DNA of 64,000 nucleotides from Nigrospora sphaerica (taxonomy: Eukaryota > Ascomycota > Sordariomycetes > Amphisphaeriales > Apiosporaceae). The notes beneath the pieces are model-generated. The model was given only the letters and a program-made list of their open reading frames with translations, searched no databases and was not told the DNA's origin. The first letter of the stretch is position 1. Every line of letters begins with the position of its first letter. Position numbers and translations under genes: made by a program. The stretch is taken from the NCBI GenBank assembly GCA_018287875.1, contig JAGVVL010000001.1:9114001-9178000 (forward strand), written 5' to 3'. Of the stretch, positions 1-64,000 are shown in pieces.

Positions 1-59
1 AACCGCGTCCACCCCGACAACGTCCATCCTCAAAAGGTAACAAGCCAAGGCGGGGGTCG

Positions 60-1370
60 TTGCGACCGGAACGCCCCCGTCCCGTACCTACGGTCCACCC
101 AGTTTTGCTTCCGCCGTCTCTTCCCTGCACCCAAGTCGGGACTGTTTGTGCTGACGGAGCCCGATCGATTGTCGGGGGCCACAGGAATAGGAACTCAAAG
201 TACAACTCGAGCAATTTGGTTCGCTTCCTCTCCAAGAAACTAGGCCGGACCTTCAACAAGAGGGCGGGCTTCCGGGGCAGGGCTTTCCTGCCCAATGATC
301 AAGTAGGTGCCGCCGGCTGGTCGTCGAAGCACTTGTCACTGACGCATGGCCGCTTAGGTCGAAAGAGAGAGAAACAGTAAGGCTACCCCGTCGACCCCTC
401 TGACGGCGCGGGGTTCCTCTGCAGGCATTGCTGACTCATTACTCTTGTGCCTCAGTCCTGCAGCACCAGCTGATACTCGATGTACTCGACGGCAGACTCT
501 TCCTGTGTCCGGCCAAACCCAGGCGCGTCCTCGATGTGGGGACGGGCCCAGGCCTGTGGTGCCTAGTACGTGTGTCCCCGCCCCGTCTTCACTGGCTTGC
601 AGCCCTGGCGTGTAGCCCCAACCGAGATGCATACTGACTAGTGACATGCAGGAAGTTGGCAAGCACCCCCTCCTCTCTTTCGAACCCATGATGGACTCGA
701 CCTATGAACGTGTCCTTGGCGGTAGTGAGGCTGCTAACGCGTCGACGGCGGATTAGCGCAACGGTTTCCCGAAGCACAGGTACTCGGCATTGACGTGGAT
801 CCGGTGCGGCCGCCCTACAATCTCCCAAATTGCAAGTTCCGGGTGCAGGACGCGTCGGAGCCGTGGGATTTCGACGAGACATTCGACTTTATCCATGTGC
901 GCATGTTGGGCGAGCTGCCCATCGGCAAGGCCATGCTACTCGACTGGATGTACGACCATCTCAACCCCGGCGGGTGGATAGAGATAACGGAGTGGCTGGT
1001 CAAATTTCAGTCGCCCAATCACTCGCTCCACTACTTCAACATCTGGAACGAGAACTTTCGTCGGGGACTGCGTACGTTCGGGACGACGCCCGAGTGGTCC
1101 CTTATGTGGCGGCCCTTCATGGAGAAAAAGGGCGCGGTGCACGTCGTGGAGCGCAAGCACCCGGTGCCTTTGAATCCTTGGGCGCCTGGCAAGCGGCTGC
1201 AGAGGCAGGGCGCAATGATGGCCGAGAACGTCCAGACGTTCCTCGAGGGTGCCACGATGCCCGTATTCACGGGCGCCCTGGGTTGGCCGACTGAGAAGGT
1301 CCAGAAATTGCTGACGAATCTCCGACAAGAAGCCGAGGACGTGAATGTCCACGGTTTCCTAACGCTGTAG
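60..1370 (+). CDS. LaeA-like class I SAM-dependent methyltransferase (5' end unresolved)
   Basis: Fungal class I methyltransferase of the LaeA/TAM type. Family landmarks come in order: GRTF...FLPNDQ near 255-302, LQHQLILDVLDG near 458, SAM motif I VLDVGTGPGLW (about 524-559), FPEAQVLGIDVDP (765-797), and FDFIHVRMLGE followed by LNPGGWIEI (after 880). My splice model is: exon to 302, intron 303-357, exon 358-376, intron 377-455, exon 456-565, intron 566-651, a 7-nt microexon 652-658, a GC-AG intron 659-756, and last exon 757-1370 with a TAG stop. All phases agree. No ATG lies in the open frame before 302 and that frame is open to the window edge, so the true start is in an upstream exon, possibly outside the window. 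The substrate is unknown; such enzymes act as regulators or on small molecules. Family is fairly certain, the 5' end is not. Confidence 0.72.
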
Positions 1371-2612
1371 GTTCCGTGCGGGCAAGTGGCGATGGGTTTG
1401 GGAGGAGGGCTAACCAACGCCAGGAACACGATATACTGCCAGAAACCGCGCGAAGGCTCCTCGATATCATCCGCCAGCATCCAGCATCGTCCATCGACGT
1501 CGAGCCTACTTGCGGAGGTCAAAAGGTGAAACTGTGTGGGGCGGGAAGGAAACGATGAATGGGGCCGCGACCCGGCGATGAGCAAATGAGGCAGCTTTTG
1601 CCCGGCGAGGCAGATGACTGGTCAGGTGATGCGCCGGCGTGACGTGCAAGAGCGAGAGTTCGCCGTAGGTAAAGCGTTTATCGCGCCCCGATGCAGGGGC
1701 ATCGAACGAGGACATGGAACCCACGCCGACCGTGAGAGTGGCTGATACGGCTGCCCGGGCAGGGCCATCCCACAAGGCAGCGAGAGCCGAGCAACGAGCC
1801 GCACGGCGAGGGTAGGTAGCAGGACGACTCAAGTCGTGCCACTTGCTGAGCCCCATGACATCAGGTCATGTGGGATGGATGGGACAGGAATCGTGAAGGA
1901 CAGGCAAAAGTCCCTTCATGGCCGACGGATGACCCAACAGAGGCAGGATCCATCTGGAAGCGCGCGATGGTGGGAAGCCGTTGCGGTGGCGGGAGTTGAT
2001 GCGCAATAAGACCGGGAGCTCTGCCGGCTCTAGCACTACGTAACTCGCTCCAAGTAGTAATGCACATTGGCGTCTCTGCGCCGCCGTGGTTTTGAATGCA
2101 ATTTTTGAGGGCAGGCGTGGATTGCCATCCCCTCCCCACCATCCCATGTGAGTGTGGCTGCCTTGATCCCATTGTCATCTAAGGTACTTAGGTACGAAAA
2201 TGGGGAGGCAGAAGTGCAGGCACGGGGTTAGCGTAGGGAGTCTCTCTTGCTAATTGGGGGTCCTGCACACCGAACTGAAGGCGCGGGCGCGCCCTCCTTC
2301 CCTTCCACCCCACTCCGGCGCCACTGCCCCAGGCGGCCCCGTCACGTTGGCGGCGCCTGCATCAACTGACGGCGACACAGGACACCTCCAAATCCGGGGC
2401 CGACGCAGCGCCTGATGCATGCGCACTTCATCGCACCTGTTGCCATGGGATCCCACGACGAGTCGCTCCCGACCACGCGCGCATTTTGCTGCGCTTCGCC
2501 TGCGCCTGCGCCCACGCACAAAACCGCCGCGATGCCGTCGCGCGCGTCGCCGCGGCTCGTTCGAGGCGGCCCCTACTACAGTTGCGCACGCCCTCGTTGA
2601 CCATCCGCAACC
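1371..2612. other. Intergenic region
   Basis: Gap between the methyltransferase and the membrane coiled-coil gene. No frame shows family motifs or a convincing exon structure. The last 150 bases are GC-rich and act as the leader of the next gene, whose start sits in a good context (CAACC before ATG). Confidence 0.5.
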
Positions 2613-3647
2613 ATGAGCGATCCAGAAGCCAAACCCGAGTCACTCGAATGGATCGATTCCGTCCTCGGCATCGTGAGCTTCATCATCATGCTGCTCAACC
2701 TCATCGCGCTCTACGCCGACATGGTGCGCACCCTCCATTACGCCCCGCAACAGATGCGCGACTCGTTCGGGAACTTGCGCCAGCAGCTGGCCGAGGAGCG
2801 CGAGGCCCTCATGCACCAGATGCGCCAGAGCCGCCTGAACCAAGAGCTGGAGCGCCAGCAGAAGCAGCAGCAGCAGCGCCGCCGCGCATCCCAACAGCCC
2901 CCGGCGGGCACCCTGCCCCTGACGTACCCGGACCAGACCCTGCTGCTGCACTACAACACCCTCAAGGGGCTGTGGTTGCGCTACAAGGAGCTCGAGCGCC
3001 CGTTCCTGGCCGACGACGACGAGCGCGCCGAGGCCGCCATGGCCAAGCTCGAGCGCGATGACTCGTGGAATACGGCCGACTTCCGCGGCGCCCACCTGCA
3101 CCGCGACCCGCACCGCAAACACTCGGGCCAGCCCGACCTGGCCCTGCTCGGCCCCGACGACTTCAAGTCGCTGTACCGCTGCGACTTCGTACACCGCTTC
3201 ATCTGGTGGCAGGTGAAGCCTGACGTCAAGAGCCTCGGCGAGAAGGTGGTCAAGATCATGATGCGTCGCATGGAGCGCGAAGTCACCCAGACCCGCCTGA
3301 TGCTGATGCAAAACCGCGGCATCGAGTTCAAGTTTGACGGCTACTACCACAGCAACGGCGCCGCCGCCGCGACGACGACCGAGGCGACAGTGTCGTCGCA
3401 GGCCCAGGGGAGCGCCACGGCGACGGCGACGCGCTACGAGAGGAACACGGTCGTGGAGCAGCCTACGGGGGTGGGAAGCGAAGACGAATTGCTCCGTCGC
3501 CCGCCCCGCGCAGCGTCGGAAACACGGCACGGGTCCCGCCGCGAGAGGATTGTGCGGAGGAGAGACGGCCATGGACATGGCCGGCAGTACTACGTGACAG
3601 AGTACACGACGGAGCGCCGGGGCAGGATGAGAAGCCGCCATGACTGA
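2613..3647 (+). CDS. Conserved-looking fungal membrane protein with coiled coil (function unknown)
   Basis: Single-exon gene of 344 residues starting at an ATG in a good context. One hydrophobic segment at about residues 17-38 (VLGIVSFIIMLLNLIALY) is probably a membrane anchor. It is followed by a charged, glutamine-rich stretch at 44-95 that looks like a coiled coil. A middle block (about 100-235) is rich in aromatic and charged residues and includes FVHRFIWWQVKPDVKSLGEKVV, read here in two parts. The C-terminus is low in complexity, Ala/Thr then Arg-rich (RRERIVRRRDGHGHG). I do not recognise a named domain. A clean 1 kb frame with normal start and stop supports a real gene. It lacks the GGCTGAC promoter motif of the cluster genes, so it is probably unrelated to them. 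Confidence 0.75.
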   Translation: MSDPEAKPESLEWIDSVLGIVSFIIMLLNLIALYADMVRTLHYAPQQMRDSFGNLRQQLAEEREALMHQMRQSRLNQELERQQKQQQQRRRASQQPPAGTLPLTYPDQTLLLHYNTLKGLWLRYKELERPFLADDDERAEAAMAKLERDDSWNTADFRGAHLHRDPHRKHSGQPDLALLGPDDFKSLYRCDFVHRFIWWQVKPDVKSLGEKVVKIMMRRMEREVTQTRLMLMQNRGIEFKFDGYYHSNGAAAATTTEATVSSQAQGSATATATRYERNTVVEQPTGVGSEDELLRRPPRAASETRHGSRRERIVRRRDGHGHGRQYYVTEYTTERRGRMRSRHD

Positions 3648-4164
3648 GCGAGGCCGTTCCGGGGTAGTGGTGTAGCATCGGGGCCTTAATGCCCCTCTTA
3701 ATAATCAAGATACTTCACCCCCGGGCAACACGATCAGGGCGACGGAACGCACCCGACCGGCCTGCCACTTGTTTCGAGACCTATATGCTCCGGGAATCCC
3801 AAACAACTTGAGGCTACGCTCGGTCCGGGCCGAGTCATGGACCTGCATGTCCCCTATTCGTAAGGTTGCGTCGAGAACGGAACGGCACGACTGCGCCACT
3901 GGGGCCGTTGCTGGTAGGGCGCCCGAGCACAGGCTCGCGTGGGTCGGGGGCACCGGGGGGGGTCCGCTACCGCGGGGCTGTGCAGCTTGGAGACCTCCGT
4001 AGGGCACTTTGCCAATGCCATTAGGTCTAAGCACAGGCAGTTGTCGTGGGTTGGACGCTCATGATAGCAGAAGATAACTTAAAGGCATCTCCAGCACGTT
4101 TGGGTGGGCAGTTTGGTCCAGGCAGAAGCCCTTTTCCATTCAGTTGCCACCACAGCTCGCAATC
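3648..4164. other. Intergenic region
   Basis: No coding signal or repeat was recognised. It holds the 3' flank of the membrane protein gene and the promoter of the alpha/beta hydrolase gene. Confidence 0.5.
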
Positions 4165-5195
4165 ATGAAGAACCCGTTCTGTCTCGACCCCGCCGTCTAC
4201 AAGACGGTCGATGGCCAGGACCTCGAGGCCTGGGTAGACGTGCCTCATGCCAGCGCCACGGTGCCCTTCGGGACCAAGCTGCCAGTCGGTACGAAGCTGT
4301 GTCCCCTGAACCCTCGGCTCTCCCCCGCGGCCCCGTCGTCTAACCTCGCCCCTCTCTCCAGTCATCAGCATCCCCACCGAGGCCGGCCTGGGCGGATCGT
4401 ACCGCATGATCAACAGGGTTCAGGATAGCGATTTGACCGGGCGGCGGTACATTCGCGTGTCGTTCAACTACCGGCCCGTCGACCATCCCGACCTGCTCCG
4501 GGGCCCCGTTCAGGACTGCCGCGACCTGCTGGCGTGGGTCTACAACGGCGGCCTGGCCGCCACCATCGAGAAGGAGTGGGAAGATAGGTTCCCCGTGGAC
4601 CTCGACCGCGTATACGCCTCGGGCATCTCTTACGGCGGCCTTCTGGCGCTATCTCTGGTACGTTCCCCCGTTCCCCGGGCGAGGTTATTCCTTCCGGTCC
4701 CGGGCTACCGCCGGTGGTGGTTGTGTCTAACGTGGGCCAAACCTCGCACAGGGCTGGGACGTGCCCCGACCCGTTGCCGGCATCCTGGCCGTCGGCGCGC
4801 CGTGCGACTTTGGCAACGCGCAGTGGACGGCGGCGACGCCGGGCGCACGCGACGCCGTCGAGGCCGACATGGCGGTGCTGAACCGCACGCACACGCCGCG
4901 CGGCTCGCTCTTCGACGTCGCCGCCGATACGGCCCCCGAGGCCCTGGCCGCCGTCGACCCCGTCACCCACGCGGCATCCGCCTTCCCGCCCACCTTCCTC
5001 GTCCACGCCACCGGCGACCCCATCGTCCCCGTCGCCCTTCCCCGCGCCCTCGCTGCGCGCCTGCGCCACCTCGGCGTTCGCTGCGAGCTCGTCGAGGTCC
5101 CCGGCGACGAGCACCTCTTCGCCTCCCGGATCGGCCAAGACTCGGAGGCAGCCAAGGCTATGGCGCAGGCCCTGGATTTCTTGAGTAACAATTAA
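4165..5195 (+). CDS. Alpha/beta hydrolase fold protein (esterase/lipase-like)
   Basis: Three exons (4165-4288, 4362-4657, 4752-5195) joined at GT-AG introns with matching phases give 287 residues. The nucleophile elbow GISYGG places the serine at residue 131. HATGDPIVP places the acid at D229, and PGDEHLF places the histidine at H261, so the triad is in the usual order. A block typical of alpha/beta hydrolase-3 esterases (RVSFNYRPVDHP, then CRDLLAWV) precedes the elbow. The HGGG oxyanion loop expected after the first strand is not visible; the sequence there is VISIPTEAGLGGS. No signal peptide is seen, so it is probably cytosolic. The substrate is unknown. There is no cluster motif upstream, so membership in the biosynthetic cluster is unlikely. 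Confidence 0.8.
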
Positions 5196-8100
5196 CGTAG
5201 TTATTACATGCGCACTTTGGTGTCTGGCTTGGCAGCGAACGAAGCGATGGGTATACGCCATTGGTCTTCGACACATTTGATCACTTTGTTACCCGTGAGG
5301 TCTGTAGTTGTACGGCCGTATAAGAGCCAATCACGCGTTGCACGACCGGCACCACTCTTCCAATTGTGCCATAACAGTAGTGAGCACACTGATTTATGCC
5401 TGAATACAAGAGAACAATGATCAGCACTGAAATATAAGAATCCGTGTCACGTCTGCCACCCTCATGTAACTTGGTAGCTTGCATAGTCCGGTTTCCCAAA
5501 ATTTGATTCCCACCGATAATCCGTTTGATGGCCTATGGCGAAGCATAACCCCATCGACAATGGTTCTCCATCTGCATCGAGCAGCATCACCAGGCCTTTC
5601 ACCCAACCAAGCGCTCGCAACGACTCTAATGAACATGAAGGCGACACCAAACACACGGCAATCCACAGAGCCCGACATTGGAAATAGTCGCCTGCTCCCG
5701 ATTTCGTGATTAGCCGACGCCGTTCTGCTGGCTGCTGGCTTTACTTTCCTTGCTCTGGGTGTCGTTTCTTCTTTGTATAATGAATAGCCAGTCCACGAAA
5801 ACTAGACAGCGGTAGGCACGCTTAACAGCGACACACTCATCGATATAACACTGCTGTCCACATCTTTACCGTTCTATTTAGCCGTATTTATAGTCGACGT
5901 TCGTGTGATGCTTAGAAAAAGGCGAACGGATCGGTACACCGGACCTACTTACGGGCAGCACGTCGCTTGCGAGATCCTTTTGGCGCGTATTACCCTGCGT
6001 TCCTTTATTGCCTCGGTTTCCCTTCTCTTACTCTTCATCTGGATGTTCTCCGCCATCGGAAACCAGGCTTATCTAAGCGTCTTTACAACCGAGTAGCTTA
6101 ATAAGACGGCCTAGGCTGAGTATACTTGCTTCGCACAGAACAAAAAAAAGTAATGGGGTTGGGGGATTTTACGGCAAGTTGGTACATGTGGTAAAATCCG
6201 AGCGCGTGGGAAATCTGTACTTATGCTAATTAGATGCCTTAAACGATGAAGATGCACTCCTGGCTCTCGATACTTTCTTTATGTCCGCCTCCCCCTGTCT
6301 CGGCCGGACACCAAGAAAAGCCCGCGACACCTTTGGTTCAACGTCAAAACGCCGATGGTCAAATAGTTCGGGCGCAAAATCACCTAAGAGAACTCTTCCG
6401 ATGTGCCGTAAACGACGCTAAACATCGAGACTTCACATTGCCGGCTGGTCGGCGACTCAAGACAGTTTCCTAAGCTTGGAAAATGCCTTAATTACCCAAA
6501 AGAAGACGGCGAACCACGACTCTAGGAGAAAAAGCACGCCAGCTGCGAACGGGGACTTTGTGCCGCGGTGAGAGTTCGACGCTCTCGCCCCTTGGTAATC
6601 CCGCAGCCTATCGGATTTGTTAGGGATGATTATCTAGTGGGTCAACAATGTCAGTTTAACACATGCAACCCGTGTCGGTGTTGGATGGGCTCTCATTTAG
6701 TGGTATACCGACCGGCAATCCGGAGCACCCAACTTGGAATTTCAACATGAATCTTCAGAAACTTCCCCCGGACGTCTTCACTTTCCCCGCAGCCTCAAAA
6801 CCCATGCATTTGGCTGAAACCTAATTAGGCCAATCGGTGGCCATGGTTCGAGTGTCAGGGGCTGAAGTGTACTTGCGCCCACCCGGGTAACACACTCAAT
6901 AACGTAGTATAAGCCCCGCGTAAGGCAGGGGTCTGTCGCCAATTAGTACAGTACTTAGTAGAGCGTTTAAGCTCAATTCTCGATCGCGTCGTTACCCTCT
7001 CGATATTTAGCGGATTTTGAGGGCAAATGGACGCTTGTTTGTGGGGTGTGGATGATCTCGGAAGCAAGGAATACCTGGAGTGCATCTGACAGGCAGCGTT
7101 TTAGGTGAAAAGTCAAGTACGAGACGTGACTAAAGATTGTAACATGATGTTTCGTTCATGCTATGCTTTATATGTACTGGTGGGTCATCGCTAATAAAAT
7201 GCACATGAGATGGGCTTGTTGGGATACGCCACGCGCAGGTTCTCAAATCTGCCTCGGCCTCGCTCGGCTACTTTTCTGGCCTCTATGATAGGACCTTCCG
7301 CGTGATTTAGGACTATGGGGCCCTGGCCACTAGAAAAAAGGGCTCGTATGGGACACCATCTCAACCAACGTCAGCAGATGTCACACGACATGGCTGTTGA
7401 TTTCGGTCGCTTCGTCTCCGATTCTGATGCTCGACACCTTGCCCCGCGCCACGCTACTGTTTGTCAATAGGGTCCCGAGGAAGCTGGACATGAATGTCTC
7501 CTCGCTCGTTCAGTACAACCACCATATGCTGTTTCCCGTAACGGACGCGGCGGGTGAAGAACTGTCGTGATCGGTACGGCGACGTTTTGCCGGATGAGCC
7601 GGAGGGCCGTCTAGCTATCGGGTCGGTGGACGACGAAGGTGCTATGGTGGAGTGCGTCCGCCGCCGCCGGTAATGTATATGACTGACGCTGGCGAGTCAA
7701 AAGGGGCAGGGGGGTGAGTAGTTGTTAGATCGGCCGGAGGACTTGGGATCCCGTCGGCGGCACTTGGGATCTACATTTCAATCTCTATAGTTGTCCACGT
7801 GTCAATCTATACAGTTATTCACCTAGTCACGCTCGAAATAGGAGCACGAAACGCTTGGCTCTCTATCTCGATCGCAGTTAGACTGACAGGCCGCTGTAGC
7901 CGCCCCGTTCCTAGAAGGGTATCTAGATATGCTGATTTTAGCGGCCCTTGGCGGAAGAGCCAAATCGGGACGCGGCGGGAGGCGATTCAGCGAATACAAA
8001 CCGGTAGTTTCTTCCCTCAGCACTAAGGCATGCCGCGCAACAGAAGCGGTGCTGGATGTAGGTCTTCGGTTCGGGACTCGGCGCGGTGGACTTCAGCCAC

Positions 8101-8807
8101 GGCATGTGGGCCACCACGGAGGCGGATCGGTATTCACATCGTGATATGCGCAGTCGGTAGCCGGGAAAAAGGCATGCGCCGATGTTACGCTGGGCTCGGC
8201 CGGATCGACGTGCTCCGTCGCTGCTCGGTACAAGCTTGACTTGGCCTTGAGTTGCCCAGCCTCGCAAGCCGCATGGACACTACGGAACCTACCCAACCCG
8301 GATCCCCGGTCGTGAAATCGGGCCGTAGCAACGTATCTTAGTGTCCTTGCAGAGCCTTTGCCGCGCCAGAATCTGTTAATTGGAGCCTCGTGCCAAGAAA
8401 TGGAGTGAAGGGGCCGAACAGCACATGAGCGTGCCAAGGGGGGGTAGCTAACCAATACCACCTTGTCCTAGGCGCTCCAGTCGTACGTCTTGTTCTTTAC
8501 CTATAACCTTGCCCATTATACATTTATCTCGGACGGCATACCGGTAGGAATATTGTGATTGCGACGCAACGGGCTCCCGTGATGTAACCTGGATGCGGGG
8601 AGTCCGGCACGGTCAGCAGAATTGGCTTTTGATCATCATACCGTTGCATCTATCATTTTGGAAAGTCGTCTATAAAACCCGAAAAATGCCTTGCCCGTCG
8701 GAAGGAAAGGTTTATACCAGCACCCCAACTCGAGTAGGCGCTCTCGCATATCTCGTTTCTGGCCCTGACGCCGGCCCTGGTTGACTTACAACGTGTTTCG
8801 TTTCGCC
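5196..8807. other. 3.6 kb gene desert with LPMO promoter at its right end
   Basis: GC content is visibly lower than in flanking genes, and all six frames are broken into short ORFs without family motifs. I see no transposase, reverse transcriptase or long terminal repeat. It may hold old decayed repeats, but nothing identifiable remains. A TATAAAA box at 8671-8677 belongs to the LPMO gene. Confidence 0.5.
8671..8677 (+). promoter_or_regulatory. TATA box of the AA9 LPMO gene
   Basis: TATAAAA lies 131 bp before the ATG at 8808, a normal distance for a fungal gene with a short leader. Confidence 0.5.
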
Positions 8808-9787
8808 ATGCGTCGTAGCCTCGCGAACATCGCCGCCTGGTGCCTGGCGTTGGCACTGCCGGCGCAAGCGCACTATCGGTTCAGCAAGCTGCAGGTCAAT
8901 GGACGGCCGACCAGCGACTGGGAGTACATACGGGAAAACAGCAACGGCATAATGCCTACGAAGCAGTTCTTGGCGCCGTCGGACGACTTCCGGTGCAACT
9001 CGGGCAGCTTCGCCAACGCGGCGCGCACCAAGGTGTACAAGGTAAACCCGGGGGACGAGCTCGGCTTCCAGCTGTGGTACTACGCGACCATGAAGCACCC
9101 GGGGCCCCTGACGATCCACATGTCGCGGGCGCCGGGCGACGTGCGCCAGTACCGCGGCGACGGCGACTGGTTCAAGGTGCACCAGGAGATCATCTGCCGC
9201 CCGCCGTCCAACGGCTACCTGCAGGACACCGACTGGTGCACCTGGGACCGCAGCACTGTCAGCTTCCGCCTGCCCCTGGACACGCCGCCCGGCCAGTACC
9301 TCGTCCGCGTCGAGCACATCGCCATCCACGGCGCCCAGAGCGGCAACACCGAGTTCTACTTTGAATGTGCGCAAATAGAGGTTGGTGGCAACGGTGCTGG
9401 CAAACCTGGCCCGCTCGTCAAGATCCCCGGCCTCTACGACTCCAACGACCCGGCTCTGCGCTTCTTCATCTACGCCGCCCGCAACTACCCTTACACCAAC
9501 ATTGGTAAGCACACCGTCTGGACTGGCAGCGGTGGTGGAGGTGACAACGGAGGTGGTGACGGGGGCGGAGGAGGAGGAGGAGGTGGTGGTGGTGGTGGTG
9601 GTAGTGCTGGCGACACCACGGTTCCCCTGTACGGTCAGTGCGGAGGCAAGGGCTACAAAGGGCCGACCCAATGCGCACGAGGGGTTTGCAAGTTCACTAA
9701 TGAGTGGTAAGTTATACTTCAAGAACGCCTCCTGGGCTTTACAAGAGGAGGAGTTAACCGCTGTCCAGGTATTCGCAATGCGTCTGA
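8808..9787 (+). CDS. Secreted AA9 lytic polysaccharide monooxygenase with C-terminal CBM1
   Basis: Copper enzyme (formerly GH61) that oxidatively cleaves cellulose outside the cell. A signal peptide (residues 1-21, ending LPAQA) leaves His22 as the N-terminal copper ligand. The second histidine is H97 (MKHPGP) and the axial tyrosine Y184 (EFYFECAQ). The catalytic module ends near residue 245. A nearly pure glycine linker follows, then a CBM1 starting YGQCGGKGYKGPTQC. A canonical GTAAGT donor sits inside the last Trp codon. Splicing 9707-9768 (62 nt) adds YSQCV and a stop, completing the CBM1 cysteines; unspliced, it would stop at W and lose the last cysteine. Total 305 residues. The usual Gln two residues before the axial Tyr is Glu here. 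The start at 8808 gives a clean signal peptide. Not part of the metabolite cluster by promoter motif. Confidence 0.93.
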
Positions 9788-10270
9788 CTTTCGCCATGGC
9801 CGAGGGAGACTCTCTCTGGAACGAGGTTACGTTGGGGTGACGCCTGGAAACGACAAATTCGGGAGTGGCTTTTCGTCGCATTGCACGCGCTGAAGACAAG
9901 TCACTCACCAAATAAACAAGAGTAAGGACTCGAAGAGTATGCAAGAGAGTTGTTATCAGGGACTGTGTGAAGAATATCGGCTATACTGTCTTCCTTTGTA
10001 AATGATTGAGCTCAACATTGTTGCCAGAAAGCAGAGAACATCAAGAAACACGTGCTTGGTGGCATGATCGTGACTAGATGAAGATGACGTTGGCCAAAGT
10101 AAGGCAAAGTGAGATTCAATAATACTATAGATGGTATTGTAGTGCTATGAAACGACCAATAAATCAGATATCCTCGCAAATCAATCATGATCCCTAGGCG
10201 TAGTAACTGGCGGGAGCGACCAACCACTCGCTTAAATAGAAACATAAATCAAAGCGCTCATCCAACAGTG
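9788..10270. other. Convergent intergenic region
   Basis: AT-richer gap between the 3' ends of the LPMO and the EasF-like gene. No gene is seen. It should hold both polyadenylation regions. Confidence 0.5.
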
Positions 10271-11956
10271 CTAGAGCGGGCGGTTTCCCAGCAAATAAAT
10301 GGCTGTGTCTTGGCCGGCGTCGAACCACACATCGTGCACGGCCAGGCCCGCCTCGCGGAAGATGGCCTCGACCGTCTCCCGACGCCATTTGTACGACTGC
10401 CCCAGGAGCACATGCTCCCCCTTTTCGAACTCGATAGTTCGATCGGCTTTGGAAGACGTCTCCCCGACGGTCGGAATGCGCATGGTGGAAGCCGCTTTGG
10501 ACCGGGCGAAGCGCTGCCGAGATGTGTTAGACCGATTCCCATGCCGACGTCACGGTGAAGAGCACAAAAAAAAAAAGGGGGGGGGGGGGGGGGTGATTGT
10601 CAACAGTCGGGCCTCGGAGCCACTTACCACATGGCGGCTGTCGACAGGGTCCCAGCAGGCGACGTACTCCCAGTCACGGGCGGGGGCCCTGAAGGCGTCT
10701 TCGGCCGGGGCGCCGAGGATGCGGCGGGCGTTGCCGAGGCCGTTAGCGATGTATGTGTGCCAGCGCGGCGTGCCGTAGGCGGTGAGGACGCGTTCGACGT
10801 CGCGGCAGACGTCGACGCCGACGAGCAGCGTGTCCTGGGGCCGCAGGCACTCTCGCGCCAGCCGGCCGAGGAAGCCGGCGCCCTCGCCCGGCGTCATGTT
10901 GGTCAGACTCGACCCAAGCCACAGGTAGCAGTGCCGGTCCACCGCCGAAGCCGCCACCCCCGGTAGGCTGCCCCGTGCGAGCTGTCCCAGCGCGTCGAAC
11001 CACGACCCGCAGATGCCCCGGAGCTGCACTTGGTTCGGCCCGCCGCCGCCGCCCTCGCTGTTGCTGCCGTCATTACCGCCAGCGCAGCATGATGAAGAGT
11101 TGGGGCTGGCGGGAGTACTGCTGTCCGTCAAGCTGGCGGCCAACTCCGCGAGCCGGCTCTCCAAGAGGTCGTATTGTAGGTCAATCTGACGGCCGAGGTC
11201 AGCTGGCTAGGGCTGTGGCCTCTGTTGAGTTGACTTACCGGCCAGTATTTTAGATCGAGCCCCTCTCTGTTCTTAGAGCACTCGCGCAGTAGTAGTGATG
11301 CTTTCTCAGTCCGCCTGCAACGCCTCGGGTCAGCACGACAAGAATTCCCAGGGACAGGGGCAAGACGGAAATGCTGTAGGCGGACCACGTACCCTGCTCC
11401 AAGATCAATGAAGGTGATCGAGTCTTGGCTCACTGGCTGAAAGGGGTTGATGTCAACACACTGCGCTGACTCGACCTGCCCGCATTTTCATGACTTACGC
11501 GGTCCGGGTGGTATTGTTCGCCCGCATCTGGGTTTTGTATACGATGGGCCTGGCTTCATCAGCATTTGTTGGTCTGTACCTAAACTACTCGCTTAAGTAC
11601 GGATCCGACTCACCACTTTGTCCACGCACTGCCGCAACAGGTTCACTTCGTTGCGGTACAGATAGTAGTCTGGGTCCTGGGTGATGGCTTCGTAGAAGTT
11701 GATACCCTCAAACTCGTACAAAGTCCCTAAGGCTCACGGAATTAGCAAGCCGCTTCATCGCCTTGCGGCCAGCAGCGGGCCCGAGAGACATACTGAGCGG
11801 GAGGTGCTTGCGCCAGGATATACTGCCGGGATAGCCCTGGGGCAGCGACTGTGGCGTTGTGGCGCTCAACCCCTCCAGCAGCGCCTCTCTGAGCTCGGTG
11901 GACTCTGGGGCCGGGCCGACCTTCAATGTTTTCTCCAGGGTCACGGATAGCGTCAT
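10271..11956 (-). CDS. EasF/EgtD-type (histidine-specific family) SAM methyltransferase, seven exons
   Basis: Resembles fungal 4-dimethylallyltryptophan N-methyltransferase (EasF) and the EgtD methyltransferase domain, which methylate amino-acid nitrogens. Exons on the minus strand: 11956-11824, 11726-11614, 11549-11499, 11436-11393, 11314-11239, 11185-10628, 10513-10271. All phases agree, giving 405 residues. Landmarks are FEGINFYEAITQDPDYYLYRNE (read in two parts), the SAM motif FIDLGAG (residues 108-114), WLGSSLTNM, LLVGVD, YVACWDP then DSRHVRF, and a C-terminal FEKGEHVLLGQSYKW block ending near YLLGNRPL. The last intron carries runs of 17 C and 11 T. The promoter is shared with the divergent ATP-grasp gene and holds four GGCTGAC motifs, linking it to the PKS-NRPS. 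No dimethylallyltryptophan synthase is nearby, so the substrate is probably not an ergot intermediate. Confidence 0.85.
10566..10593. repeat. Homopolymer tracts A11-G17 in an intron
   Basis: Eleven A then seventeen G on the plus strand, inside the last intron of the EasF-like gene. Read on the coding strand it gives C17 then T11, which may serve as a long pyrimidine tract. Sequencing length error is likely here but does not touch coding frame. Confidence 0.8.
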
Positions 11957-12257
11957 GATTTCAGTGGTATGCGTAAGAAACAGTCACATCCAAGGGTGAG
12001 AACGGGAACGTGACTCTGGATTCTGAACGGTACTATGTGTCACTGGGGACACGCCCTTTTGGCATATCAAGGCGGAACTCGTCGAGCGCATGAGGATGTG
12101 CACGCATGTCGTCGCGGCTGAGTCTGTCCGCCTGCCCAGGTCAGCTAACTGTGTCAGCGGCAGGGAAAATGGCGGCCATTGGCTTGGCAGATTGGTCATC
12201 GGCAATATGACCTCGCATTCAATGAGTGACCCATAATGGGTGGTCCTTTCGGACCAA

Positions 12258-12408
12258 GGCTGACGAGATGGCCCGTTGTAATTCAGAGTAGGGATGATGG
12301 CAGTGTTAGGGTGGGATCGCAGTCGGTGGCAGCCGACAAGCCAATGCTAGGAGTCAGCCACTTTGCGGCGCGCCTGTCAGCCAATTGGCTATCGCCAGCG
12401 CGGCTGAC
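12258..12408. promoter_or_regulatory. Four GGCTGAC motifs in the divergent EasF-like/ATP-grasp-1 promoter
   Basis: Core copies at 12258-12264 (+), 12353-12359 (-), 12376-12382 (-) and 12402-12408 (+) lie in the 875-bp gap between two divergent starts (11956 and 12832). They sit about 300-450 bp before the methyltransferase and 425-575 bp before the ATP-grasp gene. Weaker relatives (GTCAGCT, GTCAGCG) lie near 12140-12165. The rest of the gap shows no gene. Inferred operator of the cluster regulon. Confidence 0.6.
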
Positions 12409-12831
12409 ATAAACCAATGTACGCACAGCTGCCGAACCCGGACACCTGACAGTAGTAACGTCGACAGCTTGGAACGTATAGCTGTCGATCTTGATGCGCC
12501 AAGCGCCCTATTCGGGTGGGTAGCCCGCGAGGTTGTGGCGGGCTGGGAGTGAGCCAGACCGGCCAGGATGCCTGTGTGGAGTGATGGATCGTGGAGTCGA
12601 GTCGGACGAGCGACACCCACCCATACTTAGCTGCGATGAAGGCTATTACGCCGTGAACGGCCGTCTTTGGACGTGTAAGATCTGTCGGTTTCTCTGATTT
12701 TGCCCAAGCCCAGGCTCATCCCTTACCCTCGCCATCCAGCCGTATCCTCACCGCGCGAGTTCGTTGCCTACTCCTCCCTTTATTTGGAACCCGAAGTCGC
12801 GCTTGAGCCTGCCGCTGCCCCGTTGGTCATC

Positions 12832-14259
12832 ATGGGCGGTGAATTCCCTCTGATCCGGCTGGACAAGACGCTGTCGGAGCTGTATGCGCTCGACGGCGGC
12901 GACGTGCGGGAGGGCGCGCAGCTGATCGGGCTGCCGTCGCCGCACGGGCAGGTGACGTCGGCGCTGCCGGCGAACCGCAAGTACGTGTTCCACACGCCGA
13001 CGGCACCGAAAATCGCGCCGTCGACGTACGCGCGCATCGCGCTCGGCAGCGGCGCGCAGAACCACGGCTTCATCGCCGGCCCGGCCTGCCCGCTGTACCT
13101 TTTCGACCTCGACCCGCCCGCCTTCGACCAGGCGTCGGGCCGCATCGCCGACCCGCCGCTGCACGTCGTCGACGCCGAGCGCACCTACGCCGCCCTCGTG
13201 CCCGAGCAGCGGCCCCGGCCCGCCTTCGTCAAGAAGGCCGCCGACTTCCGGGCCGGCCCCGGCGAGGTCATCAACCCCTACCCGACCATGGACTTCCTTG
13301 ACGACCACCCCACCATTCTCGACCAGGAGACGCTCTACCAGTTCCAGTCAAAGCGCTGGCTCGCCCTTTCGGGCCTGCCGACGCCGCCGACGCGCGTCGT
13401 CGACGTCGACGCCGGCTTCGGCCCCGCCGACGCGCGCGACGCGGCCAAGGTGCAGGCCGAGGCGGAGCGGCTCGTGGCGGCGGCGGGCGTGCGCGAGCGG
13501 GCGCTGCCCTTCGTCGTCAAGTTCCCGCAGACGTACGCGGGCGCGGGCGTCTTCGTGCTCCGGGACGAGGCGGCGCGAGCGCAGTGCCTCGCCGTGCTCG
13601 AGACGGCCGTGCCGGCCATGCTCGGGCAGGTGACCGAGGCCAACGCGGCGCTGCGGCCGGCGGCGCTGCTCGTGCAGGACTGGGTCGAGGGCGCGCACCG
13701 CAGCTCCTGCTTCTTCGTCTCCAAGCGCGCCGGCCGCGTCGAGACGCTCAGCACGACCGAGCCCTTCCTCGACGCCGCCGGCCACTGGTGCGGCAGCGTG
13801 CTCGACTACGCGCGCCAGGACGAGCTCTCCGCCGAGTTCGCCGCCACCGTCGGCACCGTGGCCGCGCGCCTCCACGCCGACGGCTACTACGGCGTCGTCG
13901 GCGCCGACATGATCGTCGACGCCGCCACGGGCGCCCAGCTAGTCGTCGACCTCAACGTCCGCCTCGTCGGCAGCTGCATGATGGGGCCCCTCAAGGGCCA
14001 CCTCTACGACCAGCGCGCCCTGCGCTACTCGTACATCCTGACGCCCCTTGTCATGCTCGGAAGCCGCGACGATTTCGAGGCCAAGTTCGACGAGGAGCTG
14101 CGCGAGGCCCGTATCGTCGTCGTCGGCTGGGCCCGCGACAAGAATCCCGGCGGCCTCGACTTCACCTACAGCGTCTGCGCCCTCGTCGTGGCCGGCAAGA
14201 CGCAGCCCGAGCTGATGCAGCTGATTGGAAAAATCCGAAAGAACTGTATATCCGAGTAA
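12832..14259 (+). CDS. ATP-grasp domain protein 1 (Aos23/solid-state-culture-protein-like)
   Basis: Single exon, 475 residues from the first in-frame ATG; the frame is open upstream to 12700 but has no earlier ATG. ATP-grasp enzymes activate a carboxylate with ATP and ligate it to an amine or thiol. Visible elements are the nucleotide-binding Lys in LPFVVKFPQTYAGAGVF (K230, with the glycine-rich loop), the hinge LLVQDWVEG, and the metal-binding ending VVDLNVR (about 372-377), which matches the family's acidic/Asn/Arg signature. The N-terminal part (DKTLSELYALDGG...) aligns with the paralogue at 39276-40703, which has exactly the same length. It shares a motif-bearing promoter with the EasF-like methyltransferase. 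Possible role: amide or ester bond formation on a cluster intermediate. Fold is well supported; reaction is inference. Confidence 0.85.
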   Translation: MGGEFPLIRLDKTLSELYALDGGDVREGAQLIGLPSPHGQVTSALPANRKYVFHTPTAPKIAPSTYARIALGSGAQNHGFIAGPACPLYLFDLDPPAFDQASGRIADPPLHVVDAERTYAALVPEQRPRPAFVKKAADFRAGPGEVINPYPTMDFLDDHPTILDQETLYQFQSKRWLALSGLPTPPTRVVDVDAGFGPADARDAAKVQAEAERLVAAAGVRERALPFVVKFPQTYAGAGVFVLRDEAARAQCLAVLETAVPAMLGQVTEANAALRPAALLVQDWVEGAHRSSCFFVSKRAGRVETLSTTEPFLDAAGHWCGSVLDYARQDELSAEFAATVGTVAARLHADGYYGVVGADMIVDAATGAQLVVDLNVRLVGSCMMGPLKGHLYDQRALRYSYILTPLVMLGSRDDFEAKFDEELREARIVVVGWARDKNPGGLDFTYSVCALVVAGKTQPELMQLIGKIRKNCISE

Positions 14260-14382
14260 TGGTCCGGTATGTTCCTCGCTTTGGGGCCGTCGTGCCGTGG
14301 ACGTGGGTCGATGCTGCTCCCGCTGTTGCTCCCGCTTCAGCTCCTGATTCAGCTCCTGCTCCCGTTGTTGCTCCTGCTCCTG

Positions 14383-14385
<3 letters not shown>

Positions 14386-14418
<33 letters not shown>
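14386..14418 (+). repeat. (CTG)11 microsatellite
   Basis: Eleven perfect CTG units, preceded by imperfect CTC/CTG/TTG units from about 14330. It lies 127 bp downstream of the ATP-grasp stop codon, probably in its 3' untranslated region. Confidence 0.85.
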
Positions 14419-14419
<1 letters not shown>

Positions 14420-15233
14420 CAGCATCCCTGCTTTTCCGGGTACTTGTGCGATTTCGTGTGTATATGCGTGTGTGCGGGTATCTTGTAGCGAATATCAAGT
14501 AGCCGGAACAGTTTCACCGACTTGAAATAAATAGAATGTGCTCTGGTGCTCGAGTGTCTGCCAGTGTTTGCCCTACTTGTACCAGCGGAAGGGCTGCATT
14601 TTGTGTGCGTCGGACCCACCCGCTCGCATTCGTTTAGCTGACAACGCGCCGTCATCCCGCCCGTCATCCCCCATAAGGGATCCGGGTTTTGCCCCACACG
14701 GGGGGGGAAGAACCGTCATGTCGGAGGAACGACGGACGGTCGCGTGTTCCATCTTTTCCTGCGTCGTACAGGTAAGGTAGGTCAGTGCGGATGCTCCTGC
14801 GTCGTGCAGATCATCGTGGGATGCCCAAGCATCGTCAGGCCCCCAGCCCTGGGGACCGAGACGCCTGCATCCAAGGCAGCCGGCGGGGTCCCCGGAGAAG
14901 TGGCTCACGATCTCGATCTCCATCGCCCAGATTTGAGCTCGGGGATAACCGGGGCGAGGGGGTGGGGGATGATTGGGCGGCCGTTGGGGGCTTCCCGCTG
15001 TGTCAGTGGTGACGTGCCCCTCCTCCCCGTGCTGGATACCACCACGGCAACGTGTCGGGCCAAGGGCAGTGGACGGATAGGAGGCCAGGGGACTTATAGG
15101 GGTCCGGGTGACAGGCCGCTGGTCATCCAGTGGGCAGTGGCTGATGCCCCTCATGCGCGCCCACGTGGCAGTTCCGTGAGTCGCGCCGGCCCGTCGAAGA
15201 GGGAAAAAAGCGCTGTCCCGGTTACTTAGTCCT

Positions 15234-15249
15234 CCCCCCCCCCCCCCCC
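15234..15249 (+). repeat. Poly-C tract
   Basis: About sixteen C in a row in non-coding DNA. Length is likely to vary or be misread. Confidence 0.75.
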
Positions 15250-16678
15250 TGGACCCGCGCGGCGCTTCTCGGTCAGCGAGGATGACCATGCCCCGGAACC
15301 CGGCGATGGAGCCTTGCATGCAGGGTCCCCGCCCGCTCCTCCCAGTTTCCCGGTACGTGAGGATCTCGTGCGCGCTTGATCCATCGTGCTTGGGCGATCG
15401 AGGCCCCGCCGCCGGTGCTTCCCGTTGCAACCATGGAAGCCTAAACGGCGGGTATGCACGTCGGACTGGCTCTCGGATGTCCTACCGAGCCGTCTGATGG
15501 TCGGTACCGAAAATGCCTTGCCGAGTGGAGGTTGACGCACGGCAGCCGTCCCGCTGTGGCACCGGAACAAAGACCCACAGGGATGGATTATGCGACTGCT
15601 GCAGACGCGGGAGTAAGACTTGCATCTGGTTCGGGGACATCTCCTGATCTCGAAGGAAATGCGGATTAGAAAAGAACAGTATACAGGCATGAGTAAAATA
15701 TGATCTGGGAGCGTTGGGCCTTACTAGTCGATGGTGGCATGCGTTATCGGGCGAGATATATTGAAGTACAACGTTGCGTACCTAGGGACCAACCTGGGGG
15801 CCATGGAAGAACAGAAGACAGGATCGGCGGGCGAGTCACAAGCGGCATGAATGGTTCGTGAGACAGACATTGGGTTCGATCGGTTCATTTCTTGTTACAG
15901 TTCGTAGACGTCCAAAATCTTGGCTTTGCCGGCCTGCCTAATAAGGGGGTATCATGAAGAAAACAGGGGACGCCGGAGGGCTTTCGGGAAAACAGTCGGC
16001 CCCCCAACCTCCCTTGGGAAAATATATGCGACGACTTCCTTCTTTTCCGCTCATGCATCCACATCTCGTCGTGTATCCGGCCGGACTCGTTCATTATGCC
16101 CCCCCTTCGCACCCCTTCGTATGCAATGCGAAAAAAAAGGCCCCAGCCTTGGCCGTCCCGTGTAAACCGGCCAAGTACATAAGCGAGCGCGCCGGGTTTC
16201 CGGGCTCTATTGTATACATGGGCGAGGGCGCGTGTGGGGGGGACGCGCTTGTATGTACTTGACGAAGGGGGACTTCGTGGTTATGAGTTGACGTATGTAA
16301 CAAATGAAACAAAAGGGAGGACGGGCATGAAAGATTCAAAGTTTAAACATCGAACTGTGGAGGGGGTGATGCGGATGGGAGGTTGATGGTTGGGTTAATC
16401 AGCCATGACAAAGCCGTAATGTAATGAATTCGGCACTCGGGCCAGGCCAAGCCCGCCACGACCGGGGTGAGGGCGTCGATCGGTAAGTCTGGCGGCGACA
16501 CGGGGTTCCTTGGGGTCGCACCCTTGGACCAAAGAGGAATTGGGGCCGCGATCAGATTGAACTCTCACGGACTAGGAGCCCGGGAGCCGGAGCGCCGGGT
16601 TACACGGTATTCCCGTCGAAGGCGAACGGTGCGGGGTCCCGTGGCAGTCTCTTCTCGAGTACTTAAACCCGCGCCTGC

Positions 16679-17521
16679 TCACGCCTGGTTGCGACGGGCG
16701 TGCAGCAACAGGGCCAGGGCCGACTGCGCAATGCGATCGCAGTACAGGCCCTGGGGCCCGGCCAGCTCGGTGAGCAACGACCAGAGATAGGGCGACTGGA
16801 GGGGCGAGCGAGGTTAGCCGAGCGAACGACGACGACGACGACGATATCTCTGCACGGGGACCAACTTACCTCGGACTGTACGACGGTCTCCATGTGGTCG
16901 GGTAGGGTTAGCAACGGCGAGGCCAGGCCGAGGCCCGTCATCTCGGCCTCGGCGGTGTGCAGCGGGTGGTGGGCGGCTGGGTGGAAGGGGGCGATCTTGT
17001 CCATCTCGCTGGCGCACGTGTGGCGGGCGCAGGTGGCGACGCCGTCGCGGAAGCCGCGGGCCTCCCAAGTGTTCCAGTGGGCGCTGGCGGCGTGCAGGTC
17101 GGCGAGGACGCGGCTGAGACGGCGGCTGCGCGACGCGCGCTGCGAGAGGTCGGGCCGGCTGCCCTTTTCGAACTGGGCCGTGTAGTAGGCCGTCACCATG
17201 CGGTCAAAGTCGGCGAAACCGGCGTTGCGCACCACCTCGAGGATCGTGTTGAAGCGCGCCGTGTCCGTCGCCACCGCCGCCGACGACGTCGACGACAGCG
17301 ACGACGCCGCCTCCGTCGCCGCCTGCCCCACGAGCCCCGCCAGGAACCCGCCGTCACTGCCGACGCACTGCGGCGACGGCGCGAGGCCCGCGTTGCTCGA
17401 GTGCCGTCCCCTACTGCTGCTGAGCGCCGCGTGTGAGCTCCCACCATCGTCGGGGCTGGGCCACGGGTCGACAACGTACCTGGACTTTGGCGATGGGTGG
17501 TAGTGGGAAATGTGCTGCTGC

Positions 17522-17581
<60 letters not shown>

Positions 17582-18492
17582 GGTGGCGGCGGCGGTATTG
17601 ACGGCGGCACGTGAGTCGCCAGGTCCTCGTACGACGACATGGTCTGCAGCATCATCGGGCTCGGATCCATGGGCATGGGCGCGGAACCGGTATCGGCATG
17701 CGGCGGCGGGCTCATGAAGGGCGACATGCCGCCCGTCTCGAGGTTCATGAAGCGGTGGCGCATCTCCTCCATGTGCCGCGTACACGGGCCCGTGAGGCCG
17801 TTGCACGAGCACGCCTGCTGCACGCCGGGGAAGAAGAAGGGCGACGGCTGCGGCGGGGAGCCGAAGGCGTCGCCGCCGTCGCCGCCGCCGCCGGCCATGT
17901 GGCCGGCCATCATGAGATCGAAGTTCCACGGCATGCCATCGTGGGCGGCAACCTGCTTCATGATGCCGTCGTGCGGGTGTATGCCCATCGGATCCAGCTC
18001 GGGCGGCGCTAATATGGGCGAGGGGGATTGGGTCTGGGAGGCCGGCGAAGGCTGCTGGTGCGGCTGCCGGTGCTGCTGTTGTTGTGTGGGTGAATCGTCA
18101 GGCACTGGTGTCCCCAGACGAGCCGAGCGCTGCCGGTCGGCGGCGTCGACCTCGGGCGGTGAGCGAGAGCCCAGTTCCTCTTCCAGGTAGGCGCCTTCTT
18201 TGAGGCGGCGACGGTGGTTGCGCTGAGCTATGCGGTTTTGCAATCTGCGAAAGCGACCAGAGCGGTCAGCGGCGGTCGGACGATGAGACGAAGAGACGAC
18301 GACAACGACGACGACGACAATGGGCGTGGCAGCGAGTCGACGGATTCGTTCCTCTTTCTTTTCTCTTTCGCTTGGTGCTCACCTTCTTCTTTCCATGGCC
18401 CGCGGGCTCTGTGACCGCCCCGACTTTTTACGAGGGCTCAACGGAGCAGCGGTTACCCTTTCGGTGGTATTAGACGACATTCCTCGGGCCAT
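16679..18492 (-). CDS. bZIP-type transcription factor, poly-Q rich
   Basis: Exons on the minus strand: 18492-18383, 18244-16870, 16795-16679, with matching phases; 533 residues from ATG 18492 (18480 or 18666 are alternative starts). The first splice joins MERRR to LQNRIAQRNHRRRLK (residues 38-52), a bZIP basic region with the N..AQ..(H)R pattern. The usual heptad leucines do not follow: only YLEEEL, then disordered Ser/Pro/Gln sequence. A pure poly-Q run lies at about residues 259-281. A Cys-containing central block (ACSCNGLTGPC) and a helical C-terminal region follow. The final exon reads SPYLWSLLTELAG..., ending in HARRNQA. Nuclear regulator by inference. It lies inside the cluster span, but its own upstream DNA has no GGCTGAC motif. 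It is the only DNA-binding protein seen near the cluster and so a candidate regulator. Confidence 0.85.
17513..17580. repeat. CAG/CAA repeat encoding poly-Gln
   Basis: CTG/TTG units on the plus strand, read as about 23 consecutive Gln codons in the minus-strand bZIP gene. Typical of fungal activation or linker regions and likely length-variable. Confidence 0.85.
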
Positions 18493-21400
18493 CGGGGAGG
18501 CGGCTAGTACATCCTCGGCGGGTCGGATTCTTTCACGATAAGGCGGCACGGCTGGGTGGGACAAGGGAGCGGACGTGTGACCAAGACGGGACTGATGTGT
18601 GTTTTTCTTTCTCGTTTCTAAGCGTTCGACGACAACCCCAAGCGGGAGATGCACTCGAGGGTTCATCTATATGTAATTTACATTCCGGACGGGCCTGCGA
18701 ATCCCCCCGTGACACCCCATCGGCCACTGCCGTTCGTCTCTTGCAGGTTCCCCATTCTCCCGAGATGCGTATTCCATAACGGTCGCGATGGGTCCAGTGG
18801 AGGGCCCCGTCGTTATCGATCCCCATTTGCGCTGGCAGGCTTGCCATCGTTGCGATCCCAGCGACCCGCCGAAACCCCAGACCCGAGACGCGCAGGGCGG
18901 TGTTGCACGACTCCTACCCGGCTAAACATGGACAGGCAGAGGTGCCGGTACCCGTACACGTGGTGGTCCGAACGTGATGAGCTCGGCCAGGGCGGCGGGC
19001 AAATGTCGCAACTAGCCGCATCCGGAAAGCCTCTTTGAGGGGGGGAGGGCCATGGGGAGGAACGCCGGGCAGGGATCGTAGGCCGCATCATCAGCATCCT
19101 CAGCAACATCAACCATGCACGCGGCTTAATATCTCGACAACCCACGTTGCCTGCTAGGAGAACTGCTCTATTTAGGAGGGGGGAGATGAACATGGCAATG
19201 GATGGCAGGGCAGACTGGCTGGGCCGAAGCGCTCCGCTTGGTGGGGACCCTTGCATGGTCCCTCGGGCGTACATTCTATCTTTGGGAGGGCCTCGTTGGT
19301 CTTTGCAGCAAAAAGGCCCCCCGCCAACGAGGTCTCATGTTGCTACCCTGTTCCGTCTTGGTTTAAACTTTATCGCGCCGTCGGCAACCTAAAGGTAGCA
19401 TGGGGCGTAACCCACCCTTGGTCCGTACACCACTGGACGCCGTGGATGAATCGTCACGTCGTATGAGACCCGGCGACGAGGCTCTCGCGAAGGGCGAGGC
19501 GGTGCCGCATGGCTGGGATCAACCGCCGGAACGGGTCGTCCAATGTCGGTAGCCCAGCGACAGCCAGAATACTTGGACTTGGGACTGGCCCTCCATCGCA
19601 AGCGGGCCAAGAAATGGCCACAAGAGCCCAGAACGTGGTTCGCGACACACCACGAGAGCCCAAAAGGGCGAAGGCCGTGGTAGCAAGATGATGGATGGGA
19701 TATTGATGTTATTACTACTACTATACTAGTACTACTCCTACTAGTTAGTACGTACGGCACACACAGAGGCCCTGCCCTCCCTGACTGCCCATGTTGGCAG
19801 AGAGGCCGTTAGATAGCTGGTAAACCGGATGCAAACCCGGCCGGACGAGGTCTACGAAGTGTACACAGTGTGGTCTAAGTACCCAGTATTTACAATTACT
19901 CGGCGCCCTCTTGGTCTCCTCTCACTCAGCACCAAGCAGTAAACAAACCTTTCTACCAAACCGCATGCGCCCATCCACAACACCCACAAAAACAACCTGC
20001 CCGTCTTGCCATCGGCGACCTCAACTGAGTTATCACCCCGCTGGGCGGGGACGGGCAGTGAAATGGCTGGGCGCTCGACCACCGGCTCGCAATTCGGAGG
20101 GAAGGGACAGTTGGCAGTTCTTTCATCTTTCCCCTCCCCCAATCTACGCGTCCAGGGCCCTGAGTCAGGCCCCGTGGCACGGCCTATGGATACGCCGGAT
20201 CGCGCACAAGGTCGGCCCCTTCAAATCCTGGAAGCGCACGACTCAGGCCGTTAATAGCCGCCAAGGCTGCCAAGCGCTTGGCGCTTGTGCGTCAACACGC
20301 ATTGCCCGTAGTCAATAAAGTGGCGAGCGCTTGGCGCCAGTCGTCCACCTCGCGGGGGGGCGTGGCCATCAAGCCCTTCCGTGGGTTCTGTGTTTCGTGA
20401 GGCACCAGGAGGAGCCGAGAACCATTTGGGTGGGAAGGGGGGGGAGGGGAGGGGCGGTAATGGCGACGGAAAACTAGCGTCCGACTGCCTGCCCGGACCC
20501 CAGCTCGGCGTCTGGTTTGGGGCGTCGTTAGGGGGTTCTGCTGCGGTGAGAAAAGTGCCGCGTTCCCAAGGGTTCCTCGAAAGGGCTCTGTTGCATCGAA
20601 CCGGAACAGGGGCAAGTAGGGGACGGAGCCGCCGCAGTTCACTCCCTATGCGGGCACAACAAAAACAACGACAACACAGCAGAGCGCCTTGCGTCCGACC
20701 CCGGGGGGAACCGTCGGGCGGGAGAGCTTCCTGGTCCCCTCTCTCCCACTCTCCCCCCTTCCCCATAATCCGGTTAATCCTCGGTCTCCGCTGCCATCGC
20801 TGGCCTGTTCTCTCCCATGGGATGGGACTTGCCGTGTCTTGTGTCTGTGCCTCCCCCTGTCCTTCCCTGTACGGGTACTAAGAGAATACGTACGCGGAGA
20901 AATGGATCCGGCGGGCGACCTACCAACCTTGGGTGGCCTGGACAGAACATGTCCCGTGACGGGGAAAGCGATCATCCATCGGCGAGCCGGCGACCGCAAT
21001 GAGACGCAGGGAAAGAGAGGGCCCGTGTTCGGAGAAAAGCGGTTGGGAAAGATATGGGGGCCCAGCGGAGAGAAGCCCGCCCACCGTTGCCCGGCGCTGA
21101 CGAAATCCTCGGCCGTCGATATGTGTGGAAATACGATGCAGATACGCACGCACACCGACTCGAAGCAGGCCGGAATGTTCCGGCCGCCTCCGCCACGGCC
21201 GTGGGGGGGGCCGGGGGCAGAGAAGCTCTAAAGTTTACGTACGCAATGGGGGTGGACCGGAAAGAGACCGAACTGGCGGCCGACGAGGCGAACGCCCTCT
21301 TCAGCTGCGTGTGAGGCCCGCCCCCTGCGGACTATGCAAGGCACGGAAACGGCGCGTGACGGTCACAGGAGGGCGGAGGGTAAACTTTCTTTCTGTTCGT

Positions 21401-23764
21401 TGCGCAACGCCTTCGTCATTTCCAATTGGAATCCCCGCCGGAACCCCCCATGATTGAGTTTGTTACTTTTGCTATTTGGCCGACATAGGCCGTTAACGCG
21501 AGGCGTTGGGGCGGCACAGCTTGGTCTCTTTTACCACTTTGGGCAAAACCCGCCAGGCCCTCCCCCCCGGTTAGCGATGCGCATCCGGCTACTGCAAGTC
21601 CCCAGGCCGATCCTTACCCGTCTCAACCTCGCTCGGCCGTGTCTCTTGCTAGCACCCGGATGGGTGCAGACGGGTTGCCCCTACCCTAGTCGGGCTCGCC
21701 CGGTAGAGTAGTAGTCTTTCCCACTCTCGTTCGCCCTGTAGACAAGGTCGACGCACGTGCTGGGCGAGACAAGCAGAACCACGGAGCCGGGGCCACATGC
21801 AGCTCGGAAACGCCTAGGGAAACTCAATTCTATTAAACCCAAGGCACTGGGCGAGAGCCGGTCGCGCCCGCGGACGAGAGCTGCTCGTTGGGGGGGCGGG
21901 GGTCGGGTCCGATATCCTGAGGACCTACGAATACAATACCATAGCGAGCATGGGGGTAAACCAGGCAAGCATTGAAGCCAAGCCGGCCTCCGAAGGCCGG
22001 GTCGTTCGACTGCATGCTTCCCGTCGTGTCGTCCGTGGTGTTTTGGTCGTGGCTTTCGTCTCATGTCCAACATGTCAAAGCTGTCATTCGAATGCTATCT
22101 CCCCTCGGCCTCTCCCCCCTGGAACACGCGGACGGACACCCGACCGAACACCCGACCGACATTCACGCACGCAAAAGCACACGCGTGCACCCGTCCACAT
22201 TCACATATGCAACCATGCGTACTTGGACAAAAACAATCGGCGGGCCCAACCGGTACAGGTCCCAATAACGTCGTGTCCAACGTCTAAATGACGATGGACA
22301 CCGCCGGCACGACGTATGTGAGTCCCCCTGGGGGCCGTGGGCCCGAGGACCCGATCTGGTATTGTGTAACAGAAGGTTGTACTGCGTAAAAATGTACCTC
22401 ACCTGTTGGCCCTGCTAGTTGTGAAACTAGACTGTAGCATCAGCTAACCAGGTATCCAACGCCCTGGTCCGTGGTCCCGCCGTGGGAGTGGGGGTCATGC
22501 TGATCCAATGTAGAAACTGCAAGCGCGCCGTGCTGGCAGACCTGGAGCCTGCGTAAGGCCATCGTGGACCAGTAGCACAGCGCGTATGTACCTGGCGCCG
22601 CACAAGGACCCAAACATGAAGGCGGGAAGGGCAAACCAACCCAGCTTGCTCCTTCTAGAAGCCCAGAAGCAGGCCACCTAAACCATGCGGCTGGCCGTCT
22701 GTTCTTCGTGTCGGTCCCCGGCCGCTGAGCCACAGCCGCGCACCATCGCCCCGGCTACCGCCGTTGCTGCGCAAAGGCATTATGGGGGCCCGTCAGCACG
22801 ATGCACAGCTAGGAGAAACCTCAACTGCTACGCTGCACCATCCCATCTCATCGGGATGCGCGTCTGCGTACGTGTACAGGGCGCTCCCCAGTGCACCTGG
22901 TGCTTTCGTCCGACTCTTTCGTGTTACCGACTCTTCCGTGCTCGTCCAACGATGGGTTGTTTCATCGCCGCCACCGGCGAGTCACAGGGTGTCACCTGCT
23001 GCCAGTCATAGAGGATGCAACGCCAAGGGTCCAAAAGCGAGAGTAGCAGGCATCGCATCCCACGGGGCGACTGACAGCCAGCCGCTGCACAGATGCGATG
23101 AAATGGAAGCACAGCGCGCATATGAAGTCATAAAATCGATGTTATCCTAACGCCTTAAAATGACACGCAGGGGCGGCCGCGGTCGCTGGCGCCGATAAAC
23201 AATACCGGGAAGGGAACCCGCAAAGCACCGAGCCGGCCGTCCCATCCACCCCCCAGCCCATACCCATGCCTCGTTGAATATGTACACACGATGAAACCCA
23301 AAAGGCTGACATCCCACGAACCCAGATCCTGGAGACCCAACCGGCACATCGGGGCAGGAGGTTCCGGGGGTCCATCGGCAAAGCGCTGCAAAAGAATCAG
23401 GGTCGAAAAACCTTGACGCAACTTCAACCCCCCCCCCACACACCCACCCACCCACATGCACTTACACCACGCGCCCCCCCAGAGTCAGTCATCCGGCGGG
23501 AAAGCCGCCCGCCGTGGTATCGACCCAGTATGTAAGCTGGCCGACGAGGTCTCTCGCGCACATCCCGACCATTCGCGATCGCAGCCGGCCACGCCGGGGC
23601 GTGGTTTTTTGGAAAAATGAGAAGTCATGGAACGGAGGGGAGGGGTGCGGAGAGGGGGACCACGGCTGAGCCGGCCATCCCTCCCCCCGCGGCCAAGGAA
23701 CGTCACCAAAAGGCGCGGCCCGGGCCCTGACTCGGCCGGGCCACGGGCCTCCGCGCTCTCGGCC
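18493..23764. other. 5.3 kb gap without recognised genes
   Basis: This stretch separates the bZIP gene from the FSH hydrolase. All frames give ORFs under about 200 codons, with Pro/Arg/Gly-rich random composition and no domain motifs. It includes G-runs (20440-20450), a CTA/ACT-rich patch near 19705-19750, and one isolated GGCTGAC core at 23304. A small or RNA gene cannot be excluded. Confidence 0.45.
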
Positions 23765-24625
23765 TTAGATCTTAATGCCATTGGCCGCCAGCACGGCCAT
23801 GCCGGTGGTGACGTCGCTGCCCGTGACCATGGGAGGCATGGCGTCGAGGAGTGCGGAGCGGGCGGCGGAGCGGGTGGGGGCGGCGGCGTGGGCGGCGCGG
23901 CTGGCCTGGTCGACGGCAGCGACGAGGCCGACGAGCTTGAGGACGTCGGGGCGCAGGCGCGGCACGACGTGGCCGTCACGGTAGTCCATGGTGCGCGTCG
24001 TCTGCGGGTCGCACATGGTGGCAATGCGGCGGCCGTCCTTGTACCAGAGGTCCTTGGTGCCGACGGCGTGCACGGCGTGGCCAGGGTACTTGCCGGCGGC
24101 GGGGCTGCCGAGAAGACCGGCGAGCAGGCCGACGAGGGCGCCGATGCCGTCCATCTGGGCCGCGTTGCCCGTCGTGCCGGCGCCGATGGAGACGACGAAG
24201 CGCAGGCCCTCCCACGCCGTCTGGCCCGCTAGGCTGAGGCCCTGCATGGCGAGGGCTACGAGGGCGCCCTGGCTGAAGCCGAGCATGGCGACGACGTCAG
24301 CGGGTCGCACGCCCTGCTGCGCCAACTGTGCCTCGAGGTAGCGCGCCACGTCGAGCAGCTCGGCGAGCCGCTGCGCCTGCGACAGCGCCGCCGCCCCCGG
24401 CGCCAGCCACCGGTGGTAGCCCGGCATGTCGGCGAAGAGGGGCAGCACGCCCGGCCCCGGCGCGCTCGGCGCCGGTCCGTCAACGAAGACGAGGTCGTAC
24501 GTCTTGGACAGCTCCTTGGCCAGCGCGTGCGACTGGATCCCCATGATGGCCGCCGAGCTGCCCGACCCGTGCAGCATCACCATAACGGGCTTGCGCTCCC
24601 GCGCCTGCTTGACGTTCCGGAGCAT
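23765..24625 (-). CDS. FSH1-family serine hydrolase (alpha/beta fold, LovG-like)
   Basis: 286 residues in one exon from an ATG after GCGGCC. The opening MVMLHGSGSS is the first strand and oxyanion loop. GFSQGA holds the nucleophile S118, GTKDLWY the acid D192, and YRDGHVVP the histidine H219, all in FSH1 (DUF341) positions. In fungal polyketide clusters such hydrolases, for example LovG, act as stand-alone thioesterases that release or proofread acyl chains from the synthase. That role is a reasonable inference here, since the gene shares a motif-bearing divergent promoter with the SDR and lies in a cluster with a PKS-NRPS and trans-ER. The N-terminus is slightly longer than usual before the first strand, and an upstream coding exon cannot be excluded. 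Confidence 0.88.
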   Translation of the reverse strand: MLRNVKQARERKPVMVMLHGSGSSAAIMGIQSHALAKELSKTYDLVFVDGPAPSAPGPGVLPLFADMPGYHRWLAPGAAALSQAQRLAELLDVARYLEAQLAQQGVRPADVVAMLGFSQGALVALAMQGLSLAGQTAWEGLRFVVSIGAGTTGNAAQMDGIGALVGLLAGLLGSPAAGKYPGHAVHAVGTKDLWYKDGRRIATMCDPQTTRTMDYRDGHVVPRLRPDVLKLVGLVAAVDQASRAAHAAAPTRSAARSALLDAMPPMVTGSDVTTGMAVLAANGIKI

Positions 24626-25277
24626 GGCCGCGGTGGTGCGGACGGGCTGTGCCGACTTAATGTCGTGGAATGCTGCGTCGTGGGCCCCTGATTAAGCTTG
24701 CCAGGTCCTGTCTGAGTCGCGTTGCGAAGTCTAAGCCGTATCGGAGTTTTTTCTTCTCAGAGGAGGGAGGGAGCAGGTGACGCCAAGACTGGGAGGGCAA
24801 GAGTGATAGGAGAATAGGAACGCCAAGCTTGGAACGTAGGCGACGTATACTATATTACGGCAAACGATTCGACGGGCGGGCGCGTAAGCGGATGGAAATG
24901 CCGAGGAAAGTTACGATGGAAAGAATACGGCGGCGTGGGTAGGATGGTTTCACGTTGGAAGATGCTGTTGTCTGCTACGGCCTCGTCTTCTTTACCCTCT
25001 CTCCTTTCCTTGATATAGCCGCCGGTTAAGCGGGACTCTCAAGGGCGGCTCCGGTGGAACCTTTGTGATACAGGTGCTGCAGGGAGCCTCAGAACGCAAA
25101 GGGACACCGTGCCTCGTCAAGTCCATCATCTCGATCCATCACCCGTCGAAGTGTGGTTCGCCGCCCACAATGGCTTAGATCTTCTGTTGACGATTGTCTT
25201 GGTATAGGAGCCGAAGCGTGTCTGCGCCCGTTTTCGGTGTAAGTGGCCCACGATGCGCTGATTGGCCCCACCAAACT

Positions 25278-25306
25278 GGCTGACCTCCTCTGTCTCTATG
25301 TCAGCC
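25278..25306. promoter_or_regulatory. Inverted pair of GGCTGAC motifs in the FSH/SDR divergent promoter
   Basis: CTGGCTGACCT (core 25278-25284, +) faces ATGTCAGCCAG (core 25300-25306, -), with 15 bp between cores. The pair lies in the 1052-bp gap between the starts at 24625 and 25678, about 370-400 bp before the SDR and 650-680 bp before the hydrolase. Nothing else was recognised in the gap. Inferred operator. Confidence 0.6.
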
Positions 25307-25677
25307 AGTTGGCACCCAGTATTTCTGACTCGCGTCTGGTGGAGGTTCTGTCTTGGCTCTATCACTGCCATCGGCCTGATCAAGCACCTCATCGCGGCAG
25401 GAGCATTTAGCACACAGCTTCTGCGGCTTCAAGAGAGCCTACAGGCCTTGGAGGGATACTACAGTGACGCGCATCACCTCCCACACCCACCCCACCCCCC
25501 GGTTCCCACGACAGCCTTGCCACTAGCCACGCCCCCTGCCGTCTTTCTTACAAGCCTCCCCACCGACTGACTCCTTCAACCTTCCGGTTATCCTCTAGCC
25601 CCGAGCAGCTGGTATTCATCAGGGGACGTGACCAGCAGAGTTGTTTAATAACATCGTATTATCCACCGATACCCAGC

Positions 25678-27094
25678 ATGATGGGGCTCCAGACGCCGCC
25701 TCCGCGCAAGACGGTTCTTATCACCGGGTGAGAATCCTCCTAGGCAGTCCCTTCCCCCGCCTTGTTTACCCGGCCCCTGGATGGGCAAGCCAAGGGTCTC
25801 GGTGCCAAGGCGGGACTATTACTGTTGCTCATATTGCTTCCTATTCCAGCTGTACGCCCGGTGGGATAGGCTTCGCCGTGGCCAAGGAGTTTCAAGCCCG
25901 AGGTAGGCAAAACCCCCTCGCGTTCTCCTGCCCTCGTCCGACGTACCAGACCCGCGTCAGGCCGGGTGGTTTCCTGTCCGAACCCAGTTTGGCTGAACCC
26001 CCCGGTCCAGCCCACCCGAGTTGCTACGAGGAAATCCCCCCCTTCCCTCCCCCAGAAACTTGGAGTGTCGGCTGCGATGCAACCTCTTCTGACCCCGCCT
26101 GTGCCACAGGGTACCATGTCTTCGCCACCGCGCGGAATCCCGAGACCCTCGCCGAGCTCGCCCGCGAGGGTCTGACGGCGGTCCCGCTCGATGTAACGAG
26201 CGCCGCCAGCATTGCTGACTGCCGGAAGCGCGTGGACGCCCTGCTGGATCTGCCGCGCTTGGACATCCTTATCAACAATGCGTAGGTTTTCCCCGTCCTT
26301 GCCCCTCTCCCCCCCTCTCCCAGTTCGCCCTCGCCTCGTCCCACTCACTGGGTGGAGAGGCGAGGGCCGGAGCAGAACCGAGCCCAGGAAACGGTGGGGG
26401 GATTCTCGACTGACCGTCGTCGCCGAAACCAAACAGCGGGCGCGGTCTCGTGGTGCCGGCGACCGACCTCGACGTGGCGGACGCGCGGGCCGTCTACGAG
26501 ACCAACGTGTTCGGGGCCATGGCCATGGTGGCGGCGTTTGCGGACCTCGTGGTGGCGGCGCGCGGGCTCGTCGTCAACGTGGCGTCGGCGTCGGCGGTGG
26601 TGCCCTACGTGTTCGGGTCCGTGTACGCGTCGAGCAAGGCCGCCCTCGCCGCCTACAGCCGCACCCTGCGCGCCGAGCTGCGGCCCCTCGGCGTCGGCGT
26701 CGTCGTCGTCATGGCCGGCGCCGTCCGCAGCAACATGGGCAGCGCCGCCGCTCGCCGCGGCGACGCCCCCCTGCCCCCGACCAGCCTCTACGCCCGCGTC
26801 CGCCACCTCTACGAGGCCCGCCGCGGCTTCTCCCAAAAGCCCACCGCCGGCCCCCTGCCCACCGACGCCTTCGCCCGCCGCCTCGTCGACAGCCTCGAGC
26901 GCCCCGAGCTTCCCGCCTTCTGGCGCGACTGGTTCGGCCGCCCCGACTGGTTCTGGTGCGGCGGCATGGCCAGTCTCCTCTACTGGGGCTCGACCCTCGG
27001 CGAGTGGGTCTTGGATCTCGGCGCCTGGCGCATGTTTGGCTTGCGTGAACTGCAGCTCATTGTTGAGAAGGAGAGGCACGCTAAGGAGGAATGA
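25678..27094 (+). CDS. Short-chain dehydrogenase/reductase (AYR1-like classical SDR)
   Basis: Four exons: 25678-25727, 25850-25902, 26110-26281, 26437-27094, with phases that agree; 310 residues. The first splice creates the cofactor motif TGCTPGGIG. Exon 3 gives FATARNPETL (NADPH-type Arg), then LDVTS and the NNAG motif split by the third intron. Exon 4 holds the catalytic tyrosine and lysine in YASSK (Y155, K159), preceded by VNVASASA. A C-terminal extension contains a Trp-rich, hydrophobic stretch (FWRDWFGRPDWFWCGG, then LLYWGS), as in AYR1-type reductases that associate with membranes or lipid droplets. It should reduce a ketone or oxidise an alcohol, probably on the cluster product. Paired divergently with the FSH hydrolase through a motif-bearing promoter. 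Confidence 0.88.
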
Positions 27095-29362
27095 GAAACG
27101 GCCTGTCGGTTCTTGGGCCCGGTTGGTAATGTGGTGCAGAATATGGCGCTTTGATTGTTTCTGGTACCCCTTTTGTTTTTAAATTTCATCTCAGCGAGAA
27201 ATACTCATTGTAAACCAAACCTTCACTACGTGACTCTTAGACTTATTCTTGCCTCTGTGCAATGGTCAAGCCATAAAAAGAATCTCATTGAGCTGTTATG
27301 GCTGGTTCAAGCTTGTTACTGCCGTAAACAACATCGTGAGGTGTTGGGCTAGGTTGTAATAGTCATCCGGTGGCAGGTGATATATCGATGGTGACAGTTT
27401 ACTGATTCGGTTTGTAAAAGTTTGGCCATCAAAGTCTGGCGTTCAGGATCGCTGGTCGGGAAGCACTAACATTGGTAGGAAGTGAAATACCTATAGATAA
27501 TTTGAATCATGGAGTATGCTGTTTTAAAATGCAGCAATCATGCATCTATGGACTGCGTGTACAGTACTTCAAATACATGTTACAGTACTATGGCATGGGT
27601 GCCGAGAATTAAAAGCTACATAAAGTTAAGTGTGTCCGGAGATACTATAGTTAGATATGATAATAGTCTTATTGAGGTGATCCTTCTCGGAGATATGTTG
27701 GTAAATCGTCATCGGGCCGGGACTCTGCGCCTAAAACAGATTTAACTTGTTGTTTTTCACCGAGTTACGAGCACTTTTAGCCTCCAGGATCTAAAGAATA
27801 TAAGGGTTTCAAAGAGCATTCAAGCATGGGCGACATTGTACTTGAATATCAGACCAAATTTGTTGAAAGGATGCTACCTCTACTTGCAATCCGCAACTTG
27901 CAACCCAAGCCGGGACATTGTTCTTTTAACCACCGAATAGCTTCCAACCATGATTTCATCGCAGCTTTCGATGCCCTATACACCTGGGCTGAACTACTTC
28001 ACGAGTCCGCCTCACGCCTTTTTCGATATAGAATACTCCATTGCCGGCCCGTAGAACTTGCGCGCACCAGAACATCTGGCTTCAGCACCTTACCTGACAA
28101 TCCCGCTATGCATGAAAGGACGTGTAAAAAAATTTCTCTTTTGATATCTCCCGTGACGAAAGCGAACGTGCCCCCATCTTGATTGGTAATCAGCCTAAGG
28201 CTTGATTGGTTTTTTTTCGTCAGGTCGAAGCCGATGACGCCACAGGTATTTAGAGACATCATACCCTCAAAGATCCCACTGGTTCAGGGAATACAAGTAC
28301 CACAGGACGAGGCACTCTTAAAAGCCAACATCCACTTTTCCAGTCAGAACAGCATCTTGTGGCGACAGCAGGAAGGAGTAAAAAGACGTATCCCAGCGAC
28401 AGATTAGGCCGCACAATATTTCTCGCCTCATCACATAGGCATGCTGGACGCGCATGGAGGAATGTACGAGATCGGCACGAAAAGCAATGACAGCAAGTTG
28501 CTTGCGCTTACTACAGGCTACTCCGATCTAGATGCCATCAGCACGAGAGCCAGGAGTGTGCCATGCCGTGCAGTACCGTACGATCTGGAGTTGTGGGGGG
28601 CTCGCGACTGACAACAAAAATAAGCTTCCGGATGTACCACCCCCCTGCAACCTAACAGCAGCTAGCTCCACACTAGCGCCATCAACTGATACTCAGTAGT
28701 AATTGAATCCTCCTATTGGCCGAATTTTGTGGATTATCGGACTGCTGTTGGGACGATACATTGGCCTTGCACGTTTTCATTGTCAGTCGCGAGTGGAGAT
28801 AGAAGCGAAGCAAAAGTGGGGGCAGAAGTGAGATATGTACTGTGCCGGGCGACCTATCGGCTGAAGCCACTCTGAATTTGGGCGTAAATTGCCAGTCTTC
28901 CGCCATGTAGCTGTCCAATCAGAAGACGTCCTGTAAGCGCTCGCAAGGCTTGGGGGTTGTAAATGGCGGAAACTAGCGGACCCTTAATCCACATTTCATA
29001 TTTGGCGCCGATCAGCTGGGATATCTGAGTGGTTCGACAAAAGGAGGATTCCATATTCGATACACTAGGCGCGCGTGAAGGCGGCAGAGGCTTGGCATCC
29101 TCTCACGCCCAATCGACACGAACTCGGCCCCCATACCTGTAGGCTACATATATGCGAACCCGGATTTAGCACGTTACAGACTTGAACGTGCTACACGTGG
29201 CGTACATCGCCAAGTACGCCACTAGTGGCTGGATGCAGCCTGCTTCTGACGGTGCTCAGAAGGGGAGGAGAATCGTGATATAACCCCCTACGAGAGCCCT
29301 GCTCAGCGAGGCCTCGCTTGCCATTAAGAAGCAGCTTTCCGAACCTCCATGTCCTCGCGCCA
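27095..29362. other. 2.3 kb AT-richer gap
   Basis: Composition shifts to markedly lower GC right after the SDR stop. No frame carries recognisable domains, and no repeat ends or transposon motifs were found. One weak relative of the cluster motif (ATCAGCC) lies near 28187. It also holds the promoter of the DUF3176 gene. Confidence 0.5.
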
Positions 29363-31187
29363 ATGCCTCACGAGTTACCGCTAAAGAACCGCCTGTCCGC
29401 CTCGTACTGGCAGCTGGACGATGCGGCAGCAGGACTTCCATCGCAGCGGCCGTCGCCACGCCGCAACCTGTGTCAGGGTTGGCTCTGGGAAGTGTTGGCG
29501 GCTGTCGTCAGCGTGGCGGGCATGGGCGCAGTCGTCGTTATCCTCTGGCGAATGCAGGAGCAACCACTAAGCCACTGGACGTTTCCGATCACCATCAACT
29601 CGACCGTCGCCGCCTTTATTACCGCTGTCAAGTCCTTGGCCCTCCTCGTCGTGGCCTCTTGCCTGGGCCAGACAAAATGGAGGCATTTCGGAGACCGCCC
29701 CTCCGAGCTGCGTGACTTTGAAGTCTTTGACGACGCGAGCCGCGGCCCCTGGGGAGCCATCCGCCTGCTGTGGTGCTTGCGCACCCGCTGGGGCCTCGGC
29801 GTTCTGGGTGCCCTCGTCACCATCGGTGCTGTTAGCGTCGATGCCCTCTCCCAGCAGGTGATCCATCTGGACACGCGGACGGAATTTGTCGACAGCGACC
29901 AGGCCAACTTTTGGCTCACGCATTCATACCGGGGCGGCGCCCGAGGGCGGCCCGGCATCATCTCGCTGTCTAACCCACAACGTTCGTCACCGCCACAGCC
30001 CTGCATTTCCTCGTCGCAAGGCGCGAACTGACTTGCGTATCGCAGCCTCGTCGTTTGATTACAGAATGCAAGGGGCCATCTACCGAGGCATGCACGGCAT
30101 CCCATCCACCACGGCCTTCAACTGCCCTGCGAAGTGTGAATGGAACGCCTCCTACATAACGCTGGGAATCAGGAGTCGCTGCAATGATGTCACGGCTAGC
30201 GCGTTTGCCGGGTCCCAGCTTTCAACCAATATCACCAACACGGACGAGCCCGTGTCGGGCATTGTCCGGCTACCAACACCTGGTGGCCTTGTCGTGAAGT
30301 ACGACGTCTCCTACACCAGCTACCACACCGCCGTGGACGTGGTGGCAGAGCAGATATTTCCAGAATTTACCAGTGGAAAAGACCTGCAACTGACGCCCAA
30401 GGGTGGTTTTGACCCTGATTTTGCCATCATAGGGGTGATGCGGCTCAAAGACAAAGAAAACGAAATCAAAGCTTTCGAATTGAGCGCCGAGCACGCCGAG
30501 GTATTCGAATGCAGGCTCGGCTTCGCCGCTTACGAGTACAGCGGCATACAGGCGGACGGCAACAATCTGACGATCGGCCGGACCACCGTACACGACTTGG
30601 CTCGCGGATCCTACGCGAAAGAGGGCAACCAGAGCGACAGGGGCGATACCATCACCTTCAGCACGCCCGGGCTGCCGAGCTTCAAGGTGGCGGCGCATGA
30701 CTTTGCGGCGCTCGGGCAGTTCCTCAACAGCAGCGCCTTCAGCGGCAGCACGTTCGACGGCGAGTCGGGGCCGGCGGGCAACCAGTTCGGCGTGCCGACG
30801 CAGGGGATGGGGCTGACGCTGCTCGATGCGGGCGTGGCGGCGCCGCTGGCGGCGGCAGCCCAAAGCATGACACACCAGCTGCACGCAGCGGGCGGGCAGC
30901 GAAGGGCGGTGGGCGGCCGCGTCGCAGTCGCCGTGCCCTTCGTGCGCGTGCGCTGGTGGCCCTGGCTCGCGGCGCCCCTCGCCATCGACGCCGCTGCCGT
31001 CGTGCTCCTCATCGCCACCATCTACGCTGCCCGCCGCGAGACCCTCTGGAAGTCTTCTGCCGTCGCCGCCCTCTACCACGCCGTCACCCCCGCCGGTGCC
31101 CCCGACGCCGTCCTGCGCCCAGCCATCCGCCACCTCGAGGACCTCGACCGCTTGGGCAAAGAGGTGAGGATTGTGTACGATAGGTGA
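29363..31187 (+). CDS. DUF3176-family fungal membrane protein
   Basis: Two exons (29363-29981 and 30046-31187; intron 64 nt with donor GTTCGT and acceptor ATCGCAG) give 586 residues. The N-terminal part has three hydrophobic segments: WLWEVLAAVVSVAGMGAVVV, then AAFITAVKSLALLVVA, then GVLGALVTIGAVSV. Between them is the family signature FDDASRGPWGAIRLLW, followed by DALSQQVI. After the splice (SSFDYRMQGAIYRG) comes a Cys-containing extracellular region (FNCPAKCEWN...RSRCNDV). One C-terminal membrane segment (WLAAPLAIDAAAVVLLIATIYA) follows, then a cytosolic tail. Function of the family is unknown. It sits between the SDR and P450 genes but has no GGCTGAC motif upstream, so it may be a bystander. 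The donor is not the commonest type, but phase and family alignment support it. Confidence 0.82.
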
Positions 31188-31629
31188 GGGCCCAGTGCTT
31201 GTCTTGCGGGACAGACATGGGACAGCGCACGGTTCTCATGGCGACTTTTTAACGGTTGTATGATAGACACGCCTTCAAATGATTGCTACGTTTTATGATG
31301 ATTATTTAACCACGATTAAATATCATTCCTCCAGCTTATCATATCAGTGACATAAGAACACAATAGCCTAAAATCACGCGAGAGGGAGAGTTTTGTGTCT
31401 ACGAGTTCTTTCCATGGAAAGATTACCACCGCGGTAGCTCAGATACTACGTCTTTCAACGGTTATTATTGCTTCGGATTACATAATCAATCAACCTCTCG
31501 CTAAGCAATGGTTTTGTACGGAGCCTCACGAGGTTCAAGGGTACAGAAGAAATCAAAGCTGCCTTTGCGGGGATGGGGGTTTTTGGCAGGGAGTAGCTGT
31601 CCACGAGTATTAGCGAGATTGAGACAGCA
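31188..31629. other. Convergent intergenic region
   Basis: Short gap between the DUF3176 and P450 3' ends. A last exon of the P450 gene could extend into it (acceptor-like site near 31601), but nothing is conclusive. Confidence 0.4.
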
Positions 31630-33292
31630 CTACGAGGAAGGAAGGAGTGGAAATTGGAAAAAGCGGAACAGGGGACCGACCTTGTAGCGCAGGACGAGGG
31701 TGGCTAGCATCTTGTAAATCTCCATGAGGGCGATGGGGCGGCCGATGCAGGCGCGGGTGCCGGAGCTGAAGCTCATGTCGCCGCGGTCCATGGCGGCGCG
31801 GCGGTCGCGGAAGGCGGCGTCGGGCTCGCCGGGGCGGGGCAGCCAGCGCTCGGGCGCGAAGGCGTAGGGGCGGGGGCCGAAAGTGCGCTCCTGGACCGAG
31901 GCGACGCTGGGCTTGACGCCGACGACAGTGCCGGGCGGTAGGCGCGTGCCGTCGGGCAGCATGAGGCCGGCCGGCCCGACCTCGCGCGCCAGCGGGTTGA
32001 CGCCAGACGAGTCGCGCAGCCGCACGCCTTCGCGCACGAGGCCCTCGAGGAAGGGCAGCGCCTGCGTCTCGCGCCACGACGCCGGCGCCGGCGTGCCGCC
32101 GCTCCCCTGGCCGACCCCCGCCGCCACCAGCTCGGCGTAGAGCCGCTCCTGTGCCGCGGGCGTCGCCACGAGGTGCTTCAGCACGTTGACCATGGACGTC
32201 GTCGACGTGCCGATGCCGGCGATGACGTTGACCATGCAGTGCATCACCATCTGGTCCTCGGACAGCTGGTCGGCGTGTCGGTCGCGCGCGGCCGCCACAA
32301 AGTGCGCCAGGATGTCGCCCTTGGCGCTTTCCTTGCTGCCGTCGCGAGCCGCCTCACGCAGCCGCGCGCGCACTCGCGACGCCGACAGCTGGTGGAAGAT
32401 GGTCGCCTTCTGCGCCCTGAACGTGCGCACGAAGAAGCTCGCGACATCGTGCAGGATGGGCATGGGCATTGTGAAGGCCACGTACTTGTGTAGCAGCTTG
32501 GCTGCCGATGCATCTCGTGTCAGCGCCCGAGTCTTCTTACGCTTCGAGGTGGGGTTTACTCACTCTGCCAGCTCAGCCCCAGCGCGTCCTTCTTGCTCTC
32601 CAGATAGCCCAGGGGTTCTCCGTAGGTCACGTTTCCCTGCACGTCGTACACATCTAGGGGGGGCGGTACTGGTCAGCTCGCGCAACGACGGGGGACAAGG
32701 GGATCCCCAACGCACAGTAATGGGTCCAGTGACCGATATTGACATCGGCGCCGGCGCCAGCGCCCTCGCTCGCGAGGACGCGGAAGAAGGTCTCGAGCAC
32801 GGCGTCGATACGCGGCTCGAAGTGGATGAGGGTGGTGGTAGCGTAGGCGTTGGCGACGGCGCGGCGCATGGGGGCGTGGGTCCTGGCGTCGCGGACGGAG
32901 AAGAGGTTCTCGGCGTGGCCCTTGCCCATGGGCTGGGCGGCGCGGATGAGGTCGGCCTTGTCGAGGGCGGCGCGCATGCCGTAGATGGCGGGGATAGCGG
33001 CCGGGTCGCACACGCTCACGCGCCGCGGTGCCACCCGCACCACGTCACCGTACCGCTCATGCAAAGCCCGCAGGTAGCACACGTTGGTCCCGAACGTGCG
33101 CTGCGCCGACCACCACGCGTGCAGGTTTGTGTACCGTGCCAGCCACGGCCCCGGCACGTGCGAGAGCCCCGATGTGTGGCTGTACCACACGAGGTACGCG
33201 AGCGTGATCACAAGACCGACCGCCGTGACGCCCATCACCTGCGCCGGCGTCACGGCCCGGCGCACCTCTCCGAAAAGTGCAAGGACAGACAT
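31630..33292 (-). CDS. Cytochrome P450 monooxygenase 1
   Basis: Exons on the minus strand: 33292-32716, 32653-32564, 32501-31630 give 512 residues; an acceptor 12 nt earlier (32513) is also in frame. The N-terminal anchor VMGVTAVGLVITLAYLVWY targets the ER, followed by HVPGPWLARYT. The ExxR motif is EGVR, the PERF-type motif is APERWL, and the haem loop FSSGTRACIG has Cys474. The I-helix reads AGIGTST, where most P450s have an acid before Thr; here it is Gly. The C-terminus is short (after LVLRYK), so a different last exon is possible. This is an isotrichodermin/trichodiene-oxygenase-like fungal P450 by pattern. Two motif copies lie about 510-540 bp upstream. Likely oxidises the cluster product. 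Confidence 0.85.
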
Positions 33293-33801
33293 GAGCGGCC
33301 TTTGTGAACCCTTGGCCCCGGCCCCGGCGGGCAGCGTGACGTGGAAACCGAGGTTCGAGTAGAACCGAGGGCGGACGGTACCAACAGATGGGCCCTAAAC
33401 TAAGCGGACGGAAAATTGCACGCAAGTACGACTTGGGTAGAAGTGTCAGACATTAGTGAATCACAGGTTGAAAGAAGAGGTGAGGGAGAGAGGGCTGTGG
33501 GTTGACATACACAAACAGACTATCGACCCACCCAGCTTTCCAGACCCCAGCATTGGGCAAGAGTGCGATGGAAGGAACATAGCACTGCGGAACCTTGGGT
33601 AGCCTGCAATTCCAAGCCAGCGTCATCCCACATGACAACGCCCGTGTTCACGCTCAATCTATGGGAAGCATAGGCTGCGGCTACTCCTGTGGACCATGGT
33701 CGTCGAGCTCACAGCTGAATTCCTATTCGGGCATTGCCTTGCATCGTCCTACAGGGAGAACCCACCCTTTCGTCAAGCGCGTGCCTGCCGAGAACCGTAA
33801 T

Positions 33802-33828
33802 GTCAGCCATGGTCGTAGCACGTCAGCC
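33802..33828. promoter_or_regulatory. Two GGCTGAC motifs upstream of P450-1
   Basis: ATGTCAGCCAT (core 33802-33808) and CGTCAGCCAT (core 33822-33828) are direct repeats spaced 20 bp apart, 510-536 bp before the P450 start. The rest of 33293-34263 shows no gene. Confidence 0.6.
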
Positions 33829-34263
33829 ATTGGACGGATCGTGTAGCTTCCCTGGCACTCTGCCGCCGCAGTTGTCCCTAGGCCGCTTCGATCGCCTCTT
33901 GATACCTGCGTCGCTGTTTCCACTGGTCCCCCACGCTTGATTAAGCCGTTGCGCGGTGACGCAGACGTGTTGTTACGCCAGGGGTGAATCACTCTCTCTT
34001 CCCGCCCATAGCAGGCGTCTTCGCTGAAATGCCGCCTCTTTGCTTTTCTCGAGCCTGTAGGATACGACAAAGACTTCTCTAAGTTGTCACTGGGAACTAT
34101 GTATGGCTTCCGAGCCTCGTGAGCTATGCAGTACCCAAACGCCAGTGTCCAATTCAATCCATAGCTATAAATAGTATCATTACAAGTTGACCCGCTGGAC
34201 TCCCACGACGGCCGTCATTCCCCGGACCCCGGGTTTCCACCATCTTCACCTCGCATCCCTTGC

Positions 34264-35646
34264 CTACGCCGCGGCCGTGACCTCGGCGATGGGCTTGACG
34301 ACGACGTTGCTGGCTTCGACGGCGGGGGGCTCAGCGGCGGCGCCAGCGGGGGGCTTGCGGTCAGCGGTGCGGTAGACGAGCTTCTGGCCGCTGATCTTGC
34401 CGAGGCGGACAAGGCTGACGCCGTCGATGAGGCCCTCGAAGCCGTGCGGCTCGATGCGCGTCGGGTGCGGCTTGATCAGGCCCGCCTCGAAGAGCGGGTG
34501 CACGTGCGGGAAGAAGCGGGCGGCGAAGTCGCGGCACGCCGGCAGCCCGTCGTTGCCGAACGGCTCCGGCCAGCTGATGGGCAGCCCCCGCATCCACGTC
34601 GCCAGGATCCAGTCCGACTCGACCGCCTTGCGCGACGCCGCCGACTCGGGCAGCGGCTCCAGTCCCACGTCTGAAGGGGGTGCTCGCGTCAGCAAGAGAG
34701 TCGTCGAGGGCCCCGAGGAAAGGGGAGAGGGAAGGGGGAAGAGTGACAAGAAAGGGGAAAGAGGGATAGGAAAGGGCAGGCGGGGGGTCTTTTCGCTTAC
34801 ACTTTCCTCCCAACCGACCGAGGGCCTGGTAGCAAATCTTGAGGCTGCTGTCGACGGTGATGCAGTCGAGGGCGTAGTCGAGCGAGTCGTTGGTGAAGGC
34901 GCGGATGTCGGGCCCGCAGGTGGGCGAGTTGTAGTCGAAGCAGACGTCGGCGCCGTACGACTTGACGAGGTCGAAGTTGCGGGGCGAGCAGGTGGTGATG
35001 ACGCGCAGGCCGCAGTGCTTGAGCAGCTGGCAGGCGAGGGTGCCGGTGGCGGTGGCGCCGCCGTAGACGAGCACGTCGAAGCTCGTCTCGGCCGTCGCCG
35101 GCGCCGTCATGAGCTCGATGGGCAGGCCCAGCGAGTGGAAGAGGGCCATGGCCGACGTGGCGATGCGAAGCCCCATGCCGGCGCCCACCTCCATGCTCAT
35201 GTCGTCCGGCATCTTGAGCGCCATGCCGCCGTCCATCGACACGTACTCGGCGAACGCGCCGCTCTGCGGCCGCAGCGGCTCCATGCCGTCCGCCGACCCG
35301 CAGATCCGGTCCCCCAGCTTCAAGCGCCCCGTCGCCGCCACGTCCTTGCCCATGGCCACCAGGATCCCGGCGCAGTCGATCTGTAAATCACGTCAGTCAC
35401 CGCGGGAAGCCGCGCTTTCGCCACTTCACCAGCCAGGTCGGTACTCACTCCGTAACTGGCCCCCTCGGCCACAAACGGCCCCACCATCTTGGTGTCGACG
35501 GGGTTCAGGCCGATGGCCTCGGTTTTGATGATGACGCAGTCGTCGGCCAGTGGTGGCAAGGGGACATCGTCGCGCACGCAGTAGTCGAGCTTCTCGTTGG
35601 CGACGATGGCCCGCTGCGTCTTGGGGAGGTCGAGTGAGACGGCCAT
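34264..35646 (-). CDS. Trans-acting enoyl reductase (LovC/TenC-like MDR)
   Basis: Exons on the minus strand: 35646-35449, 35380-34801, 34670-34264, with phases that agree; 394 residues. This is the zinc-free medium-chain reductase that works in trans on fungal PKS-NRPS and HR-PKS lines whose own ER is absent, reducing enoyl-ACP with NADPH. Landmarks are IGLNPVDTKM near the N-terminus, SGAFAEY, the cofactor motif VYGGATATGTLACQLLK, the downstream TCSPRNFDLVKSYGAD, and the family signature DSLDYALDCIT. After the last splice, LGGKYVGLEP...DWILATWM and a C-terminal GLIDGVSLVRLGKISGQKLVY follow. A short Pro/Ala/Val tail of about 35 residues is extra. Three motif copies lie about 470-575 bp upstream. 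Partner: the ER-less PKS-NRPS at 42427-54947. Confidence 0.93.
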
Positions 35647-36079
35647 GGCTAGCTGGCTGGCAGGCGGTGATGACAAGAAAGGGACGGGGGCTGAAGAATG
35701 TGGAAATGAAGGGTCAAGCGTAGGAGACGGGCTGGAAAATAGAAGCAAATACGTCTAGATGGGTCAAGGGACAAAATGGCACAGTGACAGAATCTAACAA
35801 AAACGCGAGGGCATAATCATCCACGAGCTTCGTCGCCGTACGTGCGATGGAGGCGGCCCGGGTGTATGTAGACGCCGACTGCGCCGGGGGGGACAAGCGA
35901 GGGCCAGCGCCCGGGCCGGGAAACCCCCCCCCTCTCTTACCCCCCCGGCGGGTTTGTTTACCCATGGGCGTATGGGGAATGGGAATCTCAACTCACAGCC
36001 TTCTGGTCACCTCTGGCTTTCCATGCCAAGGGTCAATCCCTCGTTCGTGGGCCGGGGGGCGCAGGGTGTGAGCCAAAGA

Positions 36080-36214
36080 GGCTGATGGCAAGGATTCACC
36101 CCAAGATCCCTGTGGCTGACAGTCTTCCGTAGGTGGGGGATCAGGGGAGGGGTTCAGGAAGCAATCTGGGGTGGGCTGGGCGATCGACGACAGGGGTTGT
36201 CAGCCCTGTCAGCC
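36080..36214. promoter_or_regulatory. Three GGCTGAC motifs (and one variant) upstream of the trans-ER
   Basis: Perfect cores at 36114-36120 (+), 36199-36205 (-) and 36208-36214 (-), plus GGCTGAT at 36080-36086. The last two overlap into TGTCAGCCCTGTCAGCC, a tandem with 9-bp spacing. They lie 470-570 bp before the ER start. The rest of 35647-36897 shows no gene; 36400-36890 is AT-richer. Confidence 0.6.
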
Positions 36215-36897
36215 AGCCCAAGGTCGCGCGCCCGCACAACGGTGACAAATCTGGATGACAGGAGAGGCGGCACGCGCCGTCGGCTACGCGGCAAGCCTGT
36301 ATCACGTCCATCGTTCTGTTGAAGGCTCTACATGGGCTTGCGCTGCCCGGTGGTGGCTTCAGTGGTTTCCCATGCCTAGGTATGTAAGTTTCCATGGGAG
36401 AGGACTTAGAGCCCTAGCGGATAGCGTCCACTGTGGGGCTCCCGTCTACAGCTGAGAGGACCGCTAAGGGAAAAGGTCATGTAGCTTGTCCTGCATCACA
36501 GCGGGGGAAATACCATCATAGCTATAGACCACTACGGGGAAAACACCGAGTTACATACGCAGCTATCTACTTTCACAAAGTGGTCTTCTGTGAGTACGCT
36601 GCGGTTCAACTGGCCGATGGTACGGGAACAATGATGGGGCGATGCTCTAGAGATACGGGCTTGCTGTACACGTACGGCGCACTTGATAAGCAGGACATCA
36701 GAAGCCAGTCGGGAGATGGGTACGAGTGCTTGCAACCAAAGCACTACAGGAATAACATGGTGTTCTGAACTGGCAAGTGAACGCAAGCGACTAGGGGATA
36801 TGAAGCAGCCAAATTATACGCTCTTTAATGATTCCTATTATCGTGCCGCCACACATAAAAGTCCTATATGCATCTGCGACAAATACACTACCACCTT

Positions 36898-38611
36898 CTA
36901 GTTCTTCTGGGCCATTTTCATGGCCACCTTGACGCCGTTTCGGCTGCGTGTGATGAGCGAGATGTGCTCCTTCCATTCAAACACGGGATCGCGTCTCTCA
37001 ATCGACTCGATCGTCTGCATCATACGGGCAATGATGTACGACGCCTCTGTCAGCGCAAATTGTTGGCCGAGACAGATGCGGGGACCACCGTTGAAGCTAG
37101 AGGAGGGGCACTGGTCAGTACGCATCAAGGTGACCCGGTAACGAATTGGGGAGTACGAAAGAGAGAGAGAACGTACGGGATATAGCCCCAGCCGGGACGC
37201 AGGTCTGGGTTGTTCCAACGGTCCGGGTTGAACTCCTCAGCGTCGGGGCCAAAGGTCTCCTTGAGCCGGTGCAGGGCGAAGATGTGGTAATTGACCGGCT
37301 GGTCCTTGTGCACGAAAACGGGCGACTGGCCATCGGGTCCACCGCCTCGGGGCAGGGTCGTGTCCTTGGTGGCTTGTCGGGAGTTGAAGGGCAGCGGAGG
37401 GTAGAGTCGCAGGCCTGGGAAACTTGTCAGCAAGGGCCGTTCGGAAACCCCAGAGCGCGGGGGCCGAGTCGATGCTTACATTCGTTGATGAGGTTGCGGA
37501 CCTGCTTGAGGTTGCGCAGGCTATCGTAATCCGGCAGACGATCGCCGAAGACCTCGCGGACCTCGGCGTGCACCCGGTTGAAGACGTCGGGGTGGCGCGC
37601 CAACAGGAAGAAGGCATTGCTGAGCAGCGAGGCCGTCGTGTCGCGTCCGGCGGCCAGCACGTTGATAACCTCCCAGCGCAGCTCCACGGGGTCGCGCGTC
37701 TCCTTGACAATCTCCTCGAGGAAGACGTACTTCTTCTTCTCGTCCTTCTCGTCCTCGCCGTGGCTGAGCTGCTTCTCGTCCAACTTGACCAGGTACTCGG
37801 CGATGATCTGGTCCATGGTGGCGTGTACGTCCTCGCAGGCGACGATGAAGGGGTCCTTCTTGCGCTTGAATAACAGGTCGCGGACGGCGGCGAAGGGCTT
37901 GAGAGCGGGCTGGACGCGTAGGCCGTAGTTGTGGATGTGGGTGCCGGCGTAGTCGAAGGAGTCGAGGAAGCGCAGCGAGGCCGAGCCCTCGGGCGCCACA
38001 AGGCAGCGGAACGACTTGCCCAGCAGGACCTCGGTGGCCGAGTCCATAGTCAGGCGGAAGAAGAGGGGCTGAAGGTCGACGTCGACGAGGCCGCTGAAGG
38101 AGTTGACGGGCGGCAGCACCGACAGCAGGTCCTGGAAATGCGACTCGAAGAGGGCGAGGTCGGAAATGTAGACCTTGGTGAAGCTGGGGCGGATGAGGCC
38201 GCGCGACCGCTCCCAGGCCTTACCATCATGCGTGAAGATGCCGTTGCCGACGAGGGGGCAAAAGAAGTGGCGGCGGCGGTCACCGAGGTCGAAGTCCTTG
38301 AAGTCGGCGGCGAGGATAGCCTTGAGGTTCTCGGGCGCGACGGTGAAGATGATGGTGCCGCCGAGCGACGAGCTGGCAAAGGTCGTGCCCAGCGTGTTGT
38401 AGCGGTGCACCCACATCGGCAGCCAGGCCCTGCCTTTCCACGCCTTGGCCGTCGTGCGCAGGTTCTCCCACCGCGAGAGCGCTCGCGGCGAGCGGCAGCC
38501 GTGCCGCGCCGCGAACGCCCGCCGCTGCAGCCAGACGACCAGCGCGTTGGCGACGCGGAGCGCGACGAGCACGGCGAGCCCCCCGAGGGCGAATTGGTAG
38601 AGCGGCAGCAT
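36898..38611 (-). CDS. Cytochrome P450 monooxygenase 2 (CYP52-like)
   Basis: Exons on the minus strand: 38611-37480, 37414-37177, 37096-36898 give 522 residues. It has an N-terminal anchor [20 protein letters not shown] and the CYP52-type N-terminal block ([22 protein letters not shown] in two parts, then DFDLGDRR). The I-helix is AAGRDTT with the usual acid. ExxR falls at the first splice (NECLRLYPP). EEFNPDRW and the haem loop [10 protein letters not shown] (Cys465) follow. CYP52 enzymes are n-alkane and fatty-acid omega-hydroxylases, so the enzyme may hydroxylate the end of a polyketide chain. That is inference from family similarity. Two motif copies lie about 310-335 bp upstream, so it belongs to the putative regulon. 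Confidence 0.92.
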
Positions 38612-38921
38612 CGTGTGTGCGTGTATACTTCTGCGGACCGACCCTGCCTGTCTGTCGGTTTTACGTGAGTATATGCCAGCGGGTTTGACCGGCACGCAGC
38701 TGGAGGGGTCGGGGGAGGGAGGGGCATTCCCGGCGGCCGAGGCCTGGCCATATAAGGAGCCGGTGACTAAGGCATCGGGTCACTTCATCGGAGGAGCAGC
38801 CATCGTGTGGTCCGGCCTGCTGGGTCGGCACCATGCAGACTGCTGGCAAGATCCCCGTTCCTTTCGCTTGGGGCCGCGCCCGACCTGGGACTCTTGGGTT
38901 TGGGCGAACCGGCACATGGAT

Positions 38922-38945
38922 GGCTGACCTGCAGTAGTGGCTGAC
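38922..38945 (+). promoter_or_regulatory. Two GGCTGAC motifs upstream of P450-2
   Basis: ATGGCTGACCT (core 38922-38928) and GTGGCTGACAG (core 38939-38945) are direct repeats 17 bp apart, about 310-335 bp before the P450 start. The gap 38612-39275 is otherwise featureless. Confidence 0.6.
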
Positions 38946-39275
38946 AGGAATACGTGCCGGGTGGAGTTTTCGCGAGCAGAACGGATATGGGAGGGGCCCC
39001 TGGCTGTCTCGATTGGCCCACGAAAACTACTATTCTCGCTACACCCCCAGTTGCTGCCAGAGAGACATCCGGACTCCGCAGAAGAACTGCGAGAGGTGCT
39101 CTGAACTGTCGTCCAAAGACTACTCTGACGGGAAGACACCGTGTGCCGTAAAGAGGCAGAAATAGGCTACAAGACTAGGCTTCATGGGAAACAGAGAGTA
39201 GGGAACATCGGAGGAAAGCCTCTGATATTGCGCGTCTAGAAAACTGAATATTTACATCTTCATGCGGATCGTCGT

Positions 39276-40703
39276 CTACCACGAGTTTACACGAAGCGCA
39301 TTCACCCTGCCCGATAGTGCCCTTAGCCCCTCTTGAGTCTCGGCCGCTACGACCACGGCGGCGATGCCGTACACGAATATGCCGCCTGCCGCCTTGCCTT
39401 TGGACCAGGCGGTGATGACGAGCCGGCCCTCCTCTATCTCGTTGGCAAACGTAGTCTCGAACTTTTCCCGCTCGCCCATGACAGGCAGGGGGCAGATGAG
39501 AGTGGCCAGGGGCAGCTTCAGATTCTCCCAGAAGTGCTTCTTCATCAAACCCAGCACGAAACTGCCCGTCTGCCGGACGTTGAGGTCCACGATCAGCTGC
39601 TTGCCTTCGGGCGTGGTCATAATGTCCACCCCCATGGGGCCGTAGAAGCCGTGCCTGTAAACGTAGGCGGCGGCTTTCTCAACCATGTCCTTGTACTTGT
39701 CCTGGGCCGCGTCCTGCTGGCGGTAGTCGATGAAGCCGCCGGCCCAGGAGTCGCGCTCGTCCATGAGCTGCTCGGTGGCGCAGAGGAAGACGGGGCGGCC
39801 GGTCTTGGTGACGAAGAAGGAGACGGCGGGGCAGTCGCTGGCCACGACGTCCTGCAGCAGCAGACTGGCGGGCGTGAGGGCGGCGTTGGCCTCGGTGAGG
39901 GCGCCGAGGATGGCGGGCAGCTGCTCACGCAGGTTGGCAAGGCAGGCGCGCCGCTTCTCTTCGTCGTCGAGCACGAAGACGGCCTGGCTGGCGAGGCCGA
40001 GGGGCAGCTTCACAACAAAGGGCAGATCCCGCGCCGCCACCGGCACCAGCATGCGCTCGACCTCGGCGGCCACGGCGGCGGCGTCGCCCGTTTGGTCCGG
40101 CCGCAGCGTCGTGTCGACGACCTCGGTCGGCGGACTGGGCAGCTCGGCGTTGTCGGCGAGGGCCAGCGTGCGCTTCGACAGCAATCGCCAGTGGGCCTCC
40201 TGGTCGACGAGGGGGCCGTGGCCGTCGAGGAAGTCCATGGGCGTGATGGTGACCTTCTTCTGCGGCCGCGCCGCCACGTCGCTTGCGCGCTCGACGAAAT
40301 GCAGCCGCGGTCGTTGCGCCTCACTCAGTACGGCGTAGGTGCGGCGGGCGTCACGGCGGTGCTCGGGCTCGGCCGTCTCAGCGGCCGAGGCGCCCCAGCT
40401 CATGCTCGCCATGGCCTTCTCCATGGCGGTGCGGTCCATGTCGAACAGGTGAAGATCCATGGGTCCCGCCGCGAAGCCGTAGTACTGCGACACGGCGCCG
40501 AGGGCGAAGCGCGCCGTCGTGTTGGGCCCGAGCTTCATTGTGCGCGGGCCCTGGTACGCGTACTTGACCGACGTTGGCAACGAGCTCGACGGCGACACCT
40601 GCGTGGGAAAGGCGTAGACGAGGGCGACGTCGTCGCTGTTGCCGCCGTCAAGCGCGTACAAGTCGGCGAGCGTCGTGCTCAGTTCGACCGGGGGTGGAGC
40701 CAT
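39276..40703 (-). CDS. ATP-grasp domain protein 2 (paralogue of 12832-14259)
   Basis: Single exon, 475 residues from ATG 40703, exactly as long as ATP-grasp 1. Shared blocks include TLADLYALDGG at the start, RTYAVL.EAQRPR, PMDFLD.H..L.DQE, LPFVVKLP (Lys232), LTEANAAL.PASLLLQD, FYGPMGVDIM, and the metal-binding LIVDLNVRQTGS. The glycine-rich nucleotide loop differs: where the paralogue has TYAGAGVF, this one has GLASQAVF, so ATP binding or the reaction may differ. The gene is divergent from the PKS-NRPS across a 1.7 kb promoter with three motif copies. Position next to the synthase makes it the stronger candidate for a biosynthetic role; the reaction is not known. Confidence 0.86.
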   Translation of the reverse strand: MAPPPVELSTTLADLYALDGGNSDDVALVYAFPTQVSPSSSLPTSVKYAYQGPRTMKLGPNTTARFALGAVSQYYGFAAGPMDLHLFDMDRTAMEKAMASMSWGASAAETAEPEHRRDARRTYAVLSEAQRPRLHFVERASDVAARPQKKVTITPMDFLDGHGPLVDQEAHWRLLSKRTLALADNAELPSPPTEVVDTTLRPDQTGDAAAVAAEVERMLVPVAARDLPFVVKLPLGLASQAVFVLDDEEKRRACLANLREQLPAILGALTEANAALTPASLLLQDVVASDCPAVSFFVTKTGRPVFLCATEQLMDERDSWAGGFIDYRQQDAAQDKYKDMVEKAAAYVYRHGFYGPMGVDIMTTPEGKQLIVDLNVRQTGSFVLGLMKKHFWENLKLPLATLICPLPVMGEREKFETTFANEIEEGRLVITAWSKGKAAGGIFVYGIAAVVVAAETQEGLRALSGRVNALRVNSW

Positions 40704-41348
40704 AGCTGCCGGGTATTTGCTGGGAGGCTCGGACGGGTACACGGGGATTGGGCGGTTGCGCCTCCGGTGATGGACGGGGATGTCTTGGAGAAATGAAAGT
40801 GGATGAGCGAGGAGTACAAGAAGGGCCTATAGCACTGGTAAAAGAAGCAAGACGGTGAACGCGAAAGCAAGCAAGTCTGCCAAGGGGTCACAGAAGGAAA
40901 GGCAGAGACGCGGAAATGGGTGTTGCATGTTGTACATATGGCATTCTCCGCCACCGTCCCGGCATCTCGCGTCTTGGGCGCCCTACGAACCAACGACCAA
41001 CGAAGGGCAAGGCACAACCCCTCGTAAATTGCAGGGCACGCCCGCATGCACGCACGATCCCCTCCGGAGTGCGCGCGCGGACTCAGAGAGCTTGTAAGGG
41101 CTTGGGACATTCCCAGTTGGACCCATGGCCTGGATGGTCTGTCTCGTTATCCATCCCCCATCCGGGCCCTCTCGGCTTCTCCAAGCAAGCGACGCCGCAG
41201 AGCCTTGCAAGGCGCGCGCGTGCTGCCCAGCCTGGGAGCTTGACGACCTGTGTTAGTCAGTAATCCCGTGGAGAGAATAAGCCTTGAGCCGCCGAACTTG
41301 CAGCCCCCCTCCTGGCGAGTCTTGCCGTCGCCAAGACGCAGCAGAATT

Positions 41349-41848
41349 GGCTGACACGTTTCGTCGCCGGTTGCTGGATTGGGACGATTTGGGGGATTTG
41401 GCGGTGCTGATTGGCCGGTCTTGTGCTGGCTGACCTTCTAAATTTCCCCGTTAGGCCTGTCAGTGTCCCAGTGTCAGTCGCCAAGACGCCAAACTCTTGG
41501 GTCCCGTTTTCGACGGTCCCTCCCCCACCAAGCAGGCGGGAAAATCCATGGCTGACACTCCTTTACAGCCCTCATTCCTCATTCCTCCATCTCTATCCCC
41601 TCCACCCCCCCCAGTGAATACACAATAGCGCTTTTTGCCCTGTTGTCCGCCTGCATACCCGCTTCCCTACCCCACTCCAATTCCACCTCAGCGCCGCCCT
41701 GCGTTTGCGTTTGGGCCCCGGCGACCTATCGGCTACTCGGCTTGGATCGTCGACCAATCTGGATGCCCCCCCTGCGATGCGGTCCCGTTGCCGTCGCATG
41801 GCTGATGATTGCCAAGGCTGTGTGGGGGAACGCCGTGAGATGGCTGAT
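41349..41848 (+). promoter_or_regulatory. GGCTGAC motifs in the ATP-grasp-2/PKS-NRPS divergent promoter
   Basis: Perfect cores at 41349-41355, 41428-41434 and 41550-41556, all on the plus strand, and GGCTGAT variants at 41800-41806 and 41842-41848. They lie in the 1723-bp gap between the ATP-grasp-2 start (40703) and the PKS-NRPS start (42427). DNA just before 42427 is pyrimidine-rich, as in many fungal leaders. No gene was recognised in the gap. Confidence 0.6.
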
Positions 41849-42426
41849 GTGGCAACTGACGCATCCCGGCGAGGCCAGCCTGACTGCGCCGTTGGGAAGG
41901 CACATCGTCACTTCGAACTGGGTCGCCCATGCTACGGCTTCTAGCTATCATAGATATACGCTGGCGTGCGTCTGCCCTACGGCTCCAGGCCAAGGGATCG
42001 TCGTCTCGTCGCTCTTCGCAGATACCACAAGGCGCTCAACCATCCATCGCTGGGAGGTACCGCCATCCATCACACCATCTCTCACCCTCACTCTTCCTCT
42101 CGAGAGCTTGAACGACAGACTTGTCACCGCCCGCTTGGCTCTTCTTGCCTGTCCACACGCTTCATCCATTATACCCCCCTTCTTCTTGTGCTTCTCACAC
42201 ACTGCTGCCACTTGAGGCTCCTTCAGCCCGCTCAGCAGACCCCAGTCGTTGACTTGAACTAAACTTGAACCACGTCGGTAGGCACCGCTGAATCTGTCTG
42301 TGAACACTGACATCTAGCTTTCCCCGATCCTCTGTTACTGAGTAACAGTCTTCCCTCTTTTCCCCTTTTTTCACAAGTGCCACTGTACATTCCTCCCTCC
42401 CCTCGCCCCTATCCGTCTCCTCCGTA

Positions 42427-45400
42427 ATGTCTCCGTCGTACAAGAATGAGCCCATCGCCGTCATCGGCAGCGGCTGTCGGTTCCCGGGCGGCTCAACATC
42501 GCCGTCCAAGCTTTGGGACCTGCTTCGGGACCCGCGCGATGTGCTCCGCAAGATTGACCGTTTTCGGGCCGACAACTTCTACAACAGCGATGGCCACCAC
42601 CACGGTGCCAGTAACGTGCTCTCAGCCTACCTGCTGGCTGAGGACACCAAGTTGTTTGACACGCAGTTCTTTAACATCCCCCTGAGTGAGGCCGAGGCCA
42701 TCGACCCCCAGCAGCGTCTGCTGATGGAAACCGTCTACGAATCGCTCGACACGGCCGGCTTGAGCATGGAGTCGCTCTCCGGGAGCAACACCGCCGTCTA
42801 TGTCGGTGTCATGTGCGACGACTTCTCGCAGATCGGTAAACTCTTGCCCTCGGTATCCGCGCGTGCCCCATGGACTGACCCCTCGCCTCCCAGTGTATGG
42901 CGACAGCGAAAATGTGCCCACCTATGCCGCGACGGGTTCGGCCCGGAGCATCCTCTCCAACCGCGTGTCCTACTTCTTCAACTGGCACGGCCCGTCCATG
43001 ACCATCGACACGGCCTGCTCCAGCAGTCTGATCGCCGTTCACCAGGCCGTGCAGGTCCTGCGCAGCGGCGAGGCGCCCGTCGCCGTGGCCGCGGGTACCA
43101 ACCTGATCTTTGGTCCCACCATGTTTGTGGCCGAAAGCAACCTGAACATGCTGTCGCCGACGGGCCGCAGTCAAATGTGGGATGCTAACGCCAACGGATA
43201 CGCTCGAGGCGAGGGTGTCGGCTCCATCGTCATGAAGACCCTCTCCGCCGCGCTCCGCGATGGCGATCACATCGAATACATCATCCGTGAAACCGGCATC
43301 AACCAGGATGGAAAGACGCCTGGTATCACCATGCGTAGGTCCCGTCTCCCCATGCTCTTCGGCGTGTGCTGACTTCAGATGTAGCCAGCTCGTCGCTCCA
43401 GGCGGCACTGATTCGCGACACGTACGCCCGCGCCGGCCTTGACCCCTCGAAGCGGGGTGAGCGATGCCAGTATTTTGAGGCACACGGCACCGGCACGCCC
43501 GCCGGCGACCCCCAGGAGGCTGGCGCCATCTTCAAGGCCTTCTTCTCCAACACGGAGGCCAAGGCCGCAGGCGACGAGGTGGCCGAGGAAGGCTTCGAGG
43601 GTGAGAACATCCTATACGTCGGCTCCATCAAGACCATTGTCGGCCACACCGAGGGAACAGCCGGAATCGCCGGTCTGATGAAGGCCTCGCTGGGTATCCA
43701 ACACAAGATGATCCCGCCCAACATGTTCTTCAACCGCCTCAACCCGGCCATTGAGCCGTATTACAGCAACCTCAAGGTTCCCGTTGATCTGCAGGACTGG
43801 CCGCAGCTGCCTCCCGGCGTACCCAGACGTGCCTCGGTAAACAGTTTCGGCTTTGGCGGTGCCAACGCGCATGCCATCATTGAAAGCTACGAGCCGCCGT
43901 CGCCCGCACCCGTCAAGGCCTTGCTACCGGCCTCAACCTCGTCGGTGCCCTACCCCTTCGTTTTCTCGGCCACGTCGGAGCGGTCGCTGGTCGCGCAGCT
44001 CCGCTCCATGGCCAGTTTTCTGGACCAGAACCACGACTTCAACTTGTGCAACCTGTCGTGGTCCCTCTTCAAGAAGACGGCCTTCAACTTCCGCATCACC
44101 TTTTCCGCCCACACTGTCGTCGAGCTGATTGCCAAGATCCACGCCGCCTTGGATGAGGCCGAAACGAGCAAGGCCGCCCTCGGCGTCCGCGTCAACCCCA
44201 AGACGCCCCGGCAGATCCTCGGTGTCTTCACCGGCCAAGGAGCGCAGTGGGCGACCATGGGTCGCGAGCTCATCCTTTCCTCGCACGTGGCCGAGTCCAT
44301 CATGGACGAGCTGGAGAGGTCATTGGCCGAGCTGCCGGACGGGCCGGACTGGTCGCTGAAGCAGGAGCTGTTTGCGCCCAAGGAGCAGTCCCGCATCGGC
44401 CAGGCCGCCTTCTCGCAGCCGTTGTGCACGGCGGTGCAGATCATGGTCGTCGATCTCCTTCGCAAGTCGTCGGGCGTCACCTTCAGCACCATCGTCGGGC
44501 ACTCTTCCGGCGAGATTGGCTGTGCGTACGCAGCCGGGTTCCTCTCGGCGCGCGACGCCATCCGCGTGGCCTACTACCGAGGCAAATTCGCCAAGCTGGC
44601 CAAGGGAGAAAACGGCAAGCCTGGCGCCATGATCGCTGCCGGCACCGACATGGACGATGTAAACTACTTCTGCAACCTGCCGAAGCTCAAGGGACGCGCT
44701 CAGCTGGCGGCCAGCAACTCTTCCGCCAGCGTCACCATCTCCGGTGATGCTGACGCTATTGACCTGATCGAAATCGTCATGAAGGACGAATCCAAGTGTA
44801 AGTTTTGCGCATTCCCAAGACGGGAAACATACTGACCCAAATCGAATCATAGTCGCCCGCAAGCTGCTCGTCGACACGGCTTACCACTCACGTCACATGC
44901 TGCCTTGTGGAGAGCCGTACATGGACGCTCTCCGCCGATGCGACATCCAGATCCTGACCCCCTCCGAGGACGCCCCGGCCTGGTACACTTCGGTGCACGC
45001 TGATAACCAGCGGGTGACTATGGAGATGGCGCAGGAGCTCAAGACGACCTACTGGCGCGACAACATGGTACAGCCCGTGCTGTTCTCGCAGGTCTTGAAG
45101 GCGGCCGTTGCCGACGGTGCCCCTGGTCTGGTCCTTGAAGTTGGCCCTCACCCGGCCCTCAAGGGTCCGGCCAGCCTGACCATCGAAGAGGCCACCAGCA
45201 CCGACGTGCCGTACTTTGGGACTCTGGCCCGCGGCAAGAACGACGCGCTCGCTTTGGCCTCATCGATCGGAGATGTCTGGGCCACCCAGGGTGCTGCTGC
45301 GGGCATCAACCTCCAAGGGTTCCTTCGCGCCTTCGTTCAGGACGCTACCTTTGAGGTCTCCAAGGAGCTTCCGACCTACGTGTGGGACCACGAGCGCGTC

Positions 45401-48400
45401 GTGTGGAACGAGACGCGCATCTCCAAGGCGCACCGCCTCCGGGCCCACGCCACGCATGAGCTTCTCGGCGCACACAGCGTCGACGACGTCGAGGGCGAGC
45501 ACCGATGGCGCAACTACCTGAAGCCCAAGGAGATGCCCTGGCTCAAAGGCCACCAGATCCAAGGGCAGATGGTCTTCCCCGCCGCCGGCTTTGCCGTCAT
45601 GGCGCTGGAGGCCGCCCGCACGCTGGCGCCTTTTGACGCGATCCGCCTGATGGAACTGCAGTCCTTCAGCATCCACAAGGCGCTTTCCTTCATGGATGAG
45701 AACGCCAGCATTGAAACCATCTTCAGCCTCGCCAACGTCCAGGAGGAGGGGCCCTATAAGACGGCGGATTTCTCCTGCTACGCCTGCATGAACAAGGACG
45801 TCGGCGAGTTTACGTCCATGGCCAGTGGTGTGGTCAAGTTGACCCTCGGCGCCCGAGCCGAGAATGCTTTGCCGGAGCGACCCCGTTGGGTCAACAACTT
45901 TGTTGATACCAACGTCGATTTCTTCTACGACTCTCTGGCTACCCTGGGTTACGGTTACACTGGCATGTTCCAGGGTGTCACCGAGTTGCAACGAACCAAC
46001 GGGGGCTCCAAGGGTACCATCGTCATTCCCTGGGACGAGGACTCGGCGCCGCAACGATGGGTGATTCACCCCGCCACGCTCGATGTCGCATTTCAGGCCG
46101 TGTTTGCTGCTGTGGGAGCGCCGGGCGATGGCCGTCTGTGGACGATGCATGTGCCGACCATGATCGAGAGCATTACCATCAACCCCAGCGTGTGCGAGAT
46201 CAGCTCCGGTGTCGAGACGCCTTTGCCCTTTGACGCCTGCCTGGCCCAGGCCGAGCAGGGTGGCATCGCTGGCCACGTCGACTTGTACGATGAGGATGGC
46301 AAGCATGCCATCGTCCAGGTTCAGAACCTGCACGTCACGCCCCTGCAGAAGCCGACGCCTGCCGACGACCGTGACACGTTCGCCGCCACGACTTGGGCTC
46401 CGGCTCACGCCGATCTGGTGACGGACTGGACCGAGTGGACGTACAACAGCAACGAGGAGAAGGTGGCCACCTTCGCCGAGCGCCTCTCGCTGTACATTAT
46501 CCGTCACCTGGCCGACACCGTCACGACCGAGTCGATTGAAGAGGGCACCGAGCACCAGCGGACCGTCTTGGAATGGGCTCAGCACGTGGTAGAGACGGTT
46601 CGCAACGAGAAGCACCCGACGTGCCCCAAGCAGTGGCTGGCCGATACCTGGGAGGTGCTCAAGGCCCCGGCAGAGCGCCTCGCCAAAATCAACCCGCAGA
46701 TTCGGCACTGCCTCTGGGTGAAGCAGCGCCTGGAGCCGTTCGTGCGCGGCACGCTCGACATTGAGGATGAGCTGCGCACCGCCAAGGCTATGGAGAACCT
46801 GTACCTCGGCATCCCGGGCTTCAGGGCATACAACAGGCGGCTGGCGCAGCTGGTCGACCAGCTGGCCTTCCGCCACCACAACTTGAGAATCCTGGAGATC
46901 GGGTTCGACAAGGGTGTCACGACTGAGGCCGTCCTGAAGGTCCTAGGCGACAACGTCATGTCCTACACGTGCACCGACCTGGAGAAGGGCAACTTCGACG
47001 ACATCCGTGCCCGTCTCCCCGAGGACCAGGCCGAGAAGTTCACGTTCAAGCCGCTGGACATTGAGCATGACCCAGCCGAGCAGGGCTTCACCGCCGGCTA
47101 CTACGACCTGGTAATCGCCAGCAACACGCTCCATCGCGCGCCCGTTCTATCGGATGCCTTGACCCACGCGCGCGCCTTGCTGCGACCGGGCGGCTACCTG
47201 GCGCTTCTGGAGCCGACCAGCGACCGATCGCTGGCCCTGGGCCTCAGCGCGTGCCTACAGCCGAGCTGGCTCGCGGGCATCGAGGAACACCGCAAGTTCT
47301 CGCCGCTTTGCAGCCAAAAGACGTGGGACAACATGCTTCGCGACAGCGGCTTCGGCGGCATCGACACGGCCACGCCGCCCGAGCACACCTTCTGGGTGCC
47401 CTACTCGGTCATGTGCGCTGCCGCCGTCGACGCCCAGATGTCTGTGGTACGCGACCCGCTGGCGTACGCTGGCGAGAAGAAGCTAGACGCGGACCTGCTC
47501 ATCATCGGCGGCCAACGGATCCAGACCAGCCGCCTGGTGCGCGGGTTGACCAGCTTGCTCTCGCCCTTCTTCAACAAGGTCATCAACTGCGAGACGCTGG
47601 TCGAGGTGGACGACGAGACGCTCGCCAGCAACCCCACCACCATCAGCCTGCTGGAACTCGACGAGCCGCTGTTCAAGCCCTTCACCGAGGAGAAGTTCAA
47701 GGCCATCGTCAAGGTGTGCGACAGCCTGTCCCGGATGCTGTGGGTCACGATCGGCAGCCGTGGCGAGAATCCGTACATGAACATGATGGTGGGTGTTGGA
47801 CGCTGTTTGGTGGGCGAGATGCCCAACCTGCGCCTACAATTCCTGAACTTTGACGGCGCCGACCGACCCACGCCGGGGACGGTGGCGCATCACCTGCTGG
47901 TCCTGCACCTGACGTACGGCTTCTCCAACGACAGCATCAAACTCCACGATCCGCTGTTCACCTCGGAGCGCGAGCTGTCCATCAGCAACGGCGTCTTGCT
48001 CATCCCCCGGTACTTGCCCGTCGAGGCCATCAACACGCGTCTCAACTCGGACAAGCGTCTGATCACCCACCATCTCGACCACGCCAAGACTCCCGTTGCC
48101 CTCGATGCCTCGACCGCCGGGTACAAGCTGCTGGAGCGTCTGCAGACCGAGACCGTCGACCCCGCCGAGTCAGTCACGGTGCACGTCGAGAAGAGTCTAC
48201 TCAACGCCATCCGCATTGGTGGTGCCGGCTGCCTCGTTCCCGTCGTGGGATCGACTGAGTCGGGCAAGAAGGTCTTGACCGTTAGCGAGGGCAACCAGTC
48301 CATTGTCACTGTCGCCCGCGCCTCGACCATCGAGGTGGATGTCGCCGATGCCGACGCCGCCAGCTTCTTGCTGCGCACGGCGGCCGGACTGCTTGCGGCT

Positions 48401-51400
48401 ACCATCCTTGGCTCTGCCACTGCCGGCGCCGTCCTCGTTCACGAGCCCACCGCCGTGCTCGCCGCAAGTCTCAAGAGCCTGGCCTCCAAGCTGAACAAGA
48501 CCTTGGTCATGACCTCGGTGTCGTCCGATATTGCCCATGTCCAGCAGATTCACCCCTCCACCACCGACCGCGTGCTGGCTCGTGTCGTTCCCAAGAACAC
48601 CACGCAGTTTGTCGACCTGTCCGAGGCCGTCGAGTCCAAGAGCATTGGTGCCCGCCTCGCGAAACTGGTGCCTCTGGGCTGCGAAAGCAAGGCTTCGTCG
48701 CAGCTGTTTAGCCCCCGCGCTTTCGCTACTGCCTCCGTCGATGCTTCGCAGACCCTGGGCCTCGCGGTCCAGGAGGCCCTGGCCTCTCTCGACAAGTCCC
48801 AAAATGAAGATCACGTTGTTCGCGCGTCCGAGCTGGCTGCCCAGGACCTCCGAGCTACCGGACTCGTCGTGGTGGACTGGAAAGCCGACACTACGCTGCC
48901 CGTCTCCGTCGTTCCCGCCGACGAGACGATCCGCTTCCGTAGCGACCGCACCTACTTCATGGTCGGCCTGACGGGCGAGCTGGGCCTGCAGCTGACCAAG
49001 TGGATGGTGCAGCACGGCGCGCGCTATCTGGCCCTGTCGTCCCGTAACCCATCCATCAATGCCGAGTGGCTCGAGGTGGTGCAGGCCGAGGGCGCCGTCG
49101 TGAAGACGTATGCCATGGACGTGACGAGCCGAGAGTCTGTGCACGCTGTTCACAAGCAGGTATGCGCCGAGATGCCGCCCGTCGCCGGCGTCGCCAACGG
49201 CGCCATGATTCTCATCGACGGCCTCTTCGCCAACAAGACGCACGCCGAGTTCGACAAGACGCTGCGCCCCAAGGTCCAGGGCACCGTTTACCTCGACGAG
49301 ACTTTCGGCCAGGGCGACCTCGACTTCTTCGTCGTCTTCTCGTCCCTGGCCTGCGTGTCCGGTAACATGGGCCAGACCGCCTATGCCGCCGCCAACGCCT
49401 TCATGTGCAGTCTCATTGCCGGCCGCCGTATGCGCGGCAAAGCTGGCAGTGCCATTAACATGCCCGGTAAGCAGCGCCGTCCTTCCCGTGAACGCCGAGG
49501 CATCGGCTGAGCTCTTTGCTAACATGACCACAGGTATTGTTGGTTTGGGCTACCTGAACCGCGACCCTCGTAAGCTCGACCGCCTCAAGAACGTTGGCTA
49601 CGTCAACATCAGCGAGTGGGAGTTCTACCAGTTCCTTTCCGAGGCTCTGGTCGCCGGTAAGCCCGATTCGGGAATGAACCCGGAGATTACCGCCGGCCTG
49701 CAGCGTATCGACATGGAGCGCAACCCCAACCCGCCCATCTGGGTCAACACGCCGCGCTTCGGCTGGCTGCAAATGGTCAAGCCCAGCGGCGAGGCCTCGG
49801 GTGACGGCGACAAGGATGGCTCTTCTGTCCGCAGCCAGCTCGCCGAGCTCACCAACGAGGAGGACATCCACAAGCTGCTCCTCGAGGGTCTGCTCAACAC
49901 CCTGTACAGCCGCCTCAACATGAACCCTGAGGAGCGTGGTATCACGCCCGACACGGCGATCGTCGAGCTGGGTGTCGACTCGCTCCTCGCCGTCGACATG
50001 CGCGCCTGGTTCACCAAGGAGCTCGACCTCGACATGCCTGTCCTCAAGATCCTGGGTGGTGCCACCGTCAATGACCTCGTTGACGATGCCATCAAGCGCT
50101 TGGCCCCCGAGCTTGTGCCTAAGCTGAAGCGCGGTGGAGAGGCATCGGCCGAGGCGGCGGATCCCGCCGAAGGAGACGAGAATGCTGCCTCTGGTGACGC
50201 CGCTGACGCCGAAGATTCCGGCGAGGTTTCGGCTGAGGCCGAACTCGAGGCCGAGGAGGACTTGACCCCCGCGGCGGAGATCACCCCCGCGCCGGAAGAG
50301 GAGCCTCTTGTCATTGCTCCTATCGATCTGCCCTCTTTTGGCGACCAGGAGGACCACGAAGACGTTGTCGCCGCGGTCGCCGCTTGGCAGACCAGGGACA
50401 ATTTGTGGCCCGGGGCCAGCTATCTCACGCCGGCCAGCGAGGCAGCATCCTTCTATGGCTCTGCCTCGGAAGACGACCAGCAGTCCAGCGGCACGCCCCT
50501 CACCTCGGGCTCCGAGATCGATGCCGAAGAAACCAAGCGCTCCGAGCAGCCCGAAGACGACGTCGAAGAGATCGAGGTGAAAGAGCACGTTGCCCAGCTC
50601 CACTCGCACCTCCCCGAGCGCTCCGAGCATCCCCTCGAGTTCGTCAAGAAGACCAAGATGTCGTACGGTACTTCGCGCTTCTGGTTCCTGCTCCAATACC
50701 TCGAGGACCCGACTACCTTCAACATCATGTGCCAGCTGAAGATCTCGGGCTCGATGCGGTTCGACGACTGCGACCGCTGCATCGTAGAACTCGGCAACCG
50801 CCACGAGGCCTTCCGCACTGCCTTCTTCGCCGACCCCGAACGCATGAACGAGCCCACCATGGGCGTTCTCAAGGAATCGCCGCTGCGTCTGGAGCGTCGC
50901 CGTGGTACATGCGAGGACGAGGTTCAGGCCGAGGTCGACGAGCTTCTCAACTACGAGTTCAAGCTGGAGCAGGGTGAGACGATCCGCGTCAAGATGATCT
51001 CACTTGACAACGACCAGACCCATCACGTCCTCTTCGCCTTCCACCATATCGTCATCGACGGCTTCAGCTTCAACCGTCTGCTGCCCGAGATCAACAGCTT
51101 GTACGACAACGAGCCGCTCGAACCCGTGGAGACGACCTTCAGTGACTTTGCTGCACGACAGCGTCTCGCCGTCACCAGCGGGTCGCTGGACAAGGAGCTG
51201 GAGTTCTGGAAGGACATGTACAGCGTGAAGTTGCCCTCGGGCGAGGTCAAGCCCGACTACCCGGAGGCGCTGCCACTGTTCAGCGTGGCCCAGAGCCCCC
51301 GCCGCAGCTTGTCTAACTACGAATTCAACGAGTGCCAGCTGACGCTGGATCTGCGCACCGTCCGGCAGATCAAGGCTCAGTGCCGCCGCCACAAGATCAC

Positions 51401-54400
51401 CAGCTTCCACTTCTTCCTGGGCGCCCTGCGCACGTTCCTCTTCCGCCACGTCGAGGTGGACGACTTGGTCATCGGTATCGCCGATGCCAACCGCGCCGAC
51501 AAGACGCTCGACACGACAGTCGGCTTCATGCTCAACCTGCTGCCGCTGCGCTTCCGCAGCAAGGACCAGGACAAGAACACGCCGTTCCGCGAGATTGCGA
51601 CGCAGGCCCGCGACGTGGCCTACAGTGCGCTTGCCCACTCGGCCCTGCCCTTCGATGCCCTGCTCGAGAAGCTCGACGTGCCCCGGTCCACGGCCCACAG
51701 CCCGCTCTTCCAGGCCTGGATGGATTACCGGCCCTTCAGCAACGACAGGCAGCTCAAGCTGTTTGGAGCCGAGGTTGATGGTCACCCAACCGTGGGTCGC
51801 AACGGCTACGACCTGACCCTCGACGTCAACGAAGTTGCCGGCAGTGAAATCCGCCTCTCCTTCCGCACCCAAAAGTACCTCTACTCGGCCGAGGCCACCC
51901 AACTCCTGTTCGACAGCTATCTGCGATTGGTCAAGGCCTTCGCCGGCAGCTTCGATACCCACGTCGACTCGGTTCCCCTCTGGAGCCCCAAGGATGTTGA
52001 GCGCGCCACCGCGCTGGGCCGTGGTAAGTTTTCACGCAAAATCCGGCGTCTCCCCAAAGACAAACAGGACAGGACCGAAGCTGACCCCGAATCAGGCCCC
52101 CAAATGCAGTCGGAATGGCCCGAGACCCTCTCCCACCGTATTGCCGATATCGCCACCCAGAACCCGAACGCCGTAGCCCTCAAAGATGGCAGCAGCGCGA
52201 CGCTAACCTACAAACAGCTCCAGAACCGGGTCCAGGTCCTCAGTGAGGCCCTCACCAAGGCTGGAGTCGGCGCGCGGTCCCGCGTCGCCGTGTTCCAGCA
52301 ACCCAGCGCCGACTGGGTATGCTCGCTCCTCGCCATTTGGCATGCGGGTGGCACGTACATTCCGCTTGACCTGCGCAACTCTCTGCCTCGCCTGGCTGCC
52401 ATCGCCAAAGAGGCTCGCCCCGCCGTCATCATCAGCCACAATGCGACGGCGGATCAGGTGCCCGAGCTCGCATCCACGGCCACTGTTATCAACGCCTCTT
52501 CGCTCGTCGACGCCGAACCGAAGCAAATCACTCCGACGCAGGCCAAGGCCGCCGCCGTCGCCGCCATTCTCTTCACCAGTGGGTCGACGGGCACGCCAAA
52601 GGGTGTTGTTCTCCGCCACGCCAACTTCAAGAACACCATCGAGGGCCTGACGCGCACCTACGAGATGGGCGCCGAGCGCGTTCTGCAACAGAGCGCCTTC
52701 ACTTTCGATTTCTCACTCGACCAGATCCTCTGCGGCCTCGTCAACGCCGGCTCTATTTACGTGGTCTCTGCCGAGGCCCGCGCCGACCCCGTGGCCATTT
52801 GCAAGATCATCGCCACCGAGGGCATCACCTACACTCGCGCGACGCCGTCCGAGTACGTCAACTGGCTCACCTACGGCGCAGCCGACCTGATGCAGGCCAC
52901 GAAGTGGAAGCTGGCCTTTGGTGGTGGCGAGACTATGCCGTCATCGCTCAAGGAAAACATCGCCAGCCTTGGCCTCGAAGTTAAGCTGTTTAACTCGTAT
53001 GGCCCGGCCGAGTCCATCACATGCACCAAGATCGAGGTCCAGGAGGAAGTGAACGAGGAAGGCGAGGCGCAAGAGGTGCCCGCCGGCTTCCCCCTGCCCA
53101 ACTACTCTGTTTACATCGTCGACCGCAACCTCCAAATCGTGCCGCAGGGTGTTGCGGGCGAGATTCTCATTGGTGGCGCCAGCGTTGGCGCCGGGTACCT
53201 TAACAATGAGAAGCTGACGGAGAGCAAGTTCATCAGCAACACGTACGCGCCCGCCGATGGTCGTATCGTCTACCGCACGGGCGACGTGGGCCGGCTGCGT
53301 GCCGACGGTGCCCTCATGTTCGCGGGCCGTATCGCCGGCGACACGCAGGTCAAGATCCGCGGCATCCGCATCGAGCTCGAGGAGATTGAGAACTCGATTC
53401 TGGCCACGGCCGGCGGTGCCTTGTCGCAGGCGGTCGTGACGGTGCGCGGCGAGATGCTCGTGGCCCACGTGCAGTTCGCGCCCGGGCACTACGACGAGGA
53501 GCAGGAGCAGAAGGCCTTCCTCCGCAGCCTGCGCTTCATGCTGCCCCTCCCCGTCTACATGATGCCGGCCGTCTTCGTCGCGCTCGAGCAGATTCCCGTC
53601 AACGCGCACGGCAAGACGGACCGCGCCGCCGTCAAGGCGCTGCCCCTGCCCCAGGCCAACCGGGGCCGCACCGGCGAGGCCCTCAACGAGACGGAGCGCA
53701 AGCTCGTTGAGGTCTGGAAGGAGGTGATTGGCGACGCCGAGGCCACGGGCGCCGTCGAGGTCAGCGACCAGGCCAGCTTCTTCGAGTTCGGCGGCAACTC
53801 GCTGCTGCTCGTCAAGCTGCAGATCCTCATCAGCATGCGCTTCCACGCCAAACTGTCACTTGTTGACCTGCTGGGCGCCGCTTCGCTCGGCGCCATGGCC
53901 GCCAAGATCGAGACGGCGCCGCCCGCCGACTTCATCGACTGGGCCGCCGAGACCAAGCTCGACGATGACCTGCTGCAGCTTGTCGACGTCACCACGGCCG
54001 GCAGTAGCATCCCCGCCGTGCAGGAGGAGAAGAAGGCCGGCCACAAGACGGTCGTCGTCACGGGCGCAACTGGTTTCCTGGGTCGCCGCCTCGTCACGCG
54101 CCTCATTGCCGACGAGAGCATCTCCGAGATCCACTGTGTTGCCGTGCGTCCTAACTCCAAGCACCGCGCCGCCCTGCCGGCCTCTGACAAGATCCGCGTG
54201 CACGCCGGCGACCTGGCCGCGCCCCGTCTCGGCCTGTCCGAGGAGGCCTTCAAGCAGCTCGCCTACCACGCCGACGTCATCGTGCACGCCGGCGTTAGCC
54301 GCTCCTTCATGGACGCGTACCAGATGCTCCGCGGGCCCAACCTCGAGGCGACCAAGACCATTGTGCGGCTCGCGGCGCCGCGCCACGTGCCCATCCACTA

Positions 54401-54707
54401 CCTCTCGTCGGGCAGCGTCGCGTCGCTGGCCGCCGACGCTGCGCCGCCCACGGCCGGCGCCGAAGGCTACCTCGCCACCAAGTGGGCGTCGGAGCAGTAC
54501 CTCGGCCGCGCCGCCGCGGCGCTGGGCCTGCCCGTCATCGTGCACCGCGTCGTGGCCGCCGCCGCCGCTGACGAGGCCGCCAACGCCTCCGTCCTCGCCG
54601 AGCTCCAGGCCCTCGCCGCCGAGAAGCTGCGCAGCGTGCCCGCCCCCGGCGGTTGGAAGGTCGCCCTCGACCTCGTGGCCGCCGACGACCTCGCCCAGCG
54701 CGTCGTC

Positions 54708-54740
<33 letters not shown>

Positions 54741-54947
54741 ACCGAGGCCCGCGTCGTCGAGTACGCCGCCCGCACCACCGTCGACATGGGCGCCATGGTG
54801 CCCCAAGTCGCCGACGGCGCCAACGCGGCCCTCCCGACCCTGCCCGCCATGCAATGGATGGCGCGCGCGCGCGACGCCGGCTTCGGTTGGCAGATCGCCT
54901 CGCTCGACAATGCGCCCTTTGGCGACGTTGACGCCGTTCGGGCGTAG
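42427..54947 (+). CDS. PKS-NRPS hybrid synthetase (KS-AT-DH-cMeT-KR-ACP-C-A-T-R)
   Basis: Six exons: 42427-42835, 42894-43334, 43385-44797, 44853-49466, 49534-52023, 52096-54947; 4072 residues. KS: DTACSSS (C178), EAHGTGT (H317) and GHTEGT. AT: GHSSGE (S657). DH: H987 in LKGHQIQG and D1165 in HPATLDV. cMeT near 1435, where motif I reads EIGFDKG instead of a GxGTG type. KR: GLTGELG (2125) and Y2265. ACP: S2442. An acidic linker follows. C: HHIVIDG (2796). A: LFTSGSTG (3281), YRTGD and K3629. T: FGGNS (S3691). R: TGATGFLG (3779) and YLATK (Y3914, K3918). There is no ER; the trans-ER at 34264-35646 should serve it. It builds a reduced polyketide, condenses it with one amino acid, and releases it by reduction or Dieckmann cyclisation. 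The last intron (72 nt) is in frame, so an unspliced read is also open. Confidence 0.95.
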
Positions 54948-55895
54948 GGAATGAATGATTTTTGTGTGAAGCGTCTGTTTTTTTGATCAGTTTGCGCCCC
55001 GTTGCGGGGGCTCGTGATGGTTATTAGCGTGGCGTTGTGGGAATTCCTGTACTTTTTCTTTCTTGTCTTTCCGGTGCAATCGCACGCTTCTCTTCTCCCA
55101 TCCCCACGGCTCTACCAAAACCCTCCCAGCGAACCTCTTACCTCTCACTTAATAAAGAGTATGTGCATTGCCACCCCAAACGAGTTCTTTACCTCGCGAA
55201 TATACGTGTCTCTATGTGTATTTTTCCCAAAGTGACTATTCGCTGTGTTGGATATGTCGTAGACCTTATTGCATGTTTCGCTACCATGGCATTCTGACCC
55301 GTACCGACGATGGCATCGAGCGCGGAGCGTAGCGGGTTCGTAGTAGGCGGAATTGGACGTCGACCCGCCCGCGGAACAGACAGCTTCCATCGCTAGCCCC
55401 GCCTTGGCTCTCTGGTGTCGTTCCCCGTGGTACTTGGTAGCGAGACGTCGCGTCGTCGTATCCACGGTCTCGTTCTAAAGCCGGAGGCGGGAGGAGTTGT
55501 ACAGCAGGAGCGCCTCGGATCGGAAAGATAGTCTGGGTAGATGGGTAGGTAACGCTGTCTTTCAATTGTTCTAATTGCGGGTAATTCCTCCGCTGACGAG
55601 GTTTCGACACTGCAGCGGGCGCTGCTCTGCTCTTCCACTCGTGCACCACTCTGCAGCCAGTCTCGCCGCTGCAGCCATGTGGCTACAGCACATGTGAACT
55701 GTCATTCCGAGCCAGATGAATCCCAAACACCAACATCACCTTCGCCTCCTTCATCTGCGTCTCCCGCCCTCTCTTCTTTCCGGCCCTGCAACATCGTCGT
55801 TGCGTGGTGGATCCCGCCCATCTGTCTCTCTGCCTCTTCCCTTCGTTCTCCCTCCGTCGCACGAGAACGCTCACCCTTTTCCAGCCGCTGCCACA
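54948..55895. other. Intergenic region
   Basis: Downstream flank of the PKS-NRPS and the 3' side of the NLR relic. No gene was recognised. Confidence 0.45.
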
Positions 55896-58800
55896 TCAAC
55901 TCCGCCTCCCCGTCCCTCCCCAGTTCCCCGAGTACTGTTGCCAGGCCGCGAATGCTGTTAGTGTGTGGGGATGCTGTCGGCCAAGCACCGCCTCACTCAT
56001 TTCCAACGTCTGCCGACGTATCGTCTCCGCCTCTGCGTACCTCTCCTGATGTTTGAGTGCCATTGCCAGGTTGTTCATGCTGCCGAGTGTGTGGGGATGC
56101 CGCTGTCCTAGCACCATCTTCCTTGTTTTTGGTATCTCCCGATATATCATCTCCGCCTCCTCGTTCTTCCCCTGTCCTTGGATTGCTGCCGCTAGGTTAT
56201 TCATGATGCCCAGTGTGTCGGGATGCCGTTGGCCCAGCATGATCTTCCTCATTTCCAGGACCTGCCGACATACTTTCTTCGCAGTCAAGTATTCCCCCTG
56301 TTAGAAAATACCACTGCGAAGATCTCTGTCCTGTCGAGTGCTCCAGTAAACTCTAGACCAAAGGTCATCTTCAATGCTGCAAGATTTTGCATTTGCAACC
56401 TTATAGCTTCCTTGTCCTCTCCTTGGACGCTGAGAACGGCCGGCAGTGCATTCTTGCTGTTGAGTGTGCCGGGATCCTTGTTGCCTAGAACAAACTGCCT
56501 AAGCGTCAGTGTCTGCCGAAGCAACGTCTCCGCCTCCTCAAGCTCCCCCAAATCCACGAGCACCCATGCCAGAAGATGCATGCTAGCGAGTGTGTCGGGA
56601 TGCTTCCGACCCACCACCGTCTTCGTCACGCCTAGTGCCTTCTGCATAAGTTCTCGGCGTCCGCATATCTCCCAACCATGTGAGTCATCACTCCTGTGAG
56701 ATATAAAACCTTCCAAAGAGCCTCTCCCCGGGCGCATTGGCCCTCAAAATCCAAGATAGCTTGCGCATGCGGCAGATGTCCGGACCACACTTTCCGGTTT
56801 TCGTGTTCCGGCCACTGGAGCACTTGTGCCAGCCTGGAAATCGTCTTCGTGACCTGTTCTTATTCTCTCCCCTGCTCCCGGAGCCAATTGCGCATGACGA
56901 GGCGAACAAGGCGATGTTGATTGAACCTCCCTAGCGTATCGTCGGGGACGTCTTCGGCGTCGTCATGTGACCTCTCTGGCAGAATCTCTGGGACTTTCCG
57001 TTGCAGGAATGCGTATGCCTCTAACGTGCCGATCGCTTCACTTGCAGCTCTGTCGCTGGCTGCCGGAGGAAACCACGTCACCGGGATGTCTTTCTCGGCT
57101 AAGTAGCAGACGGATTGGAGGTACTCAGCCGCGAGCGGCTTGTCCCGTGCGATGTGCTCAAAAGAGATCAATCATGTGAGGGCCACAGGATTTCGAGTTG
57201 CCTCATACCGGGTTTCGTCGGCAAATTCCTCCCTCAGAAGGTTGACACTCTTCTTCTCGCTCGAAGCACAGAAATCGAGGTATTTCGATATCGTGACATC
57301 GCTATTCGATTCCATGTACGCCGAGGCTTGCCTAATTGCTAACGGCAGATTGGCGAAGTAATTAAGTAGGTCCGTCGTGTGCTGCGGGTTTCCCACCTGA
57401 TGTTTCTTTAGGCGTTAGTGTAACAACTTAGAGGCCTCTGGTTCATTCAGTTCCGGTAGGGCAATCACTCGGCTACCTAGTCGGGCCGCGACTTGGTGGT
57501 TTCGGGTCGTGAACAGGATTGACCCTGTTAAGCTGAGGGGAGGTATGGCATCAGTTTGCCTTCGGTTAAGAGTAACATCTCGTCGACATTGTCGATGATG
57601 AGTAGCCACTGCCCTGCGTCGGCTTGGCTGAGAGCCGCCTTCATCAACTTCTTCACGTCTGCTTTCTCTTCGTCGACTCCCTGGACTTCCAAGCTCGACC
57701 GATCTTGCCGTAGGCATTTTCAAACAAGGCCATGGTGATAGCCGGGACCCAAAAGACAGAGCAGTCGGGATGCGTATCGCGCACACGATAGGTCGCCTTG
57801 ATAGCGATCTACATTTTCCAATACCACCAAGCCCCTCGATCACAGTCCGCTGACAGGCATCATCTTGTGCGGTGGTTGGCACAGTAGCCAGGAGCTCCGT
57901 CAAGATTTTCTCCCGGCCAAAGAAGCCTTTATTCCGTCCAAAGGTGACAATAAAGTGTCGTTTACGACGAACCAGTAAATATTAGACTCGTTGCTACCGA
58001 AATCTATTTGTCACAAGTGGCTTACGAGTCTCATGCCCGGCCCAATCCACGACTGATGGAACGTGGGAGAGCAGCTCTTTGGTGTAGGCGGCCGCCGTCG
58101 CGGCAGCGTACGGCTGCCACCGCTTGTTCTTGTGTGCGTCGGCGTAGTCGCAGATACCGCGCACCACGAGGCACGGGAAGTTGTTCATCAAACCGGCTGC
58201 CTCCATCTCAAAGCATAACACACCGCCTAGCTCATGGCTATACCGGTCGCGCGTCAGTCCGTCCCGCATCACTTGGTTGCCAGAGGCAATAGTGCCAAAA
58301 AATAGGACCGGGGCGCTCGTCGCGCGTGGCTCTCTATCGACCACATCCTTCGGAAGGCATTTCGCACAGGTCGCACCCGTCACATGCACTGACGATGCAG
58401 CGTAAAGGGTATCCATATGGGGGCCCGGGCATGTGAACCTGGGTTGGGACGAAAGCTTGGAAAGGTGCGTCAGAATGTTCGTCTTGCCCCGGAGATTATA
58501 AGCGCGGAGCCTAGCCAAGGCGTCCAAGAGAATCGTGGGTGGTGTATTGAGGCTGGTGCCCGTCCGAGCCAAGCGACCGTTCGGTCCCGTCGTCCCGAAA
58601 TCATATTGGACGACCCCGCCGTACTGGCCCGCCGGCTGGCTGATGACGACGTCGCCGAGCCGGATATCAATATCATCGTTGAGACGCGGGACGCCGCCCC
58701 CGATACCGACAAGGACACCAAATCGCAGCGAAGGGAATATTTGCTTCATCTGACTGGCGACGGCGGAGGCCTGATTAGTGCCCATTTGGCCGGCAGGTAA

Positions 58801-58980
58801 ACAGACCGCCACAACGTTGTGAACGCCGACTCGCCCGAAGGAGTAGAGGTTGGATTCGGTGGCCAGGGAGGGGAGGTCGGCGAACTCCTCATCCATCATT
58901 TCGGCCGCGGCGGCCAGCTCGATGGGCAGGGCGCATATCCAGCCGACAGTGAAGGCGTGAGGAGGGACGAATTTGGCCAT
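55896..58980 (-). pseudogene. Broken NLR-like gene: PNP domain, NB-ARC, TPR repeats
   Basis: On the minus strand, pieces of one fungal NLR appear in the right order but in several frames: a nucleoside-phosphorylase-like N-terminus (58980-57994), an NB-ARC with GLGGIGK P-loop (about 57830), then LLIIDNVD and GSILFTTRNH, then a helical region, then kinesin-light-chain-type TPRs (LGQRHPDTLG, LGNKDPGTL, LGRQHPHTL) to 55896. In-frame stops lie at 57808-57810, 57415-57417 and 57172-57174, where family context expects Gln, Gln and Trp. Frame also shifts just after the P-loop, within the NB-ARC, before GSILF, and between TPR blocks. Fungal NLRs act in self/non-self recognition. The C-to-T type stops suggest repeat-induced point mutation. 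The full-length receptor cannot be made. Confidence 0.82.
57994..58980 (-). CDS. Nucleoside phosphorylase-like (PNP_UDP) N-terminal ORF of the NLR relic
   Basis: Intact 328-residue frame from an ATG. Typical fungal PNP-NLR effector domain: FTVGWICALPIELAAA at the start, VLVGIGGGVP, DIRLGDVVISQP, GTIASGNQVMRDG, CFEMEAAGLMN and VVRGICDYAD. The stop comes about 13 residues after the domain end (HETRKPLVTNRFR), where a normal gene would splice or read on into the NB-ARC. It could still be made as a stand-alone PNP-like protein. Whether the start is used or the gene is transcribed is unknown. Confidence 0.75.
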   Translation of the reverse strand: MAKFVPPHAFTVGWICALPIELAAAAEMMDEEFADLPSLATESNLYSFGRVGVHNVVAVCLPAGQMGTNQASAVASQMKQIFPSLRFGVLVGIGGGVPRLNDDIDIRLGDVVISQPAGQYGGVVQYDFGTTGPNGRLARTGTSLNTPPTILLDALARLRAYNLRGKTNILTHLSKLSSQPRFTCPGPHMDTLYAASSVHVTGATCAKCLPKDVVDREPRATSAPVLFFGTIASGNQVMRDGLTRDRYSHELGGVLCFEMEAAGLMNNFPCLVVRGICDYADAHKNKRWQPYAAATAAAYTKELLSHVPSVVDWAGHETRKPLVTNRFR

Positions 58981-60220
58981 GGCGAATTCGGTGATGGCTA
59001 GTGATGCGAGCGATTCTCAACAAACTCCAGCGCCGGCCGGACGTGACGCTGGGTGGCGGGGATAAGTTCAAGGCGTGGGCCTCGTTGTCTACTTGTATTA
59101 GGAAGCGCCTCTCGACCTACAGCGCGGAGGGCTGCTTAGCCGGTGGGTCTTGCCTCTGCAACCGGCAGGCTCTGTCATCATATAGCGGACTTGGCATACA
59201 GGCTCGGCGTTCAGCCGACATGTTCGAGCGGCGTGAGTGGCTGTCGTCTGCGCCTCCCCCTGGTAGCCGACATGTCACCGTTATCATGGTGCCTCGGTGC
59301 GTCGTCTGGCGTCGTGCTCCTCATCGAGCACCAGGTGCGAAGGTAGCAGCCCGAGGTTGGACACACGAGCAATCCACGCAACGTGGTTTTCCATGCAGTC
59401 CGCCTGCTGCTGCTAAAAACAGGCATCGTGGTCGACGAGCTGTTGGGTCGCCCATGGATGCGGTGCTGGGTGAGCAATGGCCAGGCTGTGTTGCTTGCAT
59501 CTATTCGAAGAAAGCGACTGGCCATTTGAGGGGTAACTCTTGGCCCTGAATGCACCTGCCCCCACGAGGCAGACTCCGAATCGGCCTAACGGGAAGGCAC
59601 GCTTCTGCATTCATGGCCCTAGATAAGGTTAGTGGCGGTAGATCTCATGCAATGAGGTCGGTAACGTGGCGGGCAGTCACTGGGAGGGCTTATGGCCTCA
59701 AGCAGGTAAGGCTCCTGCAAGTCAAGCGGCGAAGCCAGCCACGCTCGGCTCTTCGGCGTCTCTTTGCAGTGACCTCATGCTAATAGGTACGTAAGTGCAT
59801 GAACTTGGTTCCATAGCCACCCTGCACTTGAGTGGCCTGCTACCGTGACTAGAAGCCAGCCAATAACGACTTCTGAGTTATACGTCCAACAAGGAGAGGA
59901 GAATAGGTGCATAATATAACAATGTGCACAGGGTAATGCGCAAAACCCACCTACCTGTACTGGTCCCTCCGCTACGTTTGCTCTGACAAGGTACGGCGCG
60001 ACCTGATGGATGCCGCTGATGGGGGCAGGGTCAGTTGTGGATCAGAACCAGTCAGGGCTGGGATAGGTTCAAATTCTAGTCGAGGGCCTCTGCAGTTTGG
60101 ACCATCCCGAATTCTAGAGCCGGTATTTAAAAACAAGTGGCTACAGACGATACCTCCTTCAAATGGCCAATGTATCATATTCAATTTACAATTCACATCA
60201 TGCCATGGCCCATAGACAGA
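58981..60220. other. Intergenic region
   Basis: Upstream of the NLR relic and downstream of the F-box gene. No gene or repeat was recognised. Confidence 0.45.
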
Positions 60221-61792
60221 CTAAGGAACATAAGCCAGAGCCTCCTCTTCGGCCGATGCGCGCTCGGCGGCCGTGCCGCGCGATAAACTGTATAGTCGGT
60301 CCGTCTCCTCCTTACGCGCGTGGTACTGCGCGTCCTCGTCGCCGATGGCGGTGACGAACCACTCGAGGAACAGCGCGCGCCGGCGCGCCGACTCCCAAAG
60401 GTCCGGGTCCGGGTCCTCGGCCCAGCGGGCGAGCGAGTAAAGCACGGCCTCCTTACGGCGGCCCCGCGAGGTCAGACAGCTGGGATCGTGGCACCAGGTA
60501 ATGCGGTACGTGTCGGGCGACCGGTGCCACATGTCTTGGAACGAGCGCGGGTCCAGCTGGTCTAACCAGTCTTCCAGGTCCGGCCGGACGTTCCAGCGCA
60601 TAATCCGCCGCACGCGGACGCTGTAGGTCGTCGTCCCGCGCCGCGTCTCCCGCTCCAGTTCGAACGAGGCCCCGCACACGGCGCACCGGAGGCTCCGGTG
60701 AGAATCTGCCTCCGTCAGCGCCGTCACGCTGAGAGATTGGTCGCGCTGGCACTCCCGGTACGCCCGGACGATGGCGTCCAGGAGGTACCCATCGCACAGG
60801 CGCCAGTGTGGACACGGGTAGTAGCCCTCCTTGTGGGCGCACGCCTGGCGCAGGGCTTCTTCGCCGGCCGGCCCAGGGTAGCGTCCGCACAGGGTGAGGA
60901 GGTGCTCGGTACCGTGCGTGGCGACGTGAGTGGGCAGGGAGCGGCGGCGGTGGGCGGAGGCGGCGGCGGCGGTGGCGGTGGCCTCCCCCTGGCCGTCGTC
61001 CGAGGCGCGCGGGCCCGGCGGCGCAAAGGTGTCGCACAGTGTGCAGGCGTACTGCGGGCCGGCGCCGGCGGCGGCGCGCATGCGCACGTAAGCGTCCCAG
61101 GTCCAGCCGACGTGGGCGCAGGGGCGAACGGTGCCGAGCCGGCCGACGCACACGGTGGGCGCCACGTAGCCCAGCTGGCGGCCGAGGCGCTGCGCCGGCG
61201 GGAAGAAAACGCTGGCGTGTGGCCTAGCGCACCCGCTGCAGTGCATGGGCTGCAGGAGCGCCCGCAGCTGCGCCACGAAGCGCGGGTCCCGCCGAAAGTC
61301 CCAGCAGCTGCGGCAGAGCCGGTCCTTCTGCAGCGCCCGCGCGAGCCGCCGCGCTGTCATGTTCTGCGGGTCCGCCAGGTCGTACACGGGGCTCCCCAGC
61401 CGCGGAAGCCCCTCCTTGCTCCTTTTCTCATCGCTCTGGAGGAGGTTCGTGACGCGAAATTCGCGGTAGGGCCGGGACGCGTCCGGCGTCACCAGGGTGG
61501 CCAGGCCGGAGCCGGGCGAGTTCTCTTGCCCAATGCGTCGTAGCCTGTGGCAGGTCTGTATCAGGCAGAGGTAGTCCTCTGTAGCGAGCTCACGGATGAT
61601 GAGAAGGACGACCTCTACGGGCATGGTGGCAAGAAGCCCCTGTACCCTGTCCCTTTCGACACTGTCAGAGCTGCGCAAAGCCACGCCGTTGGGCACCAGC
61701 CATTGAAGCTCATCCGCTGATTTGTCCGACATCAAATTCTTCTCGCTGACTTCCGTCAGAGTGCAGAGGCGCAATATTGAATAATCTCTCAT
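60221..61792 (-). CDS. F-box-like protein, cysteine-rich
   Basis: One exon of 523 residues. An F-box-like helix block at about residues 54-92 (LLATMPVEVVLLIIRELATEDYL..., then CHRLRRIG) would bind Skp1 in an SCF ubiquitin ligase. After it come Cys pairs typical of fungal F-box proteins of unknown substrate: CRSCWDF, HCSGCARPHASVFF, CTLCDTF and CAVCGASF. The C-terminal region is charged and rich in Trp and Arg. A second start, MSDKSADELQW, lies at residue 21, so the N-terminus may be shorter. An alanine/glycine low-complexity stretch lies near residue 270. No relation to the metabolite cluster is apparent and there is no promoter motif. Confidence 0.78.
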   Translation of the reverse strand: MRDYSILRLCTLTEVSEKNLMSDKSADELQWLVPNGVALRSSDSVERDRVQGLLATMPVEVVLLIIRELATEDYLCLIQTCHRLRRIGQENSPGSGLATLVTPDASRPYREFRVTNLLQSDEKRSKEGLPRLGSPVYDLADPQNMTARRLARALQKDRLCRSCWDFRRDPRFVAQLRALLQPMHCSGCARPHASVFFPPAQRLGRQLGYVAPTVCVGRLGTVRPCAHVGWTWDAYVRMRAAAGAGPQYACTLCDTFAPPGPRASDDGQGEATATAAAASAHRRRSLPTHVATHGTEHLLTLCGRYPGPAGEEALRQACAHKEGYYPCPHWRLCDGYLLDAIVRAYRECQRDQSLSVTALTEADSHRSLRCAVCGASFELERETRRGTTTYSVRVRRIMRWNVRPDLEDWLDQLDPRSFQDMWHRSPDTYRITWCHDPSCLTSRGRRKEAVLYSLARWAEDPDPDLWESARRRALFLEWFVTAIGDEDAQYHARKEETDRLYSLSRGTAAERASAEEEALAYVP

Positions 61793-64000
61793 CAGGGGCT
61801 TGGAACAAGGACTCGTGTGTGGGGTTGGAGTCCGCCCTTTCAGACCGGTGTGTTCCCTTTTACCCGTCCCTGTGCCATAGTCAGAATATCTACTGGGCCA
61901 GGAACAGCAGTGAATGACCTACTTCGCCTTCGCCAGCGAAGACAGCTAGGAATACAGAGCCATGTAAATGCCATAGCGTATAACTGTATTCAAGGGCTAT
62001 TGTGATTATGCAACAGTGGAAGTAGTGGGGCTAGAAGTGATCGGGCTCCTTATCCAAGACTGCTATAGAGTCTCTATCATCAGTCCGGGAAAGCCAACGA
62101 GTACCAACATCTTATACAACATGAAGCTATCCAGAGACGTCCGAGGTGGGGATCCCTCTCGGTGCAATCCCAGAAAAGCCGTTAGAAAATACACCACATA
62201 TTGGTCTAACCTTTGCGGTTCCAGAGGCTGGCTGCCCTTGTAGCCGCAGCAATATCGAAGCTATGCAAGGGCCAGAACACCCAGCCCCTCCGAGACGGCC
62301 ACTGCTCCAACCAGGCAAACGGGCAATCGAGTTCAGCTAGACAAGTCTCCTCATTTCCACGTTCTCTTATCTCTACGGCAGTGGCATACACATCACTCTC
62401 CCTTCAACTCTTAGCTCCGCTCCTAGCAAGCTTAGCAAGAAATAAGCTTCTGTCAGATACAACAAGAGGCCATCGATGTAAAAGACACGTGTCCGATTGC
62501 CTTTCTCACATGTCTATCGGCGTCGCCCCGGGAGGGTCATGACAAAAGGCAAAGTACTTGAAAGTTGGATCGCCATAGGGTACATGCCCTGTACCTCCCG
62601 GACCATAAAGACTAGCCGTCAAAGTCTCAGATGGATTCGACAGTCTATAGACATCCTGTTGAAGAGAAGTAGTACGCACGCCACCCACCAATACCAGTAC
62701 AAACCTCAATGCACAACCCTGCATGTAGGTTTCGACTGAGCAGTGCCATGTGCCGGGGATTCTCGCTAAGTCAACAGGTTCACGGGGCGGAGGGTACGCG
62801 CCATCCTGAAATTAGCCTAAATTAGTCCATCTGCCATCGGCATTGCGCGGCCCATCCACCCACGATGCGAATCCACGTAACCCTCGTCGATTCCCATGAG
62901 ACCGCAGGGCTAAGGATTTTGAGTTGCACGTAGCTAGTTTCATCCGCTTACCCCTTTCCGAACAACCTCCCCCGAGCCCCTCACTTCCAAGTCTAGCGCG
63001 GGTCTCGAGCTGGGGCCTAGGTCTCAGAGCCCAATAATGCCCCGAAGACCAGACCGGTATTAACCTTTAGTGTTCAGATTGTTCGAGGCTGAAGTGATAA
63101 CCCCGCCTTTGCTACGTACTTGCCGGAAGACACTGGCTGACTGACTATCGGCGCTATGTACCGTACAATGGCTTGAGATGCTGGATGCGCTCGTATTACA
63201 ACTTTTAGATTCACCCCTACGTCCGAAAGGATAAGGGTTGGCTCCGGTGTGGATAGGTCTACCCTTAGTGAAAGCAATTCCTCCCTGATCAGTCCCTGCT
63301 TAGGATACACCTTGACGTGCTTCTGTTGCGCTGTTCCCATTAGCACGGAGCAGCTGTTATGGCAATGCTACTTAGCGGCTCATCCGTCCCAAAGTCTTTA
63401 GATTTTCTGGCTAATGAACAAGTCAGCCGCATCTATTGGAGACTCGATGGGCCGTGGCCATGAATGACAGATGCTGGCCAACAGGATATCTCTTAAAAGG
63501 ATATATTGGTTGAGACGTAAGTATCTGGTCCTACCAATTGAACCAATAAAACATTCGCCTGACACATTATCTAAGAAGAGACGGAGAATTCCCATATAGG
63601 CGTTTAGCATGGATCCAGGGTCCAATTCCGTGGCCACCGCAAGTCTGCGAATTATGCGGGTCCGTCCACTGCCATCTGCCTGCCGCGAGACCCATTTTAT
63701 TAGGGCAGAGAGTGATGTGGGATACTAACGTACGCAGAACTGGACCTTTCCGCCGCTTTCGCTGGCGGGGCCAATAAACTTACCTAAACACCAATGACTC
63801 GCGCCAACATGAGGATTCCCAGGCACCAAGAGATCCTTAGCTACCAGGAGGAGTTCAGCGACTTTAGAAATGCGATGGAAGGGACAACCTGTGTGATACT
63901 GCCAAGTGTACCCATAGATATAGATCCCTCGTATACAACTTGACAAATGCAACCTTTGAGGCATTGTGGCCGGTGTAAGGATAAGTAAAATTCGCATACG
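61793..64000. other. AT-richer terminal gap
   Basis: Low GC and no recognisable coding frames, repeats or RNA genes. One isolated GGCTGAC core at 63135-63141 may be chance or may belong to a gene outside the window. Confidence 0.45.

Follow-up and report, generated by a model that had tools for sequence, protein, structure and literature searches.

Does a short sequence that recurs in the promoters of a biosynthetic gene cluster mark the reach of one regulator and, if so, which protein reads it? The question is raised by the 64-kb stretch C1:9,114,001-9,178,000 of a 51.6 Mb assembly, fungal judging by its genes; we call this whole stretch the window and give positions within it unless a contig is named. 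The window carries a gene for a PKS-NRPS (KS AT DH MT KR ACP C A T R; 42427–54944, plus strand) and two ATP-grasp genes, ATP-grasp-1 (12832–14256, plus) and ATP-grasp-2 (39279–40703, minus), the second of which lacks a Pfam match of its own and is 43% identical to the first. An EasF-like (PF10017) methyltransferase gene (10274–11956, minus), an FSH1-type serine hydrolase gene (FSH; 23768–24625, minus), an SDR gene (25678–27091, plus; ATG placed by eye from the frames) and two P450 genes, P450-1 (31633–33292, minus; Pfam match confined to 31633–32559) and P450-2 (36901–38611, minus), accompany them, together with a reductase gene with an ADH_zinc_N domain (34364–35646, minus), which presumably encodes a trans-acting enoyl reductase. 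The models of the EasF-like, SDR, P450 and reductase genes are approximate. No cluster combining PKS-NRPS, ATP-grasp and EasF-like genes was recognised among the papers that literature searches listed.

Density of the site in the cluster promoters

An earlier, sequence-only reading of this DNA had counted 18 copies of the core GGCTGAC in the window and had put chance at about 8, assuming equal base frequencies. The recurrence of the core stands, with a corrected count of 21 on both strands; the chance figure was too low, dinucleotide shuffles of the window (n=100) giving a mean of 12.95 (sd 3.32, maximum 20) and the genome density (9809 copies in 51.6 Mb) giving 12.2 per 64 kb. Over the whole window, enrichment of the bare core is mild, at 1.7-fold. 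Within the six promoter gaps that the reading had named, 16 of the 21 copies are indeed found, split as it had listed them (EasF-like/ATP-grasp-1, 4; FSH/SDR, 2; P450-1, 2; enoyl reductase, 3; P450-2, 2; ATP-grasp-2/PKS-NRPS, 3), against about 1.3 expected from genome density or 1.04 from the flanks. The remaining copies start at 23304, 30811, 34413, 63135 and 63422.

The agreement beyond the core that had been claimed is also borne out, with T before and A or C after, the other flanking columns being near random. The 8-mer TGGCTGAC has 13 copies in the gaps (6,794 bp in all), where 200 kb of flanking chromosome predict 0.49; it is present in all six gaps and ranks first among gap 8-mers relative to those flanks. 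The site is far denser in the cluster promoters than in the genome. TGGCTGACM, that is TGGCTGAC(A/C), has 11 copies in the gaps against 0.18 expected from its genome-wide count of 1345, and TGGCTGACA has 8 against 0.085 (647 genome-wide). Every copy of both words in the window falls inside the gaps; over the full 64 kb, genome density would give 1.67 and 0.80, respectively.

In a strict test, we drew six flank segments of gap-matched lengths 1,000 times, leaving out the promoter of P450-3 (a gene to the left of the window), considering words present in at least 4 of the 6 segments and counting at most 3 copies per segment; the observed score, 30.0, was not matched in any draw, the best coming to 29.2 and the next to 24.0. 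A looser test (n=400), open to words found in 3 or more of the 6 segments and with no limit on copies per segment, gave 4 draws that beat the observed score; the words responsible had 30, 29, 19 and 8 copies, each spread over 3 segments. When the gaps themselves were resampled under a Markov-1 model (n=400), the top score was 19.6. In our judgement, the recurrent promoter site is very likely a functional site of this cluster. It tracks the biosynthetic genes, and the earlier proposal that it looks like the operator of a pathway-specific regulator holds up as well.

Other words were counted in the same six gaps: TGACGTCA, TGACTCA, TGACGTGA and TTACTAA have no copy there and were rejected, and TGACACA has 2 against 0.24 expected.

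Arrangement of the sites

The EasF-like/ATP-grasp-1 gap holds the core in a weak form, AAGGCTGACG, at 12258–12264 (plus), then TGGCTGAC at 12353–12360 (minus) in tandem with TGGCTGACA at 12376–12383 (minus), and CGGCTGACA at 12402–12408 (plus); the site at 12353 lies 479 bp from the ATG of ATP-grasp-1 and about 397 bp from that of the EasF-like gene, the latter placed by eye. Between FSH and SDR, TGGCTGACC at 25277–25284 (plus) is convergent with TGGCTGACA at 25300–25307 (minus). The P450-1 promoter has TGGCTGACA at 33802–33809 (minus), 510 bp from the ATG, and TGGCTGACG at 33822–33829 (minus). Before the enoyl reductase gene stand TGGCTGACA at 36113–36120 (plus), GGGCTGACA at 36199–36205 (minus) and, 9 bp from the latter, TGGCTGACA at 36208–36215 (minus). 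P450-2 is preceded by TGGCTGACC at 38921–38928 (plus), 311 bp from its ATG, and TGGCTGACA at 38938–38945 (plus). Finally, the ATP-grasp-2/PKS-NRPS gap has three plus-strand sites, TGGCTGACA at 41348–41355, TGGCTGACC at 41427–41434 and TGGCTGACA at 41549–41556, spaced by 79 and 122 bp, and no close pair. When P450-3 is counted, 6 of 7 promoter gaps have sites 9–26 bp apart. The sites lie 0.3–0.85 kb upstream of start codons, and about 1 kb upstream in the case of the PKS-NRPS.

Such pairing is rare in the genome. Defining a close pair as two copies of TGGCTGAC with 0–30 bp between them, we counted 17 such places in the 51.6 Mb, of which 12 are tandem, 2 convergent and 3 divergent, against 5, 0 and 0 for the reversed controls. 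Five of these 17 places lie inside C1:9,099,258-9,152,945, a 54-kb interval that makes up a thousandth of the genome. Relaxing the core to GGCTGAC gives 80 tandem pairs, 5 of them in the same interval, and at least 12 of the others are one dispersed 40-mer that carries GGCTGAC at each end. Nine further loci with tandem or convergent pairs lie elsewhere than in the C1 cluster (L033, L034, L039-L044 and L046); no cluster was recognised there from the likely coding frames of 3-kb pieces. One of the three divergent places was examined, C12:4,352,889 on contig 12, to which we return below.

The 40-mer shows that a repeat carrying the core does exist elsewhere in the genome, and ATP-grasp-1 and ATP-grasp-2 are paralogues; the copies might then stem from promoter duplication or from the spread of a repeat, without any function in regulation. 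We regard this as highly improbable. The gaps show no similarity to one another at E 0.1 and their flanking columns are near random outside the T before and the A or C after, which argues that these are not copied promoters, and the sites vary in orientation and spacing. Copied promoters were thus rejected as an explanation because the gaps are dissimilar.

A candidate reader and its known counterparts

Between ATP-grasp-1 and FSH lies a gene for a bZIP-type protein (16666–18492, minus), a candidate regulator that the sequence-only reading had not named. A 571-residue frame is preceded by a short exon, and joining the two gives ERRRLQNRIAQRNHRRRLKE, which has the N-x7-R of a bZIP-type basic region; exon 1 (about 18384–18492) and an intron that interrupts the basic region are predicted, and the open frame ends at 16666, which is not an established stop. 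With the spliced N-terminus, bZIP_1 is the sole Pfam match (E 0.03, below the cut-off), and all five weak matches in the PDB are to Jun/AP-1 (E 0.64–2.9, not significant). The whole frame has TFIIA as its sole Pfam match, sub-threshold, at residues 255–305 by a poly-Q stretch. In the inferred gene model the heptad positions read L, R, A, A, with leucine at the first only. The protein is missing from the 33 bZIP_1 matches returned by a genome search, and with E up to 10 allowed, the genome holds only one other match to it, a gene on contig 12. GCTGAC is absent from the 1.2 kb upstream of the gene.

Given that the site is functional, this in-cluster factor is quite likely its reader. The reading that we favour, and consider probable on the sequence evidence, is that TGGCTGAC(A/C) serves a pathway-specific regulon as its activator site and is read by the in-cluster bZIP-type factor. 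In this mechanism, a factor with the basic region ERRRLQNRIAQRNHRRRLKE and no recognisable leucine zipper would bind TGGCTGAC(A/C), reading the TGAC half-site together with a GGC extension at mostly paired sites, and would switch on the biosynthetic genes together, the bZIP gene itself presumably being under control from elsewhere.

A close parallel is AfXanC of the Aspergillus fumigatus xanthocillin cluster, described as an in-cluster bZIP in which the typical zipper leucines are missing, as they also are in the gene model inferred here. Its 8-bp site, AGTCAGCA (that is, TGCTGACT), is reported in AfXanC-regulated promoters and described as absent from that of xanC itself (PMC8406171). The GTCAGC half is common to that site and to the one described here; the latter occurs in 6 of 6 gaps, whose genes the candidate regulator may control, and is absent upstream of the candidate's own gene. 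On the other hand, the word here is TGGCTGAC(A/C), the sites are mostly paired and the product class differs from that of the AfXanC system as published. AGTCAGCA itself has one copy in the P450-3 gap and none in the six gaps; the candidate would thus work like XanC, a likeness judged by architecture. The bANK factors Apf2 and ToxE are likewise described as having a basic region without a zipper, with an Api-box, TGACGTGA, that is found cluster-wide and reported as absent from the promoter of APF2 (PMC4109984). The system here resembles these in its zipper-less basic region, its cluster-wide TGAC-containing site and the lack of that site upstream of the candidate regulator's own gene, and differs in that the Api-box has no copy in the gaps and that ankyrin repeats were found neither in the 571-aa frame nor in the three downstream frames scanned.

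A further published system shifts attention to regulators outside the cluster. A7370, a DUF3425 bZIP of Curvularia lunata, is reported to bind ACGGCTGAC, to be encoded outside its cluster and to act via the cluster regulator gene cuaF (PMC13113314). Its published site has the same seven-base core, GGCTGAC, as the site here. The genome has 33 bZIP_1 and 5 DUF3425 matches, the latter all outside the window, and other possible readers of the site are among them. Furthermore, TGGCTGACA is commoner genome-wide than its reversed control (647 against 266), an excess that suggests that a wider regulator may use it. The site could therefore be real and be read by a bZIP encoded elsewhere, for example a DUF3425 factor like A7370, in which case a stress regulator would control the cluster. 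We consider this unlikely. ACGGCTGAC has no copy in the six gaps (0.07 expected), and whereas A7370 reportedly acts through cuaF, here it is the biosynthetic promoters that have sites and the in-cluster bZIP gene that has none upstream. The window's factor also differs from A7370 as described in being encoded in the cluster; DUF3425 was considered for it and was not found by Pfam in the frame or, with E up to 1 allowed, in the C-terminal part of the frame.

The calcineurin element offers a different kind of reader. The published consensus of the C2H2 factor Crz1/CrzA, TCA(G/T)CCAC or GTGG(A/C)TGA on the other strand (PMC5472186), overlaps the site in the form GTGGCTGA, which has 4 copies in the seven gaps against 0.47 expected, and GTGGATGA has 1 against 0.26; on this account the cluster would be calcium-controlled. 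The base preferences speak against it. The 5' G of the consensus as given in that source shows no preference, standing before 4 of the 19 copies of TGGCTGA in the seven gaps and 11 of the 33 in the flanks. The 3' C, which lies outside the consensus, is preferred: it comes next in 16 of the 19 gap copies and in 11 of the 33 flank copies (P 5e-4), although the choice of the site for that very C makes the test partly circular. TGGCTGA without the following C has 3 copies against 0.94 expected in the seven gaps, and GTGGCTGA without the 3' C has none against 0.39. Crz1 was therefore rejected as first choice, and a calcineurin element appears improbable.

The TGAC half-site is thus common to the published sites of AfXanC, Apf2 (Api-box) and A7370 and to the site here. 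The suggestion that no known fungal factor has such a site was too strong in view of A7370, AfXanC and Crz1/CrzA. Whole-word searches for TGGCTGAC, GTCAGCCA, TGTCAGCC and GGCTGACA did not find the exact site in print, the matches being, by title, on Mycobacterium leprae and data encryption. The kind of system is already known; a description of this instance or of the exact site was not found in the literature searched.

Likely extent of the proposed regulon and a second cluster on contig 12

The cluster edges had been set at about 10.3 and 55 kb, enclosing nine genes. However, 14.7 kb to the left of the window stand three sites, including one close pair, 471–689 bp before the ATG of P450-3. 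Between P450-3 and the proposed left edge sit a reducing PKS gene (HR-PKS) and a methyltransferase gene; their shared upstream gap lacks the site, as does a DUF3176 gene.

The divergent pair at C12:4,352,889, which lies 16 kb from the bZIP relative, led to a further cluster. The 13 kb read there contain relatives of P450-3 (51% identity over 470 aa) and of the DUF7702 gene next to it (39% identity over 100 aa), as well as relatives of P450-2 and the ATP-grasps (the latter at 46% identity) and an ABC transporter gene. Genome searches place on the same contig, within 30 kb, a relative of the PKS-NRPS, whose read-through contains one TGA and which is 57% identical over the 507 residues used as query, and a relative of the bZIP factor. 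The bZIP match, 47% over 90 residues, covers the C-terminal part only (query residues 33–122), and suggests a sister regulator whose basic region is inferred. The motif occurs in 2 of 3 readable gaps, as a TGGCTGACA pair about 470–500 bp before the ATP-grasp gene and as one copy of TGGCTGACG before P450-2; the DUF7702/P450-3 gap lacks it, and the part of the cluster with unread promoters has no tandem pair. Taken by its genes and sites, the contig 12 locus is a paralogous cluster, which presumably uses the same site and the sister regulator. Because it was found via its pair, that pair is no independent evidence of enrichment; the chance that one of the 12 remaining pair places falls inside a 34-kb paralogous cluster is about 1% by post hoc arithmetic.

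The P450-3 sites and the relative of P450-3 in the paralogous cluster together make the left edge at about 10.3 kb doubtful and probably place it outside the window, with probably more than nine genes. The regulon probably includes P450-3, and perhaps also the DUF7702 gene divergent from it, 14–16 kb left of the window. More tentatively, a zipper-less factor might read paired half-sites, perhaps as cooperating monomers, with one code running two duplicated clusters of the same genome, of which one is interrupted by a foreign polyketide synthase gene. We hold this two-cluster reading to be possible rather than probable; if it were true, the sister regulators could cross-activate both pathways. 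The site offers a means, from sequence alone, of setting the bounds of a cluster whose gene set found no counterpart in literature searches, and its analysis names the regulator as a candidate switch and ties the cluster to its paralogue. A cluster duplicated in nature together with its regulator and site would be a good system in which to follow the drift of regulator and site after duplication, the question posed by AfXanC and PeXanC.

Beyond the window, the 100 kb to the right contain only three copies of TGGCTGAC, all single, and the 100 kb to the left contain eight besides the three of P450-3.

Genes within and beside the cluster

The DUF3176 gene (window 29279-31184, plus strand) lies inside the PKS-NRPS cluster, and its upstream region is without the GGCTGAC-core site. 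To the right of the cluster follow, both on the minus strand, a gene with a phosphorylase domain (PNP_UDP_1; 57997-59016) and a weak F-box-like match (60224-61918), and a further 110 kb of the contig remain beyond the right end of the window.

On the left, a reducing PKS (KS AT DH MT) and a methyltransferase gene occupy the stretch from -11.6 to -2.5 kb relative to the window start (L021-L022), between the outlying P450 gene P450-3 and the remaining cluster. The motif is absent from the gap that these two genes share, and the pair is perhaps a second cluster, inserted or nested here. Upstream of P450-3, the exact word of AfXanC, the bZIP-type factor of the Aspergillus fumigatus xanthocillin cluster, AGTCAGCA, sits between the two tandem sites (L035, about -14.74 to -14.71 kb).

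The word across the genome and a dispersed repeat

Over the whole genome, TGGCTGACA occurs in 647 copies versus 266 for its reversed control, and the word may therefore have a role wider than this cluster. Separately, a dispersed 40-mer, GGCTGACCTATATATGCGTACACCCTTGATCAAGGCTGAC, is present in at least 12 copies on C5, C6, C7, C8 and C11, one of them with a changed base; among the matches listed, several copies are paired with about 7.6 kb between partners, as would be expected for the ends of an LTR-type element.

The paralogous cluster and a possible relic of a third

The paralogous PKS-NRPS cluster, which includes an ABC transporter gene, lies at C12:4323785-4357000 (L047, L048 in part). Its PKS-NRPS contains one TGA within the read-through, which may mark an intron or a broken gene. 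Another ATP-grasp relative, at C13:4195231-4196655 with one TAA within its read-through, is perhaps the relic of a third cluster.
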